A model generated the notes under the pieces. It worked only from the letters and a program-made list of their open reading frames with translations. It ran no database searches and was not told the origin of the DNA. Both the position numbers and the translations under genes were made by a program. Below, in pieces: positions 1 to 64,000 of a stretch of DNA of 64,000 nt. The stretch is from assembly GCA_012932295.1 (NCBI GenBank), contig JAAONU010000008.1:35702949-35766948 (forward strand). Reading direction: 5' to 3'. The DNA is from Cyclina sinensis. Taxonomy: Eukaryota > Mollusca > Bivalvia > Venerida > Veneridae. How positions within the stretch are numbered: the stretch's first letter is position 1; each line of letters starts with the position of its first letter.

Positions 1-674
1 CATAAAATGTCAGTAAATTGATGAGAATGTTGTGCTTGGACAGTTTACTATTAGTAATAAAATATATATGCCGTCATTGCCGATGTCTTATGTATCATTT
101 TGTTTATTCACTATTTACTAGCTACAGCCATTGCTGATCAGTCCATACTATTTTAAAGTGAAAAAAGATATATGAACTGTTACAAATGTGTTAACTTGAA
201 ATTATATTGACTAAAACGTTGTATAATATGAAATAAAGTTATTGATTTTTTTTCTAAGTTACTTCCCTTGCAGTTCTATTTTAAGTAGCCAATTCTGTGA
301 ATTAAAATAGGAAACAAAAGTAGCCTGCAGACGGTGTCAATATTGTGGTGATAAAAACTTTGAAGATCATAAGAAATCTTCCGAGTAACCAAGTATTTGA
401 TCAAAAAAATGACTGGGAACTTGAGTATTGATACTGGTTCTCACTGCCATCCCTAAGAGAAAGTAATAAGTAATATATATGTAAAACTTAAAACATAGTA
501 CATTATTTAATGATAAAGGTGTTTAAAGGATATTTTGACTGTATCAGTTACAATAGGGACAGGATGAAAAGAATATTTGGATGTCAGACAGACTGATACA
601 AAAACAGCTACTAGTTTTACTCCCCAACACATATATTTGATGCACGATAAATGAGTGATAAAAAATAATCATAC
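1..674. other. Intron downstream of exon 35; nothing recognised
   Basis: This AT-rich stretch has no exon I can match to the family's next block. A short plus-strand frame (about 313-389) reads CRRCQYCGDKNFEDHKK, zinc-ribbon-like but isolated. Confidence 0.4.
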
Positions 675-841
675 CTTTAATGCTTGTCCATGAGCAAGAG
701 CTACTTTTTCTTGTCATGATCCCCTCCCATTCCGAAAGCATTTTGCAGCAACACCATAAAGAGAATGTCTCATGAAGTCTTCACCACGTTGTATCCAATC
801 AGCTGGGCTTGACTTCTCTGCGAAAACTGTCTCTGACAAAC
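675..841 (-). CDS. TRANK1: Exon 35: start of C-terminal helical region; in-frame TGA
   Basis: SSPADWIQRGEDFMRHSLYG, VAAKCFRNGRGS and, after a TGA at 714-716, QEKVALAHGQALK align without gap to the family's 'PAEWI..GD...VAAKC...EK.ALAH'. The acceptor is ATTGCAG and the donor TTAAAG|GTATGA; phase 1 in, 0 out. Conservation resumes after the stop, so the TGA looks like a point change (mutation, allele or error) rather than the true C-terminus. Confidence 0.85.
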
Positions 842-3800
842 CTGCAATAGTTAAGAAAAACTGCAAATATCATTGCTGACAATCACTGGATAGCCACATG
901 ATAAATACAGGCTTTCTGGCCACAGTATTGCTTAACAGTACAATTTGAAGAACTCTCTTTTCTTCACATCTTTATCAAGACTAGTGGTCTTTACTATGTA
1001 CAAACCAACTGAACTACATATAACATAAACTAATGATACTGAGTCTGTTTTCTTTCAGAAGTGAAACTTCTAACAGATATGTCTAAATGATGAGTTTGCA
1101 GTGACACCTAATGTCACAAACATGCCCTACAGCCATCAATCTTTTCTTTGAAATGACAGTGGGTGAAGATGCAACTTACTGGTTTCATTGATTTCTTCCA
1201 CGTTCATACATTTCACAAGCTTCCTGACCTTGAAGTACTCAAACATCGGAGCTCTTTTGTTTATATCCTCATCAAAAATCCACACGTTCACTCTAGCACG
1301 TGTCAGCGCAGTGTATAGATGCTTCAGTTCCGAGTTCAAAACCTTGTGTAAATTGGGGTCAAAGTTCAACGGTCTTGGTCTTCCTGTTGCTCCCAGTATA
1401 CCTAATCAGTAAAAATGTATCAATGATTAGAAACCATCACCGCCACCACCAATGATAAAGTCTTGTTTATAAATTCTGTATTTTATCTTTTGCTAGCTTC
1501 TACTGTGGGCTATGTCTTGAAATCTTAACAAAATATGTTTGACTATGCTATCTACATTGAGCAGGCATATTTCTTCCCAAGATTTCTAGTTACTACACTT
1601 CATTCATCAGTATGTTCTTGAACTGTCAAAGTTTTTGTGTCTCTTGCATTTTCTCTGGAGGGTTTAACTACAAAACATATTTATGCTTGACAGTGATTGC
1701 CAAGTGCAGTCAGAACATTCCCCTAGCTACTTTTAAATTCTAAACAGTTTTAATATGTGCCTGTCTTGTAAGGAAGTATGTTTGAGCCTGTATACAATCA
1801 GCAAACAATCACTTTGCACATCCAGAGAACAGTTCATGGCATCAACACTGAAGGGTAAAGTTTTACTCTAGACATGAGGACTTCAGTTACTGAACCTTCT
1901 AAAACGAAACTTACAAGAAAAATAGCCAAGGAGTAAAGGGCTGGAAAAACATATAAACTATCTTTTCAAATCCTTAAAATCTTTTGACAGACCATTCTAT
2001 TTAGAGACCACATTTTGGCAGTCCCTTAGGCAATTGCTCAATCAGAGAGCAGGTAACAGATTGAAAATAAAGTTTCAACACACACACTTACTATGATCTA
2101 TCTCCACTAAGTTATCATGTTGCTTTTCTACTTTTTCCTTCTGCTGTGCTGCAAGCTTTTCCAAGTATTCTGTCACCACACGCCATTCTTTCAAAGCCTT
2201 TGAAGCAGTAATGGAAAAAGATCAATTTGCCAACAGTTTTGCTTTTTACTCAAAGATTCATTAAAATCTAAATAAACTCTGTTGCTGGAGTCAAAATAAC
2301 ATTAAGTTTTATTTAAACAATTCAACTTTGATTAAAGAAATAGCTCATTAGCTATTAAACTGTCACTTCCTTAATACAATATGTACATACCTGTGAATCC
2401 TTGAAGAAATTGTACAAGAGGACATCATCAAATTCCAGACCCTTTGCTTCATAGATTGTCAGTACAAGTCCAAGCCTCAATTCCTCCGGGATGGACTCTC
2501 TGGCTGCATCATTAACCACTATAAAACAGTTAGATAATCATCTCATTTTGAACCTGACCCTTGCTGTGCTTAAAATTTTCTAACTAGCCACTTAGCCATA
2601 AAAGTAGACTTACTTTGAAGTCTATTTAATAAATAATCAAGTTTCTGCTTTTTCAAACAATTTTATCAACCCTAAGGTATGACTTTATGTCAAGTATTCT
2701 TACGAACATGAAAGTCTGTAATGGACAGATGCAATGCATCTTAGAATACACAACCTAGAGCGGATTTCTAACCCCTATCTTCGCGCTTCAAAGGGCAACA
2801 CTCTAACCACTCAGCAAAAACTCGATCTCCTGAGCCGTTGTCAGCGGTTGTATACAATTATTGGAAGGTATGCACTAGACTGTAACAGTATAGACTGTTT
2901 TTCTTTCATCTTATCTCTTTCTTTATTGAACTGATCATGACTATGGCAAACACAGAACAGTTTTCTGTACAATTCCCTCTGTATGTAGTGGAATCAACAT
3001 GCCTTTGTGAAATTAAATGGAGTTGATTATGTTCTAGAATGCTCCTATGCAATACACTGTACATGAGTAAATTTGAGACCTAGTTAAAAATCTTTTGTCC
3101 ACAGCAAGTTGAATTCACACATAACCAAAACCAACCAAACATAAATGGTTTAAGTTCAATGAAAACGAGAAAAAATAATGAAAATTTTAACTAAGATTAA
3201 CTTAGCTGATTTCATACATTACCTAAACTAGGCAAGAGTGAATTGTTTAACTTCAATGAAAGCTAGAAGAAATACATAATCAAACCGAGACTATTTTACC
3301 CAGTATAGCCTGATGTGCTCCAAACTCAATGTGTGAGGTCTTCCTCCTGTTTCCCCTCAATAATACAGCCAGGTCTCCAAAACTGCATGACTCAAGCAGT
3401 ATAGGCTGGGGACCATTGAAAAGTCCCTGATCTGGATTTAAACGATCAAAGGATTCTGGGAAAAATTCCACCATAAGTTCAAGGACACATGAGGCAAGGG
3501 AGAGAATTCCTGCATGAGATCGGTAATTGTGTGTCAGCTGATATACCTGTAAAGGAAATATATGTGTGAAAAATGTTAAGTGTTCAAAAGAGATTATGAG
3601 ATGTTATTTGCAAACATAGTAAATGTTGTTGTTGTCACAGAGCAAATATTATAGGCCTAACCAACAGCATGTCACTTCTAAGCAAAACCAAATATGTTAC
3701 AATTTCCTCTTACATAACTCCTTATGTTTATTTATAAGTTATGACAGTTTATTGGTAGTACTTCAGCTAAAATAACAATAAACTTCATTTATATAGTGCT

Positions 3801-6800
3801 CTTTTCATGGAAAATGTTCAAAAATGCTTAATTTTAACTGACACACCCTAAGGATTCAGCTATATAAAGAATATGTAAATATATAACACATTATTACCTG
3901 TCTTGGAACTTCTATGGCAGAAGTTTTGCCCATAGCTTGCATAGATTTTTTGGCATGGTAGAACAGAGATCTGAGATCACTAAATCTGAAGGATATTCCC
4001 CTCATGATACTCTGGGCTGTGTCTCCTATCAAAAAATTCACCAATACATATTACAGACAGAATAACCACAGATCAGTCTGAAGCACCACAGTTTCAACCA
4101 ATCAGAAACATTTTTTAAAAATTGGTCTTATGGAAATGCTCTAAAATTGAAAATGAGTATTTATGGATAACCCTTGCTTTTCTGTTCAAGGTATCAATTT
4201 GTTTTTACCAACACTTAATGTTATATCAATTACGCTTGATTTGTTTAAAGGCGTTTGTGTATCTGCTACAGTAGACACTCCTTATTCCTTCCAATGTACA
4301 AAGCAAAAACTACATCAACAACAGATAAACAACAACAACCTAAGAACATAAAACATCTTGTACATTGGATGGATATTTTCTCTTAAACTCTCATCACAAG
4401 GTTAATCTGTTATAAACATACATGAACAATTCATATGCAGGTGTGCAATATCTTGCAGTTTTATCAAGAAAATGACTAACCTGTGAGAAACATATCATTT
4501 GGGTTCTGGCACAGTCTTATCAGCAAGCACAACTCTGCCTGAGTAAAGTCTTGTGTTTCATCTACAAATATCTGATGAATGACCCATGGCCTCGACTCGA
4601 GTTGCTTTAGACGGCGGTAGGTGTCATGTACCAAATCAGTTTCGTCAAATAAAGAGTTCTGTTTCTTGAAGTGCTCATATCGTTTGAACAGCAGGTATAT
4701 TGTGTCTCTCTCTTCTGAGAAATTTGGAGCTCGCTTTCTGCCAAGCTTTTTGTACTCATCTATTGTCAGGTATCCACATGATTTGGATAGAGCCTCATAC
4801 GAACCCTGTAATTCAAGATTTCTGCTCTTATATAGATAATCATGTATCAGACAAACACATGTACTGCTCTTACTTCAATTAAAGTTGGAAATTTTTAACA
4901 AATACATCTACAGACTGCCTCAGAAGTTTTAACCTTTTAGAGCTCAGCATAAAGTTTGTGGAGATTTTCATTTCAAACTTCAGCAAGCTGCTTTCTTTTG
5001 CTTAATCAGCATCGACCATGATTAGTGAGTGCAACCCTATGTTTGATCAATGTTGTACTGTAAAACTACACCTTAGATCAGGGCTCCTAAAATTTTGAAA
5101 TCTCAATCGGTCCGAGACCCCCCCCTCTCCACCCCCACCCAAATTTTTGATTTTCGGGAGCCCTGCCTTAGATTGTCTCAAAGAGTGCAAGTGTCAAAGC
5201 TGTTACCTTAATAAAGGACATTATTTCCATCCAGATGAGAGAAGGGTGGTAGCTGGTCTTGCCCTTCTTGATTCTTGGCCACACCTCCTCCACAAACACA
5301 GCATAGGTTATCTCCCTTCTGGGATCAAGCTACAATATGATTAAACTAGAGCTATCACAAAATGTGGTTAATACCCCCATAAAACTGCTTCAGAACTCTG
5401 GAAGTTATTAGTAACAGAATACTTAGTAAAAGAATTAAAATAGAGTTATGTGTGTGGGCAATTAAAGATAGTTGCTGTTCTTGTATGCTGCATTTCCTTT
5501 TACTGTTGCGAACCATTGTATGAAGTTGCATTGAATTCCAACCATTAGTTTTCAAGTTATGCTCCGGACAAGGAAAACCAACAATAACTGTGCAAATAGT
5601 GAAGATGGAGTTATGGTTCTTGAACACTGCACTTCCTGTCATTGTGCTTGACCATTGTGTGAAGTTGCACTGAATTCAAACCACTAGTTTTCAAGTTAAA
5701 CTCCAGATAAGAAAATTGCAACAGACCGACTGCCCACCAGCCCAACTGACCGACCAACCACCAGGTGTCTCCTATATCACCCCCAAACTTCGTTAAGGGG
5801 TGTATAATGAGCTGCACTAATTTATGACTGCAGGTAAATGAGCTTCTAAAGACTACAACAGGGTACATGTAATTCCAAAACTTATTTCAATCATTTGTGG
5901 ATGCATTTTGTGACATAAAACAAATGAAAGAAGAATAAGTAAAACTATAGCCCCCTACTATCATTTCATCATCAATATCAAATACCAAAAGATAAAATTG
6001 GGGCACAATTAACAGAATTTCAAAGATATATTACTTCTGCATCTAACACACTGTTTCAAGTGTAAAACAATACATACATGCAACATTCACATTATATACA
6101 CCTTAAATCATTCAAACCACACTTAAGTATGCTAAAATCTAAACTTAAAGAGGCTGAACTCCAGATTTGATATAAAAAAATTCTTTACTTAAATTAAATA
6201 TCTAGATGCCGTGAAATTATAACAACATGATATTTTACTTCAAAACTGATTATAAAAGTCAAAATAGAACAAAAAAAATATATTCGCTCCAGCCCGATTT
6301 GAACTCTGGACCCTCATGTTAACAAAATATTAACAACACTTTAACTGTCACCACTATCGCCGCATGTGAAATAACTATTGTTTACCTTAAGTCTTATACA
6401 ATATAGTTATACCGTCGCGTTACGGTATAGCACTATAAAAGGAAAAAAATCAATTTACAATGTGCTCACCTGACTTATTTTTTGTCAGTTAGTCAGTTTT
6501 TAAGCATTAGTCATAAATACCACAAGAACTTTATAATACAAGAAAACTTTCTTTTTATCGTCATCTGGAGCACAGCCCCTTGAAAGCTCTGGGCCTAGTT
6601 GTTTCAGACAAGTTTTTCTTATGTAACTCAATGTTATTCTGGTGACCTTCCACCCCCCCACATACACACAATCCATAGGCAGGGTAAATTTTGACTCTAG
6701 TGAAATAATTTCAACAATCTTTGTAGAGGTCAGGTATGCAATACTGTATACCAGATATCTAAGGCCTAGTGCTTATGGTTTCTGACAAGAAGATTTTCAC

Positions 6801-9800
6801 AGATTTTAAATTTGGCACAAAGGATTCCTGGGCATGGCCAATTCTGAGCCAGGCGTAATATTTGAACCGTCTTGGACGACTTCAACTACACAATGCTACA
6901 CAACAAATTTCTAGACCCTTGGCCACACAGTTTCAGAGAAGACTTTTTAAGTTCTTCCTATATAACTCAACATAAATCAACTGACCCCCAGAAGGGGCGA
7001 ATTTTGATCCCAGGCACATACTTTGAAAAACTTGAAGAGGATTCACTAGATAACGCTACATACCAAAACTTAAAGCTCTGGGCCTAGTAGTGTCAAAAAA
7101 GATTTTCTAAGTTTTTTCTATTTAACTCAATGTAAAGCAAGTAAACCCCCCACCCCCCTCCAAAACACACACCCCACTGGCAGGGTCAATTTTGAATCTA
7201 GTGAAGTAATTTCAACAATCTTTGTAGAGGCAAACTTAACAATGTTGCAGCTAAGATCTAGCTCTTATGGTTTCTGATGAGAAGATTTTTAAGGATTTTC
7301 CTGTATAAGTCTATGTAAAACATGATCCTTGGAACGGGGCCAATTTTGACCTGGTGGCTGTAATTTGAACGGCTTTGGTCAGTGCTACATGTCAAATATC
7401 TAAGGTCTATGACTTGTGGTTCTGGACAAGAAGACTTTTTAAGTTTTCTTTTTTGGATTCCATAGTCACCAGCAATTTGCATGGTATTCAATTCTTTGAA
7501 CTATTTTGTAAGAATACCTTTGCAGGAACATCCAAGCAAAGTTGCATCAATTTTGATTCAACAGTTAAGGAGATGTTGTTTAACTGAGATGATGAGAAAG
7601 GAACGATGGACAAAGTCTGTTCAGAACACCTCGCCTTGAGCACTTTGTGCTCGGGTGAGCTAAAAATAAACTAGAGTTAAAGTGCTTTGAAGTCAATGAC
7701 TCTAACTGCTAGATCATAATATTTCATGACATTAGGTTAACTTAAGGGCAGTGCTTTACACTACAATTGCTAGGAGTTAAAAGGAGCAATTTTTTAGAAA
7801 AACGATTACAACCTACAATGTGTAGCTGCCTTCCAGCTCACTAGTAAACAAATTTTAACAGGATGTCCATATCACTCTCAATAAACTTTGATTAAGGTTC
7901 TATGATATAAAATACATATTTTTGCCTTTCATATACCTTAAGTTTCTTATCTGAAGAATTTGGTCCATCTCTGTCACCTTCACATACCTTAAGTTTCTTA
8001 TCTGAAGAATTTGGTCCATCTCTGTCACCTTCACATACCTTAAGTTTCTTATCTGAAGAATTTGGTCCTTCTCTGTCACCTTCTGCTGCTTCTTCTTCAT
8101 CTTCTACATTCTGTTCCATCTCTTCTTCTGCATCGGAATCTTCATCCAACAAAGGCAGGAAGCTCAGAGGTCCATCTAGATCAGTCCAGCCAGCAATGTC
8201 AACCTAGACAGGTCAGTGAGCACAGTTTGCTTGAAATGGCTAACATAAATATTAACAAACTAAAAACAATTGTCACATGAATGTTACCTTAAGACCACTA
8301 ATATTAAAACAAACAAGGCAGTCTGAAGGACAGCAAAATCCCCTTCCGCAGCTGACATGAATGTGTACTTCTTGACCTTTAACCAACCATGACCTTGATG
8401 TTGCGCCATACATATTATAAGCGCATAATCTCATGATAGTAATTATTTGTGCCATTTTTTAAAAAATCTTCCATAAATCTGCACATCGTGTCATAGTAGT
8501 GATCATTTGTGCAAAGTAATTAAAAAAACTTTTTGTAAGCCAAGTTAATAAGTTATAGAGCAGACGTGAAATGTGGGTATTTGACCTTTAACTATGACCT
8601 TGTGCCAAGTTATTACAAAAATTTTTCAGTGGTTTAAAAGTTATGGAACGAACACGAAACGTAGACTTTTAACACTTGACTTTTGAGTGTGACCTTCACC
8701 TTGGGGTAGCAACCCAATTATTGTGCTCTGCACATCGTCTCATAATGGTGATCACTTGTGCCAAGTTATTTCAATAAATGTTCAGCGGTTTAAAAGTTAT
8801 GGGGCGGACACGAAATGTAGACTTTTTAACACTTGACCTTTAAGTGTGACCTTGAACTTTGGGGTAGCAAACCAATAATTGCGCTCTGCACATCGTCTCA
8901 TAATGGTGATCACTTGTGTCAACTATTTCAAAAAAATTTCAGCAGTTTAAAAGATATGGAGCAGACACAAAAGTGTTACAGATAGACAGACGGACAGAAT
9001 GACAGACGGAGGCCATTCCTATAATCCCCTCCCCGTTTTGCAGAAGGGGATTAAAAAGTCTCTCTATTTTCATTATACTCATATCAAACAAAACACAAAA
9101 CTGCTATTATAGTCAGAAACACCGCCTATGTCTAATTCATTTTCAAAAATGAAGATGTTCTTGAGAAACTTTCTCATACAAAAAAAAAAACTAGAGCTAT
9201 CACTACATGTGACTAATATCCCGCAAGACTGCTTCAGAATTGAATACTTTGTAAAAGAATTAAAATAGAGTTATGGTTGTGGGCAATTAAATATAGATGT
9301 GGTTCTTGTACATTGCATTTCCTTTCACTGTGCTTGACCACTGTATGAAGTTGCATTGAATTCTAACCATTAGTTTTCAAGTTATGCTCCGGACAAAGAA
9401 AACCAACAAAGGGCAATAACTGTGCAAATAGTGAAGATGGAGTTATGATTCTTGAACAAAACACTTCCTCTCATCCTGCCTGACCATTGTATGAAGTTGT
9501 GCAAATACTGAAGATGGACTTATGACTCTTGTAAAATGCACTTCCTGTCATTGTGCTTGACCAATGGAAGAAGTTGCACTGAATTCCAACTATTAGTTTT
9601 CAAGTTACGCTCTGGACAAGGAAAACCAACAAAAAGCGATAACCGTGCAAATAAAGAAGATAGAATTATAGCTCTTGTACACTGCACTTCCTGTCATTAT
9701 GCTTGATCACTGTATGAAGTTGAATTGAATTCCAAAAATTAGTTTTCAAGTTATGCTCCAGACATGGAAAACCAACAAAGGGCAATAGCTGTGCAAATAG

Positions 9801-12800
9801 TGAAGATGTAGTTATGATCCTTGAACACTGCACTTCCTCTCATTAGTTTTTAAGTTATGCTCTGAACAAGGAAAACCAACAAAGGGCAATAACTGCAAAT
9901 AGTGAAGATGGAATTATGATTTTTGAACATTGCACTTCCTCTCATTATGCTTGACTATTGTATGAAGTTGCAATGAATTCCAACCAGTAGTTATCAAGTT
10001 ATACTCCAGACAAGGAAATTGAAACAGACCACCAGACTAACCGCATGACCGAACAACCAACCACCGGGTGACTCCTATATACCCCAAAACTTCATTTTAG
10101 GGGTATAATAAAATTCCTCTTTTTATTGCCAAATGTAGTTGGGTATATACAATGGAAAAACTTTACCTTCAAGGCACCATCCTCTTTTCTTTCGAAAAAA
10201 TATGGTGGTCCTATTGACGCATCTAGCATTAGTAAAACCTGCCGAGAGGTAAGAAACAGCGGGAATGCATAGTCCTGAACATCCTCCAGGCGACTTGGTA
10301 AAACTTCTTCCTCATGGGCAACATGTTCCCTCAGTAAATCATCAGCATGACTCAATTCTCTGAAATTCTTCTGGACTTCATTAGACAAGACAGCATTTTT
10401 GGTAATAAAGAGCTGGTGTATATGGTCATACTGGACCCCACCCATGTTTTCCTCAGCTGGTTCCTGGTCAGAGCCGATACCACATGCAGCTGCCATGGAA
10501 GAGGTACCAGCTGCTCCTTCTGTAGTATCATCAACTTGCTCATCCTCAGTAACATCTAAAAGACAAATATCATTTAACTACTTCACTTATTTCAACTATT
10601 TGGCCTATATCAACTATTTGGCCTATTTCAACTATTTGGCCTATTTGATCTATTTGGTCTATTTTAACTTTTTGGTCTATTTCAACTATTAGGCATATTT
10701 TAACTACACTGCTCAAATTAATTAAAAGAGCGCCCATATAATCTATAAAATACTATACGCATTGAGTAGATTTATGAATATCTTTTACAGAAATAACAAA
10801 ATCGTTCTTTTTACAAACACAATTCGGCATTTCCATTGCCAACAGGCACATTCCGAAACAGAGAGAATGTCCAGGATATGAACACTATCAATTTACTTTT
10901 GAAATGGTGGTCTTACAGGAGAACAACCAACGTCTGTAAAAGCAGATTCAGGCCTCAAAATGTTTCATAGTCAGTGTCAGTAATGAGTGTATCCCCTCAG
11001 GCATTTAGACTCTCTGCATCATCTGGGCATGCTCCTGATGACACGTCTGATCATATCCTGTGGTATGGCATCCCATTCTGCTACAAGAGCATGAGAAAGC
11101 TCGCGGACATTCTGCACAGGGTTCGGACGTGAAGAAAGTCTACGAGAAAGCATGTCCCAGACATGCTCTTTAGGGTTAAGACTGGAAGACCTCGCTATGA
11201 CCTCAATACCTTCATCATCAAAGAAGTTCCGGACGATTCTTGCAGTGTGTGCTAGAGCATTATCTTCCACTAAACAAGAAGTTTTATCTATTGCTCAAGC
11301 ATATGACCTAACAATTGGTTCTAGGATCTTGTCTCGATATCTCAGGGCCATCAGACTACCTCCTAGAATCATATAAAGGTCTGTGCACCAGTCAATGGAT
11401 ATCCCTGCCCACACCATAAAAGACCCAACGCCAAACCTGTCATATGGAATAATGTTACATTCCGCATACCTCTCCCCTCACCGTAAAAGACCCTCACACG
11501 CCTGTCACAGGTCGAAGCATGGTAGTGGCTCTCATCTGTGAAGAGCACAGATCGCCAGTAGCGCAGTTGCCAAGTGCCGTGTTTCTAAGCGAGCTCTACG
11601 GTGAGCTACGGTCAGAAATGGTCCTGTGGCAGGTCTTCGGCCATCCAAACCATCTTCATAAAGACGATTTCAGACAGTTTGAATGGACACATGAACCCCT
11701 GTAGCATGTTGGAATTCAGTTTCAATGCCAGTAGCAGTACACTGACGATTTCTGAGGGCTCAAATATCGGTCCTGACGAGGTGTTGTAATGCGGTGACGA
11801 CCTTGCCCAGGTATTCTTGTGAATTCTCCAGTCTTCTGATAACGACTCCACAACCTGGCAACAACGCTTCGAGAAATGTCTAGAACGGTGGCCACCTCAC
11901 GTTGCGTAAATCCATTTTTGATCATTTGCACTGCCGAGCACATCAGTAGTTCCTAAATGACGTCGCAGCGAATATTTAGTATGGTGGGCAATATATGCCA
12001 TAACATATTTGTGCTCCTTTAATAAATCTGAGCAGTGTATTTGGCCTATTAAAACTATTTGGCCGATTTCAAACATTCTATATTACAATGTATCTATTTT
12101 TAACATTCATTTAAATTTAATTCTACTCTATGACAGCATACTAAGCTGACCCCAATCTTTTTCTTTATTTAAGCTTCCACAAGAGCATGTGAATTCTCTA
12201 ACGAGTATGATACCAAATATATTTGTATGATATAGTTATGTTAGTCTCAAAGACATGCAAGGTAAAATGACATGAAGTATCAGACATGGTGCCATCTACC
12301 ATATATTCCTGCATATAGGATGTATTCACTTATAAGATGCAACTCTTAAATGGACTGACAATGTAGCTGATTAAAATTAACTTTCTAATAAGATGCATCA
12401 AAATGTTCAAGAGGGTTATCTAAACTTATTTCTCTGTTTTCTTGTCATTCTGACCTAACAAATGTAGAAAGTTGCATGTAAGTTTTATTTACTTTAATAA
12501 TTGATAATGCATGGGACATCTCATATTCCTTCATAAAAAATAAAGTATTTCAACTGCAACTGAAAAGAATGGTAGGGTTGCTAAAAATCATTCTTTAGGG
12601 TGTGTGTATAAGACACAGTCCATTTCTTAAAGCAAAATTCAAGGGAAAAATGTGTCTCTGCATTTACAGTATATGGGCAATAATGAAATTGCTACCACCT
12701 GACAATGATCTTTTTTTATAAAACAAATAGATTTCATAAACTTACGTTCACATTAAGGAATCCTACCTTCTACTAATACAATTTTCAGTAAAATGTTTAT

Positions 12801-15800
12801 TTTTAAAAGTGGTAAGTTATACCTTGTTCCTCATCGGACTCTGTTTCATCTTCCTCCTTATAGTTGAATTCGACACATCGAGGTAACAGTGGAGCATCTG
12901 CCTCTTTAGCCTTGTACCAGTATGAATGGAACTGGCTCCAGAGTCGATAAAGACAGCACGTTGTTTTACCTGTAAAGTACATGTATGCACAATTTTTCAT
13001 TAAAGTGCCAAGGAAATTTAGCCTTAACATTGTCTTTAAAAAGAAAAGTGATACAGAAATATTGTCGGAAGCAACATATTATGTATACATACATGTAATA
13101 TATATATATATATATTACTGAAACAAGAAATGTACTATTCCAACATATTTTATTTCCATTGTCATATCTACAGTTTAATTTGTTTTCACTATAGTCTTAA
13201 ACCATTCACATTAATTTACCTGTCCCACTCCGGCCTAGGAGAAGAATGGGTGCCTTGGATGGCAGATTTATGATTGCATGCTCCAGATCTGTCACTCGGA
13301 ATGGGAAGTCAACTTTTGTCTCGATATTCTGAAGTACATGACTCACTAGGACTGAGGAGAATGTGTAGAACTTTAGGATATGGTATTCAGTGTCATTGGA
13401 GCTGGCAGGAGGGAAAAATCTCTGCATTTCCTGAAAGTAATTTGCAGGTTATGATCTGTATCTGTTCAAATTTATTTAAGTGTGGCTTGATATAATAAGT
13501 CTATAATGGTTTATTAACCAAATTTATATTGTCTGAAGTTTTACCCCTCCTTAAAGTTAAAGTAATATCAGACAAGTACATGTAGTTTACTAGGGAGATA
13601 CAGTACTACACTCTGATTTTCCATAAGAACTGTAAACTTTCTCAGATGAAAGTGGGGTGTGATCCAGTTCAGCCTTGATACATTTGGTGATTATGAGTCC
13701 AATGACTTTAACCAGTACACTGAGACGGCAAGCCTAAAATTGTTGGTACTATTCCTTTTAAATCTGTGGCATGCACCATTCCTTACAATCCAGTTTGGAT
13801 GAAAGTCTTCACTTCTGATCACATCCAAAGATGGAATAATATAGGATGTATGAAAACATCACTAAGTCTTATTGTCGTACAAAATTACAAATCTGTGCTG
13901 ACCACAAGAAACGAAGCAACAGCTGTCTTGCCAATAGACACAACTAGTTTTATGGCCAAATATAAAGAGTATTCAACCACTCGCAGGTAGAGCTCATCAA
14001 GGAGCATGCACCTGTGAAGTTTTTAGGCTGTAGGTGGAAGGTTTTCCATGTTATGGTCAAGGTTAAAGTTTTGTGACAAACAGACAAATGGACAGACAGA
14101 CAGACCTAAAACAAGGGTCATATTTTGCATTAAATTTGGTCAAGAATTACATAGCTTTTTTTCAATGAAGTATTTAAACAATAATCATAGTTGCTTATAA
14201 AAATATATGCATCATTTTAAATATATGCAAAACTGTATTTTTTTTTGCATGCAAGACCTTTACTAAAATGTCAAAGTTAGAAGGGGCAATAATTTACAAT
14301 AAATTCTGCCAAGAGTTATCTTACTTGGAGTTCTGATGTCCCTCAATATCTATAATAAGTTTCAAGTCTATCCCATTAAACATGTTAAAGATAGAGTCCA
14401 ACCTTACTTAAGCAGCCAGCCAAGGGAAACAGTAATTTTGGCTGCTCAAGAAAGGTGACTGCCTATTTAGGGGGTAATGTTGGCTCGTTTTCTTTAGTAC
14501 TAGTGGTTACTTTTAACATAGAATTGTAACATTGTCAATTGTTGTATACAAATGAATCTTTATTAACTTTTAATATGACAATTCAAATTCAAAATAAATA
14601 CATATAGCATCTTGCAATTATTCAAATTCTTTTAGATATTATCACTGACTTTCTAATCGCGACACGAGCGGTCTCAGCTTTACTCCAAGAAAGTAAATAC
14701 ATGTTTCTTAAGTCTTGTCTTAAGTATTAAACGTATGGCTCACTAATGGCATATTTGAAAATTTCCTTGTTATAAGTTTACATTTTATCTCTGAAAGTAA
14801 CAAAACATTCTTAAAAGACAAAAATAATTCTGGTTTGATTTTAAGGCGAATCGCGAAAATTGATTCATTACATCGTTAAGAGTTCTTTCCCTTCCGCGTA
14901 ATCGGGATAATTTGTACAAGAAGGTGTTCTCCTAACAAGCCGAGATATAGAATAAAGCATGGTATTACTTAGCTTCGTTTTCTTTTACACCGTGACAGAT
15001 TTAAATTTAAATTTAATTAAGTAGTATGTTTCTTAGGTGCTTACATTTATTTTAGTTTCTCTTGACTGTTGAAATCAATACCTTTTGTAATCATAAAACA
15101 CACTTCTTAATAAGATCAAAGGTTAATTCGACCGTTTACTGTGAGAGTATATTGTTATTTTTGTAATTAAATAGTTAAAATTGAAACACATTATAATGCG
15201 TAACAAACAGTCGCCGAATTAACACACTCATACTTTAAAGCACTGTGTATTGTCACGTGTTTGCCTTGGGTCTCACACCTTTAGCAGACGAAACGTGACC
15301 GCTAAAGTGGGTCGATTTTTGGCAAATTGGATGCAATTACTGTGGCCGCTGGCCGCAGACGTAAGGTGACCGTTTAATTAACGTGTTATTAAGAAGGATT
15401 TTCGACGGGAGCGTCATGATATGACCGTTGACACCAGGTGACCGCCAATATAAGGTGACCGTTAGGGCAGGTTATACTGTACTATGCCCATCTTTGCATA
15501 AAATTCTTTTATTGGAGAAATTAACTGAAATCTAGAAAATTCTTACTGAATATTATTATGTCTAGAGTGCTTGGACCAACGCTCGGCGTATACCATCGCT
15601 CGGCGTAAATCTATTTTTTCACGGAATTGATATTTTTTCTTAGAAGTGATTTAAAACTCTTCTTTAATTCGAGTTAAGTGTCATTTCGTCTCTCTTTTCA
15701 CGGTTCTCTGAACTTCCAGTATCATCACTTAAACATAGCAGATGGAAGGGGATCCCATTAGATAAAACAGACAAAACGCATTGTTTTCATGTACTTCTGC

Positions 15801-18800
15801 TGTTTGATACGCAATGAATAGAAACAATCTATTCAATACTTTATTCATTTTGTGTTCAAAAAAGGTTCTTTGCATAATTACAAAAGATTTCTTTTTGAAA
15901 GGTCGCCGATCAGGTGATCTACGGTACGCCGAGCATTGGTACAATTTTGTGCAAACCGCACATGTTTTACTCAGGTCTATTTATAGCCTGCCTGTTGTTT
16001 ACATCACAGCTGTTTCACATGGGGAAACTTCATAAGGATTTAGCAAAGTTTACTCTTGAATAGAATTAGTTCATAACATGAAATGAGTAATTTGTTTAGT
16101 CTCTTCAAAGAAATTCCGTTGATTTTATGCCGAGCATTGGTCTGACCACTCTAATTAGGCTACTACAATAGACACACTATGTATGGGAAGCTGCATTCCC
16201 TATCACAGGTCATGTTATGTTGGTGCTTTCTTAAAAAAAACTGTTTTTATAATGACACTATGTGATTTTAACGTGTTTATCTATAGTGTGTAAAGTTTTA
16301 AACGTAACATATCTACTCTGTGTGTACTCAAATATGTTTATTTTATATTTACATAGAAAAGGTGTAGTACTGTAGTTATTTGTATCTGAAACTTGAGCAT
16401 AATATATCATTAATGATTTCTGAGAAATAAACATGATAGTAACTTACACTTTAACCAAGGTTTCTGAGTAAAAAAAGGGCTATAATTTGCATAAAATTTG
16501 GACAAGCGTTATCTAACTTTTTTTTAATGTCCCTGAATGTCCCATAAGTGAAGTATTAAATCAGTAAGCATAGCTGGTTAGTAAGATAGAAGCATTATAG
16601 TAACTTGCACTCAAAACTTTAACCAAGATTTCTAAGTCAAAAAAGGATCATAAATTGCCTAAAATTTGGACAAGTGTTATCTTTTTTTAATGTCCCTGAA
16701 TGTCCCATAAGTGAAGTATTAAATCAGTAAGCATTGCTGGTTAGTAAGATAAAAGCATCATAGTAACTTGCACTCAAAACTTTAACTAAGATTTCTAAGT
16801 CAAAGAAGGGGTCATAATTTGCCTAAAATTTGGACAAGAGTTATCTAACTTGTTTGTTAAATGCCCCTGAAGACAGAGAAGATTTCACTCAGTAAGCATT
16901 GTTGTTTAGTAAAGATGTATGCATCATAGTAACTTTAACCAAAATTTTTAAGTCAAAAAAGGGTCATAATCTGCCTGAACTTTGGTCAAGATTATCTTAC
17001 TTATTTGTTTGATGCCCTGAAAACATTAGAAAAGATTTAAATCAGTAAACATTGCTGGTTAGTTAGATATATGCATGATAGTAACTTGCGCACAAAACTT
17101 TAACCCACGTATGATATCACCTACGTCCAAGCCAGGGTGAGTAGAATACCTCGACTTAGTTCGTACAGTTGAGCTACAAATAGGTAGTTTTGCTTTCAAT
17201 AAATCAAAAAGGCATGGCTGTGACTATGCATTGTGCCAAGTTTACCTGATGAGGTAAGCACTGTGACTAAGTACTGTGCCAAGTTTACCTTGTAAGTTAA
17301 GCTGTGACTAAGTACTGTGCCAAGTTTACCTGATGAGTTAAGCACTGTGACTAAGCACTGTGCCAAGGTTACCTGATGATGCATTTCAAGCTCCTCATCT
17401 GTTATCTCCTCTTCTGCATACAACATCGGGTATCTCTTTCCCACACCCAGATGGAACCTGCTGCAAATCTCCCTTCATACCCCTCAACTTCTTCTGTATG
17501 ATACAAGTCTCTCCCCTTTGATGGGATTTTTTTATTCTCTGCACACATCTATACAACACATAATCACAATCATATTCACAGAAATACATTTTTGGTTAGT
17601 ATGTATAAAGCCTATTATTTAGATAGAAGTATGTGATGGCTTTAGTCATTCAAATAATATATATTACAAGTTTCGCAGCAACCTTACCATTAAATATCTT
17701 ACAACATATTATATTAGATATAAAAATAATATGCATAACTTCAAAGCCTGATGTCTATAAAAGATGGTACATGGTTATACCTTTTCAGGAAATGGTTCAA
17801 CATTGGATGGTGTAGTCAAAGAACTTTTATCAGAGCACTACTTGCAAGCGAGCAGAAAAATGTCTGCCGCTGACATTCATTCCTAGATTTCTAACCAGCT
17901 ATGTCAAATTTTGATCTTAATTTCCATCAGTGAAAAGAAGCACCTGTATATTTTGTCATGATCAAGAACAATTTCCCAGACTCTTATGATCTCAGAGTAG
18001 ATTCTACCACCCCGCACTGGCTGAGTGATCTCCCCTGTTGTAATCTGTAGGCGGCGCTCAGCTGTCTCACTACACCGTGGGGAAAATGCTATAGCCAGTT
18101 CCCATATAATTCTTCTACCTGGAAAGGTGATATAAGTTTTTTTTTTTTTTCAATAAAACAGGTTAAAAATTTATTAATTTGTAAGAAACAAGAACTTCTG
18201 CTGTTTTGCACTCAGAAGCCAAAGAAAAAGAAAAAAAATATAATGATCACAATTTTTAGAATAAAATGAAAGCACTAATCTTTATCTTACATGCGAATAT
18301 ATTCCAGACAATTTAAAAACAATATAAAAAACAATTTAAAAAGTCTTTCAGCATTATTTTTGTTTCCTTTTTTTAAGCAGCTGCAGTTATATTGTACAAT
18401 ACTAGTAAAATACTGTGAAATCATTTAAATTCGCTGGGATGAAATTTCGCGCAAACGGCAAAAATAGTACGTTCGCGCGGTCCTAAATTCGCGCATTTTC
18501 AATTTCAGATTCAATTTTTTTATCAGCATAAAAAGCAGACGACAGCTGCATGACACTGGATCACCACGACGCGTGTATACGTGTCAATTACCGCGGTCCG
18601 CTTGCGAATATACAAACTGACAGGTCCAACTGTTAATTGACGTTAATTGACACAGGTTGTACACAAGTGGGCACAGATTAAAAGATCGATACCGACAGGT
18701 CTTTTATAACCAGTCCCTAATCAATTATGCTAAAAAAACATTGCCGCTTGCAAAAATTACCTTTACTAATAATTATAAGTAAACGCTTCAGACAAGCGTC

Positions 18801-21800
18801 CAACAATTCGAGGAAATGCAAACGAAACATACTAAAAAAGAAATCAAAATAAGTTTCATTGTAATTTGGCTAGATATTTAGAATTTGCCAAAACATCCGA
18901 TTATTTAAGTTATATTGGCTAAAAACAACAACTAATGGTCAAAAGTGAGTGGAAAAATATATGCAGGTATTTCGGACAGGATCAAGATTTGGATAACGTG
19001 AATGTTTTATTAGTTTAATAAAAGCGCGGTCTTAAATTCGCGCATTGTTCCTAGCGCGAAATGCGCGAAAATTCGTCCAACGCGAACAAAAATGATTTCA
19101 CAGTATTGCGAATATACCTTTGCTAAATTTTGCCTCAAATAAATTGAGTGATGGTGGTACATTTTTCAGTTTCTTGCAGAGATGGGGTTGCCAGTCTCCG
19201 CTTGCTAGAAGCTGGATCTTTCTCACTATTCTTCGTTTTAGCTCAGGCAGAACATGTTTGTCTCGTAATGTCTTCCACACTTCAGCTGTACACTCAACCT
19301 CCCATTCCAGATTGTCGAAGACCTACATTGTATACAAGTAAAACTCATTTAGTTTCAAACAAAGTCAACTTTAGCTGTACTTTCATATTCCAGATTTAAG
19401 ACACATTTCCATCACTTAATGCAAATAGTATATAGCAGCTGCTTTAAAATAAACAAATACGCACTTTATAAGATTACTTACTCCAAATTCTGATAATTGA
19501 ATTTCACTCATAATTACCAGTACATTAACTGAACATACCTGAACATCTATTTCAAAATCTTCTTCTTCATCTAATTCTTCCTCTTCATCACTTTCTTCCA
19601 CTTCTACTGGTTCATCATCTTCATCATTAGTCTGTTCTACCACTTCATCTGTCTCTTCTCCAAGCCTCTCATGAAAAACCTCTTTTTCAATGTTGTCAGA
19701 TACAGTGTCAAAATTTTCTTCCTTCTGGCTTCCTGGTTCTTGTAATTCTTTCTCATTCATTACATTTTCTTCAGATCCAACTTGGTATTCTGTTTCTTCA
19801 GCTTCAATAGATTTATCTTCCCTTTGAACATCAGGAATGGTATTGCTTTGCATATCTGGGACTCTTTCATATAAGGTTTCAAAAGCTTTGTCATCAACTG
19901 TTCTAACCTCCAACTCTTTTTCGAAATCCTTTTCAGCAGTTTCACTTGAAGATTTCTGAGCATCTATGGCTTTTCCTTCTATGTCAGCTTCAAACTCTTG
20001 GTCATTCACAGTTTCGCTGTTTACTTTCTTTTCAAATGTTTCACTACTGCTACTTTCTTTTTCAACATCAGTTTCCACTGAAAGACTCCAGTGCATCTAC
20101 AAACTCATCAATGCTTTCACCTACAGTTGAGTAGCTGCTGTTAAGGTTCTGTGTATCAACTTCTTTCTCTAAAGATGGTGGTCCTGAATCACTTTCTGTC
20201 CACAGATTAACACTTCTTTCATTCTGATCTTCTGTTTTTTCAGGGACTGTGTTTAAATCATCCTCCAAATCTGTCTTTGCCTTCACCTTTAAACCATATG
20301 CAACATCCTCTAATGTTTTCCTTTCCACCGTACTGGCTCCATTCTCAAGGGTTTTAGTGACATCTTTTGCGGTGGCAACTTTTGTATTTTCTCCAGAGTT
20401 TGGTTCCTGATAGGTGTGAACTTCAACTTTACTAATCCCCAGATCTTTTTCAAGTGTTCTTCTTCCACTATGAATCTGCAAATGTGCTGAGTCATCTTTG
20501 TCAATCTCTTTTTCCATTCCTTTTCTTGCTCCTGCTCCGCTAGATACTGAACCAACATCCATAGCTTCAGATGCATCATCTTCAATGTCTATCACAGTCC
20601 TGTCACTGTGGGAATGTTCTACTTTGAATATGGAATGTTTGCTGTCTGGAAGAAGTCTGATTAATTCTTCAGTACGCCGTTTTCTCTTCTCTTTTTCTGG
20701 AACTGTTTTTACAACCTCTGTGACAGGCTGCATGTTAAACTCCCTATCAGCTGGTCTAGGCAACTGATGCAGTTCATCTTCCGACAGTACCTGGGTAGGT
20801 GTGGTATCTCTCTTACCACCTTTTGGACCATAGATTTGCTCTCTGCATGGTTTGACTGCTCTTGCTAATCGCAGATACTGAATTCGTCTGTCGTTCTTCT
20901 TGGTTACATAATCAATGGGAAGCTTTCCCTCCTTGTTGTAATAATTTCCACTTAGATTTCTCTTGCATAGTGTTTCTGTCAGTTTAAGAACATAAGAACT
21001 GAATTTTGCTTTGGCTATCAAATGAAACAAACAGTCACCATTTTTGTCCAACTGTTCAGGGTCTAGATGGGGATAGGCTTCAGGGGACTCTTCAAACTGA
21101 TCTAACAAGATTTCCAGTAATACTGGTGCTAAAATAGACAAATTTATGCAAGTCTTAAATATTTCTGCCAAACAATTTAAGGTAATTATGTATGAATTTT
21201 ATGTTATGTATATAATCAAAGTGCTTAAAGTGTGGAAAGACTTGATAGGAATCTAGACACATGGTTCATCTTCCTTTTTCTGGAATTAATATAACTATTC
21301 AAAAGAGTGTTCAGGTGAAAGAACATTTTATATTTACACAACATTGGCCATGGTCAAATTCATTAATTCAGTCTATCATTTATTTATTTGTTCCATTCTT
21401 CTTTTGTTTGTTAGCCTGCCTTCTGACTGACTGACATACAGTCCATTCACGATGCTACGAATATGCACAGACCCTGTAGAATTTTCATAATATCGCATTT
21501 TTCTTAGAATCCCATTTTTCACATACATGTTGTTGATACTATCATAAAAAGACAATGTCGTTATATATTGTTGTGATATGTCGGAGTCAATTAAGGCTTA
21601 AATAATAAAGGAGAACGGAACATTTGATGTGATTTTTAATATTTACATGTTATCAATACAATCAATCCCGGCTTGCCTGAGCCCTTCACTGGATTACTAT
21701 GAAATTGTAAATTTGTATTTGTTGTAATTTATTGCTGATTTAAATTGCAAAATCAAGAATGTCAAGCCCGCTTGTTGTTTGCAGCATATCATGCCACTAT

Positions 21801-24800
21801 TGCTTGGGGCAATAACTGCTTAATAACAGTAAACACAAGAAGATCTGCATGAGCTACAGGAATCACTCAAGGAGGTGTGAAAACACCTGATGGCGATTCG
21901 CTATAATGCATCTTTATTTTACTGTTAATTACATTATGGGACCCTGATAATTGTTCGCTCAATTGCATTTTTCGTTAAATCACATTTCGTTAAATCGCAT
22001 TTTATCTTAATTGAAAAAAGAAGAAAAAATGACAGGACAAATCATTTTTTTCATAGTACACCGTTATTTAGTTGTACTGCGATTAGTAGCAGTGTGATTG
22101 GACTGTAATTAATTCATTTTATTTGAAGGATAAAACTATTGCTGACCTTATTTTGTTCACACACAAAATGTGTTTTGGTTAAAACAATGCCTGCTTAAAA
22201 CAACAATATGATAGTGTTTTCATAAATTTGCTTTACAATGATTGCAACAAATTAAATATGTAAAAATTAAGAATTACTTATCCATACATTTTTCTTTCTC
22301 CAGAACTATGGTCAGTGCAGCATGAATTGGTGTATCTCCATCATACATGGATAAATTTGTTGTGTCAGCTCCTCTTTTTACCAGCTCTGTCAGCACTTTG
22401 AAATGTTCCTCTAAAATTGCACATCTCACAGCCATCTGTCCATCTACAATTTTCAAAACAAAGGAAAATTCTCTATCATTGTAAAACTGCATGTCAATCA
22501 GCTCCAAAAATCAATTTACAAAAAACATCACACAAAAGTATTCATTCTCACAAGGGCTGCATAATATGTCAAGTTCAATAGTTATTTAACTGCTGCATTG
22601 CACATTTATTAGTGTTTAAGGTTAAGTTCATTTACAGTTTATCTACTTTTACTAAGGTCAGACTATATAACCACACATGAACACCTGTAGTTAATGATTT
22701 TAAAAGAAATTCAGGCCATTCAGACATTACCTACTGTCAGTCTCTAAGGATGCTCCATTATTTAGTCCATTCAGACTGTATTTACTGTCAGTCCCTAAGG
22801 ATGCTCCACAATTCAGGCCATACAGACTTTACTTATTGTCAGTCCCTAAGGATGCTCCACAATGCAGGCCATACAGACTTTACTTATTGTCAGTCCCTAA
22901 GGATGCTCCACAATTCAGGCAATACACCCTAAGGATACTCCACAATTCAGGTCATACAGACTTTACTTACTGTCGGTCCAAAAGGATGCTCTACTATTCA
23001 GGCCATACAGACTTTACTTACTGTCAGTCTCTAAGGATGCTCCATTATTTAGTCCATTCAGACTGTATTTACTGTCAGTCCCTAAGGATGCTCCACAATT
23101 CAGGCCATACAGGCTTAACTTATTGTCAGTCCCTAAGGATGCTCCACAATGCAGGCCATACAGACTTTACTTATTGTCAGTCCCTAAGGATGCTCCACAA
23201 TTCAGGCAATACACCCTAAGGATACTCCACAATTCAGGTCATACAGACTTTACTTACTGTCGGTCCAAAAGGATGCTCTACTATTCAGGCCATACAGACT
23301 TTACTTACTGTCGGTCCCTAAGGATGCTCCACTATTCAGGCTACACAGACTTTACTTACTGTCGGTCCCTAAGGATGCTCTACTATTCAGGCCATACAGA
23401 CTTTACTTACTGTCAGTCCCTAAGGATGCTCCACAATGCAGGCTACACAGACTTTACTTACTGTTGGTCCCTAAGGATGCTCCACTATTCAGGCTACACA
23501 GACTTTACTTACTGTCGGTCCCTAGAATGCTCTACTATTCAGGCCATACAGACTTCACTTACTGTTGGTCCCTAAGGATGCTCCACAATTCAGGCCATAA
23601 AGACTTTACTTACTGTCAGGCCCTAAGGATGCTCTACTATTCAGACCATACAGACTTTACTTACTGTCGGTCCCTAAGGATGCTCCACAATTCAGGTCAT
23701 ACAGAGTTTACTTACTGTCGGTCCCCAAGGATGCTCCAAAATTCAGGCCATACAGACTTTACTTACTGTCAGTCCCTAATGATGCTCCACTATTCAGGCT
23801 ACACAGACTTTACTTACTGTCGGTCCCTAAGGATGCTCCACTGTTCAAGAGGTTGGTAACAATCTGCAGTTTCAGCTCTTCTGCAGCCTTCAGTGTTTCC
23901 TCTCTGACTACTGGTACAACAGTCAGGTCAGATGCAAATCCTAGAATCACAATAAAAAAATTCACACCATCCCGGATACCATAATTTTTGCACACTAACT
24001 CAACAAAATGTCTACATCCAAATAACTGAGGAAACTGAGCTCTTTATTAGAGCAACTTGTGTTTCAGTAATAAAATTTTGTTTAAATCAAATGGCAGGCA
24101 GTTTAGCTTTCAAGAGAAAATGAATTCAGGAAATGGCTTGACAAAATGTAATAGTGAAACAGCAGAACAATAACCTGTTGTCCACAAAACCAGTGACTGG
24201 CAATGAAGGTTTGAATATCTGTTTACAGAGTTCTGTGTTCACAAACACATTAACAATTCAAAGCAAACGAAAAAATCAGGATGTTTTCCAGAAAATTCCG
24301 TTTGTACTTTTTACATAAACTTGATGCCCAAGGGCAACAGGTCAAGCCCACAAGATGCCAAAAGGATCAAAAGTTGCGGAACAGCCTTGAAGAGTTGTGT
24401 ATTTGTACCCATGCACTTTTGTTTAATGTCCCTTATCACTGTGTGAAGTTTCAACAAGGCCCATTTAAAAAAATTGAGATATATGTTCTAGAAATTAAAA
24501 CAAGAGGGCCATGATGGCCCTGGATTGCTCATCTGACTACTTTGGCTGTGGGCTGGCTGTTAAGCAAACATAAGAAGCAATATTTCATTTTATAATTGAA
24601 GATATGTAGGTGCCTACAAACCAAACTTACAATATCAGTCAATAAATAAAGGCTCTATGACAGAAAGTAGAAATATCTATTATTAGCTATAGTGACCTCG
24701 ACCTTAACACAGTGACCTCAAACACCACCTATGGGTTGAGGCCCATGCAAGGAACCTATATACTGAATATCAAAGATAATGGTCTATAAATGAAGGCTCT

Positions 24801-27800
24801 ATGAGTTAAGTTGATAAATCTATTTTTAGCCTCAGTGACCTTTAACCTAATGTAATAATTTGATAAAGGTGCACTAGACAATGCTTCATGCTAAATTTAA
24901 CAAGAAATCGGTAGAACCGATGGATGCTCCCCGAATAAATGCCAATTCCAAAAGGGCTATTGTTAGAAATGTATTTTTTTAAGTATGAAAAACAACAAAG
25001 GGCAATAACTCCTAAATTATGCAAAACAGAGTCACGGTTCTTGCACGCTGCACTTCTCCTCATAGAGATATATCTACCAATAAAGTTTCATGTTAATATC
25101 TCTTTTACTGTGTGAGATATGCCCCGGACAAAAAATAAACATGAGAAATTTCAAAGGGCAATAACTCAAAAATTAATAAAGCAAGAGTTATGGTTCTTGT
25201 GCACTGCACTGCTCATCAATGAGATCTATCTACTTATAAAGTTTCAAATTGTTAACTCTTATACTTTGTGAGATATGCCCCAGACAAAAAATAAGTATGA
25301 GAAATTTGAAAGGGCAATAAAAGTCAAAAATTAATAAAGCAAGAGTTATGGTTCTTGTGCACTGCACTGCTCCTTAATGAGATCTAACTACCTATGAAGT
25401 TTGGTCTTGATATCTCTCATAGTTTTTGTGTTCTGCTCCGGACAAAATTATGATGGACAGACGAACGGACGGACGGACAAAGCGGCAACTATATGCTCGC
25501 CCTTCGGGGAGCATAATAATTCTAGGCCTTCTGGTTCCAGACAAGAAGATTTTTAAAGGTTTTATTCTATATTGCTATGCAAAACTTGTGACCCCTCTGA
25601 TGGGGCCAATAGTGACCCCAGGGATATAATTTGAACAAACTTGCTAGAAGTCTACTAGACAATACTTCATGCCAAATTTTAAAACTCTAGGTTTGTGGTC
25701 ATGGTGGTTTCAGACAAGAAGATTTTTAAAGATTTTATTCTATATTGCTATGTAAAACTTGTGACCATTGGTTGGGGCCAATAGAGTCCCCAGGGACATT
25801 ATTTGAACAAACTTTGTAGAGGTCCAATGACAATGCTACACACCAAATTTCTGACGTCCAGGCTAAGCAGTTTTAGACAAGAAGATTTTTAAAGTTTTTC
25901 ATTCTTGTTGCCATAGCAGCCAGAGTTCTTCATGGAATGGAACTCTTTGAACAACTGTGGTAAATCTTCATGCAAAGAACATTCCTGCAAAGATTTATCA
26001 TCTTTCTCAGAGTGGTTAAGCAGAAGATGTTGTTTTAAGTAAAAAGTTGCCTACGCACAACAGACACAGGGTGATCACAAAAGTTCACTTTGAGCATAAA
26101 GTGGTAAGGTGATCTTAAAAATAAATGGGGAATTAATTCAAAATCTAAGGCAGGCAGAGTTATGGGTCTGGTACTCTGCACTTCTTTTAATTGTGCTCTA
26201 TCTCTGTGTGAAGTTTCAACAATGTTCCTCTTATAGTTACTGAGTTCTACTCCAAACAAAAAATATCAATTAAGGGAAATAATCATAAAAATAAATAAGG
26301 CAGAGTTATGGTTCTTGAATAGAGCATTACACCTCACCAGTATCTACTGACATGTTTGTTTATAACCTTTAAGAGTAACTGCCCACACAAAATTACTATA
26401 AAACAATTAATAATGACCTTTAACGTAAGGACATGGGTCTAGCGTGCTACACAACACCTCATCAAGATGAACAAATGTGGCAATGAATTTCAATGGAGAA
26501 GTTATGGTGTGAAAAATCTCTTTCATAAACATTTTTGACTTTAAACCTTTTTGACTGTGACCTTGACCATTCAGCTAAGTACCTGGTTCTTACATGCAAC
26601 ATTTTGTCTCATCAAGGTGAACAAAAGTGCCAAAATATTTAAAATTCCTTCCATGCATGGAGGAATATGGCCCAGACATGAAAATCTGTACACATTTTTG
26701 ACCTTTAAGCTGTCAAGTTATTTGAGAATCCCTCTATCCATGGCTAAGTTGTACCCCAGATAAACTCGGATGCACACACTAACGCATATACTTACACCAA
26801 AGTGTCACTGTGACATTTATTTTGAGCTCACCACTTGGTGCTCAACAAAAAACTATAGAAGCAATGCATTTTTTCAATGTAACTGTGACAAACAAATTTA
26901 AAGACCATGCAAAGATGACAACAGAAATTTGTAAATCAATTTCCAAAATTATAATAAATGACAATTTTCCTGAGAAATCATTTTTTAACTTCATAAATGA
27001 TTACAATATGACAGTGAGGTAAATGAATGTTACCTTTAATCTGATCTGATCCATGTTTTTGTCGGTACTTTCTGACCACCATATCTAACTGTTTCCATTT
27101 GTTACCATTTGCTAGACCATCCACAATCATCAGGTACATCTCTCTCCTGATGTATGTAAGGCAGTCTGGTATTTCTAAAATAAACATAACAGGTTGTATG
27201 GTGGGGATTTAATGCTCACCTGAGGAAATTTGTTAGAGGGAGGCTCACTTAAATCTGCTTTCCTGGGTGAATATTGTTGTCTACCATAAAAGTTTTTTAC
27301 AGAACTGCTGGTTTTGGATAAGCAAATTCTAAACCTCACCAATGCAGGAATGAAAACATCTGTCAAAGACAAAATCTGTTAATATATTTACCAATGTCTG
27401 TTTATATACAAACATTTGACATAAATCATTACTCTTAAGCCGTAATTACTACAAACAAATAAAAGAAATAACAAGAAGCACCGCAATGCGACGAAAACCA
27501 GGTTTTCAACTACCAAGTATTGATGTGACAGGAATTATGAAAAAATATGGCAGTGTGGTAAAAATGGTGCCAACACAGAAAGTTGGTTTCAATAGTTCAA
27601 AATAAATCAGATACCTGAGTAGCAATGCCAGGCTGTATTTTCATGTAAGCTACACACATGCCAAGTTGAGTATCAATAGGTCAAAGTGTACTGAAGTTAT
27701 TGAGTAGAAGCTGAAAATTCTATTGTAAGCAAGTGACCTTGACCTTGCGCCCAGATATCATAATAGCAATCCCAAGCTGCATCTTAATATAAGCTACCCA

Positions 27801-30800
27801 CACAGCAAGTCTGGTGTCAACAGGTCAACACAAACTCAAGTTATTACGTGAAAACTGAATTTCTTTTTTAAAGCAACAGTGACCTTGACCTTGTTCACAG
27901 ACCCCTGGGTAGCAATGCCAAGTTGCATCTTGATATCAGCTACCAAAATACTAAATTTGGTTTCAATAGGTCTAAGCAAACTAAAGTTATAGAGCAGTAA
28001 CTTAATTTCTTTTTTTAGCAACAGTGACCTTGACCTTGACCACAGATATCTGGGTAGCAATCCCAAGCTGTCTCTTAATATAAGCTACCCATACACCAAG
28101 TTTGGGGTCAATAGACCAAAGCAAACTAAAGTTATTGAGCAGAAACTGAATTTTTATTTTTAGCAACAGTGACCTTGACCTTGATCACAGACACCTGGGT
28201 AGCAATGCCAAGCTGCCCCTTGATATAAGCTACCCATACACCAAGTTTGGGGTCAATAGGTCAAAGCAAACTCAAGTTATTGAGTGGAAACTGAATTTCT
28301 ATTTTTAGCAACAGTGACCTTGACCTTGATCACAGACACCTTGGTAGCAATCCCAAGCTGCCTCTTGATATAAGCTACCCATACACCAAGTTTGGCATCA
28401 ATAGGCCAAAGTAAACTCAAGGTATTGAACGTAAACCAAAAGTTGACGCCCGCCCGCCCACCCGCCGACTTCAGCATTACAATAACCAGGTTTTGTTGAA
28501 AACCTGGTTAAAAATTCCTTTTTCTATGACCATTGTAATCATTAGGCAGGTTGTACATTTGTGAAAGTTTAATGCTACTCTCCACAAGATGCAATTACAA
28601 CATAGATTTTCCAGATAAGAACTTACATACAAACAATGTTATGTGTCACCTTACTGATCTGTGGACTGACAGAACTTTATCAATCTCTTATTAACTTAAT
28701 GTTAGGCAAGATAAAATAACTACATTTTACAGATATTTTTTAGAGGTATTTTTTTACTGATACCTGGATTGAAAGTCTTTCCTAGCCTCTTGACAATTTC
28801 AGACACTGCTTTCTTCATCACTTCCTCATGTTTTCCTCCAGTGTGTGTATGGTTTAACAACATGGTCATCTTCTCATATCCGTCTCTTACAAAACCCTCA
28901 GTAAAATTGGTCATCCCTTGTGAAAACAGGTCATCACAAAATCACAAGTTCTCCTTGGATGTGACTGGGTTCCTGCCTTTTTAAATTGGTTGGTTTCATT
29001 CAGTGGCTGCTTTTTTGATTGGCTGAACTCTCTACTTTTCTGCTGAGTTGCTGGTGGCTTCGAAACATTTTCTGGAGTATAAATCAAAAGCAAAACAATC
29101 ATACAACATAAATGTAAATTTCTGTCACAGGACTGTATGATCAATACCAAACAGCCTCTATGTCATCACTACAATACAACCACTATAATGTTGTTACAAC
29201 ACACCAACTTTTATTTCCTCATTATTAAAGAACCTTCATATAATTACTATCTTAGTCCTGAGTCATTACCATACTTCTTCTATAAAATCACTACAACAAT
29301 ACCTTTATGTTGTCAGCACCATACCACTGTCTATGTAGTCACTACCCCTTTACCCCTAATACCATACTAGATCTATGCTGTTACAACCATAAAACCTTTA
29401 GGTTGTCACTACCACACTACCTCTATGTCATCAAAACTATATTTCATATATGTCATCACTACTGAACCACAGTTATGTTTTCACTGCAACTTTGAGTTGT
29501 CACAATCATACTACCTGTATGTCTCAACTACCATACTATCTCTATGTCATGACTTCCATAGTACCTGTATGATGTCACTACAAAACTGTATGTCATCTCT
29601 ACTATACTACCTCTTTGTTGTCAGTGTAATATGACCTCTGTGCCATCTTTACCATAATACCTGTATGCCATCACTACCACTCTATGTTGTCAGCACCATA
29701 TTACATCCATGTACGAGTATTCACTTCCATGCTATCTCTATGTTGTCACTACCTGCTACCTCTATGCATTCATCACCATACTACCTCAATGTAATCAAAA
29801 CCATATTTCTTCTATGCCTCGATTTCATTTACCTCTATGACATCACTTCCATAAAACCCCTAAGTTCTCACTACCATTCTATGTTATCACAAACACACTA
29901 CCTCTATGTTCTCAATACTTTAATTCATCAGTACCAAACTATCTATTTGTCATCACTGTGATAATATCTGTATGTTGTCACTAAAATACTAGTTGTTGTC
30001 ACTATCATACTACCTTTATACCATGACTACCATACTTTGTCACCTCCGTCAAACCTGTATTTAGTCACTACCATACTGTCTCTATGTCATCTCTACCATT
30101 CTGCCTTTAAATCATTAATTTCCTCACTGTCCTCACTTCCATTTTACCTCTATGACATCAGTATCATACAACCTCTATGTTGTCACTACCACTGTATGTT
30201 GTCACAAACACACTATCCCTGTAAATTGTCACTACCATAGTATCTCTTTATCATCACTTCCATAATACCTGTTTGTTGTCACTATAATACTATATGTCAA
30301 AACAACCACACTACCTCTATATCATCCCTATGTTTGTTGTTACTTCTATTGAACTTGTATGTTGTCACTACCATACTATCTCTTAGTTATCACTTCTAAA
30401 ATACTTTTATAACTCTGATATAATATTTTATGTCATGACTACCATACAATAAATGAAGTCACTACCAAACTATCTCTATATCATGACTACCATACAACCT
30501 CTATGTCATCACTTCCATACAATAAATGCAGTCACTACCATACTATCTCTATATCATGACTACCATACAACCTCTATGTCATCACTTCCATACAATAAAT
30601 GCAGTCACTGCCATACTGTCTCTATATCATGACTACCATACAACCTCTATGTCATGACTACTATACAATAAATGCAGTCTCTACCATACTATCTCTATAT
30701 CATGACTACCAAACAACCTCTGTCATCACTTCCATACAATAAATGCAGTCACTACAATACTTTCTCTATATCATGAATATTATACAACCTCTATGTCATG

Positions 30801-33800
30801 ACTACCATACAACCTCTATGTCATCACTTCCATAAAATAAATGCAGTCACTACCATACTATCTCAATATCATGACTACCATACAAACTCTATGTCATAAT
30901 TACTATAAAATAAATGAAGTCACTACCATACTATCTCTCTATCATGACTACTATACAACAATTATGTCATGACTACCATGCAACCTCTCTGTCATGACTA
31001 CCATACAATAAATGCAATCACTACCATACTATCTCTCTATCATGACTACTATACAACCTCTATGTCATGACCACTATACAATAAATGCAGTCACTTCCAT
31101 AGCATCTCTCTTTCATGACTACTATACAACCTCTATGTCATGACTATCATACAACCTCTATGTCATGACTACCATACAATAAATGCAGTCACTACCATAG
31201 CATCTCTCTATCATGACTACTATACAACCTCTATGTCATGACTATCATACAACCTCTATGTCATGACTACCATACAATAAATGCAGTCACTACCATAGCA
31301 TCTCTCTATCATGACAACTATACAACCTCTATGTCATGACTACCATACAATAAATGCAGTCACTACCATAGCATCTCTCTATCATGACTACTATACAACC
31401 TCTATGTCATGACTATCATACAACCTCTATGTCATGACTACCATACAATAAATGCAGTCACTACCATACTATCAAGTCTATGTCATGACTACCAAACTAC
31501 ATCTATGCTGTCATTACCATTTAACCTCTATTTATCATAAGCATCTATGTTGTAAACCAAAATAGTTCTATATTACCTGTATGTTGTCACTATAGTACTA
31601 CCATAACCTTGTTACTTCCACACTGATATTTCTCAAGATATCTTTATCTTCTGCCGTTCAACAGCAGTTTCTTTGCCCTTCTTATTTTGAGATTTTTTGC
31701 CACTGCTGTATAAGAACATGAAATAAGGTAACTGTCCCCTTTAAGTGTACTTACCTTTGTTATACATAGCCATTCGCAGAACCTCTCTACTCTGAGTCTC
31801 ACTGACAGGTAAGTAGTCAATGGCAAAGTGGTTGGTTTTATTTCTGTGGTTTGGATCAACTTCACATTTCAGCAACAGCATGATCACATCATGTCTTTAA
31901 ATTGAAAAACATTAAGGAAATTAGAAACATACAATAAACATCTTTAACAACAACAAACAAGAGGGCCATGATGGCCCTAGATCGCTCACCTGAGTATGAC
32001 TCCTTTTAACAAAATTGTTATGGACCTGATTAACTGACCCCAGATGACCCATATTCGAAATTGACCTAGAAATTACCGAAACAACATTTCTGACAAATTT
32101 CCAGGACATTTGGACTGAAAATGTAGCCGCTAGAGTGTTAACAAGGTTTTTTCATATTTGGCCTCTGTGACCTAGTTTTTTATCCCAGATGACCCATATT
32201 CGAGCTTGGGCTAGAAATCATAAAAGCAACCTTTCTGACAAATTTCCAGGATATTTGAACTGAAAAAGTAGCCTCTAGAATGTTAACAAGGTTTTTCTAT
32301 TTTTTGGCTCTGTGACCTACTTTTTGACCCCAGATGACCCGTGCTTGAACATGACCTACAAATTATCCAAATAACCTTTCTGAAAAATTTCCAGGTTATT
32401 TGGACTGAAAATGTAGCCTCTAGAGTGTTAACATGGTTTTTCCATATTTGGGCTCTGTGACCTAGTCTTTGACCCAGATGACCCATATTTGAACCTAAGC
32501 TAGAAATTATTGAAATAACCTTTCTGACAAATTTCAAGGATATTTGGACTGAAAATGTAACCTCTAGAGTGTTAACAAGGTTTTTCCATATTTGGGCTCT
32601 GTGACCTAGCTTTTGATCCCGATGACCCATATTCGAACTTGTGCTAGATATCATCGAAACAACCTTTCCGACAAATTTCCAGGATACTTGGACTGAAAAT
32701 GTAGCCTCTAGATTGTTAACAAGGTTTTTCTATTTTTGGGCAATGTGACCTAGTTTTTCATCCCAGATAAACCATATTAAAACTTGTTAGTCATCATTGG
32801 GACAAACATCCTGATCAAGTTTCATGACAATTGAGGCAAAAATGTGACCACTAGAGTGTTAACAAACTAAGTGTGGACGTCAGAAGGACGACGGACATTG
32901 ATCGATCCTAATAGCTTACCATGAGGCTACCACTTAGGTGAGCTTAAAAAACCCAACCAAAAACAAAATTAATGCTGTAAAATTCACAAAATAAGTATTG
33001 GGTTATCTGCATAAAAAAGTTTTCTGAAAATGGGTTTTTAAACAAACTGAAATAAAACTTGTTCCTATAGAATCACAGTCTCAAATAAAGGGAGGTATAT
33101 TTGCTTTTGTTAACAATCAACGAGACTAAAAGACTGGTAAACACTTGAACCCCATATTTTTGGAACTATTTAAAGCATTATAATAAGTATGCCATGGTAG
33201 TGAATTTTCCAGGACTGAACCTTTTGACCCCATGAAAAAATTACAAAATCATGTCATCCTCCCTACAAGAGAAAAGTCCCATTTACACATGCAATATTCT
33301 TTACAACATTCTGTGTCATGCTCATTCAAGAATCATCATCTACATAAGTTTGAAGAACATGCAAAGCATGCACACCGCAGAATTGATTGTTTGCTCAAAC
33401 TTAATTTAAAGTCAGTTATCAAACTGTAACAATAACCTCAAATTTTACCTGTGACAAGAAAGCATAATGCACAGAATAACAAACACAAGTCTTGGAAATA
33501 TTGTAACAAGAGTGCCATGATGGCCCTAGATGGCCCACCTGAGTATGACTGCTTTTAACAAAACTGTTATGGACACTATTAATTGACCCCAGATGACCTA
33601 TATTCTAAATTGACCTAGAAATTACCGAAACAATTTTTCTGAAATATTTCCAGGTTATTTGAACTGAAAATGTTACCTCTAGAGTGTTAACAAGGTTTTG
33701 GGCTCTGTAACCTAGTTTTTGAATCCAGATGACCCATATTCGAAGCTGAGCTAGAAATTATTGAAACAACTTTTCTGACAGAAGTCCAGTTATATATATT

Positions 33801-36800
33801 TGAACTGAAAATGTTGCCTCTACAGTGGCTATTTATGGTAACTATAGAATTTATGAAACAAAAATACAAATTTACAAAGACAATAAACAATATATCTCCT
33901 AAGAAAGGGCATTACCAGGTGCTGACGGCTTATCCATGAAAGTGTGACCCAAGACACTGAAGTATACAATTTATGACAAGTGAGAACTGTAACAGAGGCA
34001 GTAACGGGATTTGTGGACTGTAGAATTTTTATCTATGCACAGACTTAATGATTTCTAGCACTAACTGATGATCTCCAGGACAGTGGGACAGGCATTCAAG
34101 CACTGGACCAATCCTGGATGATTCAGGACACAAGCCATGTATCTACAAAATTACTGTCAACAGGTTTAATAAAAATTCTAAAACCCTTTAAATGTATTTT
34201 ACACACACCAAAATTAGAAACAGCTCTAACAATGATCAACTTTTCTTTCATTCAGCATTATAAATAGACATTTGTTAATTCTTTATCTTTTGCTGGCAGC
34301 TTGGCAGACTGTTAACTGTCTTAGGATTTAACAAGTCAATCTCAGATTTTACATACGCTACATGCAAAGTGTACTTCCCAATGGCAATTTGGCAAGCAGC
34401 TAGCACAAGCCTATATAGATATTTACCTTCTGTTTCTATCAACATTGTGTTCCATGGTTGCTGTATGCAGTACTGTATTACCTCTGCTGTCTAGTTTTCG
34501 CTGGTCGACATCTGTACGTCTACAGTATTTCTCCACAAGGTACTTCAGCAGGCTCATATTCTTTGCTGTGAAAAAAACGAAAGTATACAGAACAGGATTC
34601 TTTAAGCTTTATTAGGTTTTATTTAGTTAATTTGAGCTTAAGGTCAGAATTACATCATGTAGGGCTGTTTTACAAAATATCTTTGCTTTAAGTTGCTTTG
34701 CTTTGGTTTAGTTGAGCTGAGTCGATCACCTTACAGCAGAAGTTAAAGCAGGTGGGCAATTTACCAAACAATTGTTCGGAAGAACCAGTAACACATTCCT
34801 ATCATCCATAAGAAACTACCAACTTTCTCATATTAATGGCAAGCAGTTTTGTGATGACCTTTACCACTTGACAACAAAGGAGGAGTCCCAGGACGGTCTG
34901 TACAAGGTGCTGTAACTTAGTTCTGCATGATAGGCTCGGATGGATAGCTTTAGTTTGTACAGAAAAATGAAAAAGACACACTTAAAATAAAACTTGGCAT
35001 GACACAGCCCCTTACTTGGTAAACATTTCTGCCAAGTATTTCCAAAATCCATCCATAAATGACAGTTTTGTTACAGACACGAAAAACAACTTTTGACCTT
35101 TGAAATGTGTCCATGACCTTGGAAGTAGAAACGTTGGTCCGAAACATGACATATTGTCTTATGTTGGTATACTTTTCTGCCAGGCAATTATGAAATCCAT
35201 CCATAATTGACAGAGTTATGGAACGGACACGAAAAAAGGACCTAACTTTTATAATCTTAACCTCTAAGTGTGACCTTGACCTTGGAGGTACATACCTGGG
35301 TTTTGTGCGTGACAAATTGTCTAATGTTGGTGAACATTTCTACTAAGTAATTCAAAAATCCATCCATTAATGACAGTTATAGATGATTTATTTTTGAAGA
35401 AATATTGTTTGAACAAACAAGGTGACTCCAGTACAACCCCTTTGTGGGGGTATAAAAAGCAGGAATATGGTATCGTGGTTCCAATACACAGCAATGGTGA
35501 ATCATCATCTAATCTTATTGATATCATGATAAAAAGTATGTTAATAGTCTACAAAAATCTGGAGAAAGAAAAGCTAAGAAAGGTCTTCCATACCAACAAC
35601 AAGTGTCATCTTGACAACAGCATGGAGGTATGTGTCCCCTGTCTCCAAAGTTATGGTCTTCCGGTCACAGCCACATTCCAGAAAGTACTGTATCATTTCT
35701 ATACCCCATGTGTATTTCTGTACGAATATATGAAATATTTCATAGCCTTTTGAATTTACCATTTATATCAACTACCTTCAACTAGTCATTTCGACACATT
35801 ATGTGATCTTGTGTATAAACATAAACACTCAATTTTCTGTGGTATATTCATTCCATTAGATCCACTAATTATCCTAGCCTTTATCTTAACACTGCAAGTA
35901 ATAGGTTAAAACAGCATCTTTACATAATGTCCATCTCTGAATCCTAAAATTAGAGTTTCACCTGCATCTCTTTTCTGGGCCTTTTTTCCCCAATCATGTT
36001 GCGAATATGACCTTAAACCCTGAAATATGAATTTCCACTACAAATTGTCACACTTCAGAATTTTTTTGCAAGTTCTAAAAATTCAACTCTAAAATGTTCA
36101 TGCTTTAGCATTTGTTTGAAGATATAAACTTAAAGACACTATACATATACTTGGTAGCTTTTTAATCTTACCTTGAGCTTTGCTAGATCACAGAATGGTT
36201 TAAGAGTAGAAGTGAGATGGGGTTTCCTTGGTCTACCCACAGTGTACTGATAGTAGGCCACTGCTGCATTTGACCAATCACCTTTACCAATAAGTTCATA
36301 ACAAGCACGTGCCCAGATATGTCCCTGTTCAGCTGGTATCTCCTGTATTCTCTTCTTTACATCCACTGTAATGGAGCAGAATAACACTGTAATTTTGTTT
36401 GGATTCTTCAAACAATTAAGGGAGTAAGTGGTAGCAAACTACAAAAGTTTCTTAATTGTTGCAAAGTCTGATTTAGTGTTTGATGCAATTTGATCTGTAA
36501 TCAATTTCACGCCAAAACATGGACAAGGTTCGACAGAGTTCAGGTTGCTGACATCACATTCAATATGTCACTTGTTGTACCTTTTGTACATATATTAAAA
36601 GAGGTCAACTTTAATACAATTTGTGTTTGAAAGATAGGCATTTCAGTTGCCTTCAAGTACAAGTATGCCACCCCATAAAATGACACAGCCTCCACTCTAA
36701 AATGGTCCCTCTGCTGCAGTCAGCATAAATTCATTCTTTCAGTGGAAAATTCTAAATGGTCAGCAAGATGAAGTCAAATGCTAAATGAGTCTTAAAGCTT

Positions 36801-39800
36801 GAATGCAAGATTAAGTCTCTAAACATGGAACCAATCATTTTCATTTCTTACCAGGAAAGTAAAACACAAGTTCTCATTTTAATTTAATTGAAGCTAATGT
36901 GACCTATGGAACTCAAGTTCAAGGACGATACTTCTTGCTGCAGCTAGGACTTCCTAAACAAAAACCCAAGGCACTAACTACTGAGACATCAATGGCTATA
37001 TGTTGTTCTGACAATACTGGATACTGACACATCAATGGCTATATTTTGGTCTGACAAATCTACTTACCAAGACATCAATGGCTATTATTTGGTTTAACAA
37101 TTCTGCCTACTGAGAATTCAATGGCAATCTTTTGTTCTTAGAATTCTGACTTCTAAGACATCAGTGGCTATATTTTTATCTGAGACATCAATGGTTACAC
37201 TAATTCTGACTACTACTGAAATATCAATCTTTATATTTTGGTCTGAAAATTCTGATTACTGAGACATCAATGACTATATATTGTTCTGACTTCTAAGACA
37301 TCAATGGCTATATTTTGTCCTGACTTCTGAGACATCAATGTCTGACAATACTGATTGCTGTGATAACAATGTCTATATTAAGTTCCGACAACTCTGACTT
37401 AAATGTATTATATGTAATGTTATCATTGATATGGGCCAGTGGCCATTGTCAATAAGTCATTGTTGTTGTTGACTTCTGAGATACAATACTGACTATTCAG
37501 ATATCAACTGCCATATTTTGATCCGAGAATTCTGACTACTGAAACATCAGTGGCTATACTTCAGTCTGACAATATTGACTATTGCGACATCCATGGCCAT
37601 ATTTTGATCTGACACTCTACTACTTGGGTAATGTGCAGGTAGTGTATAAGTAGTGTACAGGATATCGGCCCCCTATTCCAGAGCATCTTATATATACAGC
37701 TGTGGTTTCAATCCCTTATTCTTAATCCAGAAACATTTTCTGTTCATTACTGTATTTTTTACTATAAAATGTCATCCTTAAAAGGTACAGTTAAGCTGAC
37801 CACAACAATGCTACAATGCTCCACATCTTCACATATACAATAAATACATTGTAACAGCTAGATGCTTAAACAACCAATACTTACACAAACTTTTCGGAAT
37901 CTGTGCACAAACAGTGGCAAGCTCAGTGAGAATTTCTATTTTAACCTTGTCTTCAGTGTGGCTATCAATACCATTGTAAGCATTTACAAATGCCTTCATT
38001 GCTTTATCCATTTCCCCAATGCCTCTTAATGCTTTTCCAACACGTATATGAGCCTGTAAAACAGAATTGCTGGACTTGAAAAACAGGACATGGTACTGAT
38101 TCTGTATCTCGTCATTTGCTTAGCTGGGTACAAAGAACATATTGGAAACTAAATGCTTTCAAAGGCTTTTCATTTCTAAAGAAAGAGTACATGTATCAAG
38201 CTGTAATGACCGAGTAAGTCTTCTTAGCTTCTGAGATATCGTATGCTGATGTACTTGCAGGCAGGCAACTGGTTATCAATTGTATTTGGTTATATAGAAC
38301 AACCTGAATCCAATTCTATAACTAATGCTTAAACAACTGCTCTGTTAGAAATGCAAGACCATGGTGGCCTTACATGACTCACCTGGCATATGGTAACATG
38401 TAAGGACTTCTTTTTACAGTGTGTTAGTTTGATAAGTTAAAAATTGTGTAGTTCAGATTTTATCTTTGAAGTCTCCAAAATAAGGAAGTAGGGTAGTAGG
38501 TGATTTAAACAAGAGGGCCATGATGGCCCTGGATCGCTCACCTGAGTACTTTTCCCGAGGGTCTACCGTTAAGCAAACATCAGATGCAACAATACATTTT
38601 CTAACTGAAGATATTCAAAGATCTCATATTTTAAACATAAAAAATCCGTAAGGGCAGAGGCAATTTCGTGATAACAGGTTATGAGGAGATGTCATTTGTA
38701 GCCATATATTGGAAAAAACCTATTTTTAGCTCCTGTTGCCATTTTGTTCAATGAAGCAGAACCGTTTAAGCAATTTTAAAGCAGGGGTATGTAAGGAACA
38801 TTTCTGTGAAATTTGATGGAAAATTACCTTGCCATTGAGGAGTAGAAGCTGTTTGATTTCTTTTCTACTTTTAGTTTTTACAGCTCTTATGTGCAATGGA
38901 GCAGAATGGTTTGAGCAATTTTAGAAAAGGGCATTATAAGGAACATTTCTGTCAAATTTGGTTTAATATGGCCAAGCAGTTTTGGAGGAGATGTCATTTC
39001 AAGCAAAATATTGACGAAAATCTATTTTTAGCTCTGGTGGCCATTTTGTTCAATGGAGCAGAACCGTTTTAGCAATTTTAATAGAGGGCTATGTAAGGAA
39101 CATTTCTGTGAAATTTGGTGGAAAATCTCCCAACCGTTTAGGAGGAGATGTTGTTTGAATTTTTTTCTATTTTTAGCTTTTGCAGCCCCTATGTGCAATA
39201 GAGCGGAACGGTTTCAGCAATTTTAGGAAAGGGCAATATAAAGAACATTTCTGTAAAGTTTGGTTAAAAATAGCTTTGTGATTCAGGAGGAGATGTCATT
39301 TAAAGTAAAATGTTGACGAGGTAAGACGGACGGATGACAACGGACGACAGACACAGAGTGATCTAAAAAGTTGAATGAGAGATGATAATGAGAACTACTG
39401 AAATACTATACATGAACATTTTCTGATTCAGGACTGGTAAATTAGGATCACAAACAACTCACAACAAGAAATGTTTGTAAAACATAAATGCCCCCCGGCA
39501 GCACCTAATTGCTTGTGGTTGGGCCAAAGCGTTCTCTAGTTATTGATCAGAAACCGTTTTTAGGATCAAGGACCCTGTGGCCTTGACCTTTGACCTAATG
39601 TCCTCAAAATCAATAGGGGTCATTTACTGGTCATGACCAACCAGCATACCAAGTTTGGTGAACCTATGTCAATGCATTCTCTAGTTATTGATTGGAAACC
39701 GTTTTTAGAGTCAAAGTCTCTGTGAGCTTGACCTTTGACCTAATGACCTCAAAATCAATAGGGGGTCATCTACTGGTGATGACCAACCAGCATACCAAGT

Positions 39801-42800
39801 TTGGTGAACCGAGGTCAAAGGGTTCTCTAGTTATTGATCGGAAACCGTTTTTATGATGAAGGTCCCTGTGATCTTGACCTTTGACCTAATGACCTCAAAA
39901 TCAATAGGGGTCATCTACTGGTGATGACCAACCAGTATACCAAGTTTGGTGAACCTAGGTCAAAGCATTCTCTAGTTATTGGTTGGAAACCGTTTCTACC
40001 TACAAGGTCAATGTGACCTTGACCTTTGACCCCTTGACACCAAAATCAATAGGGGTCATCTACTGGTGATGGACAATCATCCTACCAAGTTTGAAGTTCC
40101 TAGGCCTAAGCATTCTTTAGTTATTGGTCGGAAACCATTTGGTCTACAGACCGACGGACCGACCGACAGACAAATGCAAAGCAATATACCCCCACTTCTT
40201 TGAAGAGGGGGCATAATAAACATAGTGTGCTCAAAAGTAACAACCCTTGCATAAATCAATGAAATTTATTTTTCCTACCAATACTTTATACATGTACCTT
40301 GCTTATATTATAGATATTCATTGTTACTATAATTATCTTGTATCTTGAGTTAAATCATAGCAATTTATCATTACTATCATAACACTGCATGTACCTTGTG
40401 TAAATTATAGAAATTTATTGTTACTATATTAACCTTGTAACCTTGAGTAAATCATAAAAATTCACTGTTACAATTTTTATCTAGTAACCTCGCATAAAAG
40501 AAATCAATCATTCAGTTGTACCTTGTGTGAAACACAGAAATTAATCTTAACCATTATTACCTTGTATTCTTGCTTATATTAAAGAAAATTAGCATTTCTA
40601 TCATTACCTTGTACCTTGTCTAAATTACAGATATTTATCATTAACATGATAACCTTATACCTTGCATAAATTATCAAAAATTGTCATTACTTTGTTAACC
40701 TTGTACTGAGCATAAATTATAGAAATTCATCATTACCTTTCTTACTGTTGCTTACTCAGATTTAAGAAATTTATTGTATCTTACTTTGTACCTTGTTTAA
40801 ATTTAAATAATTTATCATTACTATCATGACCTTGTACCCTGTATAAATTAATCATTACCTTATTGTTACCTTGTACGCTGTGTAAATTATAGATATAATT
40901 TACCTGAACCTTGAGTAAATCATAGATATTTTATTGTTGCCTTGTATCTTGGGTAAATTATAGATATTTCACTGTTGCCTTGTATCTTGGGTAAATTATA
41001 GATATTTTATTGTTGCCTTGTATCTTGGGTAAATTATAGATATTTCACTGTTGCCTTGTATCTTGAGTAAATTATAGATATTTCATTGTTGCCTTGTATC
41101 TTGGGTAAATTATAGATATTTCATTGTTGCCTTGTATCGTTAGTAAATTATAGATATTTTATTGTTGCCTTGTATCTTGGGTAAATTATAGATATTTCAC
41201 TGTTGCCTTGTATCGTTAGTAAATTATAGATATTTTATTGTTGCCTTGTATCTTGGGTAAATTATAGATATTTCATTGTTGCCTTGTATCTTGGGTAAAT
41301 TATAGATATTTCATTGTTGCCTTGTATCGTTAGTAAATTATAGATATTTTATTGTTGCCTTGTATCTTGGGTAAATTATAGATATTTCACTGTTGCCTTG
41401 TATCTTGGGTAAATTATAGATATTTCATTGTTGCCTTGTATCGTTAGTAAATTATAGATATTTCATTGTTGCCTTGTATCTTGGGTAAATTATAGATATT
41501 TCACTGTTGCCTTGTATCTTGGGTAAATTATAGATATTTCATTGTTGCCTTGTATCTTGGGTAAATTATAGATATTTCACTGTTGCCTTGTATCTTGGGT
41601 AAATTATAGATATTTCATTGTTGCCTTGTATCTTGGGTAAATTATAGATATTTCATTGTTGCCTTGTATCTTGGGTAAATTATAGATATTTCATTGTTGC
41701 CTTGTATCTTGGGTAAATTATAGATATTTCATAGTTGCCTTGTATCTTGGGTAAATTATAGATATTTCATTGTTGCCTTGTATCTTGAGTAAATTATAGA
41801 TATTTCATTGTTGCCTTGTATCGTTAGTAAATTATAGATATTTCATAGTTGTCTTGTATCTTGGGTAAATTATAGATATTTCATTGTTGCCTTGTATCTT
41901 GAGTAAATCATAGATATTTCATTGTTGCCTTGTATCTTGGGTAAATTATAGATATTTCATTGTTGCCTTGTATCTTGGGTAAATTATAGATATTTCATAG
42001 TTGCCTTGTATCTTGGGTAAATTATAGATATTTCATTGTTGCCTTGTATCGTTAGTAAATTATAGATATTTTATTGTTGCCTTGTATCTTGGGTAAATTA
42101 TAGATATTTCATTGTTGCCTTGTATCTTGGGTAAATTATAGATATTTTATGGTTGCCTTGTATCGTTAGTAAATTATAGATATTTCATTGTTGCCTTGTA
42201 TCTTGGGTAAAGTGTAGACACAATTGTTTTTATTATTACCGTGTACTTTGCATAAATTATAGATATTTTATTATTACCGTGTACCTTGAGTAAATTATAA
42301 ATATTTTATCATTACTGTGTACCTTGAGTAAATTATAAATATTTTATCATTACTGTGTACCTTGAGTAAATTATAGATATATATATTTTATTTGTACTGT
42401 GTACTTTGCATATATTATAGATATTTTGTTATTACCGTGTACTTTGCATAAATTATAGATATTTTATTAATACTGTGTACCTTGAGTAAATTATAGATAT
42501 TTTATCATTGCCGTGTACTTTGCAAAAATTATAGATACTTATGATTACCTTGTACCAGTGACCATCAAATGATACACTCTTCATGGCATCATCGAAGGCT
42601 TGCTCATAAATGTTCAGTTTGAGAAAACCTTCTGCTCTGTTACCATATAGCACAGCAATGTCATGGTTTGTCAATTTTGAACGCACCTGAAACATACAAA
42701 CATCAAATTGATGTCCATTTACAATGTCAACATTACTTGTACATTTGTTTTGAAAGAAAACTTGATAAAATGTTGTAGTTAGATTTTTTTTTCATTCACT

Positions 42801-45800
42801 AATTTACAAGTACACAAAAACACTTACCCAGAATAATTAAAAGTAAATTATCTATCAAATCACAAAGCTGACAGTTTTCTTACATCATTTATGTAAACTC
42901 TTTTTTCTGTAATGAACAAACTAACTTTTACCATCAGTGTTTGTCTCCTGTTGAATATATCTATTGCTTTTCCATACAATTCTATTGCTTCTGGAATCTG
43001 TCCTTTTTTGAACATGACATTGCCCTCCTCCTTCAGTCTGATAATTTCATCTTCAGTGTCACCTGATTATATAAACAGACTTTGAGGTGCAGTCAAAATG
43101 CAACCAAATGAAACACTATGATAGAACAAGAGCACCCCCTGTGGGTGCCAACAATCAGCTGTAGTTACTTTTTAGACAATACTGAAAGCTGTATTTGAAT
43201 ATGAACAAAAAAACCTGCTCTGAATTGAAACAGGAAAAAATTAGGTGAAATGATCATCTGCAGTTAATTGTCATAAGAAGTAGAATATTGTATAAGTGGT
43301 AAAGTTAGCGACGTGGAAATGTTCGTGATTTTCACGAATTCATAACAATTGGGAAAATATCAGCCAGCATAAATTTCATCAGAAAGGTGTATTTTTACTC
43401 ATGCACCATGTAGCTAGTACTTGTTATTTCTTTTTCTTCATTGAATTGTATATATAAGCAGTGCATCAATCTAATATGCCTAGAAACGATAAAACTGAAT
43501 TAGAAAGCAATTTGAAAAAAAGTTAATTTCAATCAACATCACGACATTTTTGGTAAATGAAAGGGAAGTAACAGATTCAAAAACTAGTTACTATAAACTT
43601 GATGTTGTTTTCACACCTAATGAAATCTCGTACAGCCAGGTCATGCAACAAAGTGATGCATTGTGTAAATATTAAAGGAAATCAACCAACTGAATATGAG
43701 TTTGTCACGTAACAAAGGAAGATGAAAAAACAAGTTTTGACTGTTTTTATGTGTAATTGTTTAAAACTCATACACCAGAATATAATGTTATTCTGTTTAA
43801 TTGGCTGTTATCTATTATAAACACAGTGATATCACCAGTTTGACACAAAATTGTCAGAAAAATAGTCTTAAGCCAATATCACAAACAAAAACCATTGCAA
43901 TCAGAAACTAATTGCAGTAAAGTGGTTTTTATGATGTGTATATATTACAGATATTAATTTCAGGATTCACGAACATTTTGCCCACGAAACTTCTGAAATT
44001 CGAGATTTCGCAGATTTTTTGATGGGTGAAAATAACTACATATACAGTAATTAAGAAAGTCAGTAATTATTACTACATCTGAATTTGAAGAATCATGAAA
44101 TGCCATAAAAATTAATAGAAACAAGAGCATCACTGGGCATAGCATTGTATGCCCGAAGGGTGTTTTTTCTAAGTATGATGTATTTGTGATATAAGGGAGA
44201 GAACCTTAGGCTTGTTTTTGATTTATAATATTTTGATTTTTAACATTTTATAATTTTAATTTTAGTGTTTTATAGATATTTATCATATATGAATTTTAGG
44301 TTTTATAATGTGTATAAATGTCAGTCTTTCAAAAGTTATGCTGTTCATGCTGTGATTCATGGTAATCAAAGTATAGTGCAGAAATACTGACTGTTTAGTT
44401 GATTGTCACCTTGACCTTTTATGTACTAATCCCGAACAGTATAGGGGCCATGTAATCAATGATGGCAATCATCCTTAGAAGTTTCAAGTCTGTATGGGAT
44501 GTAGTTGTCAAGTTATACAGCAAAAATACTTTTCAGTGTTTAGGTCATTGTGACCTTGACATCTGCCCTACTGATCCTAAGAGGTACGGGGGTCATCTTC
44601 TCAATGTATCAATCATCATATGAAGTTTAAAGTCTGTATGACAAATGGTTATAAAGTTTTAAAATGGAAATAGTTTTCAGTGCTTAGGTCACGGTGACCT
44701 TGACCTTTGATCTACTGACCCAAAATCAATAGGAGTCATTCACTCAATGTGTGCAACCACTATATGAATTTTGAAGTCAATTTGACAAATGGTTGTCAAG
44801 TTACAGAGTGTAAATGATTCTAAACATTTAGGTCACTGTGACCTTGACCTTTGACATACTGACCCAAAAATGTATAGGGGTCATCCACTCAATGTGTGCA
44901 ATCATGTTATAAAGTTTGAAGTCTCTACAACAAATGATTGTCAAGTTACATGGCGGAAATGGTTTTCAATGTTAAGGTCACTGTGACCTTGACCTTCGAG
45001 CTACTGACTCCAAGATCAATAGGGGTCATCCACTCAATATGGGCAATAATCATATGAAGTTAAAAGACTGTAGACCAAAGAGTTACTCAAGTTATCCTCT
45101 GGAAACAAAAATTGCTAACAGATGGATGGACAGAGGGATGCCCAGGACCACAACATAATATGCCCCTTCAGGCATATAAAAAGATTACAATTATTATGTT
45201 ATTTACTTTCATGTGCTCTATGACATGACATCTCAAATGGTGACCTTCTCTTTGGACCCAACTGACAATCTGAACATATCCCAGATATGAACAAGACAAA
45301 CATTCTTATAAAATTTTTTTAGTTTGTATGGGTTAAATGCCTATTTCATCATGGTCATATCTAACCAGTTTTCCTGGATAACTAACAATTACCAATTTCA
45401 CCATAAGTCACTGACTACTTTCCCACATGATCATCTCTGAATCAGCCATGAGAGACAAATGAACACTAGATGTCCAAGATCAATTGGCAACAGGGACTTG
45501 AATTTTGCATGCAACAGTCCACCTCACAATGGTGTACATTTAGGCCAAGTTATATTAAAATACCTCAATGCATGTAGAAGTTTTGCTCCAAACAAGAATT
45601 TTTCTCTTACTTCTAAGTGTGACCTTGACCTCTGACACAGAGACCTTCTTCATAAGCGTGACACTAACCTCCATGATCATGAACACTGGTACCAAGTATC
45701 ATTAAAATTCACCCATGCATATTGAAGATATGCTCCACACAAAATCTGGACATGTCATCATCTCTAGTGACCTTTACCTTGCATATATGGACCAGGATTA

Positions 45801-48800
45801 AGTGTGTAATGCTCAGTCTCATGATGGTGAACATATAATATAGAACATCTAATCCCTCAATTCATGATGGCTAAATGGTCCATACTCACATTTTCATATT
45901 TTCATCAGACTTTTGAATGACCTTGGCCACAGGGACCTGAATTTTGCATGCAACACTCTGACTCACAATTTATGCCAAGTTATATTAAAATACCTCAATG
46001 CATGTAGGAGTTATGCTCCAAACAAGCATTTTTCTCTTACTTCTAAGTGTGACCTTGACCTTTGACACAGAGACCTTCTTCATAAGCGTGACACTAACCT
46101 CCATGATCATGAACACTGGTACCAAGTATCATTAAAATTCACCCATGCATATTGAAGATATGCTCCACACAAAATCTGGACATGTCATCATCTCTAGTGA
46201 CCTTTACCTTGCATATATGGACCAGGATTAAGTGTGTAATGCTCAGTCTCATGATGGTGAACATATAATATAGAACATCTAATCCCTCAATTCATGATGG
46301 CTAAATGGTCCATACTCACATTTTCATATTTTCATCAGACTTTTGAATGACCTTGGCCACAGGGACCTGAATTTTGCATGCAACACTCTGACTCACAATG
46401 GCAAACATTTATGCAAAGTTATATTAAAATACCTCAATGCATGTAGGAGTTATGCTCCAAACAAGCATTTTTCTCTTACTTCTAAGTGTGACCTTGACCT
46501 TTGACACAGAGACCTTCTTCATAAGTGTGACACTAACCTCCATGATCATGAACACTGGTACCAAGTATCATTAAAATTCACCCATGCATATTGAAGATAT
46601 GCTCCACACAAAATCTGGACATGTCATCATCTCTAGTGACCTTTACCTTGCATATATGGACCAGGATTAAGTGTGTAATGCTCAGTCTAATGATGGTGAA
46701 CATATAATATAGAACATATAATCCCTCAATTCATGATGGCTAAATGGTCCATACTCACATTTTCATATTTTCATCAGACTTTTGAATGACCTTGGCCACA
46801 GGGACCTGAATTTTGCATGCAACACTCTGACTCACAATTTATGCCAAGTTATATTAAAATACCTCAATGCATGTAGAAGTTATGCTCCAAACAAGCATTT
46901 TTCTCTTACTTCTAAGTGTGACCTTGACCTTTGACTTAGAGATCTGGTTCATGCGCACGACTTTACCCCCCATAATGGTGAACATTGGTACCAAGTATCA
47001 TTAAAATCCATTGATGCACATTGAAGATATGCTCCAGACAAAACTGGACGCCGCCCATGCCTGCCATGGGCGTTCCCATAATACATCCCGTTTTTCAAAT
47101 GGGGGTATAAAAATGTGTTTGTAATAACAAAAAAATATACATATTTTCAAAAAAGAAAAGAATAAAAAACTAACAAAGTGTAGAAATAAAGATCTGACTA
47201 CATAAAGAACACAGTTCACTTTAATTTCCTGGATATACTCACTTCCTGTTTCCTTGAAGAATATATCGTACACGTAACCAGGATATTTCTTATCTAAGTA
47301 TTCTACTGGTAACTTCCCACTGGCATCTCTAGCCATTACACTGTAAAATGTAACAAAAGAGATCTACATTTTTGTTCTCTAAAACAAAAAGGTATCAAGC
47401 AAAATAGTTCTGTTCCCTCCCACCTCTCAAGCTGCTAACACAATTTTATGAGTAGTAGTATTCTTGCATATTTTTCAGTTTATAATCTAATTCTAGGCAG
47501 ACAGATTATGTACCCTGTTTCTTGATGCGAAAAATGCCCCCAACTTATTTAAAGTTCTTCAATATGTGAAAGATCTGTTTACATGAAATTTGGACACACT
47601 TTAAGGTTCTTGGTTTGAAACCCAAATGAGGATGCTTATTTCCCCCTAACTAAAATATTATGAAGGTTGTATGAAGCTTATCTCCTTGTCTCAGTGTCAG
47701 GCAATATGTTAGGACTTCATTCAGATCACAGCTAGTATATAGCAGAAAATTACCACAGTCAAGAATAGCATTGTCTTACAATATAAGAGGATTGGTTTGA
47801 TTGGGGTTTAACGCCAGTTTAACAGCTAAGGTCATATCCTGGTGGTCAGTCCACCTAACCAGTGTTCCTGGGTATCCAACCAGTTTATTAACCAATTTCT
47901 CCAGAACAGAGAAGTGACTGACAACTTCCTCACTTGCTTCTGAGGTGAGGGACAAATGACCTATAGATCAATTATCACGGAGAAATTTTGCCGGCCCTGA
48001 TGAGGACTGAACCGGAATCATCAATATTGACAACCCGATGCTCTACTGATTGAGCTAGCTGGGCCGGGCCAATATAAGAGGACAGAATGCTGCTGTTTGC
48101 AGGTGACCTCCTAACCAGAGTTGTGGCAAGGTGAGCAAATTATCGACCATTTTGGAAGTGAAGGGTTTGATTTGAGTAATTTTAGAGGGCTATATATGGA
48201 ACATTGCTGTGAAATGTAGTGGCAAACTAGAGCTATCACTAAATGTGATTAATACCCCCAAAACACCACTACAGAACAGTGGAAGTTATCAATTTAGTAA
48301 CAGAATACTTTGTAAAAAAAAATGAAAAAGAGTTATGGTTGTGGGCAATTAAAGATAGTTGTGGTTCTTGTACATTGCATTTCCTCTCATTGTGCTTGAC
48401 CATTGTATGAAGTTGCATTGAATTCCAAAAAATAGTTTTCAAGTTATTCTCCAGACAAAGAAAACTAACAAAGGGCAATAACTGTGCAAACAGTGAAGAC
48501 AGAGTTATAGCTCTTGTACATTTCACATCCACTCAATGTGCTTGACCATTGTATGAAGTTGCATTGAATTCCAACGACGAGTTTCCAAATTATATTCTGG
48601 AAAAGGAAATCCAAGGAAGGGCAAAAACTCTGCAAATAGTGAAGATGGAGTTATAGCTCTTATACAATGATCTTGATCATTGTATGAAGTTGCATTGAAT
48701 TCAAACCAGTATTTTTCAAGTTATGCTCCAAATAAAGAAAACAAACTAAGGGTAATAACTCTGCAAATAGTGAACATGTAGTTTTGACTCTTGGACACTG

Positions 48801-51800
48801 CACTTCCTCTCATTGTGCTTGACCATTGTATGAAGTTGCATTGAATTCCAACCAGTAGTTTTCAAGTTTTGCTCTATACAAAAGAAAACCAACAAAGGGC
48901 AATAACTCTGCAAATAGTGAACATGGAGTTATGATTCTTGGACACTGCACTTCCTCTCATTATGCTTGACCATTGTATGAAGTTGCACTGAATTCGAACC
49001 AGTAGTTTTCAAGTTTTTCTCCCTATAAAGGAAAACCAATACAGGGCAATAACTCTGCAAATAGAAAATTTGGAGTTATGATTCTTGAACAATGCACTTC
49101 CTCTTATTGTGCTTGACCATTTTATGATGTTGCACTGAATTCAAACCAGTAGTTTTCAAGTTTTCTCCCTATAAAGGAAAACCAACAAAGGGCAATAACT
49201 CTCAAAAAAGTGAAGATGGAGTTATGATTCTTGAACACTGCACTTCCTCTCATTGTGCTTGACCATTGTATGATGTTGCACTGAATTCCAAAAATATTGT
49301 TTTCAAGTTTTTCTCCCTATAAAGGAAAACCAACAAAGGGCAATAACTCTCAAAATAGTGAAGATGGAGTTATAATTCTTGAACTCTGCACTTCCTCTCA
49401 TTGTGATTGACCACTATGTGAAGTTGCAATGAATTCCAACCAGTAGTTTTCAAGTTTTGCTCTATACAAAGGAAAACGAACAAAGGGCAATAACTCTGCA
49501 AATACTGAACATGGAGTTATGATTCTTGGACACTGCATTTCCTCTCATTGTGCTTGACCATTGTATCAAGTTGCACTGAATTCCATCTAGTAGTTTTCAA
49601 GTTATGCTCCGGACAAGGAAAACCAATAAAGGGCAATAACTCTGAAAATAGTGAAGACGGAGTTATGTTTCTTGGACACTGCACTTCCTCTCATTATTCT
49701 TGACCATTGTATGAAGTTGCATTGAAATTCCAACCAGTAGTTTTTAAGTTATGCTCCGGACAAGGAAAACCAATAAAGGGCAATAACTCTGAAAATAGTG
49801 AAGATGGAGTTAAGATTCTTGGACACTGCACTTCCTCTCATTGTGCTTAACCATTGTATGAAGATGCATTGAATTCCAACCAGTAGTTTTCAAGTTATGC
49901 TCTTGACAAGGTACACCCCGACCAACCGCCCACCAGACTGACCAACCAACCACCTGGTGACTCCTATATACCTCCCAAACTTCGTTTTAGGGGTATAATG
50001 ACTTCATGAGGTGATGTTGTTTTAATATTTTTCTATTTTATGCTTTTGTGGCCCTTATGTGCAATTTAGCAAATAAGTGTGGACAAAATTAGAAAAGGAT
50101 AATATACGGAACATTTCTGTAAAATTTGAAGGAAAATGGCTAAGCAGTCTGAGAGAAAATGTCATTTGAAGCCAAATATTGACCAATATCTATTTTTAGT
50201 TCTGGTGGTCATTTTGTTCAATGGAGCAGAACATTTTGAGCTATTTTAATAGAGGGCTATGTAAGGAACCTTTCTGTGAACGATGGTGGAAAATGACCTT
50301 GCAGTTTATGAGGTGATGGTGTTTGAATTTTTATATTTAGCTTTTGCAGGCCTTATGTGCAATGTAGCTGAACAGTTTAAGCAATTTTAGAAAAGGGCAA
50401 TATAAGTCAAGTCAAGTCAAAATGGCCTGTGTTGTTTTTGAGGAGATGTCATCTGAAGTAATTGTTGGCGGGGCATGCCAGAAACAAGGTGATCACTAAA
50501 GCTCATCCTGAGCATTTTCTGAGGTGAGTTAGAAACTGCAGGTATGTTTTAAAAAAAAGATTTTTAAAACTAGAATTTATGTGAAAGAACAGGTCATTTT
50601 AAGGATTTCGCTTTGATTTTCAAAAACAACAACACAAGAATCTTCACAAAACTGAAACAAAACGAAACAACAAGGGATACTGTACAGCCAGTTATATTTG
50701 GTACCCACAATCATTTTTTAGAAATCTGGCAGGATCTTACTATGGACCTAAGGAAAATACTGTGAAAACTCAATGGTGAGACAAGTTTAAGAATCTGTCA
50801 AGCTTTTACTGTATTAGTGTATCATAACTGTCTGCAAAAGTATCCCCAAAAAATGGCATAGAAAAAACTAAACCCTAGCAAAATATTAGGTTTTTGATTT
50901 GATATATTACCTTAAACCTTTTTCCATTATTATCTCTGTCACCTTGCACAGGACATCTGCCTCTGGTGGTGGCCGAAGTTTCGTAATGCAATGAAATACT
51001 GAATCTCCTTTGCCATTAACACTAGTATTGTCACTACTTATGATATTCACTTTTGGAATACTCTCTATAAAGGAGGTTCTTCCTGAAAATAAAATAATAT
51101 AATAAAAAGAACAAGAGCTGTCACTGGAAACTGACCTATGCCCCCAAAATGTAGCTTTGAAATGAAACTGTTGTAAATGTATAATTGAATATGCCTGAGG
51201 AAAAAATAGAGCATGAAGTGAAGGTAAATGGTAAAGTAATGTTTTTCCACTTCAGATTCTTATATGAAGGTTGAAAACATAATTATTCAATGAAATAGAA
51301 AGCTGTGAGTTTGGCCGTGAATATGAACAATATTGTTTTATTCCCAACCCCTACTGATGTTTTATATATAATAAAATCCCCCAAGCAGTTTTGGAGATGC
51401 AGCTTGGACAAGATTTTAATATAAAAAGTTATAGTAAACAATGTCTAAGGGCCTATAACTCTGCCAAAAAAAATCTGAGCATAAACTCCTGAGGGCATGC
51501 ACAACAAGGCTTGGTGACAAACATTCCTGTAAAGTTTCAATGAAATCCTCCAAGCAGTTTTAAAGAAAAATTGTGGAGAAGATTTTAATAAAGAAGTAAG
51601 AGTGAAAAATGACTAAGACCCCATAACTCTGCCAAAAATAATCCGACCAGAAACTCCTGAAGATATGCACAAGTAGGCTTGGTGACAAACACTCCTGTGA
51701 AGTTTCAATGAAATCCCTCAAGTGGTTTTGGAGATGAAGTGTGGACAAGACTTTATTTAGAAGTTAGAGTAAACTAGAAATGTGTCCATAGGACACAGAT

Positions 51801-54800
51801 GCCCCCACATTCCTGTAAAGTTTCTTGACTGTAGGTGCAGCCCTTTTGCAGGTACAGGCAACACAAGTTGAAAATTACTATTTTTGACTAAGTAAGGGGC
51901 CATCACTGTAACAGTTCCAAATAAATCTATATGGGAAACCCAAGGTGCACAACTTCACAACATTCCTGTAAAGTTTCTTGACTCTAGCTCCAGTGCTTTT
52001 GGAGCTACAGGCGACACAACTTTTTGGGACGGACAGACAAGGGCAAATCTAAATGCCCCCTCCCCCCCCCGCCACCCCCCGAATGGAGGCATTAAAAAAA
52101 AAAAAGGGGGGACCCATAACTCTGCCAAAATTAAATCGAGTGGAATCTCCTGATGATATGCACAACAAGCTTGGTGACAAACACTCCTGTTAAGTTTCAA
52201 TGAAATCCCTCAAGTGGTTTTGGAGATGAAGTGAGAACAAGATTTTAGAGTGAACTAGAAATGTGTCCATAGGGCACAGATGTCCCCACTCAACCTAGCT
52301 ACTCATATAGCTAGCAATATAGCCACGAGATAGTCATGCACGCTGAATCATTAATAAGATTGGTTTAACAAAATGTCAACTATAAGAAACCTGTTGTGGT
52401 GTGAAAACTCAAAATACTGTCTCCAACACTGTGACCAATGGATGAATATTATCCTTCACAATTCTGTATGCATAGTTGGACATTCTTGGAGTTTACAGAT
52501 GGTAAACAGGTGTGTTCATGTCTAATTTGTACTAAGTTCCTAAGTTATATGTTCTGTAAGTCAGGCTGTTTATAAAATGTCCATTGTCATCTAAATAGCA
52601 AACAATTTTAAGAAATTGTTGGAACAGAATTTCACCATTTCCATACTTAAATCTTGAATTCTGCTTAAGCTGGTGCAAACGGGCGTGGACGGTACTTTGC
52701 ATTTTCCATTACTGTCCATAAACATGCTCAATCAAACTGAGTCTGCAATTTATCCATTGGAACAGCGTTAAACTCACTAAGAAGAAGGAAAATATTTTGG
52801 GTATCAAACTGTAGGGCAACAATGGTGTGTTCTCAGAAGTAGGTTGACAGGTAGGATAATCTGGGTTGTAGAATATTATTCTGTATGTAGACAAGGTCAA
52901 GTGTAGAACCACCTCTGTGAGTTGAAAGCTGGACACACTGGGAATAGTTATTCAATTTCTGTGACAATCTTGTATAATTTGTAGAATTAAAAGCTAAGTT
53001 GAAATCTCCAAGCAGTACAGCTGGAGCAGTTTGGTCTGCAATATGTGTTAGATCATTAATAACGTCTGTTATGTTCAAGGATGGAGATCTATAGAGAAGA
53101 CAGAATGACCTTGGACAGAGCTCTGATGAGATGGTAACTGACACTTGTTCCATATGAGGTTGATGTGAAACACTTGAAGTTGTCACTGGCAACTTATCTT
53201 GTGTGCAGAACAACAAACCATGGCAAGTTGTCTTCTCGTGACAAAGGCAAACATGTCAAGCTCCACCCAACACGCTGATGGTACTGTACTTAATTCTCTT
53301 AGACATTTGCTTCAGTCATACACAGTATGTCAACCCTGCTCAGAACTGGGTGACTCTAGCTCCAGTGCTTTTGCAGGTACAGGTGACACAAATTAAAAAT
53401 TGCAAATTTTGAGTATGTAAGGGGCCATAACTCTAACAATTCCGAATAAAACTATATGGGAAACCCCAGGTGCACATCTTTACATGCTGATTAACATTCC
53501 TGTAAAGTTTCTTGACTGTAGGTGCACCGCTTTTGCAGGTACAGGTGACACAAGTTGAAAATTACTATTTTTGACTAAGTAAGGGGCCATAACTGTAACA
53601 GTTCCAAATAAATCTATACGGGGAAACCCCGGGTTCCAACTTCACATGCTGATCAACATTCCTGTAAAGTTTCTCGACTCTAGCTCCAGCTCTTTTTGGG
53701 CTTCAGGCGACACAACTTTTTGGGACAGACGGATGGACAAGGGCAAATCTAAATGCCACCCCCTCCCCCCCCCCACCCAAATGACTAAATGCCCATAACT
53801 CTGCCAAAGCGAAATCTCCTGAAGACATGCACAACTAAGCTTGGTGACAAAAACTCCTGTTAAGTTTCAATGAAATCCCTCAAGCTGTTTTGGGGATGAA
53901 GCGAGGACAAGATTTTACCAGACAGATGGATGGACGGACAGACAGTGCGATTACTATATGCCTCCCTTTCAACAAAATGCCTGTTATGTGTGCAAGTTTG
54001 ATTTATAAAAAAATCCATAAATGACCTGAAAAACACAAAACAATTAAAAATAAATTCAACACCCGAGGCATATGTTTTCATCTTAAGCCTGAAAATTTAT
54101 TATTACATAATCTTCAAATATGGAAAATTTGCAGTTTCCACTAACCTGTTCGTAAGGCAAATCTAACTGTTGCATGTAAAGGGCAATCGTCCTGGTCGAC
54201 AGCCATGAACTGATAAATCTGTGGACCTCCATGATAACAAATCGTAAATAGCACGGCATCCAACCATGGTCCTTCTTTTTTTGGATCGCACGTGTCAAGG
54301 TACTTAAATATTGTGTTTATCTGAATCTCACCTGTATATGCTTTACCTGCAACACCTGTGCAAAATTCTTCGAAAGTGTCGACTGGAAGAAAATATTAAA
54401 ATGTTTAAAGGGCAAACTGATATAATGTAGTTTTAGACCGAAATTAACATCATAATATATTTAATGTTTCTTGTAACACATATTTGAAATTATTTGAAAA
54501 ATAAAATGCAATGGCACAGAACAGAATATACACGTATACAGAACAAGTTTCTTGTCAATATAATTCATTTCCTGAGTTTTTCAAAACAAATATTCTTAAA
54601 ATTGACGTTTCTGAAAAAAAGACATGAAGATAGTACATACTGGTAATTATAATGATATAATTCATTCTTGACTAAATATTTTAATTTTCATTCCCAACTG
54701 TATTTTTTTTCTCACTTCTTTCATGTTTAAATTTGTTTTAAAACTTACATATTATTTTGTTGCCAAACCTCTTCTTCTCCAAGTTTGGTCCCAATATGAG

Positions 54801-57800
54801 GTAGGCAATACCTTTCCATTCCACATTTCTACTGAGACGCACAAGAACCTGTGGCCAAACCACACTGTCAATGAACCTGAGCTGATTGTAGCAATCATGA
54901 AAATGCTCGCCTGTGAAATAAAATTATTATCATCAAGTTCTCACTGTTACATGCCAACCATATAAATGTATGATCAGCATAATAAATAGTCAATCATTAA
55001 GTCACATGGAGGACTGTGGTTAATGGGTAGTACACTGGACTATACAAGAATAGTATACAAGTATATGCAAGTCACTGTTTCAAACCCTGTTAAAAGTTAA
55101 AATCTACAGTGCAAATTACGACTTCCACCCAGGAGGCAATCACCAACAATTAATTCTAAGTTATAAGAACTTGTTTCAAAATCAAAGTAAACCCTCAAAA
55201 ACGTTCTAAATAAAATTAGAACTGATCTCTGTAACACACTTTGCAATACTAGAGTTTTTCTAAGAGATAATTGTTCCCTTACTTGGAATGTGTTTGCAAT
55301 ACTAGAGTTTTTCTAAGAGATTATAGTTCCCTTACTTGGAATGCATTTGCAATACTAGAGTTTTTCTAAAAGATAACAGTTCTCTTACTTGGAATGTGTT
55401 TCAGGAGCCCAACAGCTTCAATCAGGAAACTGAGCTTCACATCACTTGAGACTTCAGATTTAACATAACCATCCATATAGGCACGGAATGCATCATGGTT
55501 GGAACCCATTGTTAGCAGTACCTTTGCATTCCACCAATGTCCCTGTACAAAACATCATAGAATGTATTGATCAATCATGATACAAATTAATTCACCAGCT
55601 AAGCTAGAATCAGAATGTAAGTTTTTTCTCAATCTTGTCTTTGGTGGACAGTAAATTCCAATACATTCCTTTCCTTTAAACAGGTAATATGAACATTCTT
55701 GTAATTGATTGTGTAAGACATATGAATAAACTCTTAAAAATTTTCTTTCATATAAACCATGACACATTCTAGCTTAGTTTTTACTTTTCAAAGGTAAGAC
55801 CTGGTTTAAGCAGTTTGCAATTTTATCAGAGAGAAACCAGGATAATACAGCACCTTTCAACATATTTTCCAATGAAAAAAAAAAAAACTCGAAACAAGCA
55901 CTATGTTCAAATAAATGCCTGCCCCCTTGGGGGTCTGGCAGGTACAGCTCATCAAAGTGCATGCACCGGTGAAGTTTTGAGGCTGTACGTGGAAGGATTT
56001 TAGTCAAGGTTAATGTTTTTACTATGACAAACAAACTAACAAACAAACACATAGACAGGCCAAAAACAATATACCCCCCCCCCCCCTCCAGGGGAATAAA
56101 AACAAGAAAACAAGAGGAATAATCCAGACCATGCTGAATTTAAAGACCATGAAGTGTCTTTAGAATCTAAATAAAAACACAAAAAATAAAAAGATAACAT
56201 AAAATATTTTCTTAAAAAGTTGTAAATTGTATTTTACTTTATGGTATGCAGAATCACAGGAAATGGCTGCCAAAGCATTAGTGAGTGCTTCAGTGTAGTT
56301 TGTCAGAGTGAAGAACACATTAGCTTGGTTACTGTACACAATGGCTGCTTCTTTGTAAAGCAGCTTGGATCGTTGTGAGATCTTTAATGCTTCCTGATAA
56401 AATTTCAAGGCCTCGGTATGGTTCCCGACTTTAAGTGCTGCATTTCCCTGAGATTTCAGTTCTTCGAGATCTTTACGAAGTTCATCAACTGCACAAGAAG
56501 ATATCAAAAAAATATGAACACATATAAACCTTAAATAAAACAATGCCAAAACATATCTTAAGCATTAGTGAACTATTACATACAGCACAACCTGTCATAA
56601 ACAACCAAAGGAGAGCATTAAAACAGTTGCTTAAACAAGGCAGTCTGAAGGACAGCTATATCCCTTGCTGCAGTAGAACATTGGAATTGATAACAAGTGT
56701 GAAGACAGAAGGTTAGACCTCCCAATATGACAAAGGATAATGATTTTTACGGAAAATGGGCAGCTACATTTGGACCTCACATTTGTAGCAGTTTAAAAGT
56801 TATGGAGCAGACACGAAATGTGGACTTTTTTATATATGACCTTTAAGTGTGACCTTGACCTTGGGAGTAGTGACCTGGTTGTTGTGCTTTGCACATTGTC
56901 TCATAATGGTGATCATTTGTGCCAAGTTATTTAAAAAAACTTTCAAGCAGTTAAAAAGTTATTGAGCAGACACTAAATGTGGACCTTTTTTATATATGAC
57001 CTTAAGTGTGACCTTGAACTTCGTGATAGCGACCTGGTTGTTGCGCTCTGTACATCGTCTCATAATGGTGATTATTTGTGCCAAGTTATTTTAAAAACTT
57101 TCAAGCAGTTTAAAAGTTATTGAGCGGACACTAAATGTAGACATTTTTTATATATGACCTTTAAGTGTGACCTTGACCTTTGGGATAGCAAGCTGGATGT
57201 TGCGCTATGCACATCATCTCATAATGGTGATCATTTGTGCCAAGTTATTTTAAAAACTTTCAAGCAGTTTAATAGTAACAAGCGGACACGAAATGTGGAC
57301 TTTTTTATGAGCTTTAAGTGTGACCTTGGCGGTAGCAACCTGGTTGTTGTGTTCTGCACATATTCTCATAATGGTGATTATTTGTGCCAAGTTATTTTAA
57401 AAACTTTCAAGCAGTTTAATAGTAATGAAGCAGACATGAAATGTAGACTTTTTTATATATTACCTTTAAGTGTGACCTTGACCTTGGGGGTACCGATCTG
57501 GTTTTGTGCTCTGCAAATCGTCTCATAATGGTGATTATTTGTGCCAAGTTATTTTAAAAACTTTCCATGCGTTAAAAAGTTATGGAGCGGACACGAAGTT
57601 TCTGACAGACAGCGCCATTCCTATAATCCCCTCCACGCTACATGGCAGAGGATTAACAAGATGGTCTATTAATGAAGTTAAGATACATGTATTGTTTCCT
57701 CAATTCTGATTCCTTGTTTTTATAACTGCCAGCAAATTCTAACCAATAAATGTGTCAAAAATGTTTTTATACAGTTAGAATGGGTATGGAAAGTCCCTGA

Positions 57801-60800
57801 AGTTTTTTATGTTTTTATATCATGAACATTTGAGTGTGGAGCAGGAAAATGCTAAATTTGTGAATTTCTTCCCACATCTTTGTGCCATTCTAGACTTAAA
57901 CATTTTAAGCACAGAACTGGCCTGAATAATATTCAACTAATATATGAGTTCTCAAACTGTAATTATTTTATTCAACGGACAACCTATCCAGTTTCTCAAC
58001 AAATCCTCATGTTTTTCCTCTATACTGACATGTGAAAAACTTCTACACTTCAAAAATCTTTTCCAATGGACAAGTATCCACAGTTTAAATCCCTGCTGTC
58101 AAAATATAATCAATTGTAAAAACTAGTGTCATTTTTATCTACTCAATTATACCTATCACTCAAATTCCACAAGTTATAAAACATCCACCTGCAGAGAGAT
58201 GAAAGAAAGACTGCTTTATTATGGTTTGAAATCTATTCCCTATCGAAACTGGACAGCAAACATATCATTATTATCTATGAGATTGGAGGTGGTCAAGAAT
58301 ACCCTAAAATGGCTGAGTGCTTTAAACATTCCAAAATATTTTATCAACAAGCTTGGGAATAAACCTTTATCAGATTTGTAGAATAAAGTTCATGTTATCT
58401 TGTACAAGTTAATGTTTTCATTAATGAGCTAAATGAACAATTGCACTAACATGAAAGGAAGTTTTGGTATTGTTCATTTCCTAAATTATATACTTAGTAA
58501 CTTTTTATGTAAAGACTACTCAGCATTGAGGAAATTATCTCTGTGTTTGACAAAGAGTTCTTTTTGTTTCAGTGTCACCCACAAGCAAATGTATAGTCCA
58601 TTTAGTTTACAAGACAGCTTTTGTCTGTATGCAGTATTCAACACTTATTCTTTATGCAAAGTTTCTGAATTAAAGGCAATCAGAGACATTTTATTAATGA
58701 GCCATGGACTTTTTCGCAAACCCCTGTCACAATAAGCACCTGGTGGAGTTCCTACCTAACACATCATAAACCCCTAATGATGACCTCCTCAAACACTAAG
58801 CCACAGTCACAAAAAGCTTAAAAAGTATAATAGAAATTCTGTTTCGAACTGTAGTCTTCAAATAGATATTCTTACCTGATTTTGATGCAGACAAAAGTAA
58901 CTGGTAAACTTTGTCCCCTTCCTTTACATAGTCTATTGGCTTTTTACCATTTTTGTCCATGATTTTAGCTTCACAGTTTGCTGCTAACAGTTTCTCCAGT
59001 ATCAATGTGGCATGCTGCGTGTGAACTTGTGGGGACTGTACAAGAACATGGAGGACAGTAGAACCCTTGTCATCCTGTTCATTTTTCTTCTCTGCACTGT
59101 TTTTATACTTTTCCAATACACATTTCAACATTTCCTGTAAGCCTGGAATTCATACTAAGCTTTTGTTCAAACAATTAATATACCTAAAAAAAAACCCTTA
59201 AAATTCAAGTAGAAATCATCCTGAAAACAACAGATACCTTGAAAACCATTGCAAAAGCTCACACAAAAACTGTGTTCAAAGCTCCTGTTTTCTTGACACT
59301 TAGTATTATGCTCCTGGACAAATTCTGAAACCAGGTCTGAAAATCACTATCAGCAGAATTTAAGAAAACGATGTCATTCTTAAACTAAGGCCATAAAAAA
59401 CAAACAAGTTATAACATTGTAAAATCTAAAAACAATACACGGAAGTTTGACTAAGGTTTGACTAATCTTACACAGACAAACAAAACTAGAGCTATCACAG
59501 GAGTATTAATACCCCCCAAATTGCACTTTGTTGTAATGAAGAAGCCATCTGAAGAGTGGGGACTTGTGATCTTCACTGTTTATTCCCAAATAGACATCAT
59601 CCATCACTGAACTGAAGTCCATGAGTACGTTTTCAGGAAGGCTGATAACAAGGAGAGCAATTTATTGTCCAGAATCAGTTTTCAAACAACTGTGACCTTG
59701 ACCTTAACCAGTTTGACAGAGCATTCTTAACCTGGTAAGTTCTCAAACAGGTTGATGATAATGAAAGTAAGTTACTGTCTGTAAACCATATACTTATGTG
59801 ACCCTGACCTTTGACAGTTTGACTGCAAAATTAATAGGGATCATCCTTCAAGTGTTTGAAATCCATAGGTAAGTTTTAAGGAAGGTAGATGACAAGGAAA
59901 CCAAGTTCTGGTCCGGAAACCATGTTCATTGTCAAACCAGTCACCCTGACCTTTGATTTTCTGAACCCAAAATCGAAAGGTATTATCTTTCAAGTGGTTG
60001 AAGTCCAAGTATGAGTGTTCAGGATGGTAGATGATAAGGAAGGCGTGTTTTGGTCCAGAAACTGTTTTCTTATGTCAAATCCCTGTGATCTTGACTTTTT
60101 GATGGTTAGGCCCTAAAATCGATAGAGATAATTCTTCATGTGGCTGAAATCCATGTATATTTCGGGCAGATATATGATACAGAAAGCAAGTTGCCGTCTA
60201 TATACTGTTTTCATTTTTCAAAGCACCTTGACCTTGACCCCAAAATCAATGGGGATTATCATTGACTGAGTAGAAGTACATGTGTAAGTTTTCATGCAGG
60301 CAGATGATAAGGAAAGCAAGTAATGATCCAGGAAGGATTTTGTCTTCAGCCATACACAAACAGATGGATCAGCTGATTCCAGTATACTCCCAGCCACAAT
60401 TTCATTTGGGGGTGGGGGTATAATTACTTTGCATTATTTGAAGCATTTTAGAAAGGAACTTTTTATTTTAGTTGTTGAAATTATTCCTATGTCCCAAAAC
60501 AGTATTTCAGTTAAAACTGACAGGAGTTTCCATTACCAACAGAAACATAATACCATGACCTAGTTTCCTCATATGAAACTGCTAGATTTACACAGAATGA
60601 GTCTACCTGACTGCAATGCTAAACCAATGAACCTGGTTCCAGTGAGAGATTGTGGTGATTAACAAATCATCAACCTGGAACATCTGCCTTTACACCTGCT
60701 TCAAAAGCATTAATTCCATGCTTTTTTTATTACCTAAACGAAGTGACAGACCCACTACAAAATGCAGGGTGGGTGTGCCAAAATACTGTCCAATCTCTTC

Positions 60801-60954
60801 GACAAATGCTCCCCTTTCTATCAAAGATACTGCCAAATCTTCTCCCCAGGCCTTAATCTCATTGTCTTTCAGGGACTTTAGCATAGCTGCAATATTCAAG
60901 TCATCCACCATCCAAGTTGCTGTTTCAACACACTCAAGATCGGAAGAAACACCC
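675..60954 (-). CDS. TRANK1: TRANK1-like gene: ankyrin and TPR repeats plus UvrD-type helicase; 35 exons in window, both ends outside
   Basis: The gene was assembled from 35 exons by homology to the TRANK1 family, splice consensus and phase agreement. Domain order is ankyrin, TPR, ankyrin, TPR, ankyrin, acidic linker, SF1/UvrD helicase, start of a C-terminal helical region. Visible helicase motifs are I GRSGTGKTT (exons 24-25), II DETQDF (29), III GDTAQSI (29-30), IV NYRSH (31), V TIYEAKGLEFDDV (32) and VI LYTALTRARVNVW (34). This order is the known TRANK1 layout; the biochemical activity of the family is poorly defined, so helicase function is inferred from motifs. No start codon, promoter or poly-A site is visible. 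Two net +1 frameshifts (exons 20 and 23) and one in-frame TGA (exon 35) break the reading frame, so this may be a young pseudogene, a damaged paralogue, or an intact gene with base errors. Confidence 0.87.
842..2091. other. Introns around exon 34; no other feature
   Basis: Introns 842-1179 and 1402-2091 are plain AT-rich sequence with no repeat unit, open frame or tRNA-like block that I can support. Confidence 0.5.
1180..1401 (-). CDS. TRANK1: Exon 34: helicase motif VI
   Basis: LNSELKHLYTALTRARVNVW is motif VI ('LY.A.TRAR'), followed by IFDEDINKRAPMFEYF as in the family. The acceptor is TGATTAG and the donor GAAACCA|GTAAGT; phase 1 in and out. Confidence 0.93.
2092..2197 (-). CDS. TRANK1: Exon 33: helicase spacer
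   Basis: ALKEWRVVTEYLEKLAAQQK and a charged tail fit the 'YKEW' block after motif V. The acceptor is CTTCAAAG and the donor GATCATA|GTAAGT; phase 0 in, 1 out. Confidence 0.88.
2391..2518 (-). CDS. TRANK1: Exon 32: helicase motif V
   Basis: LVLTIYEAKGLEFDDVLLYN is the UvrD motif V (T.H.AKGLEF), with the usual His replaced by Tyr as in TRANK1. The acceptor is TTTTATAG and the donor TTCACAG|GTATGT; phase 1 in, 0 out. Confidence 0.93.
2738..2845 (-). repeat. Decayed tRNA-like sequence (SINE or tRNA pseudogene)
   Basis: On the minus strand GCTGAGTGGTTAGAGTG resembles a pol III A box of Leu/Ser-type tRNA, and GGGTTAGAAATCC about 25 bases on resembles a B box. No intact cloverleaf is seen. It lies in the intron between exons 31 and 32. 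Confidence 0.4.
3300..3546 (-). CDS. TRANK1: Exon 31: helicase motif IV (NYRSH)
   Basis: It encodes VYQLTHNYRSHAGILSLAS, FFPESFDRLNPDQGLFNGPQ and LLRGNRRKTSHIEFGAHQAI, all close to other TRANK1 proteins. The acceptor is CTTTACAG and the donor ATACTGG|GTAAAA; phase 0 in, 1 out. Confidence 0.93.
3898..4025 (-). CDS. TRANK1: Exon 30: helicase motif III
   Basis: It encodes GDTAQSIMRGISFRFSDLRS, the 'GD..QSI' motif of SF1 enzymes. The acceptor is TTGATAG and the donor AGACAG|GTAATA; phase 1 in, 0 out. Confidence 0.93.
4481..4805 (-). CDS. TRANK1: Exon 29: helicase motif II (DETQ)
   Basis: It encodes SYEALSKSCGYLTIDEYKKL, then IHQIFVDETQDFTQAELCLL, the Walker B/DExQ motif of UvrD-like helicases. 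It ends at MFLTG, the start of motif III. The acceptor is ATTACAG and the donor CTCACAG|GTTAGT; phase 0 in, 1 out. Confidence 0.93.
5207..5329 (-). CDS. TRANK1: Exon 28: helicase conserved block
   Basis: DPRREITYAVFVEEVWPRIK and SYHPSLIWMEIMSFIK match the TRANK1 'VF..E.WP...KG...Y.P.LIW.EI.SF' block. The acceptor is TATTGTAG and the donor TTTATTAAG|GTAACA; phase 0 in and out, 41 codons. Confidence 0.92.
5347..5815 (+). repeat. Composite repeat, family A
   Basis: The head is CTAGAGCTATCAC..AATACCCCCATAAAAC and the tail AACTTCGTTAAGGGGTGTATAAT, inversely related. Inside are repeated units with TGAAGTTGCATTGAATTC and TTTTCAAGTTATGCTCC. Other copies lie at 9190, 48227 and 61891, all in this orientation. 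Confidence 0.75.
6125..6445 (-). repeat. SINE-like element with B-box and a terminal hairpin
   Basis: The minus strand has GAGTTCAAATCGGG (B-box-like) preceded by GTGGTGACAGTTAAAGTG (A-box-like), then an AT-rich body ending CTGGAGTTCAGCCTCTTTAA. At 6409-6431 TATACCGTCGCGTTACGGTATA is a perfect 8-bp stem. The family is not known to me. Confidence 0.45.
6560..7672 (+). repeat. Composite repeat, family C (about 150-bp internal units)
   Basis: Units carry TTTCAGACAAGAAGATTTTT, a variable GACCCC..GGG..CAATTTTGA segment and ACAATGCTACATACCAAA. The tail is GTGCTCGGGTGAGCTAAAAA. Other copies lie at 25515-26040 and 63250-64000. Confidence 0.7.
7937..8089 (-). repeat. Three 51-bp tandem copies across the exon 27 splice donor
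   Basis: The AAG|GTATRTGAA junction recurs at exon ends 8039, 7988 and 7937, exactly 51 bp apart. Copies are nearly identical, one substitution (GACAGAGAAGG / GACAGAGATGG) being obvious. The intronic GTATGTG became coding (Val-Cys) in the upstream copies. Confidence 0.9.
7937..8203 (-). CDS. TRANK1: Exon 27: acidic insert with three 17-residue repeats and three usable donors
   Basis: It begins VDIAGWTDLDGPLSFLPLLD (family 'I.GW'), then an Asp/Glu run, then EGDREGPNSSDKKLK and two more copies of GDRDGPNSSDKKLK linked by VCE. Each repeat ends AAACTTAAG|GTATRT, so exon ends at 8039, 7988 and 7937 are all possible in phase 0 and would remove 34, 17 or 0 residues. The acceptor is CTGTCTAG, phase 0 in. 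Confidence 0.85.
8313..9053 (+). repeat. Composite repeat, family B
   Basis: The head is CAAGGCAGTCTGAAGGACAG then AATCCCCTTCCGCAGC; the tail CCCGTTTTGCAGAAGGGGATT is its inverse. Inside are about 150-bp units with CATCGTCTCATAATGGTGAT and GTGACCTTGAAC. A GACAGACGGACAG tract precedes the tail. A second copy is at 56636. Confidence 0.8.
9190..10108 (+). repeat. Composite repeat, family A
   Basis: The head CTAGAGCTATCACTACATGT, about six units with AAGTTGCATTGAATTC..AGTTTTCAAGTTATGCTC and AAAGGGCAATAACTG, and the tail CCAAAACTTCATTTTAGGGG identify it. Confidence 0.8.
10167..10555 (-). CDS. TRANK1: Exon 26: helicase domain 1A/1B, conserved block
   Basis: Family blocks are HIHQLFITKNAVLSNEVQKN, AFPLFLTSRQVLLMLDASIG and FFERKEDGALK. 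Before them is a variable, mildly acidic insert. The acceptor is GTCTTTTAG and the donor TTGAAG|GTAAAG; phase 1 in, 0 out. ATGs inside are internal, not starts. Confidence 0.92.
10707..12037 (-). mobile_element. Tc1/mariner-type DNA transposon, 1331 bp, degenerate
   Basis: Inverted ends are CACTGCTCAAATTAATTAAA (left) and CACTGCTCAGATTTATTAAA (right, reversed), followed by AGAGC/GGAGC. Each end is flanked by TA (10705-10706, 12038-12039), the Tc1/mariner target site. The element carries a broken transposase on the minus strand. Inserted in the intron between exons 25 and 26, same strand as the gene. Confidence 0.93.
11019..11943 (-). pseudogene. Tc1/mariner transposase remnant
   Basis: The N-terminal part (11722-11943) reads MIKNGFTQREVATVLDISRS and VARLWSRYQKTGEFTRIPGQ, a paired-type helix-turn-helix and linker. 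The C-terminal part (11019-11270) reads MEDNALAHTARIVRNFFDDE and LNPKEHVWDMLSRRL, the last DDE segments, with the Asp of 'DNA' and the Glu of 'NPKEH' kept. Frame changes between these parts make it non-functional. Confidence 0.9.
12076..12822. other. Intron remainder; nothing recognised
   Basis: AT-rich intron sequence up to exon 25, without repeat unit or open frame that I can support. Confidence 0.5.
12823..12969 (-). CDS. TRANK1: Exon 25: Walker A (second half) and following helix
   Basis: It completes G|KTT of GRSGTGKTT and continues CCLYRLWSQFHSYW, near identical to other TRANK1 proteins, then an acidic stretch YKEEDETESDEEQ. The acceptor is CTTTACAG and the donor GAACAAG|GTATAA; phase 1 in and out. 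Confidence 0.92.
13099..13117. repeat. TA dinucleotide microsatellite
   Basis: A run of about nine TA dinucleotides in the intron between exons 24 and 25. Confidence 0.9.
13220..13430 (-). CDS. TRANK1: Exon 24: helicase start with Walker A (first half)
   Basis: It contains the family signature FFPPASSNDTEYHILKFYTF and ends APILLLGRSGTG, the first part of the P-loop. The acceptor is ACTTTCAG and the donor GGACAG|GTAAAT; phase 0 in, 1 out, so the intron splits the P-loop just before its lysine. Confidence 0.92.
13985..14430 (+). repeat. Composite repeat, family L, followed by a family with CATAATTTGC units
   Basis: GAGCTCATCAAGGAGCATGC, CTGTGAAGTTTTTAGGCTGT and a GACAGACAGAC tract match the copy at 55905-56100. 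After it, GGGTCATATTTTGCATTAAA and CAAGAGTTATCTTACTTGGA match the tandem at 16440-17110. Confidence 0.6.
14430..15564. other. Intron; possible old transposon rich in GTGACCG
   Basis: 15285-15470 has five GTGACCG/ATGACCG motifs. The ends near 14393 (GTCCAACCTTACTTAAGC) and 15480 (reversed GTATAACCTGCCCTAACG) are loosely inverse. No coding sequence seen. Confidence 0.3.
15565..16151. mobile_element. MITE, 587 bp, TA target site
   Basis: The left end GAGTGCTTGGACCAACGCTC and reversed right end GAGTGGTCAGACCAATGCTC are inverted repeats, each flanked by TA (15563-15564 and 16152-16153). CTCGGCGTA recurs near the left end and TACGCCGAGCATTGG near 15,920. No transposase; a non-autonomous Tc1/mariner-like element is likely. 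Confidence 0.8.
16440..17112 (+). repeat. Tandem array of about 160-bp units
   Basis: Four units start near 16454, 16621, 16782 and 16937 (AACCAAGATTTCTAAGTCAA, then TTTGCCTAAAATTTGGACAA and ATCAGTAAGCATTGCTGGTT). Confidence 0.85.
17214..17378 (-). repeat. Donor-junction array of exon 23 (41-43 bp units)
   Basis: Minus-strand CATCAG|GTAACCTTGGCACAG at the exon end is followed by three further copies with AG|GTAAACTTGGCACA at equivalent exon ends 17330, 17289 and 17246. Spacing is 43, 41 and 43 bp. All three extra copies keep AG|GTAAA. Confidence 0.9.
17373..17548 (-). CDS. TRANK1: Exon 23: pre-helicase module with +1 frameshift
   Basis: It enters in phase 2 with CVQRIKKSHQRGETCIIQKK, matching the family, but this frame stops at TGA near 17,387. 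One base on, KRYPMLYAEEEITDEELEMH matches the family's 'KR.P..Y.E' block and reaches donor CATCATCAG|GTAACC in the phase needed by exon 24. The exon is 176 nt; 175 would keep frame. The switch lies around the GGGAAA run at 17,437-17,445. A cryptic donor CAGCAG|GTTCCA (end 17458) would also restore frame by dropping about 28 codons. Confidence 0.83.
17549..17943. other. Intron between exons 22 and 23; nothing recognised
   Basis: 395 bp of AT-rich sequence with no repeat or coding signal. Confidence 0.5.
17944..18118 (-). CDS. TRANK1: Exon 22: pre-helicase module
   Basis: IIWELAIAFSPRCSETAERR and RIYSEIIRVWEIVLDHDK match the TRANK1 'LWELAI.FS.RCSE' and 'RIY.EIIR.W.IVLDH' blocks. The acceptor is CTTTCCAG and the donor ATACAG|GTGCTT (weak after +3); phase 1 in, 2 out. 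Confidence 0.9.
18413..19103. mobile_element. MITE, 691 bp, with CG-rich subterminal repeats
   Basis: Both ends read CTGTGAAATCATTT inward and are flanked by TA. Just inside each end are CG-rich blocks (TTCGCGC, GCGCGGTCTTAAATTCGCGC) in inverted arrangement. The right edge is only 15 nt from the exon 21 boundary, so nearly the whole start of that intron is transposon. Confidence 0.85.
19118..19322 (-). CDS. TRANK1: Exon 21: start of conserved helicase-region module
   Basis: It opens VFDNLEWEVECTAEVWKTL and ends LNLFEAKFSKG, matching the family's 'FDNL.WEVECT' and 'LFEAK' blocks before the helicase. The acceptor is AATGTAG and the donor GCAAAG|GTATAT; phase 0 in, 1 out. A MITE begins only 15 nt into the following intron. 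Confidence 0.9.
19539..21128 (-). CDS. TRANK1: Exon 20: last ankyrin unit plus long acidic linker; contains a +1 frame break
   Basis: The first 110 or so codons are ankyrin (DKNGDCLFHLIAKAK, NKEGKLPIDYVTKK). The rest is low-complexity Glu/Asp/Lys/Ser/Thr sequence ending in an acidic run EEEELDEEEDFEIDV, probably disordered. The acceptor is TATTTTAG (phase 1 in) and the donor GTTCAG|GTATGT. The frame open from the start stops at TGA near 20,068, while an overlapping frame one base on is open from about 20,096 to the donor and is the one in phase with exon 21. So there is one surplus base (or two missing) near 20,070-20,096. Confidence 0.82.
21129..22287. other. Intron between exons 19 and 20; no clear feature
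   Basis: AT-rich, with short CGTTAAATCGCATTTT-like repeats at 21965-22005 and a similar ATCGCATTTTTCTTAGAATC at 21490, which could be the ends of an old element. No coding signal. Confidence 0.4.
22288..22443 (-). CDS. TRANK1: Exon 19: ankyrin repeats
   Basis: VLTELVKRGADTTNLSMYDG and DGDTPIHAALTIVLE are strong ankyrin signatures. The acceptor is AATTGTAG, phase 1 in. Two donors are possible. AAAAAT|GTATGG (exon end 22288) keeps frame with exon 20. GGATAA|GTAATT (exon end 22278) looks better as a site but shifts exon 20 into a stop. I chose 22288. Confidence 0.78.
22725..23838 (-). repeat. Donor-junction array of exon 18: about 22 units of 51 bp
   Basis: Each minus-strand unit reads GGAGCATCCTTAGGGACCGA, then CA|GTAAGTAAAGTCTGT, then a GGCCTGAAT linker: the last 30 or so bases of exon 18 plus the start of its intron. 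By my reading about 20 units are full length; about 16 keep the donor GT and 4 have AT (GACAATAAG). Two units are truncated. A second-order duplication of 287 bp repeats 22739-23000 at 23026-23287. The 17-codon period keeps plus-strand frames open; these are not genes. Confidence 0.93.
23818..23940 (-). CDS. TRANK1: Exon 18: ankyrin helices, founder of the 51-bp donor array
   Basis: ELKLQIVTNLLNSGASLGTD is the second helix pair and loop of an ankyrin unit. The acceptor is GATTCTAG and the donor GACCGACA|GTAAGTA; phase 1 in and out. The last 30 or so exonic bases plus about 21 intronic bases are the unit of the tandem array at 22725-23817. Confidence 0.85.
24489..26040 (+). repeat. Composite repeat (palindromic head, family D into C) with a nested family E copy
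   Basis: The head is CAAGAGGGCCATGATGGCCC then GCTCATCTGA. Units with GTGACCTCGACCTTAACAC and AATAAAGGCTCTATGACAGA follow to about 24890, then family C units from 25515 to 26040. Family E (24895-25512) interrupts it. The same D-to-C order at 62553-64000 lacks the interruption. Confidence 0.75.
24895..25512 (+). repeat. Composite repeat, family E, nested
   Basis: The head ACAAGAAATCGGTAGAACCG..ATGCTCCCCGAA and the tail TTCGGGGAGCATAATAA are inverse. Inside are three units with AAGGGCAATAACTC and CAAGAGTTATGGTTCTTGTG. A GACGAACGGACGGACGGAC tract precedes the tail. Confidence 0.85.
26041..27033 (+). repeat. Degraded repeats of the GACCTTGACC type
   Basis: Scattered pieces such as GGCAGAGTTATGGTTCTTGA and GACTGTGACCTTGACCATTC resemble the other families but have no clear ends. 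Confidence 0.45.
27034..27174 (-). CDS. TRANK1: Exon 17: ankyrin-region segment
   Basis: It encodes REMYLMIVDGLANGNKWKQL, a helical hairpin-like segment. The acceptor is TATTTTAG and the donor ATTAAAG|GTAACA; phase 1 in and out, 47 codons. Confidence 0.8.
27480..28513 (+). repeat. Composite repeat, family J, inverted AACCAGGTTTTCAAC ends
   Basis: The head is AAAACCAGGTTTTCAAC and the tail AACCAGGTTTTGTTGAAAAC followed by CTGGTT. Between are about seven units of 125-130 bp with GTGACCTTGACCTTGA, GGGTAGCAATGCCAAGCTGC and ACCAAGTTTGGGGTCAATAG. A CCCGCCCGCCCACCCGCC tract precedes the tail. Confidence 0.88.
28764..28916 (-). CDS. TRANK1: Exon 16: ankyrin-region segment
   Basis: It encodes DGYEKMTMLLNHTHTGGKHE and EVMKKAVSEIVKRLGK, helical and hydrophilic. 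The acceptor is TTCACAAG and the donor AATCCAG|GTATCA; phase 1 in and out, 51 codons. Confidence 0.8.
29110..31610. repeat. Large minisatellite, 24-25 bp unit with higher-order repeats
   Basis: The plus-strand unit is TGTCATCACTACCATACTAC plus CTCTA. From about 30,450 units group into higher-order repeats of about 73 bp (three units, including ATACAATAAATGCAGTCACT) and about 98 bp (four units). It fills most of the intron between exons 15 and 16. Plus-strand frames here are artefacts. Confidence 0.93.
31755..31894 (-). CDS. TRANK1: Exon 15: ankyrin repeat
   Basis: HDVIMLLLKCEVDPNHRNKT followed by NHFAIDYL is a typical ankyrin helix-loop. The acceptor is TTTAAAG and the donor AACAAAG|GTAAGT; phase 2 in (AG|A completes an Arg codon), 1 out. 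Confidence 0.86.
31960..32946 (+). repeat. Composite repeat, family F
   Basis: The head is ACAAGAGGGCCATGATGGCC then GATCGCTCACCTGAGTA; the tail CACTTAGGTGAGCTTAAAA is inverse. About six units of about 145 bp carry CCAGATGACCCATATTCGAA and CTCTAGAGTGTTAACAAGG. GGACGACGGAC precedes the tail. Confidence 0.87.
33508..33900 (+). repeat. Truncated family F copy
   Basis: The head ACAAGAGTGCCATGATGGCC and two to three units with CCAGATGACCTATATTCTAA; the 3' end is missing. Confidence 0.75.
34427..34565 (-). CDS. TRANK1: Exon 14: ankyrin repeat
   Basis: SLLKYLVEKYCRR and DSRGNTVLHTATME form an ankyrin unit. The acceptor is TTTCACAG and the donor ACAGAAG|GTAAAT; phase 1 in, 2 out. Confidence 0.86.
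34840..35460 (+). repeat. Composite repeat, family M
   Basis: Three units carry AAATCCATCCATAAATGACA and GTGACCTTGACCTTGGAGGT. The tail is ACCCCTTTGTGGGGGTATAA. Confidence 0.7.
35594..35717 (-). CDS. TRANK1: Exon 13: ankyrin repeat
   Basis: MIQYFLECGCDRKTITLETG followed by DTYLHAVVKM is a clear ankyrin unit and starts the long ankyrin block. The acceptor is TCGTACAG and the donor TTGTTG|GTATGG; phase 0 in, 1 out. The 127-codon plus-strand frame over this exon is antisense noise. Confidence 0.87.
36172..36365 (-). CDS. TRANK1: Exon 12: TPR-like helices
   Basis: GHIWARACYELIGKGDWSNA reads as a TPR-like helix pair with a following basic segment. The acceptor is CATTACAG and the donor CTCAAG|GTAAGA; phase 1 in, 0 out. 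Confidence 0.87.
36366..37640. repeat. Intron with a degenerate minisatellite (about 37000-37640)
   Basis: The unit CTACTGAGACATCAATGGCT plus ATATTTTGGTCTGACAATT repeats more than ten times with much divergence. 36366-36990 holds nothing recognised. Confidence 0.75.
37885..38053 (-). CDS. TRANK1: Exon 11: TPR
   Basis: AHIRVGKALRGIGEMDKAMK is a TPR that follows directly on exon 10 (HWYK|AHIR). The acceptor is TTTTACAG and the donor AGTTTGT|GTAAGT; phase 0 in, 1 out. Confidence 0.9.
38345..39370 (+). repeat. Composite repeat with palindromic head, GTGCAATGGAGCAGAA units
   Basis: The head CAAGAGGGCCATGATGGCCC begins at 38511, preceded by a partial copy at 38350. Four units carry GGAACATTTCTGTGAAATTT and CAATGGAGCAGAACCGTTT. 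GACGGACGGATGAC precedes the 3' end. Related units lie at 50005-50530. Confidence 0.8.
39465..40217 (+). repeat. Composite repeat, family G
   Basis: The head AAACATAAATGCCCCCCGGC and tail GAAGAGGGGGCATAATAAAC are inverse. Four units of about 150 bp carry GTGACCTTGACCTTTGACC, AAATCAATAGGGGTCATCTA and TTCTCTAGTTATTGATCGGA. GACGGACCGACCGACAGAC precedes the tail. Confidence 0.88.
40270..42545 (-). repeat. Donor-junction array of exon 10: more than 50 units of 38-40 bp
   Basis: At the exon, the minus strand reads TACAAG|GTAATCATAAGTAT then CTATAATTTTTGCAAAG. Units next to the exon read GTACACGGTAATAATAAAAT ATCTATAATTTATGCAAAG-like, and outer units (40300-40870) TACAAGGTAATGATAAAT. The homogeneous core (about 40905-42215, some 34 units) reads TACAAGGCAACAATGAAATA, so the donor-equivalent GT is GC throughout. 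Confidence 0.9.
42549..42686 (-). CDS. TRANK1: Exon 10: TPR
   Basis: LYGNRAEGFLKLNIYEQAFD is a canonical TPR. The acceptor is TGTTTCAG and the donor GGTACAAG|GTAATCAT; phase 0 in and out. The junction TACAAG|GTAAT is the apparent founder of the roughly 2.2-kb array that starts at once downstream (40270-42545). Confidence 0.9.
42932..43062 (-). CDS. TRANK1: Exon 9: TPR
   Basis: LKEEGNVMFKKGQIPEAIEL is a canonical TPR helix A/B. The acceptor is ATAATCAG and the donor CTGATG|GTAAAA; phase 1 in, 0 out. Confidence 0.9.
43125..44117. other. Intron; truncated repeat head then nothing recognised
   Basis: ACAAGAGCACCCCCTGTGGG at 43125 is a composite-repeat head without body. The rest to 44117 is AT-rich. 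Confidence 0.45.
44118..45182 (+). repeat. Composite repeat, family H
   Basis: The head TGTATGCCCGAAGGGTG and tail TATGCCCCTTCAGGCATATA are inverse. About five units of 150 bp carry GGTCACTGTGACCTTGACCT and GGGGTCATCCACTCAATGTG. GATGGATGGACAGAGGGA precedes the tail. Confidence 0.88.
45430..47112 (+). repeat. Tandem array, about 420-440 bp unit, near four copies
   Basis: CTTCTAAGTGTGACCTTGAC recurs near 45610, 46040, 46479 and 46899. The middle copies are almost identical over their length, so amplification is recent. The tail is CGTTTTTCAAATGGGGGTAT. Confidence 0.92.
47243..47340 (-). CDS. TRANK1: Exon 8: end of ankyrin repeat
   Basis: DASGKLPVEYLDKK is the second half of an ankyrin unit (compare DKNGKKPIDYV in exon 2). 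The acceptor is TTTTACAG and the donor ACAGGAA|GTGAGT; phase 2 in, 1 out. Confidence 0.85.
47785..48069 (-). mobile_element. tRNA-derived SINE, about 285 bp
   Basis: On the minus strand GGCCCAGCTAGCTCAATCAG plus TAGAGCATCGGG is a tRNA-like 5' end with an A box, and GGTTCAGTCC is the B box. The 3' end reads AACTGGCGTTAAACCCCAAT, a tail type common in molluscan SINEs. Confidence 0.85.
48227..49999 (+). repeat. Composite repeat, family A, long copy
   Basis: The head CTAGAGCTATCACTAAATGT..AATACCCCCAAAAC and the tail AACTTCGTTTTAGGGGTATA are inverse. There are about 12 units of about 130 bp with GACCATTGTATGAAGTTGCA, CAGTAGTTTTCAAGTT and AAAGGGCAATAACTCTG. Confidence 0.9.
50005..50530 (+). repeat. 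Partial repeat of the 38345 type
   Basis: Units with GTGGCCCTTATGTGCAATT, GGAACATTTCTGTAAAATTT and CAATGGAGCAGAACATTTTG, head missing. The 3' end ATTTTCTGAGGTGAGTTAG remains. Confidence 0.7.
50911..51082 (-). CDS. TRANK1: Exon 7: ankyrin repeat
   Basis: It encodes GKGDSVFHCITKLRPPPEAD, an ankyrin core with the H in 'V.H', followed by a helix. The acceptor is ATTTTCAG and the donor TTTAAG|GTAATA; phase 1 in, 2 out. Confidence 0.84.
51108..54000 (+). repeat. Composite repeat, family K, several copies with an insertion
   Basis: Units carry ACTAGAAATGTGTCCATAGG, CACTCCTGTTAAGTTTCAAT, GTAAAGTTTCTTGACTGTAG and TTTTGCAGGTACAGG. Two GGGACGGACAGAC / GACGGACAGACAG tracts mark two 3' ends. 52640-53335 is an unrelated insertion. 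Confidence 0.75.
52709..53216 (-). pseudogene. Transposon endonuclease (EEP-type) fragment
   Basis: FCLLYRSPSLNITDVINDLT, AVLLGDFNLAFNSTNY and HRGGSTLDLVYIQNN form the exonuclease-endonuclease-phosphatase core ('GDFN', 'TLDL'). A stop follows, then EHTIVALQF where 'SDH' would be expected. Such domains occur in non-LTR retrotransposons and in Helentron-type Helitrons; I cannot tell which. Confidence 0.75.
54146..54382 (-). CDS. TRANK1: Exon 6: ankyrin-like repeat
   Basis: The 79 codons contain an atypical ankyrin unit, DQDDCPLHATVRFALRTG. The acceptor is TTCTTCCAG and the donor GAACAG|GTTAGT; phase 1 in, 1 out. Confidence 0.84.
54383..54748. other. Intron between exons 5 and 6; nothing recognised
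   Basis: 366 bp of AT-rich sequence. Confidence 0.5.
54749..54910 (-). CDS. TRANK1: Exon 5: inter-repeat region
   Basis: It encodes a stretch containing FIDSVVWPQVLVRLSRNVEW with no domain I recognise. It is placed here by phase (1 in, 1 out), the acceptor TTTCACAG and the donor AATAT|GTAAGT, and because it joins exons 4 and 6 without a stop. Confidence 0.78.
55005..55095 (+). repeat. Decayed tRNA-like sequence
   Basis: GTGGTTAATGGGTAGTACAC resembles an A box and GTTTCAAACCCTG a B box, about 50 bases apart. It may be a SINE relic. Confidence 0.35.
55245..55395 (-). repeat. Donor-junction array of exon 4 (53-bp units)
   Basis: Minus-strand CACATTCCAA|GTAAGAGAAC at the exon is followed by two more copies of CATTCCAA|GTAAGGGAAC (equivalent exon ends 55336 and 55283), 53 bp apart, and a partial third unit. 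The linker is TTAGAAAAACTCTAGTATTG. Confidence 0.9.
55389..55542 (-). CDS. TRANK1: Exon 4: TPR continuation
   Basis: It begins GHWWNAKVLLTMGSNHDAFR, the next TPR helix pair after exon 3. The acceptor is TTGTACAG and the donor ATTCCAA|GTAAGAG; phase 0 in, 1 out. The donor junction is copied two more times in a 53-bp tandem array immediately downstream (55245-55395). Confidence 0.87.
55905..56100 (+). repeat. Composite repeat, family L, short copy
   Basis: The head AAATGCCTGCCCCCTTGGGG and C-rich tail TACCCCCC..CCAGGGGAATA are inverse. AGCTCATCAAAGTGCATGCA matches the copy at 13985. Confidence 0.75.
56238..56488 (-). CDS. TRANK1: Exon 3: tetratricopeptide repeats
   Basis: Two clear TPR motifs are encoded: SQGNAALKVGNHTEALKFYQ and YSNQANVFFTLTNYTEALTN, with the usual G/A/Y/A spacing. 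The N-terminal DELRKDLEELK is a typical helical lead-in. The acceptor is TTGTGCAG and the donor CATAAA|GTAAAA; phase 1 in, 0 out. TPRs are protein-binding helical hairpins. Confidence 0.9.
56636..57655 (+). repeat. Composite repeat, family B
   Basis: The head AAACAAGGCAGTCTGAAGGA, about five units with TCTCATAATGGTGATCATTT and TTTAAGTGTGACCTTGACCT, and the tail CATTCCTATAATCCCCTCCA match 8313-9053. Confidence 0.88.
57660..58875. other. Intron between exons 2 and 3; nothing recognised
   Basis: AT-rich. A 100-codon plus-strand frame (58433-58735) has no recognisable motif, no splice context and no neighbours, and I do not call it. Confidence 0.45.
58876..59142 (-). CDS. TRANK1: Exon 2: ankyrin repeats
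   Basis: Two ankyrin cores are visible, DDKGSTVLHVLVQSP and DKNGKKPIDYV. Two acceptors compete, 8 nt apart: ATTCCAG (exon start 59142) and TTACAG (59134). Only 59142 keeps phase with exon 1 (G|GC), so I chose it. The donor is AAATCAG|GTAAG, phase 1. Confidence 0.85.
59480..60425 (+). repeat. Composite repeat with family A head and distinct body
   Basis: The head AAACTAGAGCTATCACAGGA..AATACCCCCC and tail TTCATTTGGGGGTGGGGGTA are inverse. Five units carry AGGAAAGCAAGTTACTGTC-type sequence and TGACCTTGACC. Confidence 0.75.
60734..60954 (-). CDS. TRANK1: Exon 1 in window: ankyrin-type repeat
   Basis: This exon encodes a helical repeat ending in GTPTLHFVVGLSLRLG, an ankyrin 'G.TPLH' signature. 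The acceptor is CTTCCAG at 60955-60956 and the donor TTTAG|GTAAT. It enters in phase 2 and leaves in phase 1. Phase 2 entry means that more coding exons lie to the right, and I find none up to 64,000. Confidence 0.82.
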
Positions 60955-61890
60955 CTGGAAGCAAGAGAACTGTAGTACCAACACTTTTTCATTAAAAACA
61001 TTTCAGATAGCCATATAACTAAAGCAGTTTTTTCCCTGAATGCAAGGAGTTCTCTATGACATCATTACAGATTCTATCAGGATAAACTCACTTCTTGTAC
61101 TGAAATTATCGTATTATAATGGATGGCACTAACACATAAAGTTAAGAAGCTAAATTTTTTATATTGATAAAATATCCATGTCATTTTGAAATAATTTTAA
61201 GCAGAAACTGGGAAAATAGGTGTCAATTTTTAAAATCATTTAAGAAATTCTATAAGCCACTGGCTATTTCGGCTACTGGTGGCGCTAACATAGAGTATCA
61301 ATTTCATTTTTTACTTAGCTTGAACATGATTAAATGATTTAAAACACTTATGACATAACACATGATGTTTAATGGAAAATATCAATAAACATGTCAATAA
61401 AAAGACAAGAACAGCCTTCTTGGCATCAAAGTACCGTAATAACTTAATTGTTGGTTTTTGTGAAAGTTCAAGTATATTTCATTAGTTCAAAAAGTTCACT
61501 TGTGGCTTTGCCATTCATGAAAATTATCACTTTAATACTCACTTAGAGAAATATATATTGATCTAGCAACAGAACTAACAATGACCCTGTATTTTCTACT
61601 CGACCGTTACAAATACATGTATAAACCAGGTTTATTTTTCAAGAGAAAATTATCTCCCTTTACTCAACTCTATTCTTAATGCTGATGATATGCATTTCTA
61701 AACTTAGCATTGATGACTTCTGTGGAGTTTGACTGAATTATCCCAGATAGTATAGGACAAATAGCAGACACTGCAACAAGTCCTCTTAAAATCAATTAAC
61801 AAAAAAGTGTTGAAGTTATGCACAATTAGGCTTGGTCCTAACCTTGTAGAGAAGTTTGGCTAACGTCTGCCCAAGCGTATAGCAGAACAA
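60955..61890. other. Region upstream of the first visible exon; nothing recognised
   Basis: AT-rich intron. No upstream TRANK1 exon, promoter or repeat could be supported here. Confidence 0.45.
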
Positions 61891-62245
61891 ACTAGAGCTA
61901 TCACTAAATGTGATTAATACCCCCGCAAGACTGCTTCAGAACTGAAGAAGTTATTAGTAACAGAATACTTTGTAAAAGAATTGAAATAATGGGTAATTAA
62001 AGATAGTTGTGGTTCTTGTACACTGCATTTCCTTTCACTGTGGTTGACCATTGTATGAAGTTGCATTGAATTCCAACCATTAGTTTTCAAGTTATGCTCC
62101 AGACAAAATACAATAACTCTGCAAATACTGAAGAAGGAGTTATGGCCCTTGTACACTGCACTTTCTGTCATTGTGCTCGACCATTGTATGAAGTTGCACT
62201 TAATTCCAAGCATTACTTTTCAAGTTATGCTCCGGACAAGGATAA
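61891..62245 (+). repeat. Composite repeat, family A, truncated
   Basis: The head ACTAGAGCTATCACTAAATG..AATACCCCCGCAAGAC and two units with TTGTATGAAGTTGCATTGAA; the 3' tail is missing. Confidence 0.8.
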
Positions 62246-62552
62246 GAATGCAATAAGGGCGGTAACTCTGATGAAAAGCAATGAAGCTCAAAATGTAGAA
62301 AATATGCACACTGAACTGCAGTTGTTACTGATCATATATCGTATGTGTGAATTCTGGCCGATATTTACCCAGTGGTGTCAGAGTTGTCCAGACAGAATAC
62401 AAACAGCAAAAGGTTAATATGTCTGTCCCATAAGGTGGGAGACATAATGATCTTAAACATATTGAGCATCAGGGCTCAAGAAAACCCAAAATTTGCTGGT
62501 TTTGACCAAATTTCAGCTTCCTGGATTGATTTTTTTATGTCCAATACTTCTT

Positions 62553-64000
62553 AAACAAGAGAGCCATGATGGCCCTGGATCACTCACCCGAGTACTAAGC
62601 AAACGTAAAAAAAAAACAGTATTACATTTTCTAACTGAAGATTTGTGAGTGCCTGCAAACCAAATATCTAAAATATTAGTCAATAAATAAAGGCTCTATG
62701 ACAGAAAGTAGAAAAATATATTATAAGCTGGGGTGATCTTGACCTTGACCCAGTTACCTCAAACCCCACCTTAGGCTAGAGGTCCATGCAAGGATCCTAC
62801 ATACCAAATTTCAAAGATATTAGTCTATAGATGAAGTCTTTATAAGGTAAAGTTGATAAATCTATTTTCAGCCTCTGTGACCTTAACCCCAATTTAATGA
62901 AAAAGGTTCAGGTGTCTTTATACGAAATATTTAAAATATCAATCGATAAATATAGGCTCTATGACAAAAAGTAGAAAAATCTATTTTAGCCTAAGTGACC
63001 TTGACTTTGTGACCTAAAACACATACCTAAGGGTAGAGATTCTTGCATTTTACCTACATATCAAATATCTTAGATACCAGTTGATAAATGAAGAGTGCAA
63101 AAACCTATTTTTAGCCTTTGTGACCTTGACCTTTATCTAAGTGAATGGCAGAGATTCATACATGGTTCCTTTATACCAAATATCTAAGATATCAGTCAAT
63201 AAATTAAGGCTCTATGATAATAATTCGAAGTCTATTTTAAGCTGCGGGCAGGTCCAATTTTGACCTAGGGGCAAAGATTTGAACAAAGTTGGCAGATGTC
63301 TACCAGGTCATGTAATACATCAAATATCTTAACATAAGGCATTGTGGATACTGAAGGGGAAACTTTTTTGCCATGCAAGTCTTTACAAAAATCAAGTGAC
63401 ACCTGGGACTGGGTCAATTTTGACCACAAGAGTATCATTTGAACAAATGTTGTAGAGGAATTCTAGATGATGATCCATGCAGAACATCGAAGCACTAAGC
63501 CTTCTGGTTTCATAGAAGAAGATTTCCCTATATAAGCCTTTATTAAATCAAGTGACCCCTGGGGAGGAGCCATTTATGACCCCAGGGGCATAATCTTTGT
63601 AGAGAATCTCTAGGTGAACCCATATGCCAAATATCAAATCCCAAAGCATAGTAGTTTCAGACAAGAAGATTTCTGAAGTTTTTCCTATGTATGCCTCTAC
63701 ATAAACAACTGACCCCTGGGAAAGGGTCAATTTTGACTCCGGTCAATTATCTGAACAATCTTGGTAGCGGTCTACTAGACAATACTTTGTGCAAAATTTT
63801 AGGGCCTGGCTTGTGGTTTCATGAAGAAGATTCCTTAAGATTTTCCTACACATTTCTATGTAAAACATGTGACCCTTAGGGCATGGCCAATTTTAACACC
63901 AGGGATATAATTTGAATAAATTTGGTAGAGCACCTCTAGATAATTCACCACGCAAAATATCTAAGCTCTAGGTCTTGTGCTTTCAGACAAGCCATTTTTT
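62553..64000 (+). repeat. Composite repeat, family D into C, running off the window
   Basis: The head AACAAGAGAGCCATGATGGC then GATCACTCACCCGAGTAC. Units with AATAAAGGCTCTATGACAGA and GTGATCTTGACCTTGACCC follow to about 63240, then family C units with TTTCAGACAAGAAGATTTCT. Confidence 0.8.

What the first reader, a model, noticed from the sequence alone, without database searches (positions are those of the whole stretch)
7937..55542. Five exons of one gene carry tandem arrays founded on their own 5' splice junction
At exons 4, 10, 18, 23 and 27 (ends 55389, 42549, 23818, 17373, 7937) the repeat unit contains the last bases of the exon, the GT donor and the first intron bases. Units differ entirely between the five (53, 38-40, 51, 41-43, 51 bp), so these are independent events and not one mobile repeat. 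Five of 35 donors in one gene is far above what chance placement of minisatellites would give, and no acceptor shows it. Possible causes are replication or repair slippage tied to splicing-linked structures (R-loops ending at donors), or selection for donor multiplication. The known tandem-duplication model of intron gain uses AGGT-containing segments and may be related. I know of no description of this pattern.
Basis: partly seen in the sequence, partly recalled or inferred. Interest (0 to 1): 0.88.

Follow-up and report, generated by a model that had tools for sequence, protein, structure and literature searches.

The report
Tandem repeats founded on splice donors
In one TRANK1-like gene of an animal that is likely a mollusc, five introns open with short tandem repeats whose repeated unit includes the splice donor itself; this is likely ordinary repeat birth that would be harmless where the first donor stays intact, and a human gene, CBS, has the same layout.

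Summary
A TRANK1-like gene on the minus strand has 33-34 internal donors by my count. Five (55389, 42549, 23818, 17373, 8039/7988/7937) carry tandem arrays with unrelated units holding the exon end, the GT and the first intron bases. None of its 33 acceptors does. Under uniform founding 0.18 such arrays are expected (P = 3e-7; about 0.02 windows per genome).

The broader claim is weaker. Of 86 homology-defined exons elsewhere in this genome, 0 of 86 donors and 0 of 85 acceptors are spanned; one acceptor-spanning duplication exists in a nearby exon. Whole-genome arrays built on CAGGTAAGT: 25 loci (first 100 of 128 rows), against 10 for the reversed word (all 47 rows), 24 for a shuffled word (first 100 of 119) and 9 for an acceptor word outside one family. 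Two more exon-donor arrays exist (S1P lyase and another gene). The human CBS 31-bp VNTR has the same arrangement.

Best reading: ordinary local tandem duplications that happened to straddle donors, likely tolerated because the first donor stays intact. At exon 10 only 6 of 42 later copies keep GT, which argues against selection for many donors. Why five fell in one gene is unexplained; a donor bias is not excluded.

The parts
55389..55542 (-). exon 4 of the TRANK1-like gene; donor GT at 55388-55387
   Evidence: coding score and donor score; Mactra homolog aligned up to about this end
55240..55401 (-). 53-bp x 3.1 array; unit = last 12-13 exon bases + donor + about 40 intron bases
   Evidence: TRF; units; extent 162 = 3x53+3
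42549..42686 (-). exon 10; donor GT at 42548-42547
   Evidence: junction HWYK|AHIRVG matches Mactra P0121
40293..42549 (-). 38-47 bp array, about 43 copies, founded on the exon 10 donor; only 6 of 42 later copies keep GT
   Evidence: TRF; alignment score 77 vs shuffle maximum 31 of 300; copy table
23818..23940 (-). exon 18; donor GT at 23817-23816
   Evidence: exon end not checked by a close homolog
22708..23847 (-). 51-bp array, about 23 copies; unit = 23-29 exon bases + donor + intron; 16 of 22 later copies keep GT
17373..17548 (-). exon 23; donor GT at 17372-17371; reading frame changes inside this exon
17217..17379 (-). 41-43 bp x 3.8 array; unit = last 6 exon bases + donor + intron
8039..8203 (-). 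exon 27 up to its first donor
   Evidence: homolog P0002 reads KKLK before DPRREITY
7928..8083 (-). 51-bp x 3.1 array; unit = 44 exon bases + 7 intron bases; three in-frame donors at 8039, 7988, 7937
   Evidence: extent 156 = 3x51+3

Best explanation
The five arrays are most likely ordinary minisatellites, each born by a separate local tandem duplication whose segment happened to straddle a splice donor, and likely tolerated because the exon and its first donor stay intact while the extra copies fall in the intron. Shown: five unrelated units, each holding the exon end, the donor and the first intron bases; four of the five run from the exon end into the intron; in the two long arrays later copies decay, including their GT. 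Inferred: the founding step is slippage or microhomology-assisted duplication (the TRF extents leave 3 shared bases at exons 4 and 27), growth is by further slippage or unequal exchange, and splicing uses the exon-proximal donor. Acceptor-spanning duplications would more often add foreign sequence to the mRNA and be removed by selection, which would give the donor/acceptor asymmetry without any donor-specific mutation process. Why five accumulated in this one gene is not explained by this and may be chance or a local bias.
For: Units unrelated and of different length and within-array identity (86-98%), hence separate events, likely of different age. Exon-proximal copy intact, later copies losing GT: 6 of 42 keep it at exon 10, 16 of 22 at exon 18. 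Reading past the first donor meets a stop at exons 4 and 18, and two of the three later donors of exon 23 would shift the frame (ORFs and units), so the first donor is probably the one used there. Elsewhere in the genome: 0 of 86 donors and 0 of 85 acceptors of homology-defined exons are spanned; the donor word is not above a shuffled word among tandem arrays, 25 vs 24 loci, each counted in the first 100 rows. An acceptor-spanning duplication exists (L045: 46 bp x 2.1), so births are not confined to donors. Isolated donor arrays occur in other genes: S1P lyase (L014; exon identified at E = 3.2e-18) and an exon of an unnamed protein, coiled-coil-like by eye (L013). Human precedent: CBS c.1444_1467+7(16_21).
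Against: Within this gene uniform founding predicts 0.18 donor arrays, not 5 (P = 2.8e-7). 5 of 34 here against 0 of 86 elsewhere differs (Fisher P = 0.0015), though the window was picked for it. Seven of eight arrays taken as private start within 300 bp after a donor (simulation P = 5e-5). The reversed word gives only 10 loci for about the same number of single occurrences (9,453 vs 8,843; binomial P = 0.014), and the acceptor word gives 9 loci once one dispersed family is set aside, so a modest donor bias is not excluded. All later copies at exons 4 (2), 23 (3) and 27 (2) still hold GT, and the third donor of exon 23 and both later donors of exon 27 would keep the frame. Use of the first donor is inferred; no transcripts were available.
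Confidence: 0.6

Rival explanations
1. Splice donors, at least in some transcribed genes, are mutational hotspots for tandem duplication, for example through R-loops, paused polymerase or nicks at exon-intron boundaries.
For: Five of eight arrays taken as private in this gene span a donor; seven of eight start within 300 bp after a donor; an array in the dynein locus L073 starts 25-26 bp after a donor; donor word 25 loci vs reversed word 10 and acceptor word 9 outside one family.
Against: 0 of 86 donors in an unselected exon set; shuffled word 24 loci; acceptor-spanning case L045.
Confidence: 0.17
2. The cluster is a chance extreme picked out because many windows were read.
For: The window was selected by the observation; unselected exons show no excess.
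Against: About 0.02 such windows are expected in this genome under uniform founding at this gene's array density; many other genomes would have to have been read.
Confidence: 0.15
3. Selection favours several donors, as backups or for regulated alternative 5' splice sites.
For: Exon 27 keeps three in-frame donors with an open reading frame (17 codons per unit); later copies at exons 4 and 23 keep GT, and at exon 23 the donor core varies less than the rest (0.037 vs 0.101, 3 copies).
Against: 36 of 42 later copies at exon 10 and 6 of 22 at exon 18 lack GT; at exon 10 the donor core varies more than the rest of the unit (0.132 vs 0.077), at exon 18 about the same (0.096 vs 0.119).
Confidence: 0.05
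4. The arrays are a stage of intron gain by tandem duplication of AGGT segments.
For: Some units contain AGGT (exons 10, 23 and 27); a fission-yeast case with repeated 24-bp AGGT segments is reported (PMC4974935 passages).
Against: The duplicated segments are mostly intronic in four of five and lie at existing junctions; exons 4 and 18 lack AGGT at the donor.
Confidence: 0.03

Closest known systems
Human CBS 31-bp VNTR, c.1444_1467+7(16_21), exon 13/intron 13
   Same: unit = 24 last exon bases + donor within the first 7 intron bases, repeated in tandem, so each copy carries a donor (PMC2630376 passages; PMC1395315 Table 4 passage); exon 27 here has 44 + 7
   Different: one array in one gene there; here five unrelated arrays in one gene, four of them with short exon parts and long intron parts; polymorphism untested here
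Internal tandem repeats at exon-intron boundaries in human segmental duplications (De Grassi and Ciccarelli 2009)
   Same: minisatellite expansion at exon-intron boundaries changing gene structure (PMC2812944 passages)
   Different: recent paralogs and novel introns from cryptic sites; no donor-founded class singled out in the passages read
[quoted passage not shown] potato RdRp; fission yeast)
   Same: tandem duplication of segments carrying splice signals (PMC4974935 and PMC2891723 passages)
   Different: those create new introns, in the Rogers model from exonic segments; here existing introns lengthen
USH1C 45-bp VNTR in intron 5
   Same: intronic minisatellite of similar unit length (PMC1895989 passages)
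   Different: not shown in the passages read to include the donor

Membership tests
Donor-spanning VNTR (CBS type) | repeat unit includes last exon bases, donor GT and first intron bases | tested here: met
   for all five; the exon 18 end is the least secure
Donor-spanning VNTR (CBS type) | copy number varies between individuals | not testable with these tools
   one assembly only
Donor-spanning VNTR (CBS type) | copies offer alternative functional donors | not testable with these tools
   no transcripts; donor scores only
Private minisatellite | tandem copies of a 10-100 bp unit | tested here: met
Private minisatellite | unit not dispersed through the genome | not tested
   whole-genome search with the five units did not complete
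Intron gain by tandem duplication (Rogers) | duplicated segment is exonic and carries AGGT | tested here: not met
   units are mostly intronic except at exon 27; exons 4 and 18 read AAGT and CAGT
Intron gain by tandem duplication (Rogers) | creates a new intron | tested here: inconclusive
   intron positions could not be compared between species
Donor-specific mutational hotspot | donors spanned more often than acceptors and random sites genome-wide | tested here: inconclusive
   0/86 vs 0/85 in exons; word test 25 vs 10, 24 and 9 loci

The most novel reading that the evidence does not exclude
Splice donors are birth sites of minisatellites: in some genes of this animal a process coupled to transcription or splicing duplicates the DNA just across the exon-intron border again and again, seeding a new array at one donor after another and lengthening introns from their 5' end.
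Probability: 0.15. Interest if true: 0.75.

Novelty: new member of a known kind. Interest (0 to 1): 0.4.

Why it matters
If these are ordinary births, the gene is a clean example of how donor-spanning duplications can pass unseen while acceptor-spanning ones would be purged, and of how introns can lengthen from their 5' end. If a donor bias were confirmed genome-wide, it would link splicing or transcription to the birth of tandem repeats and offer a source of intron growth and alternative donors.

Tried and rejected
Coverage comparison: about 21-30% of 660 random 40-bp pieces in this window resemble DNA within 350 bp, against 5 of 33 donors. I rejected this as the null because long arrays inflate coverage while the founding footprint is one unit; the unit-footprint null was used instead.

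An 8-letter donor word in triplets gave 1,039 matches against 556 for the reversed word. I set this aside because single arrays dominate: every listed row of the reversed word came from one locus on contig 1.

The 30 loci fetched hold seven or eight distinct arrays (L018 and L019 share a unit, lie 5 kb apart and may be one). Seven views were printed: two sit on clear exon donors (L013, L014); L009, L019, L021, L022 and L033 show no exon at their edge by eye, and the scan gave them at most a weak donor score (L033, 4.5). L018 was only scanned (1.8). Two further listed loci were not fetched. This set was selected for donor words and cannot give a rate.

Low-scoring TRF rows and the dispersed 102-430 bp repeats of the window were left out of the count of 8; the copies at 9421-9947 were taken as part of the dispersed repeats; pieces at 36978-37614, 40293-42537 and 29507-31507 were each merged into one array, the last with an assumed 25-bp unit (TRF also gives 73 and 98). 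L007 gave a donor-like score of 13.7 that I judged false on reading it. The L079 array 3330-3414 showed no convincing splice site. SNF loci include paralogs; 85 distinct donor 60-mers among 86. The dynein exons used are 56 of 95 listed matches, the SNF exons 30 of 103. Near the S1P lyase array two upstream exons were seen in 5.2 kb, without donor arrays.

Microhomology: an exact-run script gave other remainders because of substitutions; only the TRF extents at exons 4 and 27 (remainder 3) are used, and this is weak.

PDB search with one helicase exon found nothing. Literature: 7 searches answered; in their listings I saw no paper describing donor-founded arrays as a class. Lievers 2001 on the CBS VNTR was seen only as a reference.
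Full report
WHAT IS THERE. The window is part of contig 17 of an unnamed 903-Mb genome. The minus strand carries a TRANK1-like gene: TPR and UvrD-helicase matches over Pfam's cut-off and a weak ankyrin match, and the joined C-terminal exons match 'TPR and ankyrin repeat-containing protein 1-like' of Gigantopelta at 55% identity over the whole query, with Mya and Potamilus proteins next. The host is therefore likely a mollusc. Homologs cover the C-terminal part queried and the N-terminal part up to about exon 16. Most neighbouring exons agree in phase; exon 10 with the ORF near 38604 (then dropped) and exon 18 with the acceptor first taken for exon 19 do not.

THE OBSERVATION. All five arrays exist and all five contain the donor in their unit. 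At exons 4, 18 and 23 the array begins 6-29 bases before the exon end and runs into the intron. At exon 10 the founder has decayed, but the donor region aligns strongly to the array. At exon 27 the unit is 44 exon plus 7 intron bases, giving three in-frame donors. A scan that asks, for each array, whether an exon ends in its first unit finds four of them. The units are visibly unrelated. No acceptor of this gene is affected (0 of 33).

IS IT MORE THAN CHANCE? In this gene, yes. Counting eight robust minisatellites taken as private and the footprint of one unit each, 0.18 donor-spanning arrays are expected and five are seen (P = 2.8e-7); by the Poisson tail about 0.02 of the 14,100 windows of this size in the genome would reach five if all were like this one. 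Seven of eight arrays start within 300 bp after a donor (P = 5e-5). The window was, however, chosen because of the pattern.

IS IT A GENOME-WIDE PREFERENCE? Three tests. (1) Exons defined by homology, without regard to repeats: 30 SNF-family exons and 56 dynein exons (DNA). 0 of 86 donors and 0 of 85 acceptors are spanned; one dynein array starts 25-26 bp after a donor. 5 of 34 here against 0 of 86 gives P = 0.0015, so the gene is unusual within its genome. (2) In those same loci a different SNF exon carries a 46-bp duplication across its acceptor (L045), so acceptors are not exempt. (3) Whole-genome count of tandem triplets of a strong donor word: 128 matches, 25 loci in the first 100 rows. 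Controls: reversed word, 47 matches, 10 loci, all listed; shuffled word, 119 matches, 24 loci in the first 100 rows, its own reversed word giving 198 matches. The donor word and its reversal are about equally common singly (9,453 vs 8,843). An acceptor word gives 62 matches (its reversal 18), 32 of them one family by span, leaving 9 loci. The donor word is thus above one control and the acceptor word, and level with another control; a modest bias is neither shown nor excluded. Single counts of the shuffled and acceptor words were not obtained; Markov estimates are 10,178-12,920 and 12,419-16,669.

OTHER CASES. Two arrays found through the donor word sit on clear exon donors: a 50-bp x 6 array at an S1P lyase exon and a 21-bp x 17 array at an exon of an unnamed protein.

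HOW IT LIKELY WORKS. Shown: the exon-proximal copy keeps exon and donor; copies extend into the intron in four of five; in the long arrays later copies decay. At exon 10 only 6 of 42 keep GT, and at exon 18 16 of 22; in the short arrays (exons 4, 23, 27) all later copies, 7 in total, keep it. Several donors are thus not being preserved in general. Inferred: a local duplication of a segment straddling the donor leaves exon plus first donor unchanged, so it would be nearly neutral, and it then grows like any minisatellite. Reading past the first donor meets a stop at exons 4 and 18, and the second and fourth donors of exon 23 would shift the frame, so the first donor is probably used there; the third donor of exon 23 (84 bases on) and both later donors of exon 27 would keep the frame. 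A duplication across an acceptor would usually add sequence to the mRNA and be lost; this alone could give a donor/acceptor asymmetry. It does not explain why founding units in this gene favour donors over intron interiors; that remains open.

WHAT IS KNOWN. The human CBS VNTR c.1444_1467+7(16_21) is a 31-bp unit of 24 exon and 7 intron bases, 16-21 copies (PMC2630376, passages read; PMC1395315 lists it as exon 13-intron 13). Repeats at exon-intron boundaries in human paralogs are described in PMC2812944 (passages). Intron gain by tandem duplication is discussed in PMC4974935 and PMC2891723 (passages). None of these passages describes several donor-founded arrays in one gene.

VERDICT. A real and unusual cluster of a known kind of repeat.

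Noticed in passing
window 17395-17548, minus: Exon 23 changes reading frame: the part matching KKSHQRGETCIIQKKLRG and the part matching VGKRYPMLYAEEE are in different frames, though homologs have them in a row. An assembly indel or a real frameshift.
   Followed up: partly
window, eight arrays taken as private: Seven of eight begin within 300 bp downstream of a donor, including two (29.5-31.5 kb and 37.0-37.6 kb) that do not contain it (simulation P = 5e-5): a possible bias to the 5' end of introns.
   Followed up: partly
L045:2705-2801, minus: A 46-bp x 2.1 duplication spans the acceptor of an SNF-like exon, with TTCCTAG|G in each copy.
   Followed up: yes
L014:1489-1789, minus (G000:C1:25512251-): A 50-bp x 6 array founded on the donor of an S1P lyase exon.
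   Followed up: yes
G000 contigs 1-6, 10, 11, 13, 14, 17, 19 and 40: A dispersed set of 85-bp triplets of TTTTGCAGG, often as + and - pairs 2.5-6 kb apart, looks like inverted terminal arrays of a transposon.
   Followed up: no
window 11019-11896, minus: ORFs in the intron before exon 27 read like a broken Tc1/mariner-type transposase (recognised by eye, no search run).
   Followed up: no
window 8311-8477: A dispersed repeat of about 167 bp: 39 other places at 88-94% identity are listed for it (40 of 1,674 first-look candidates were scored).
   Followed up: no
G000:C12:35110141 and C12:46343794: The same donor-word array unit occurs in opposite orientation 11 Mb apart on one contig, so the two are probably copies of each other.
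   Followed up: no
G000:C4:41249843-41249986: A 45-bp array unit holds an acceptor-like TTTCCAG and a donor-like CAG|GTAAGT 19 bases apart, like a repeated micro-exon.
   Followed up: no
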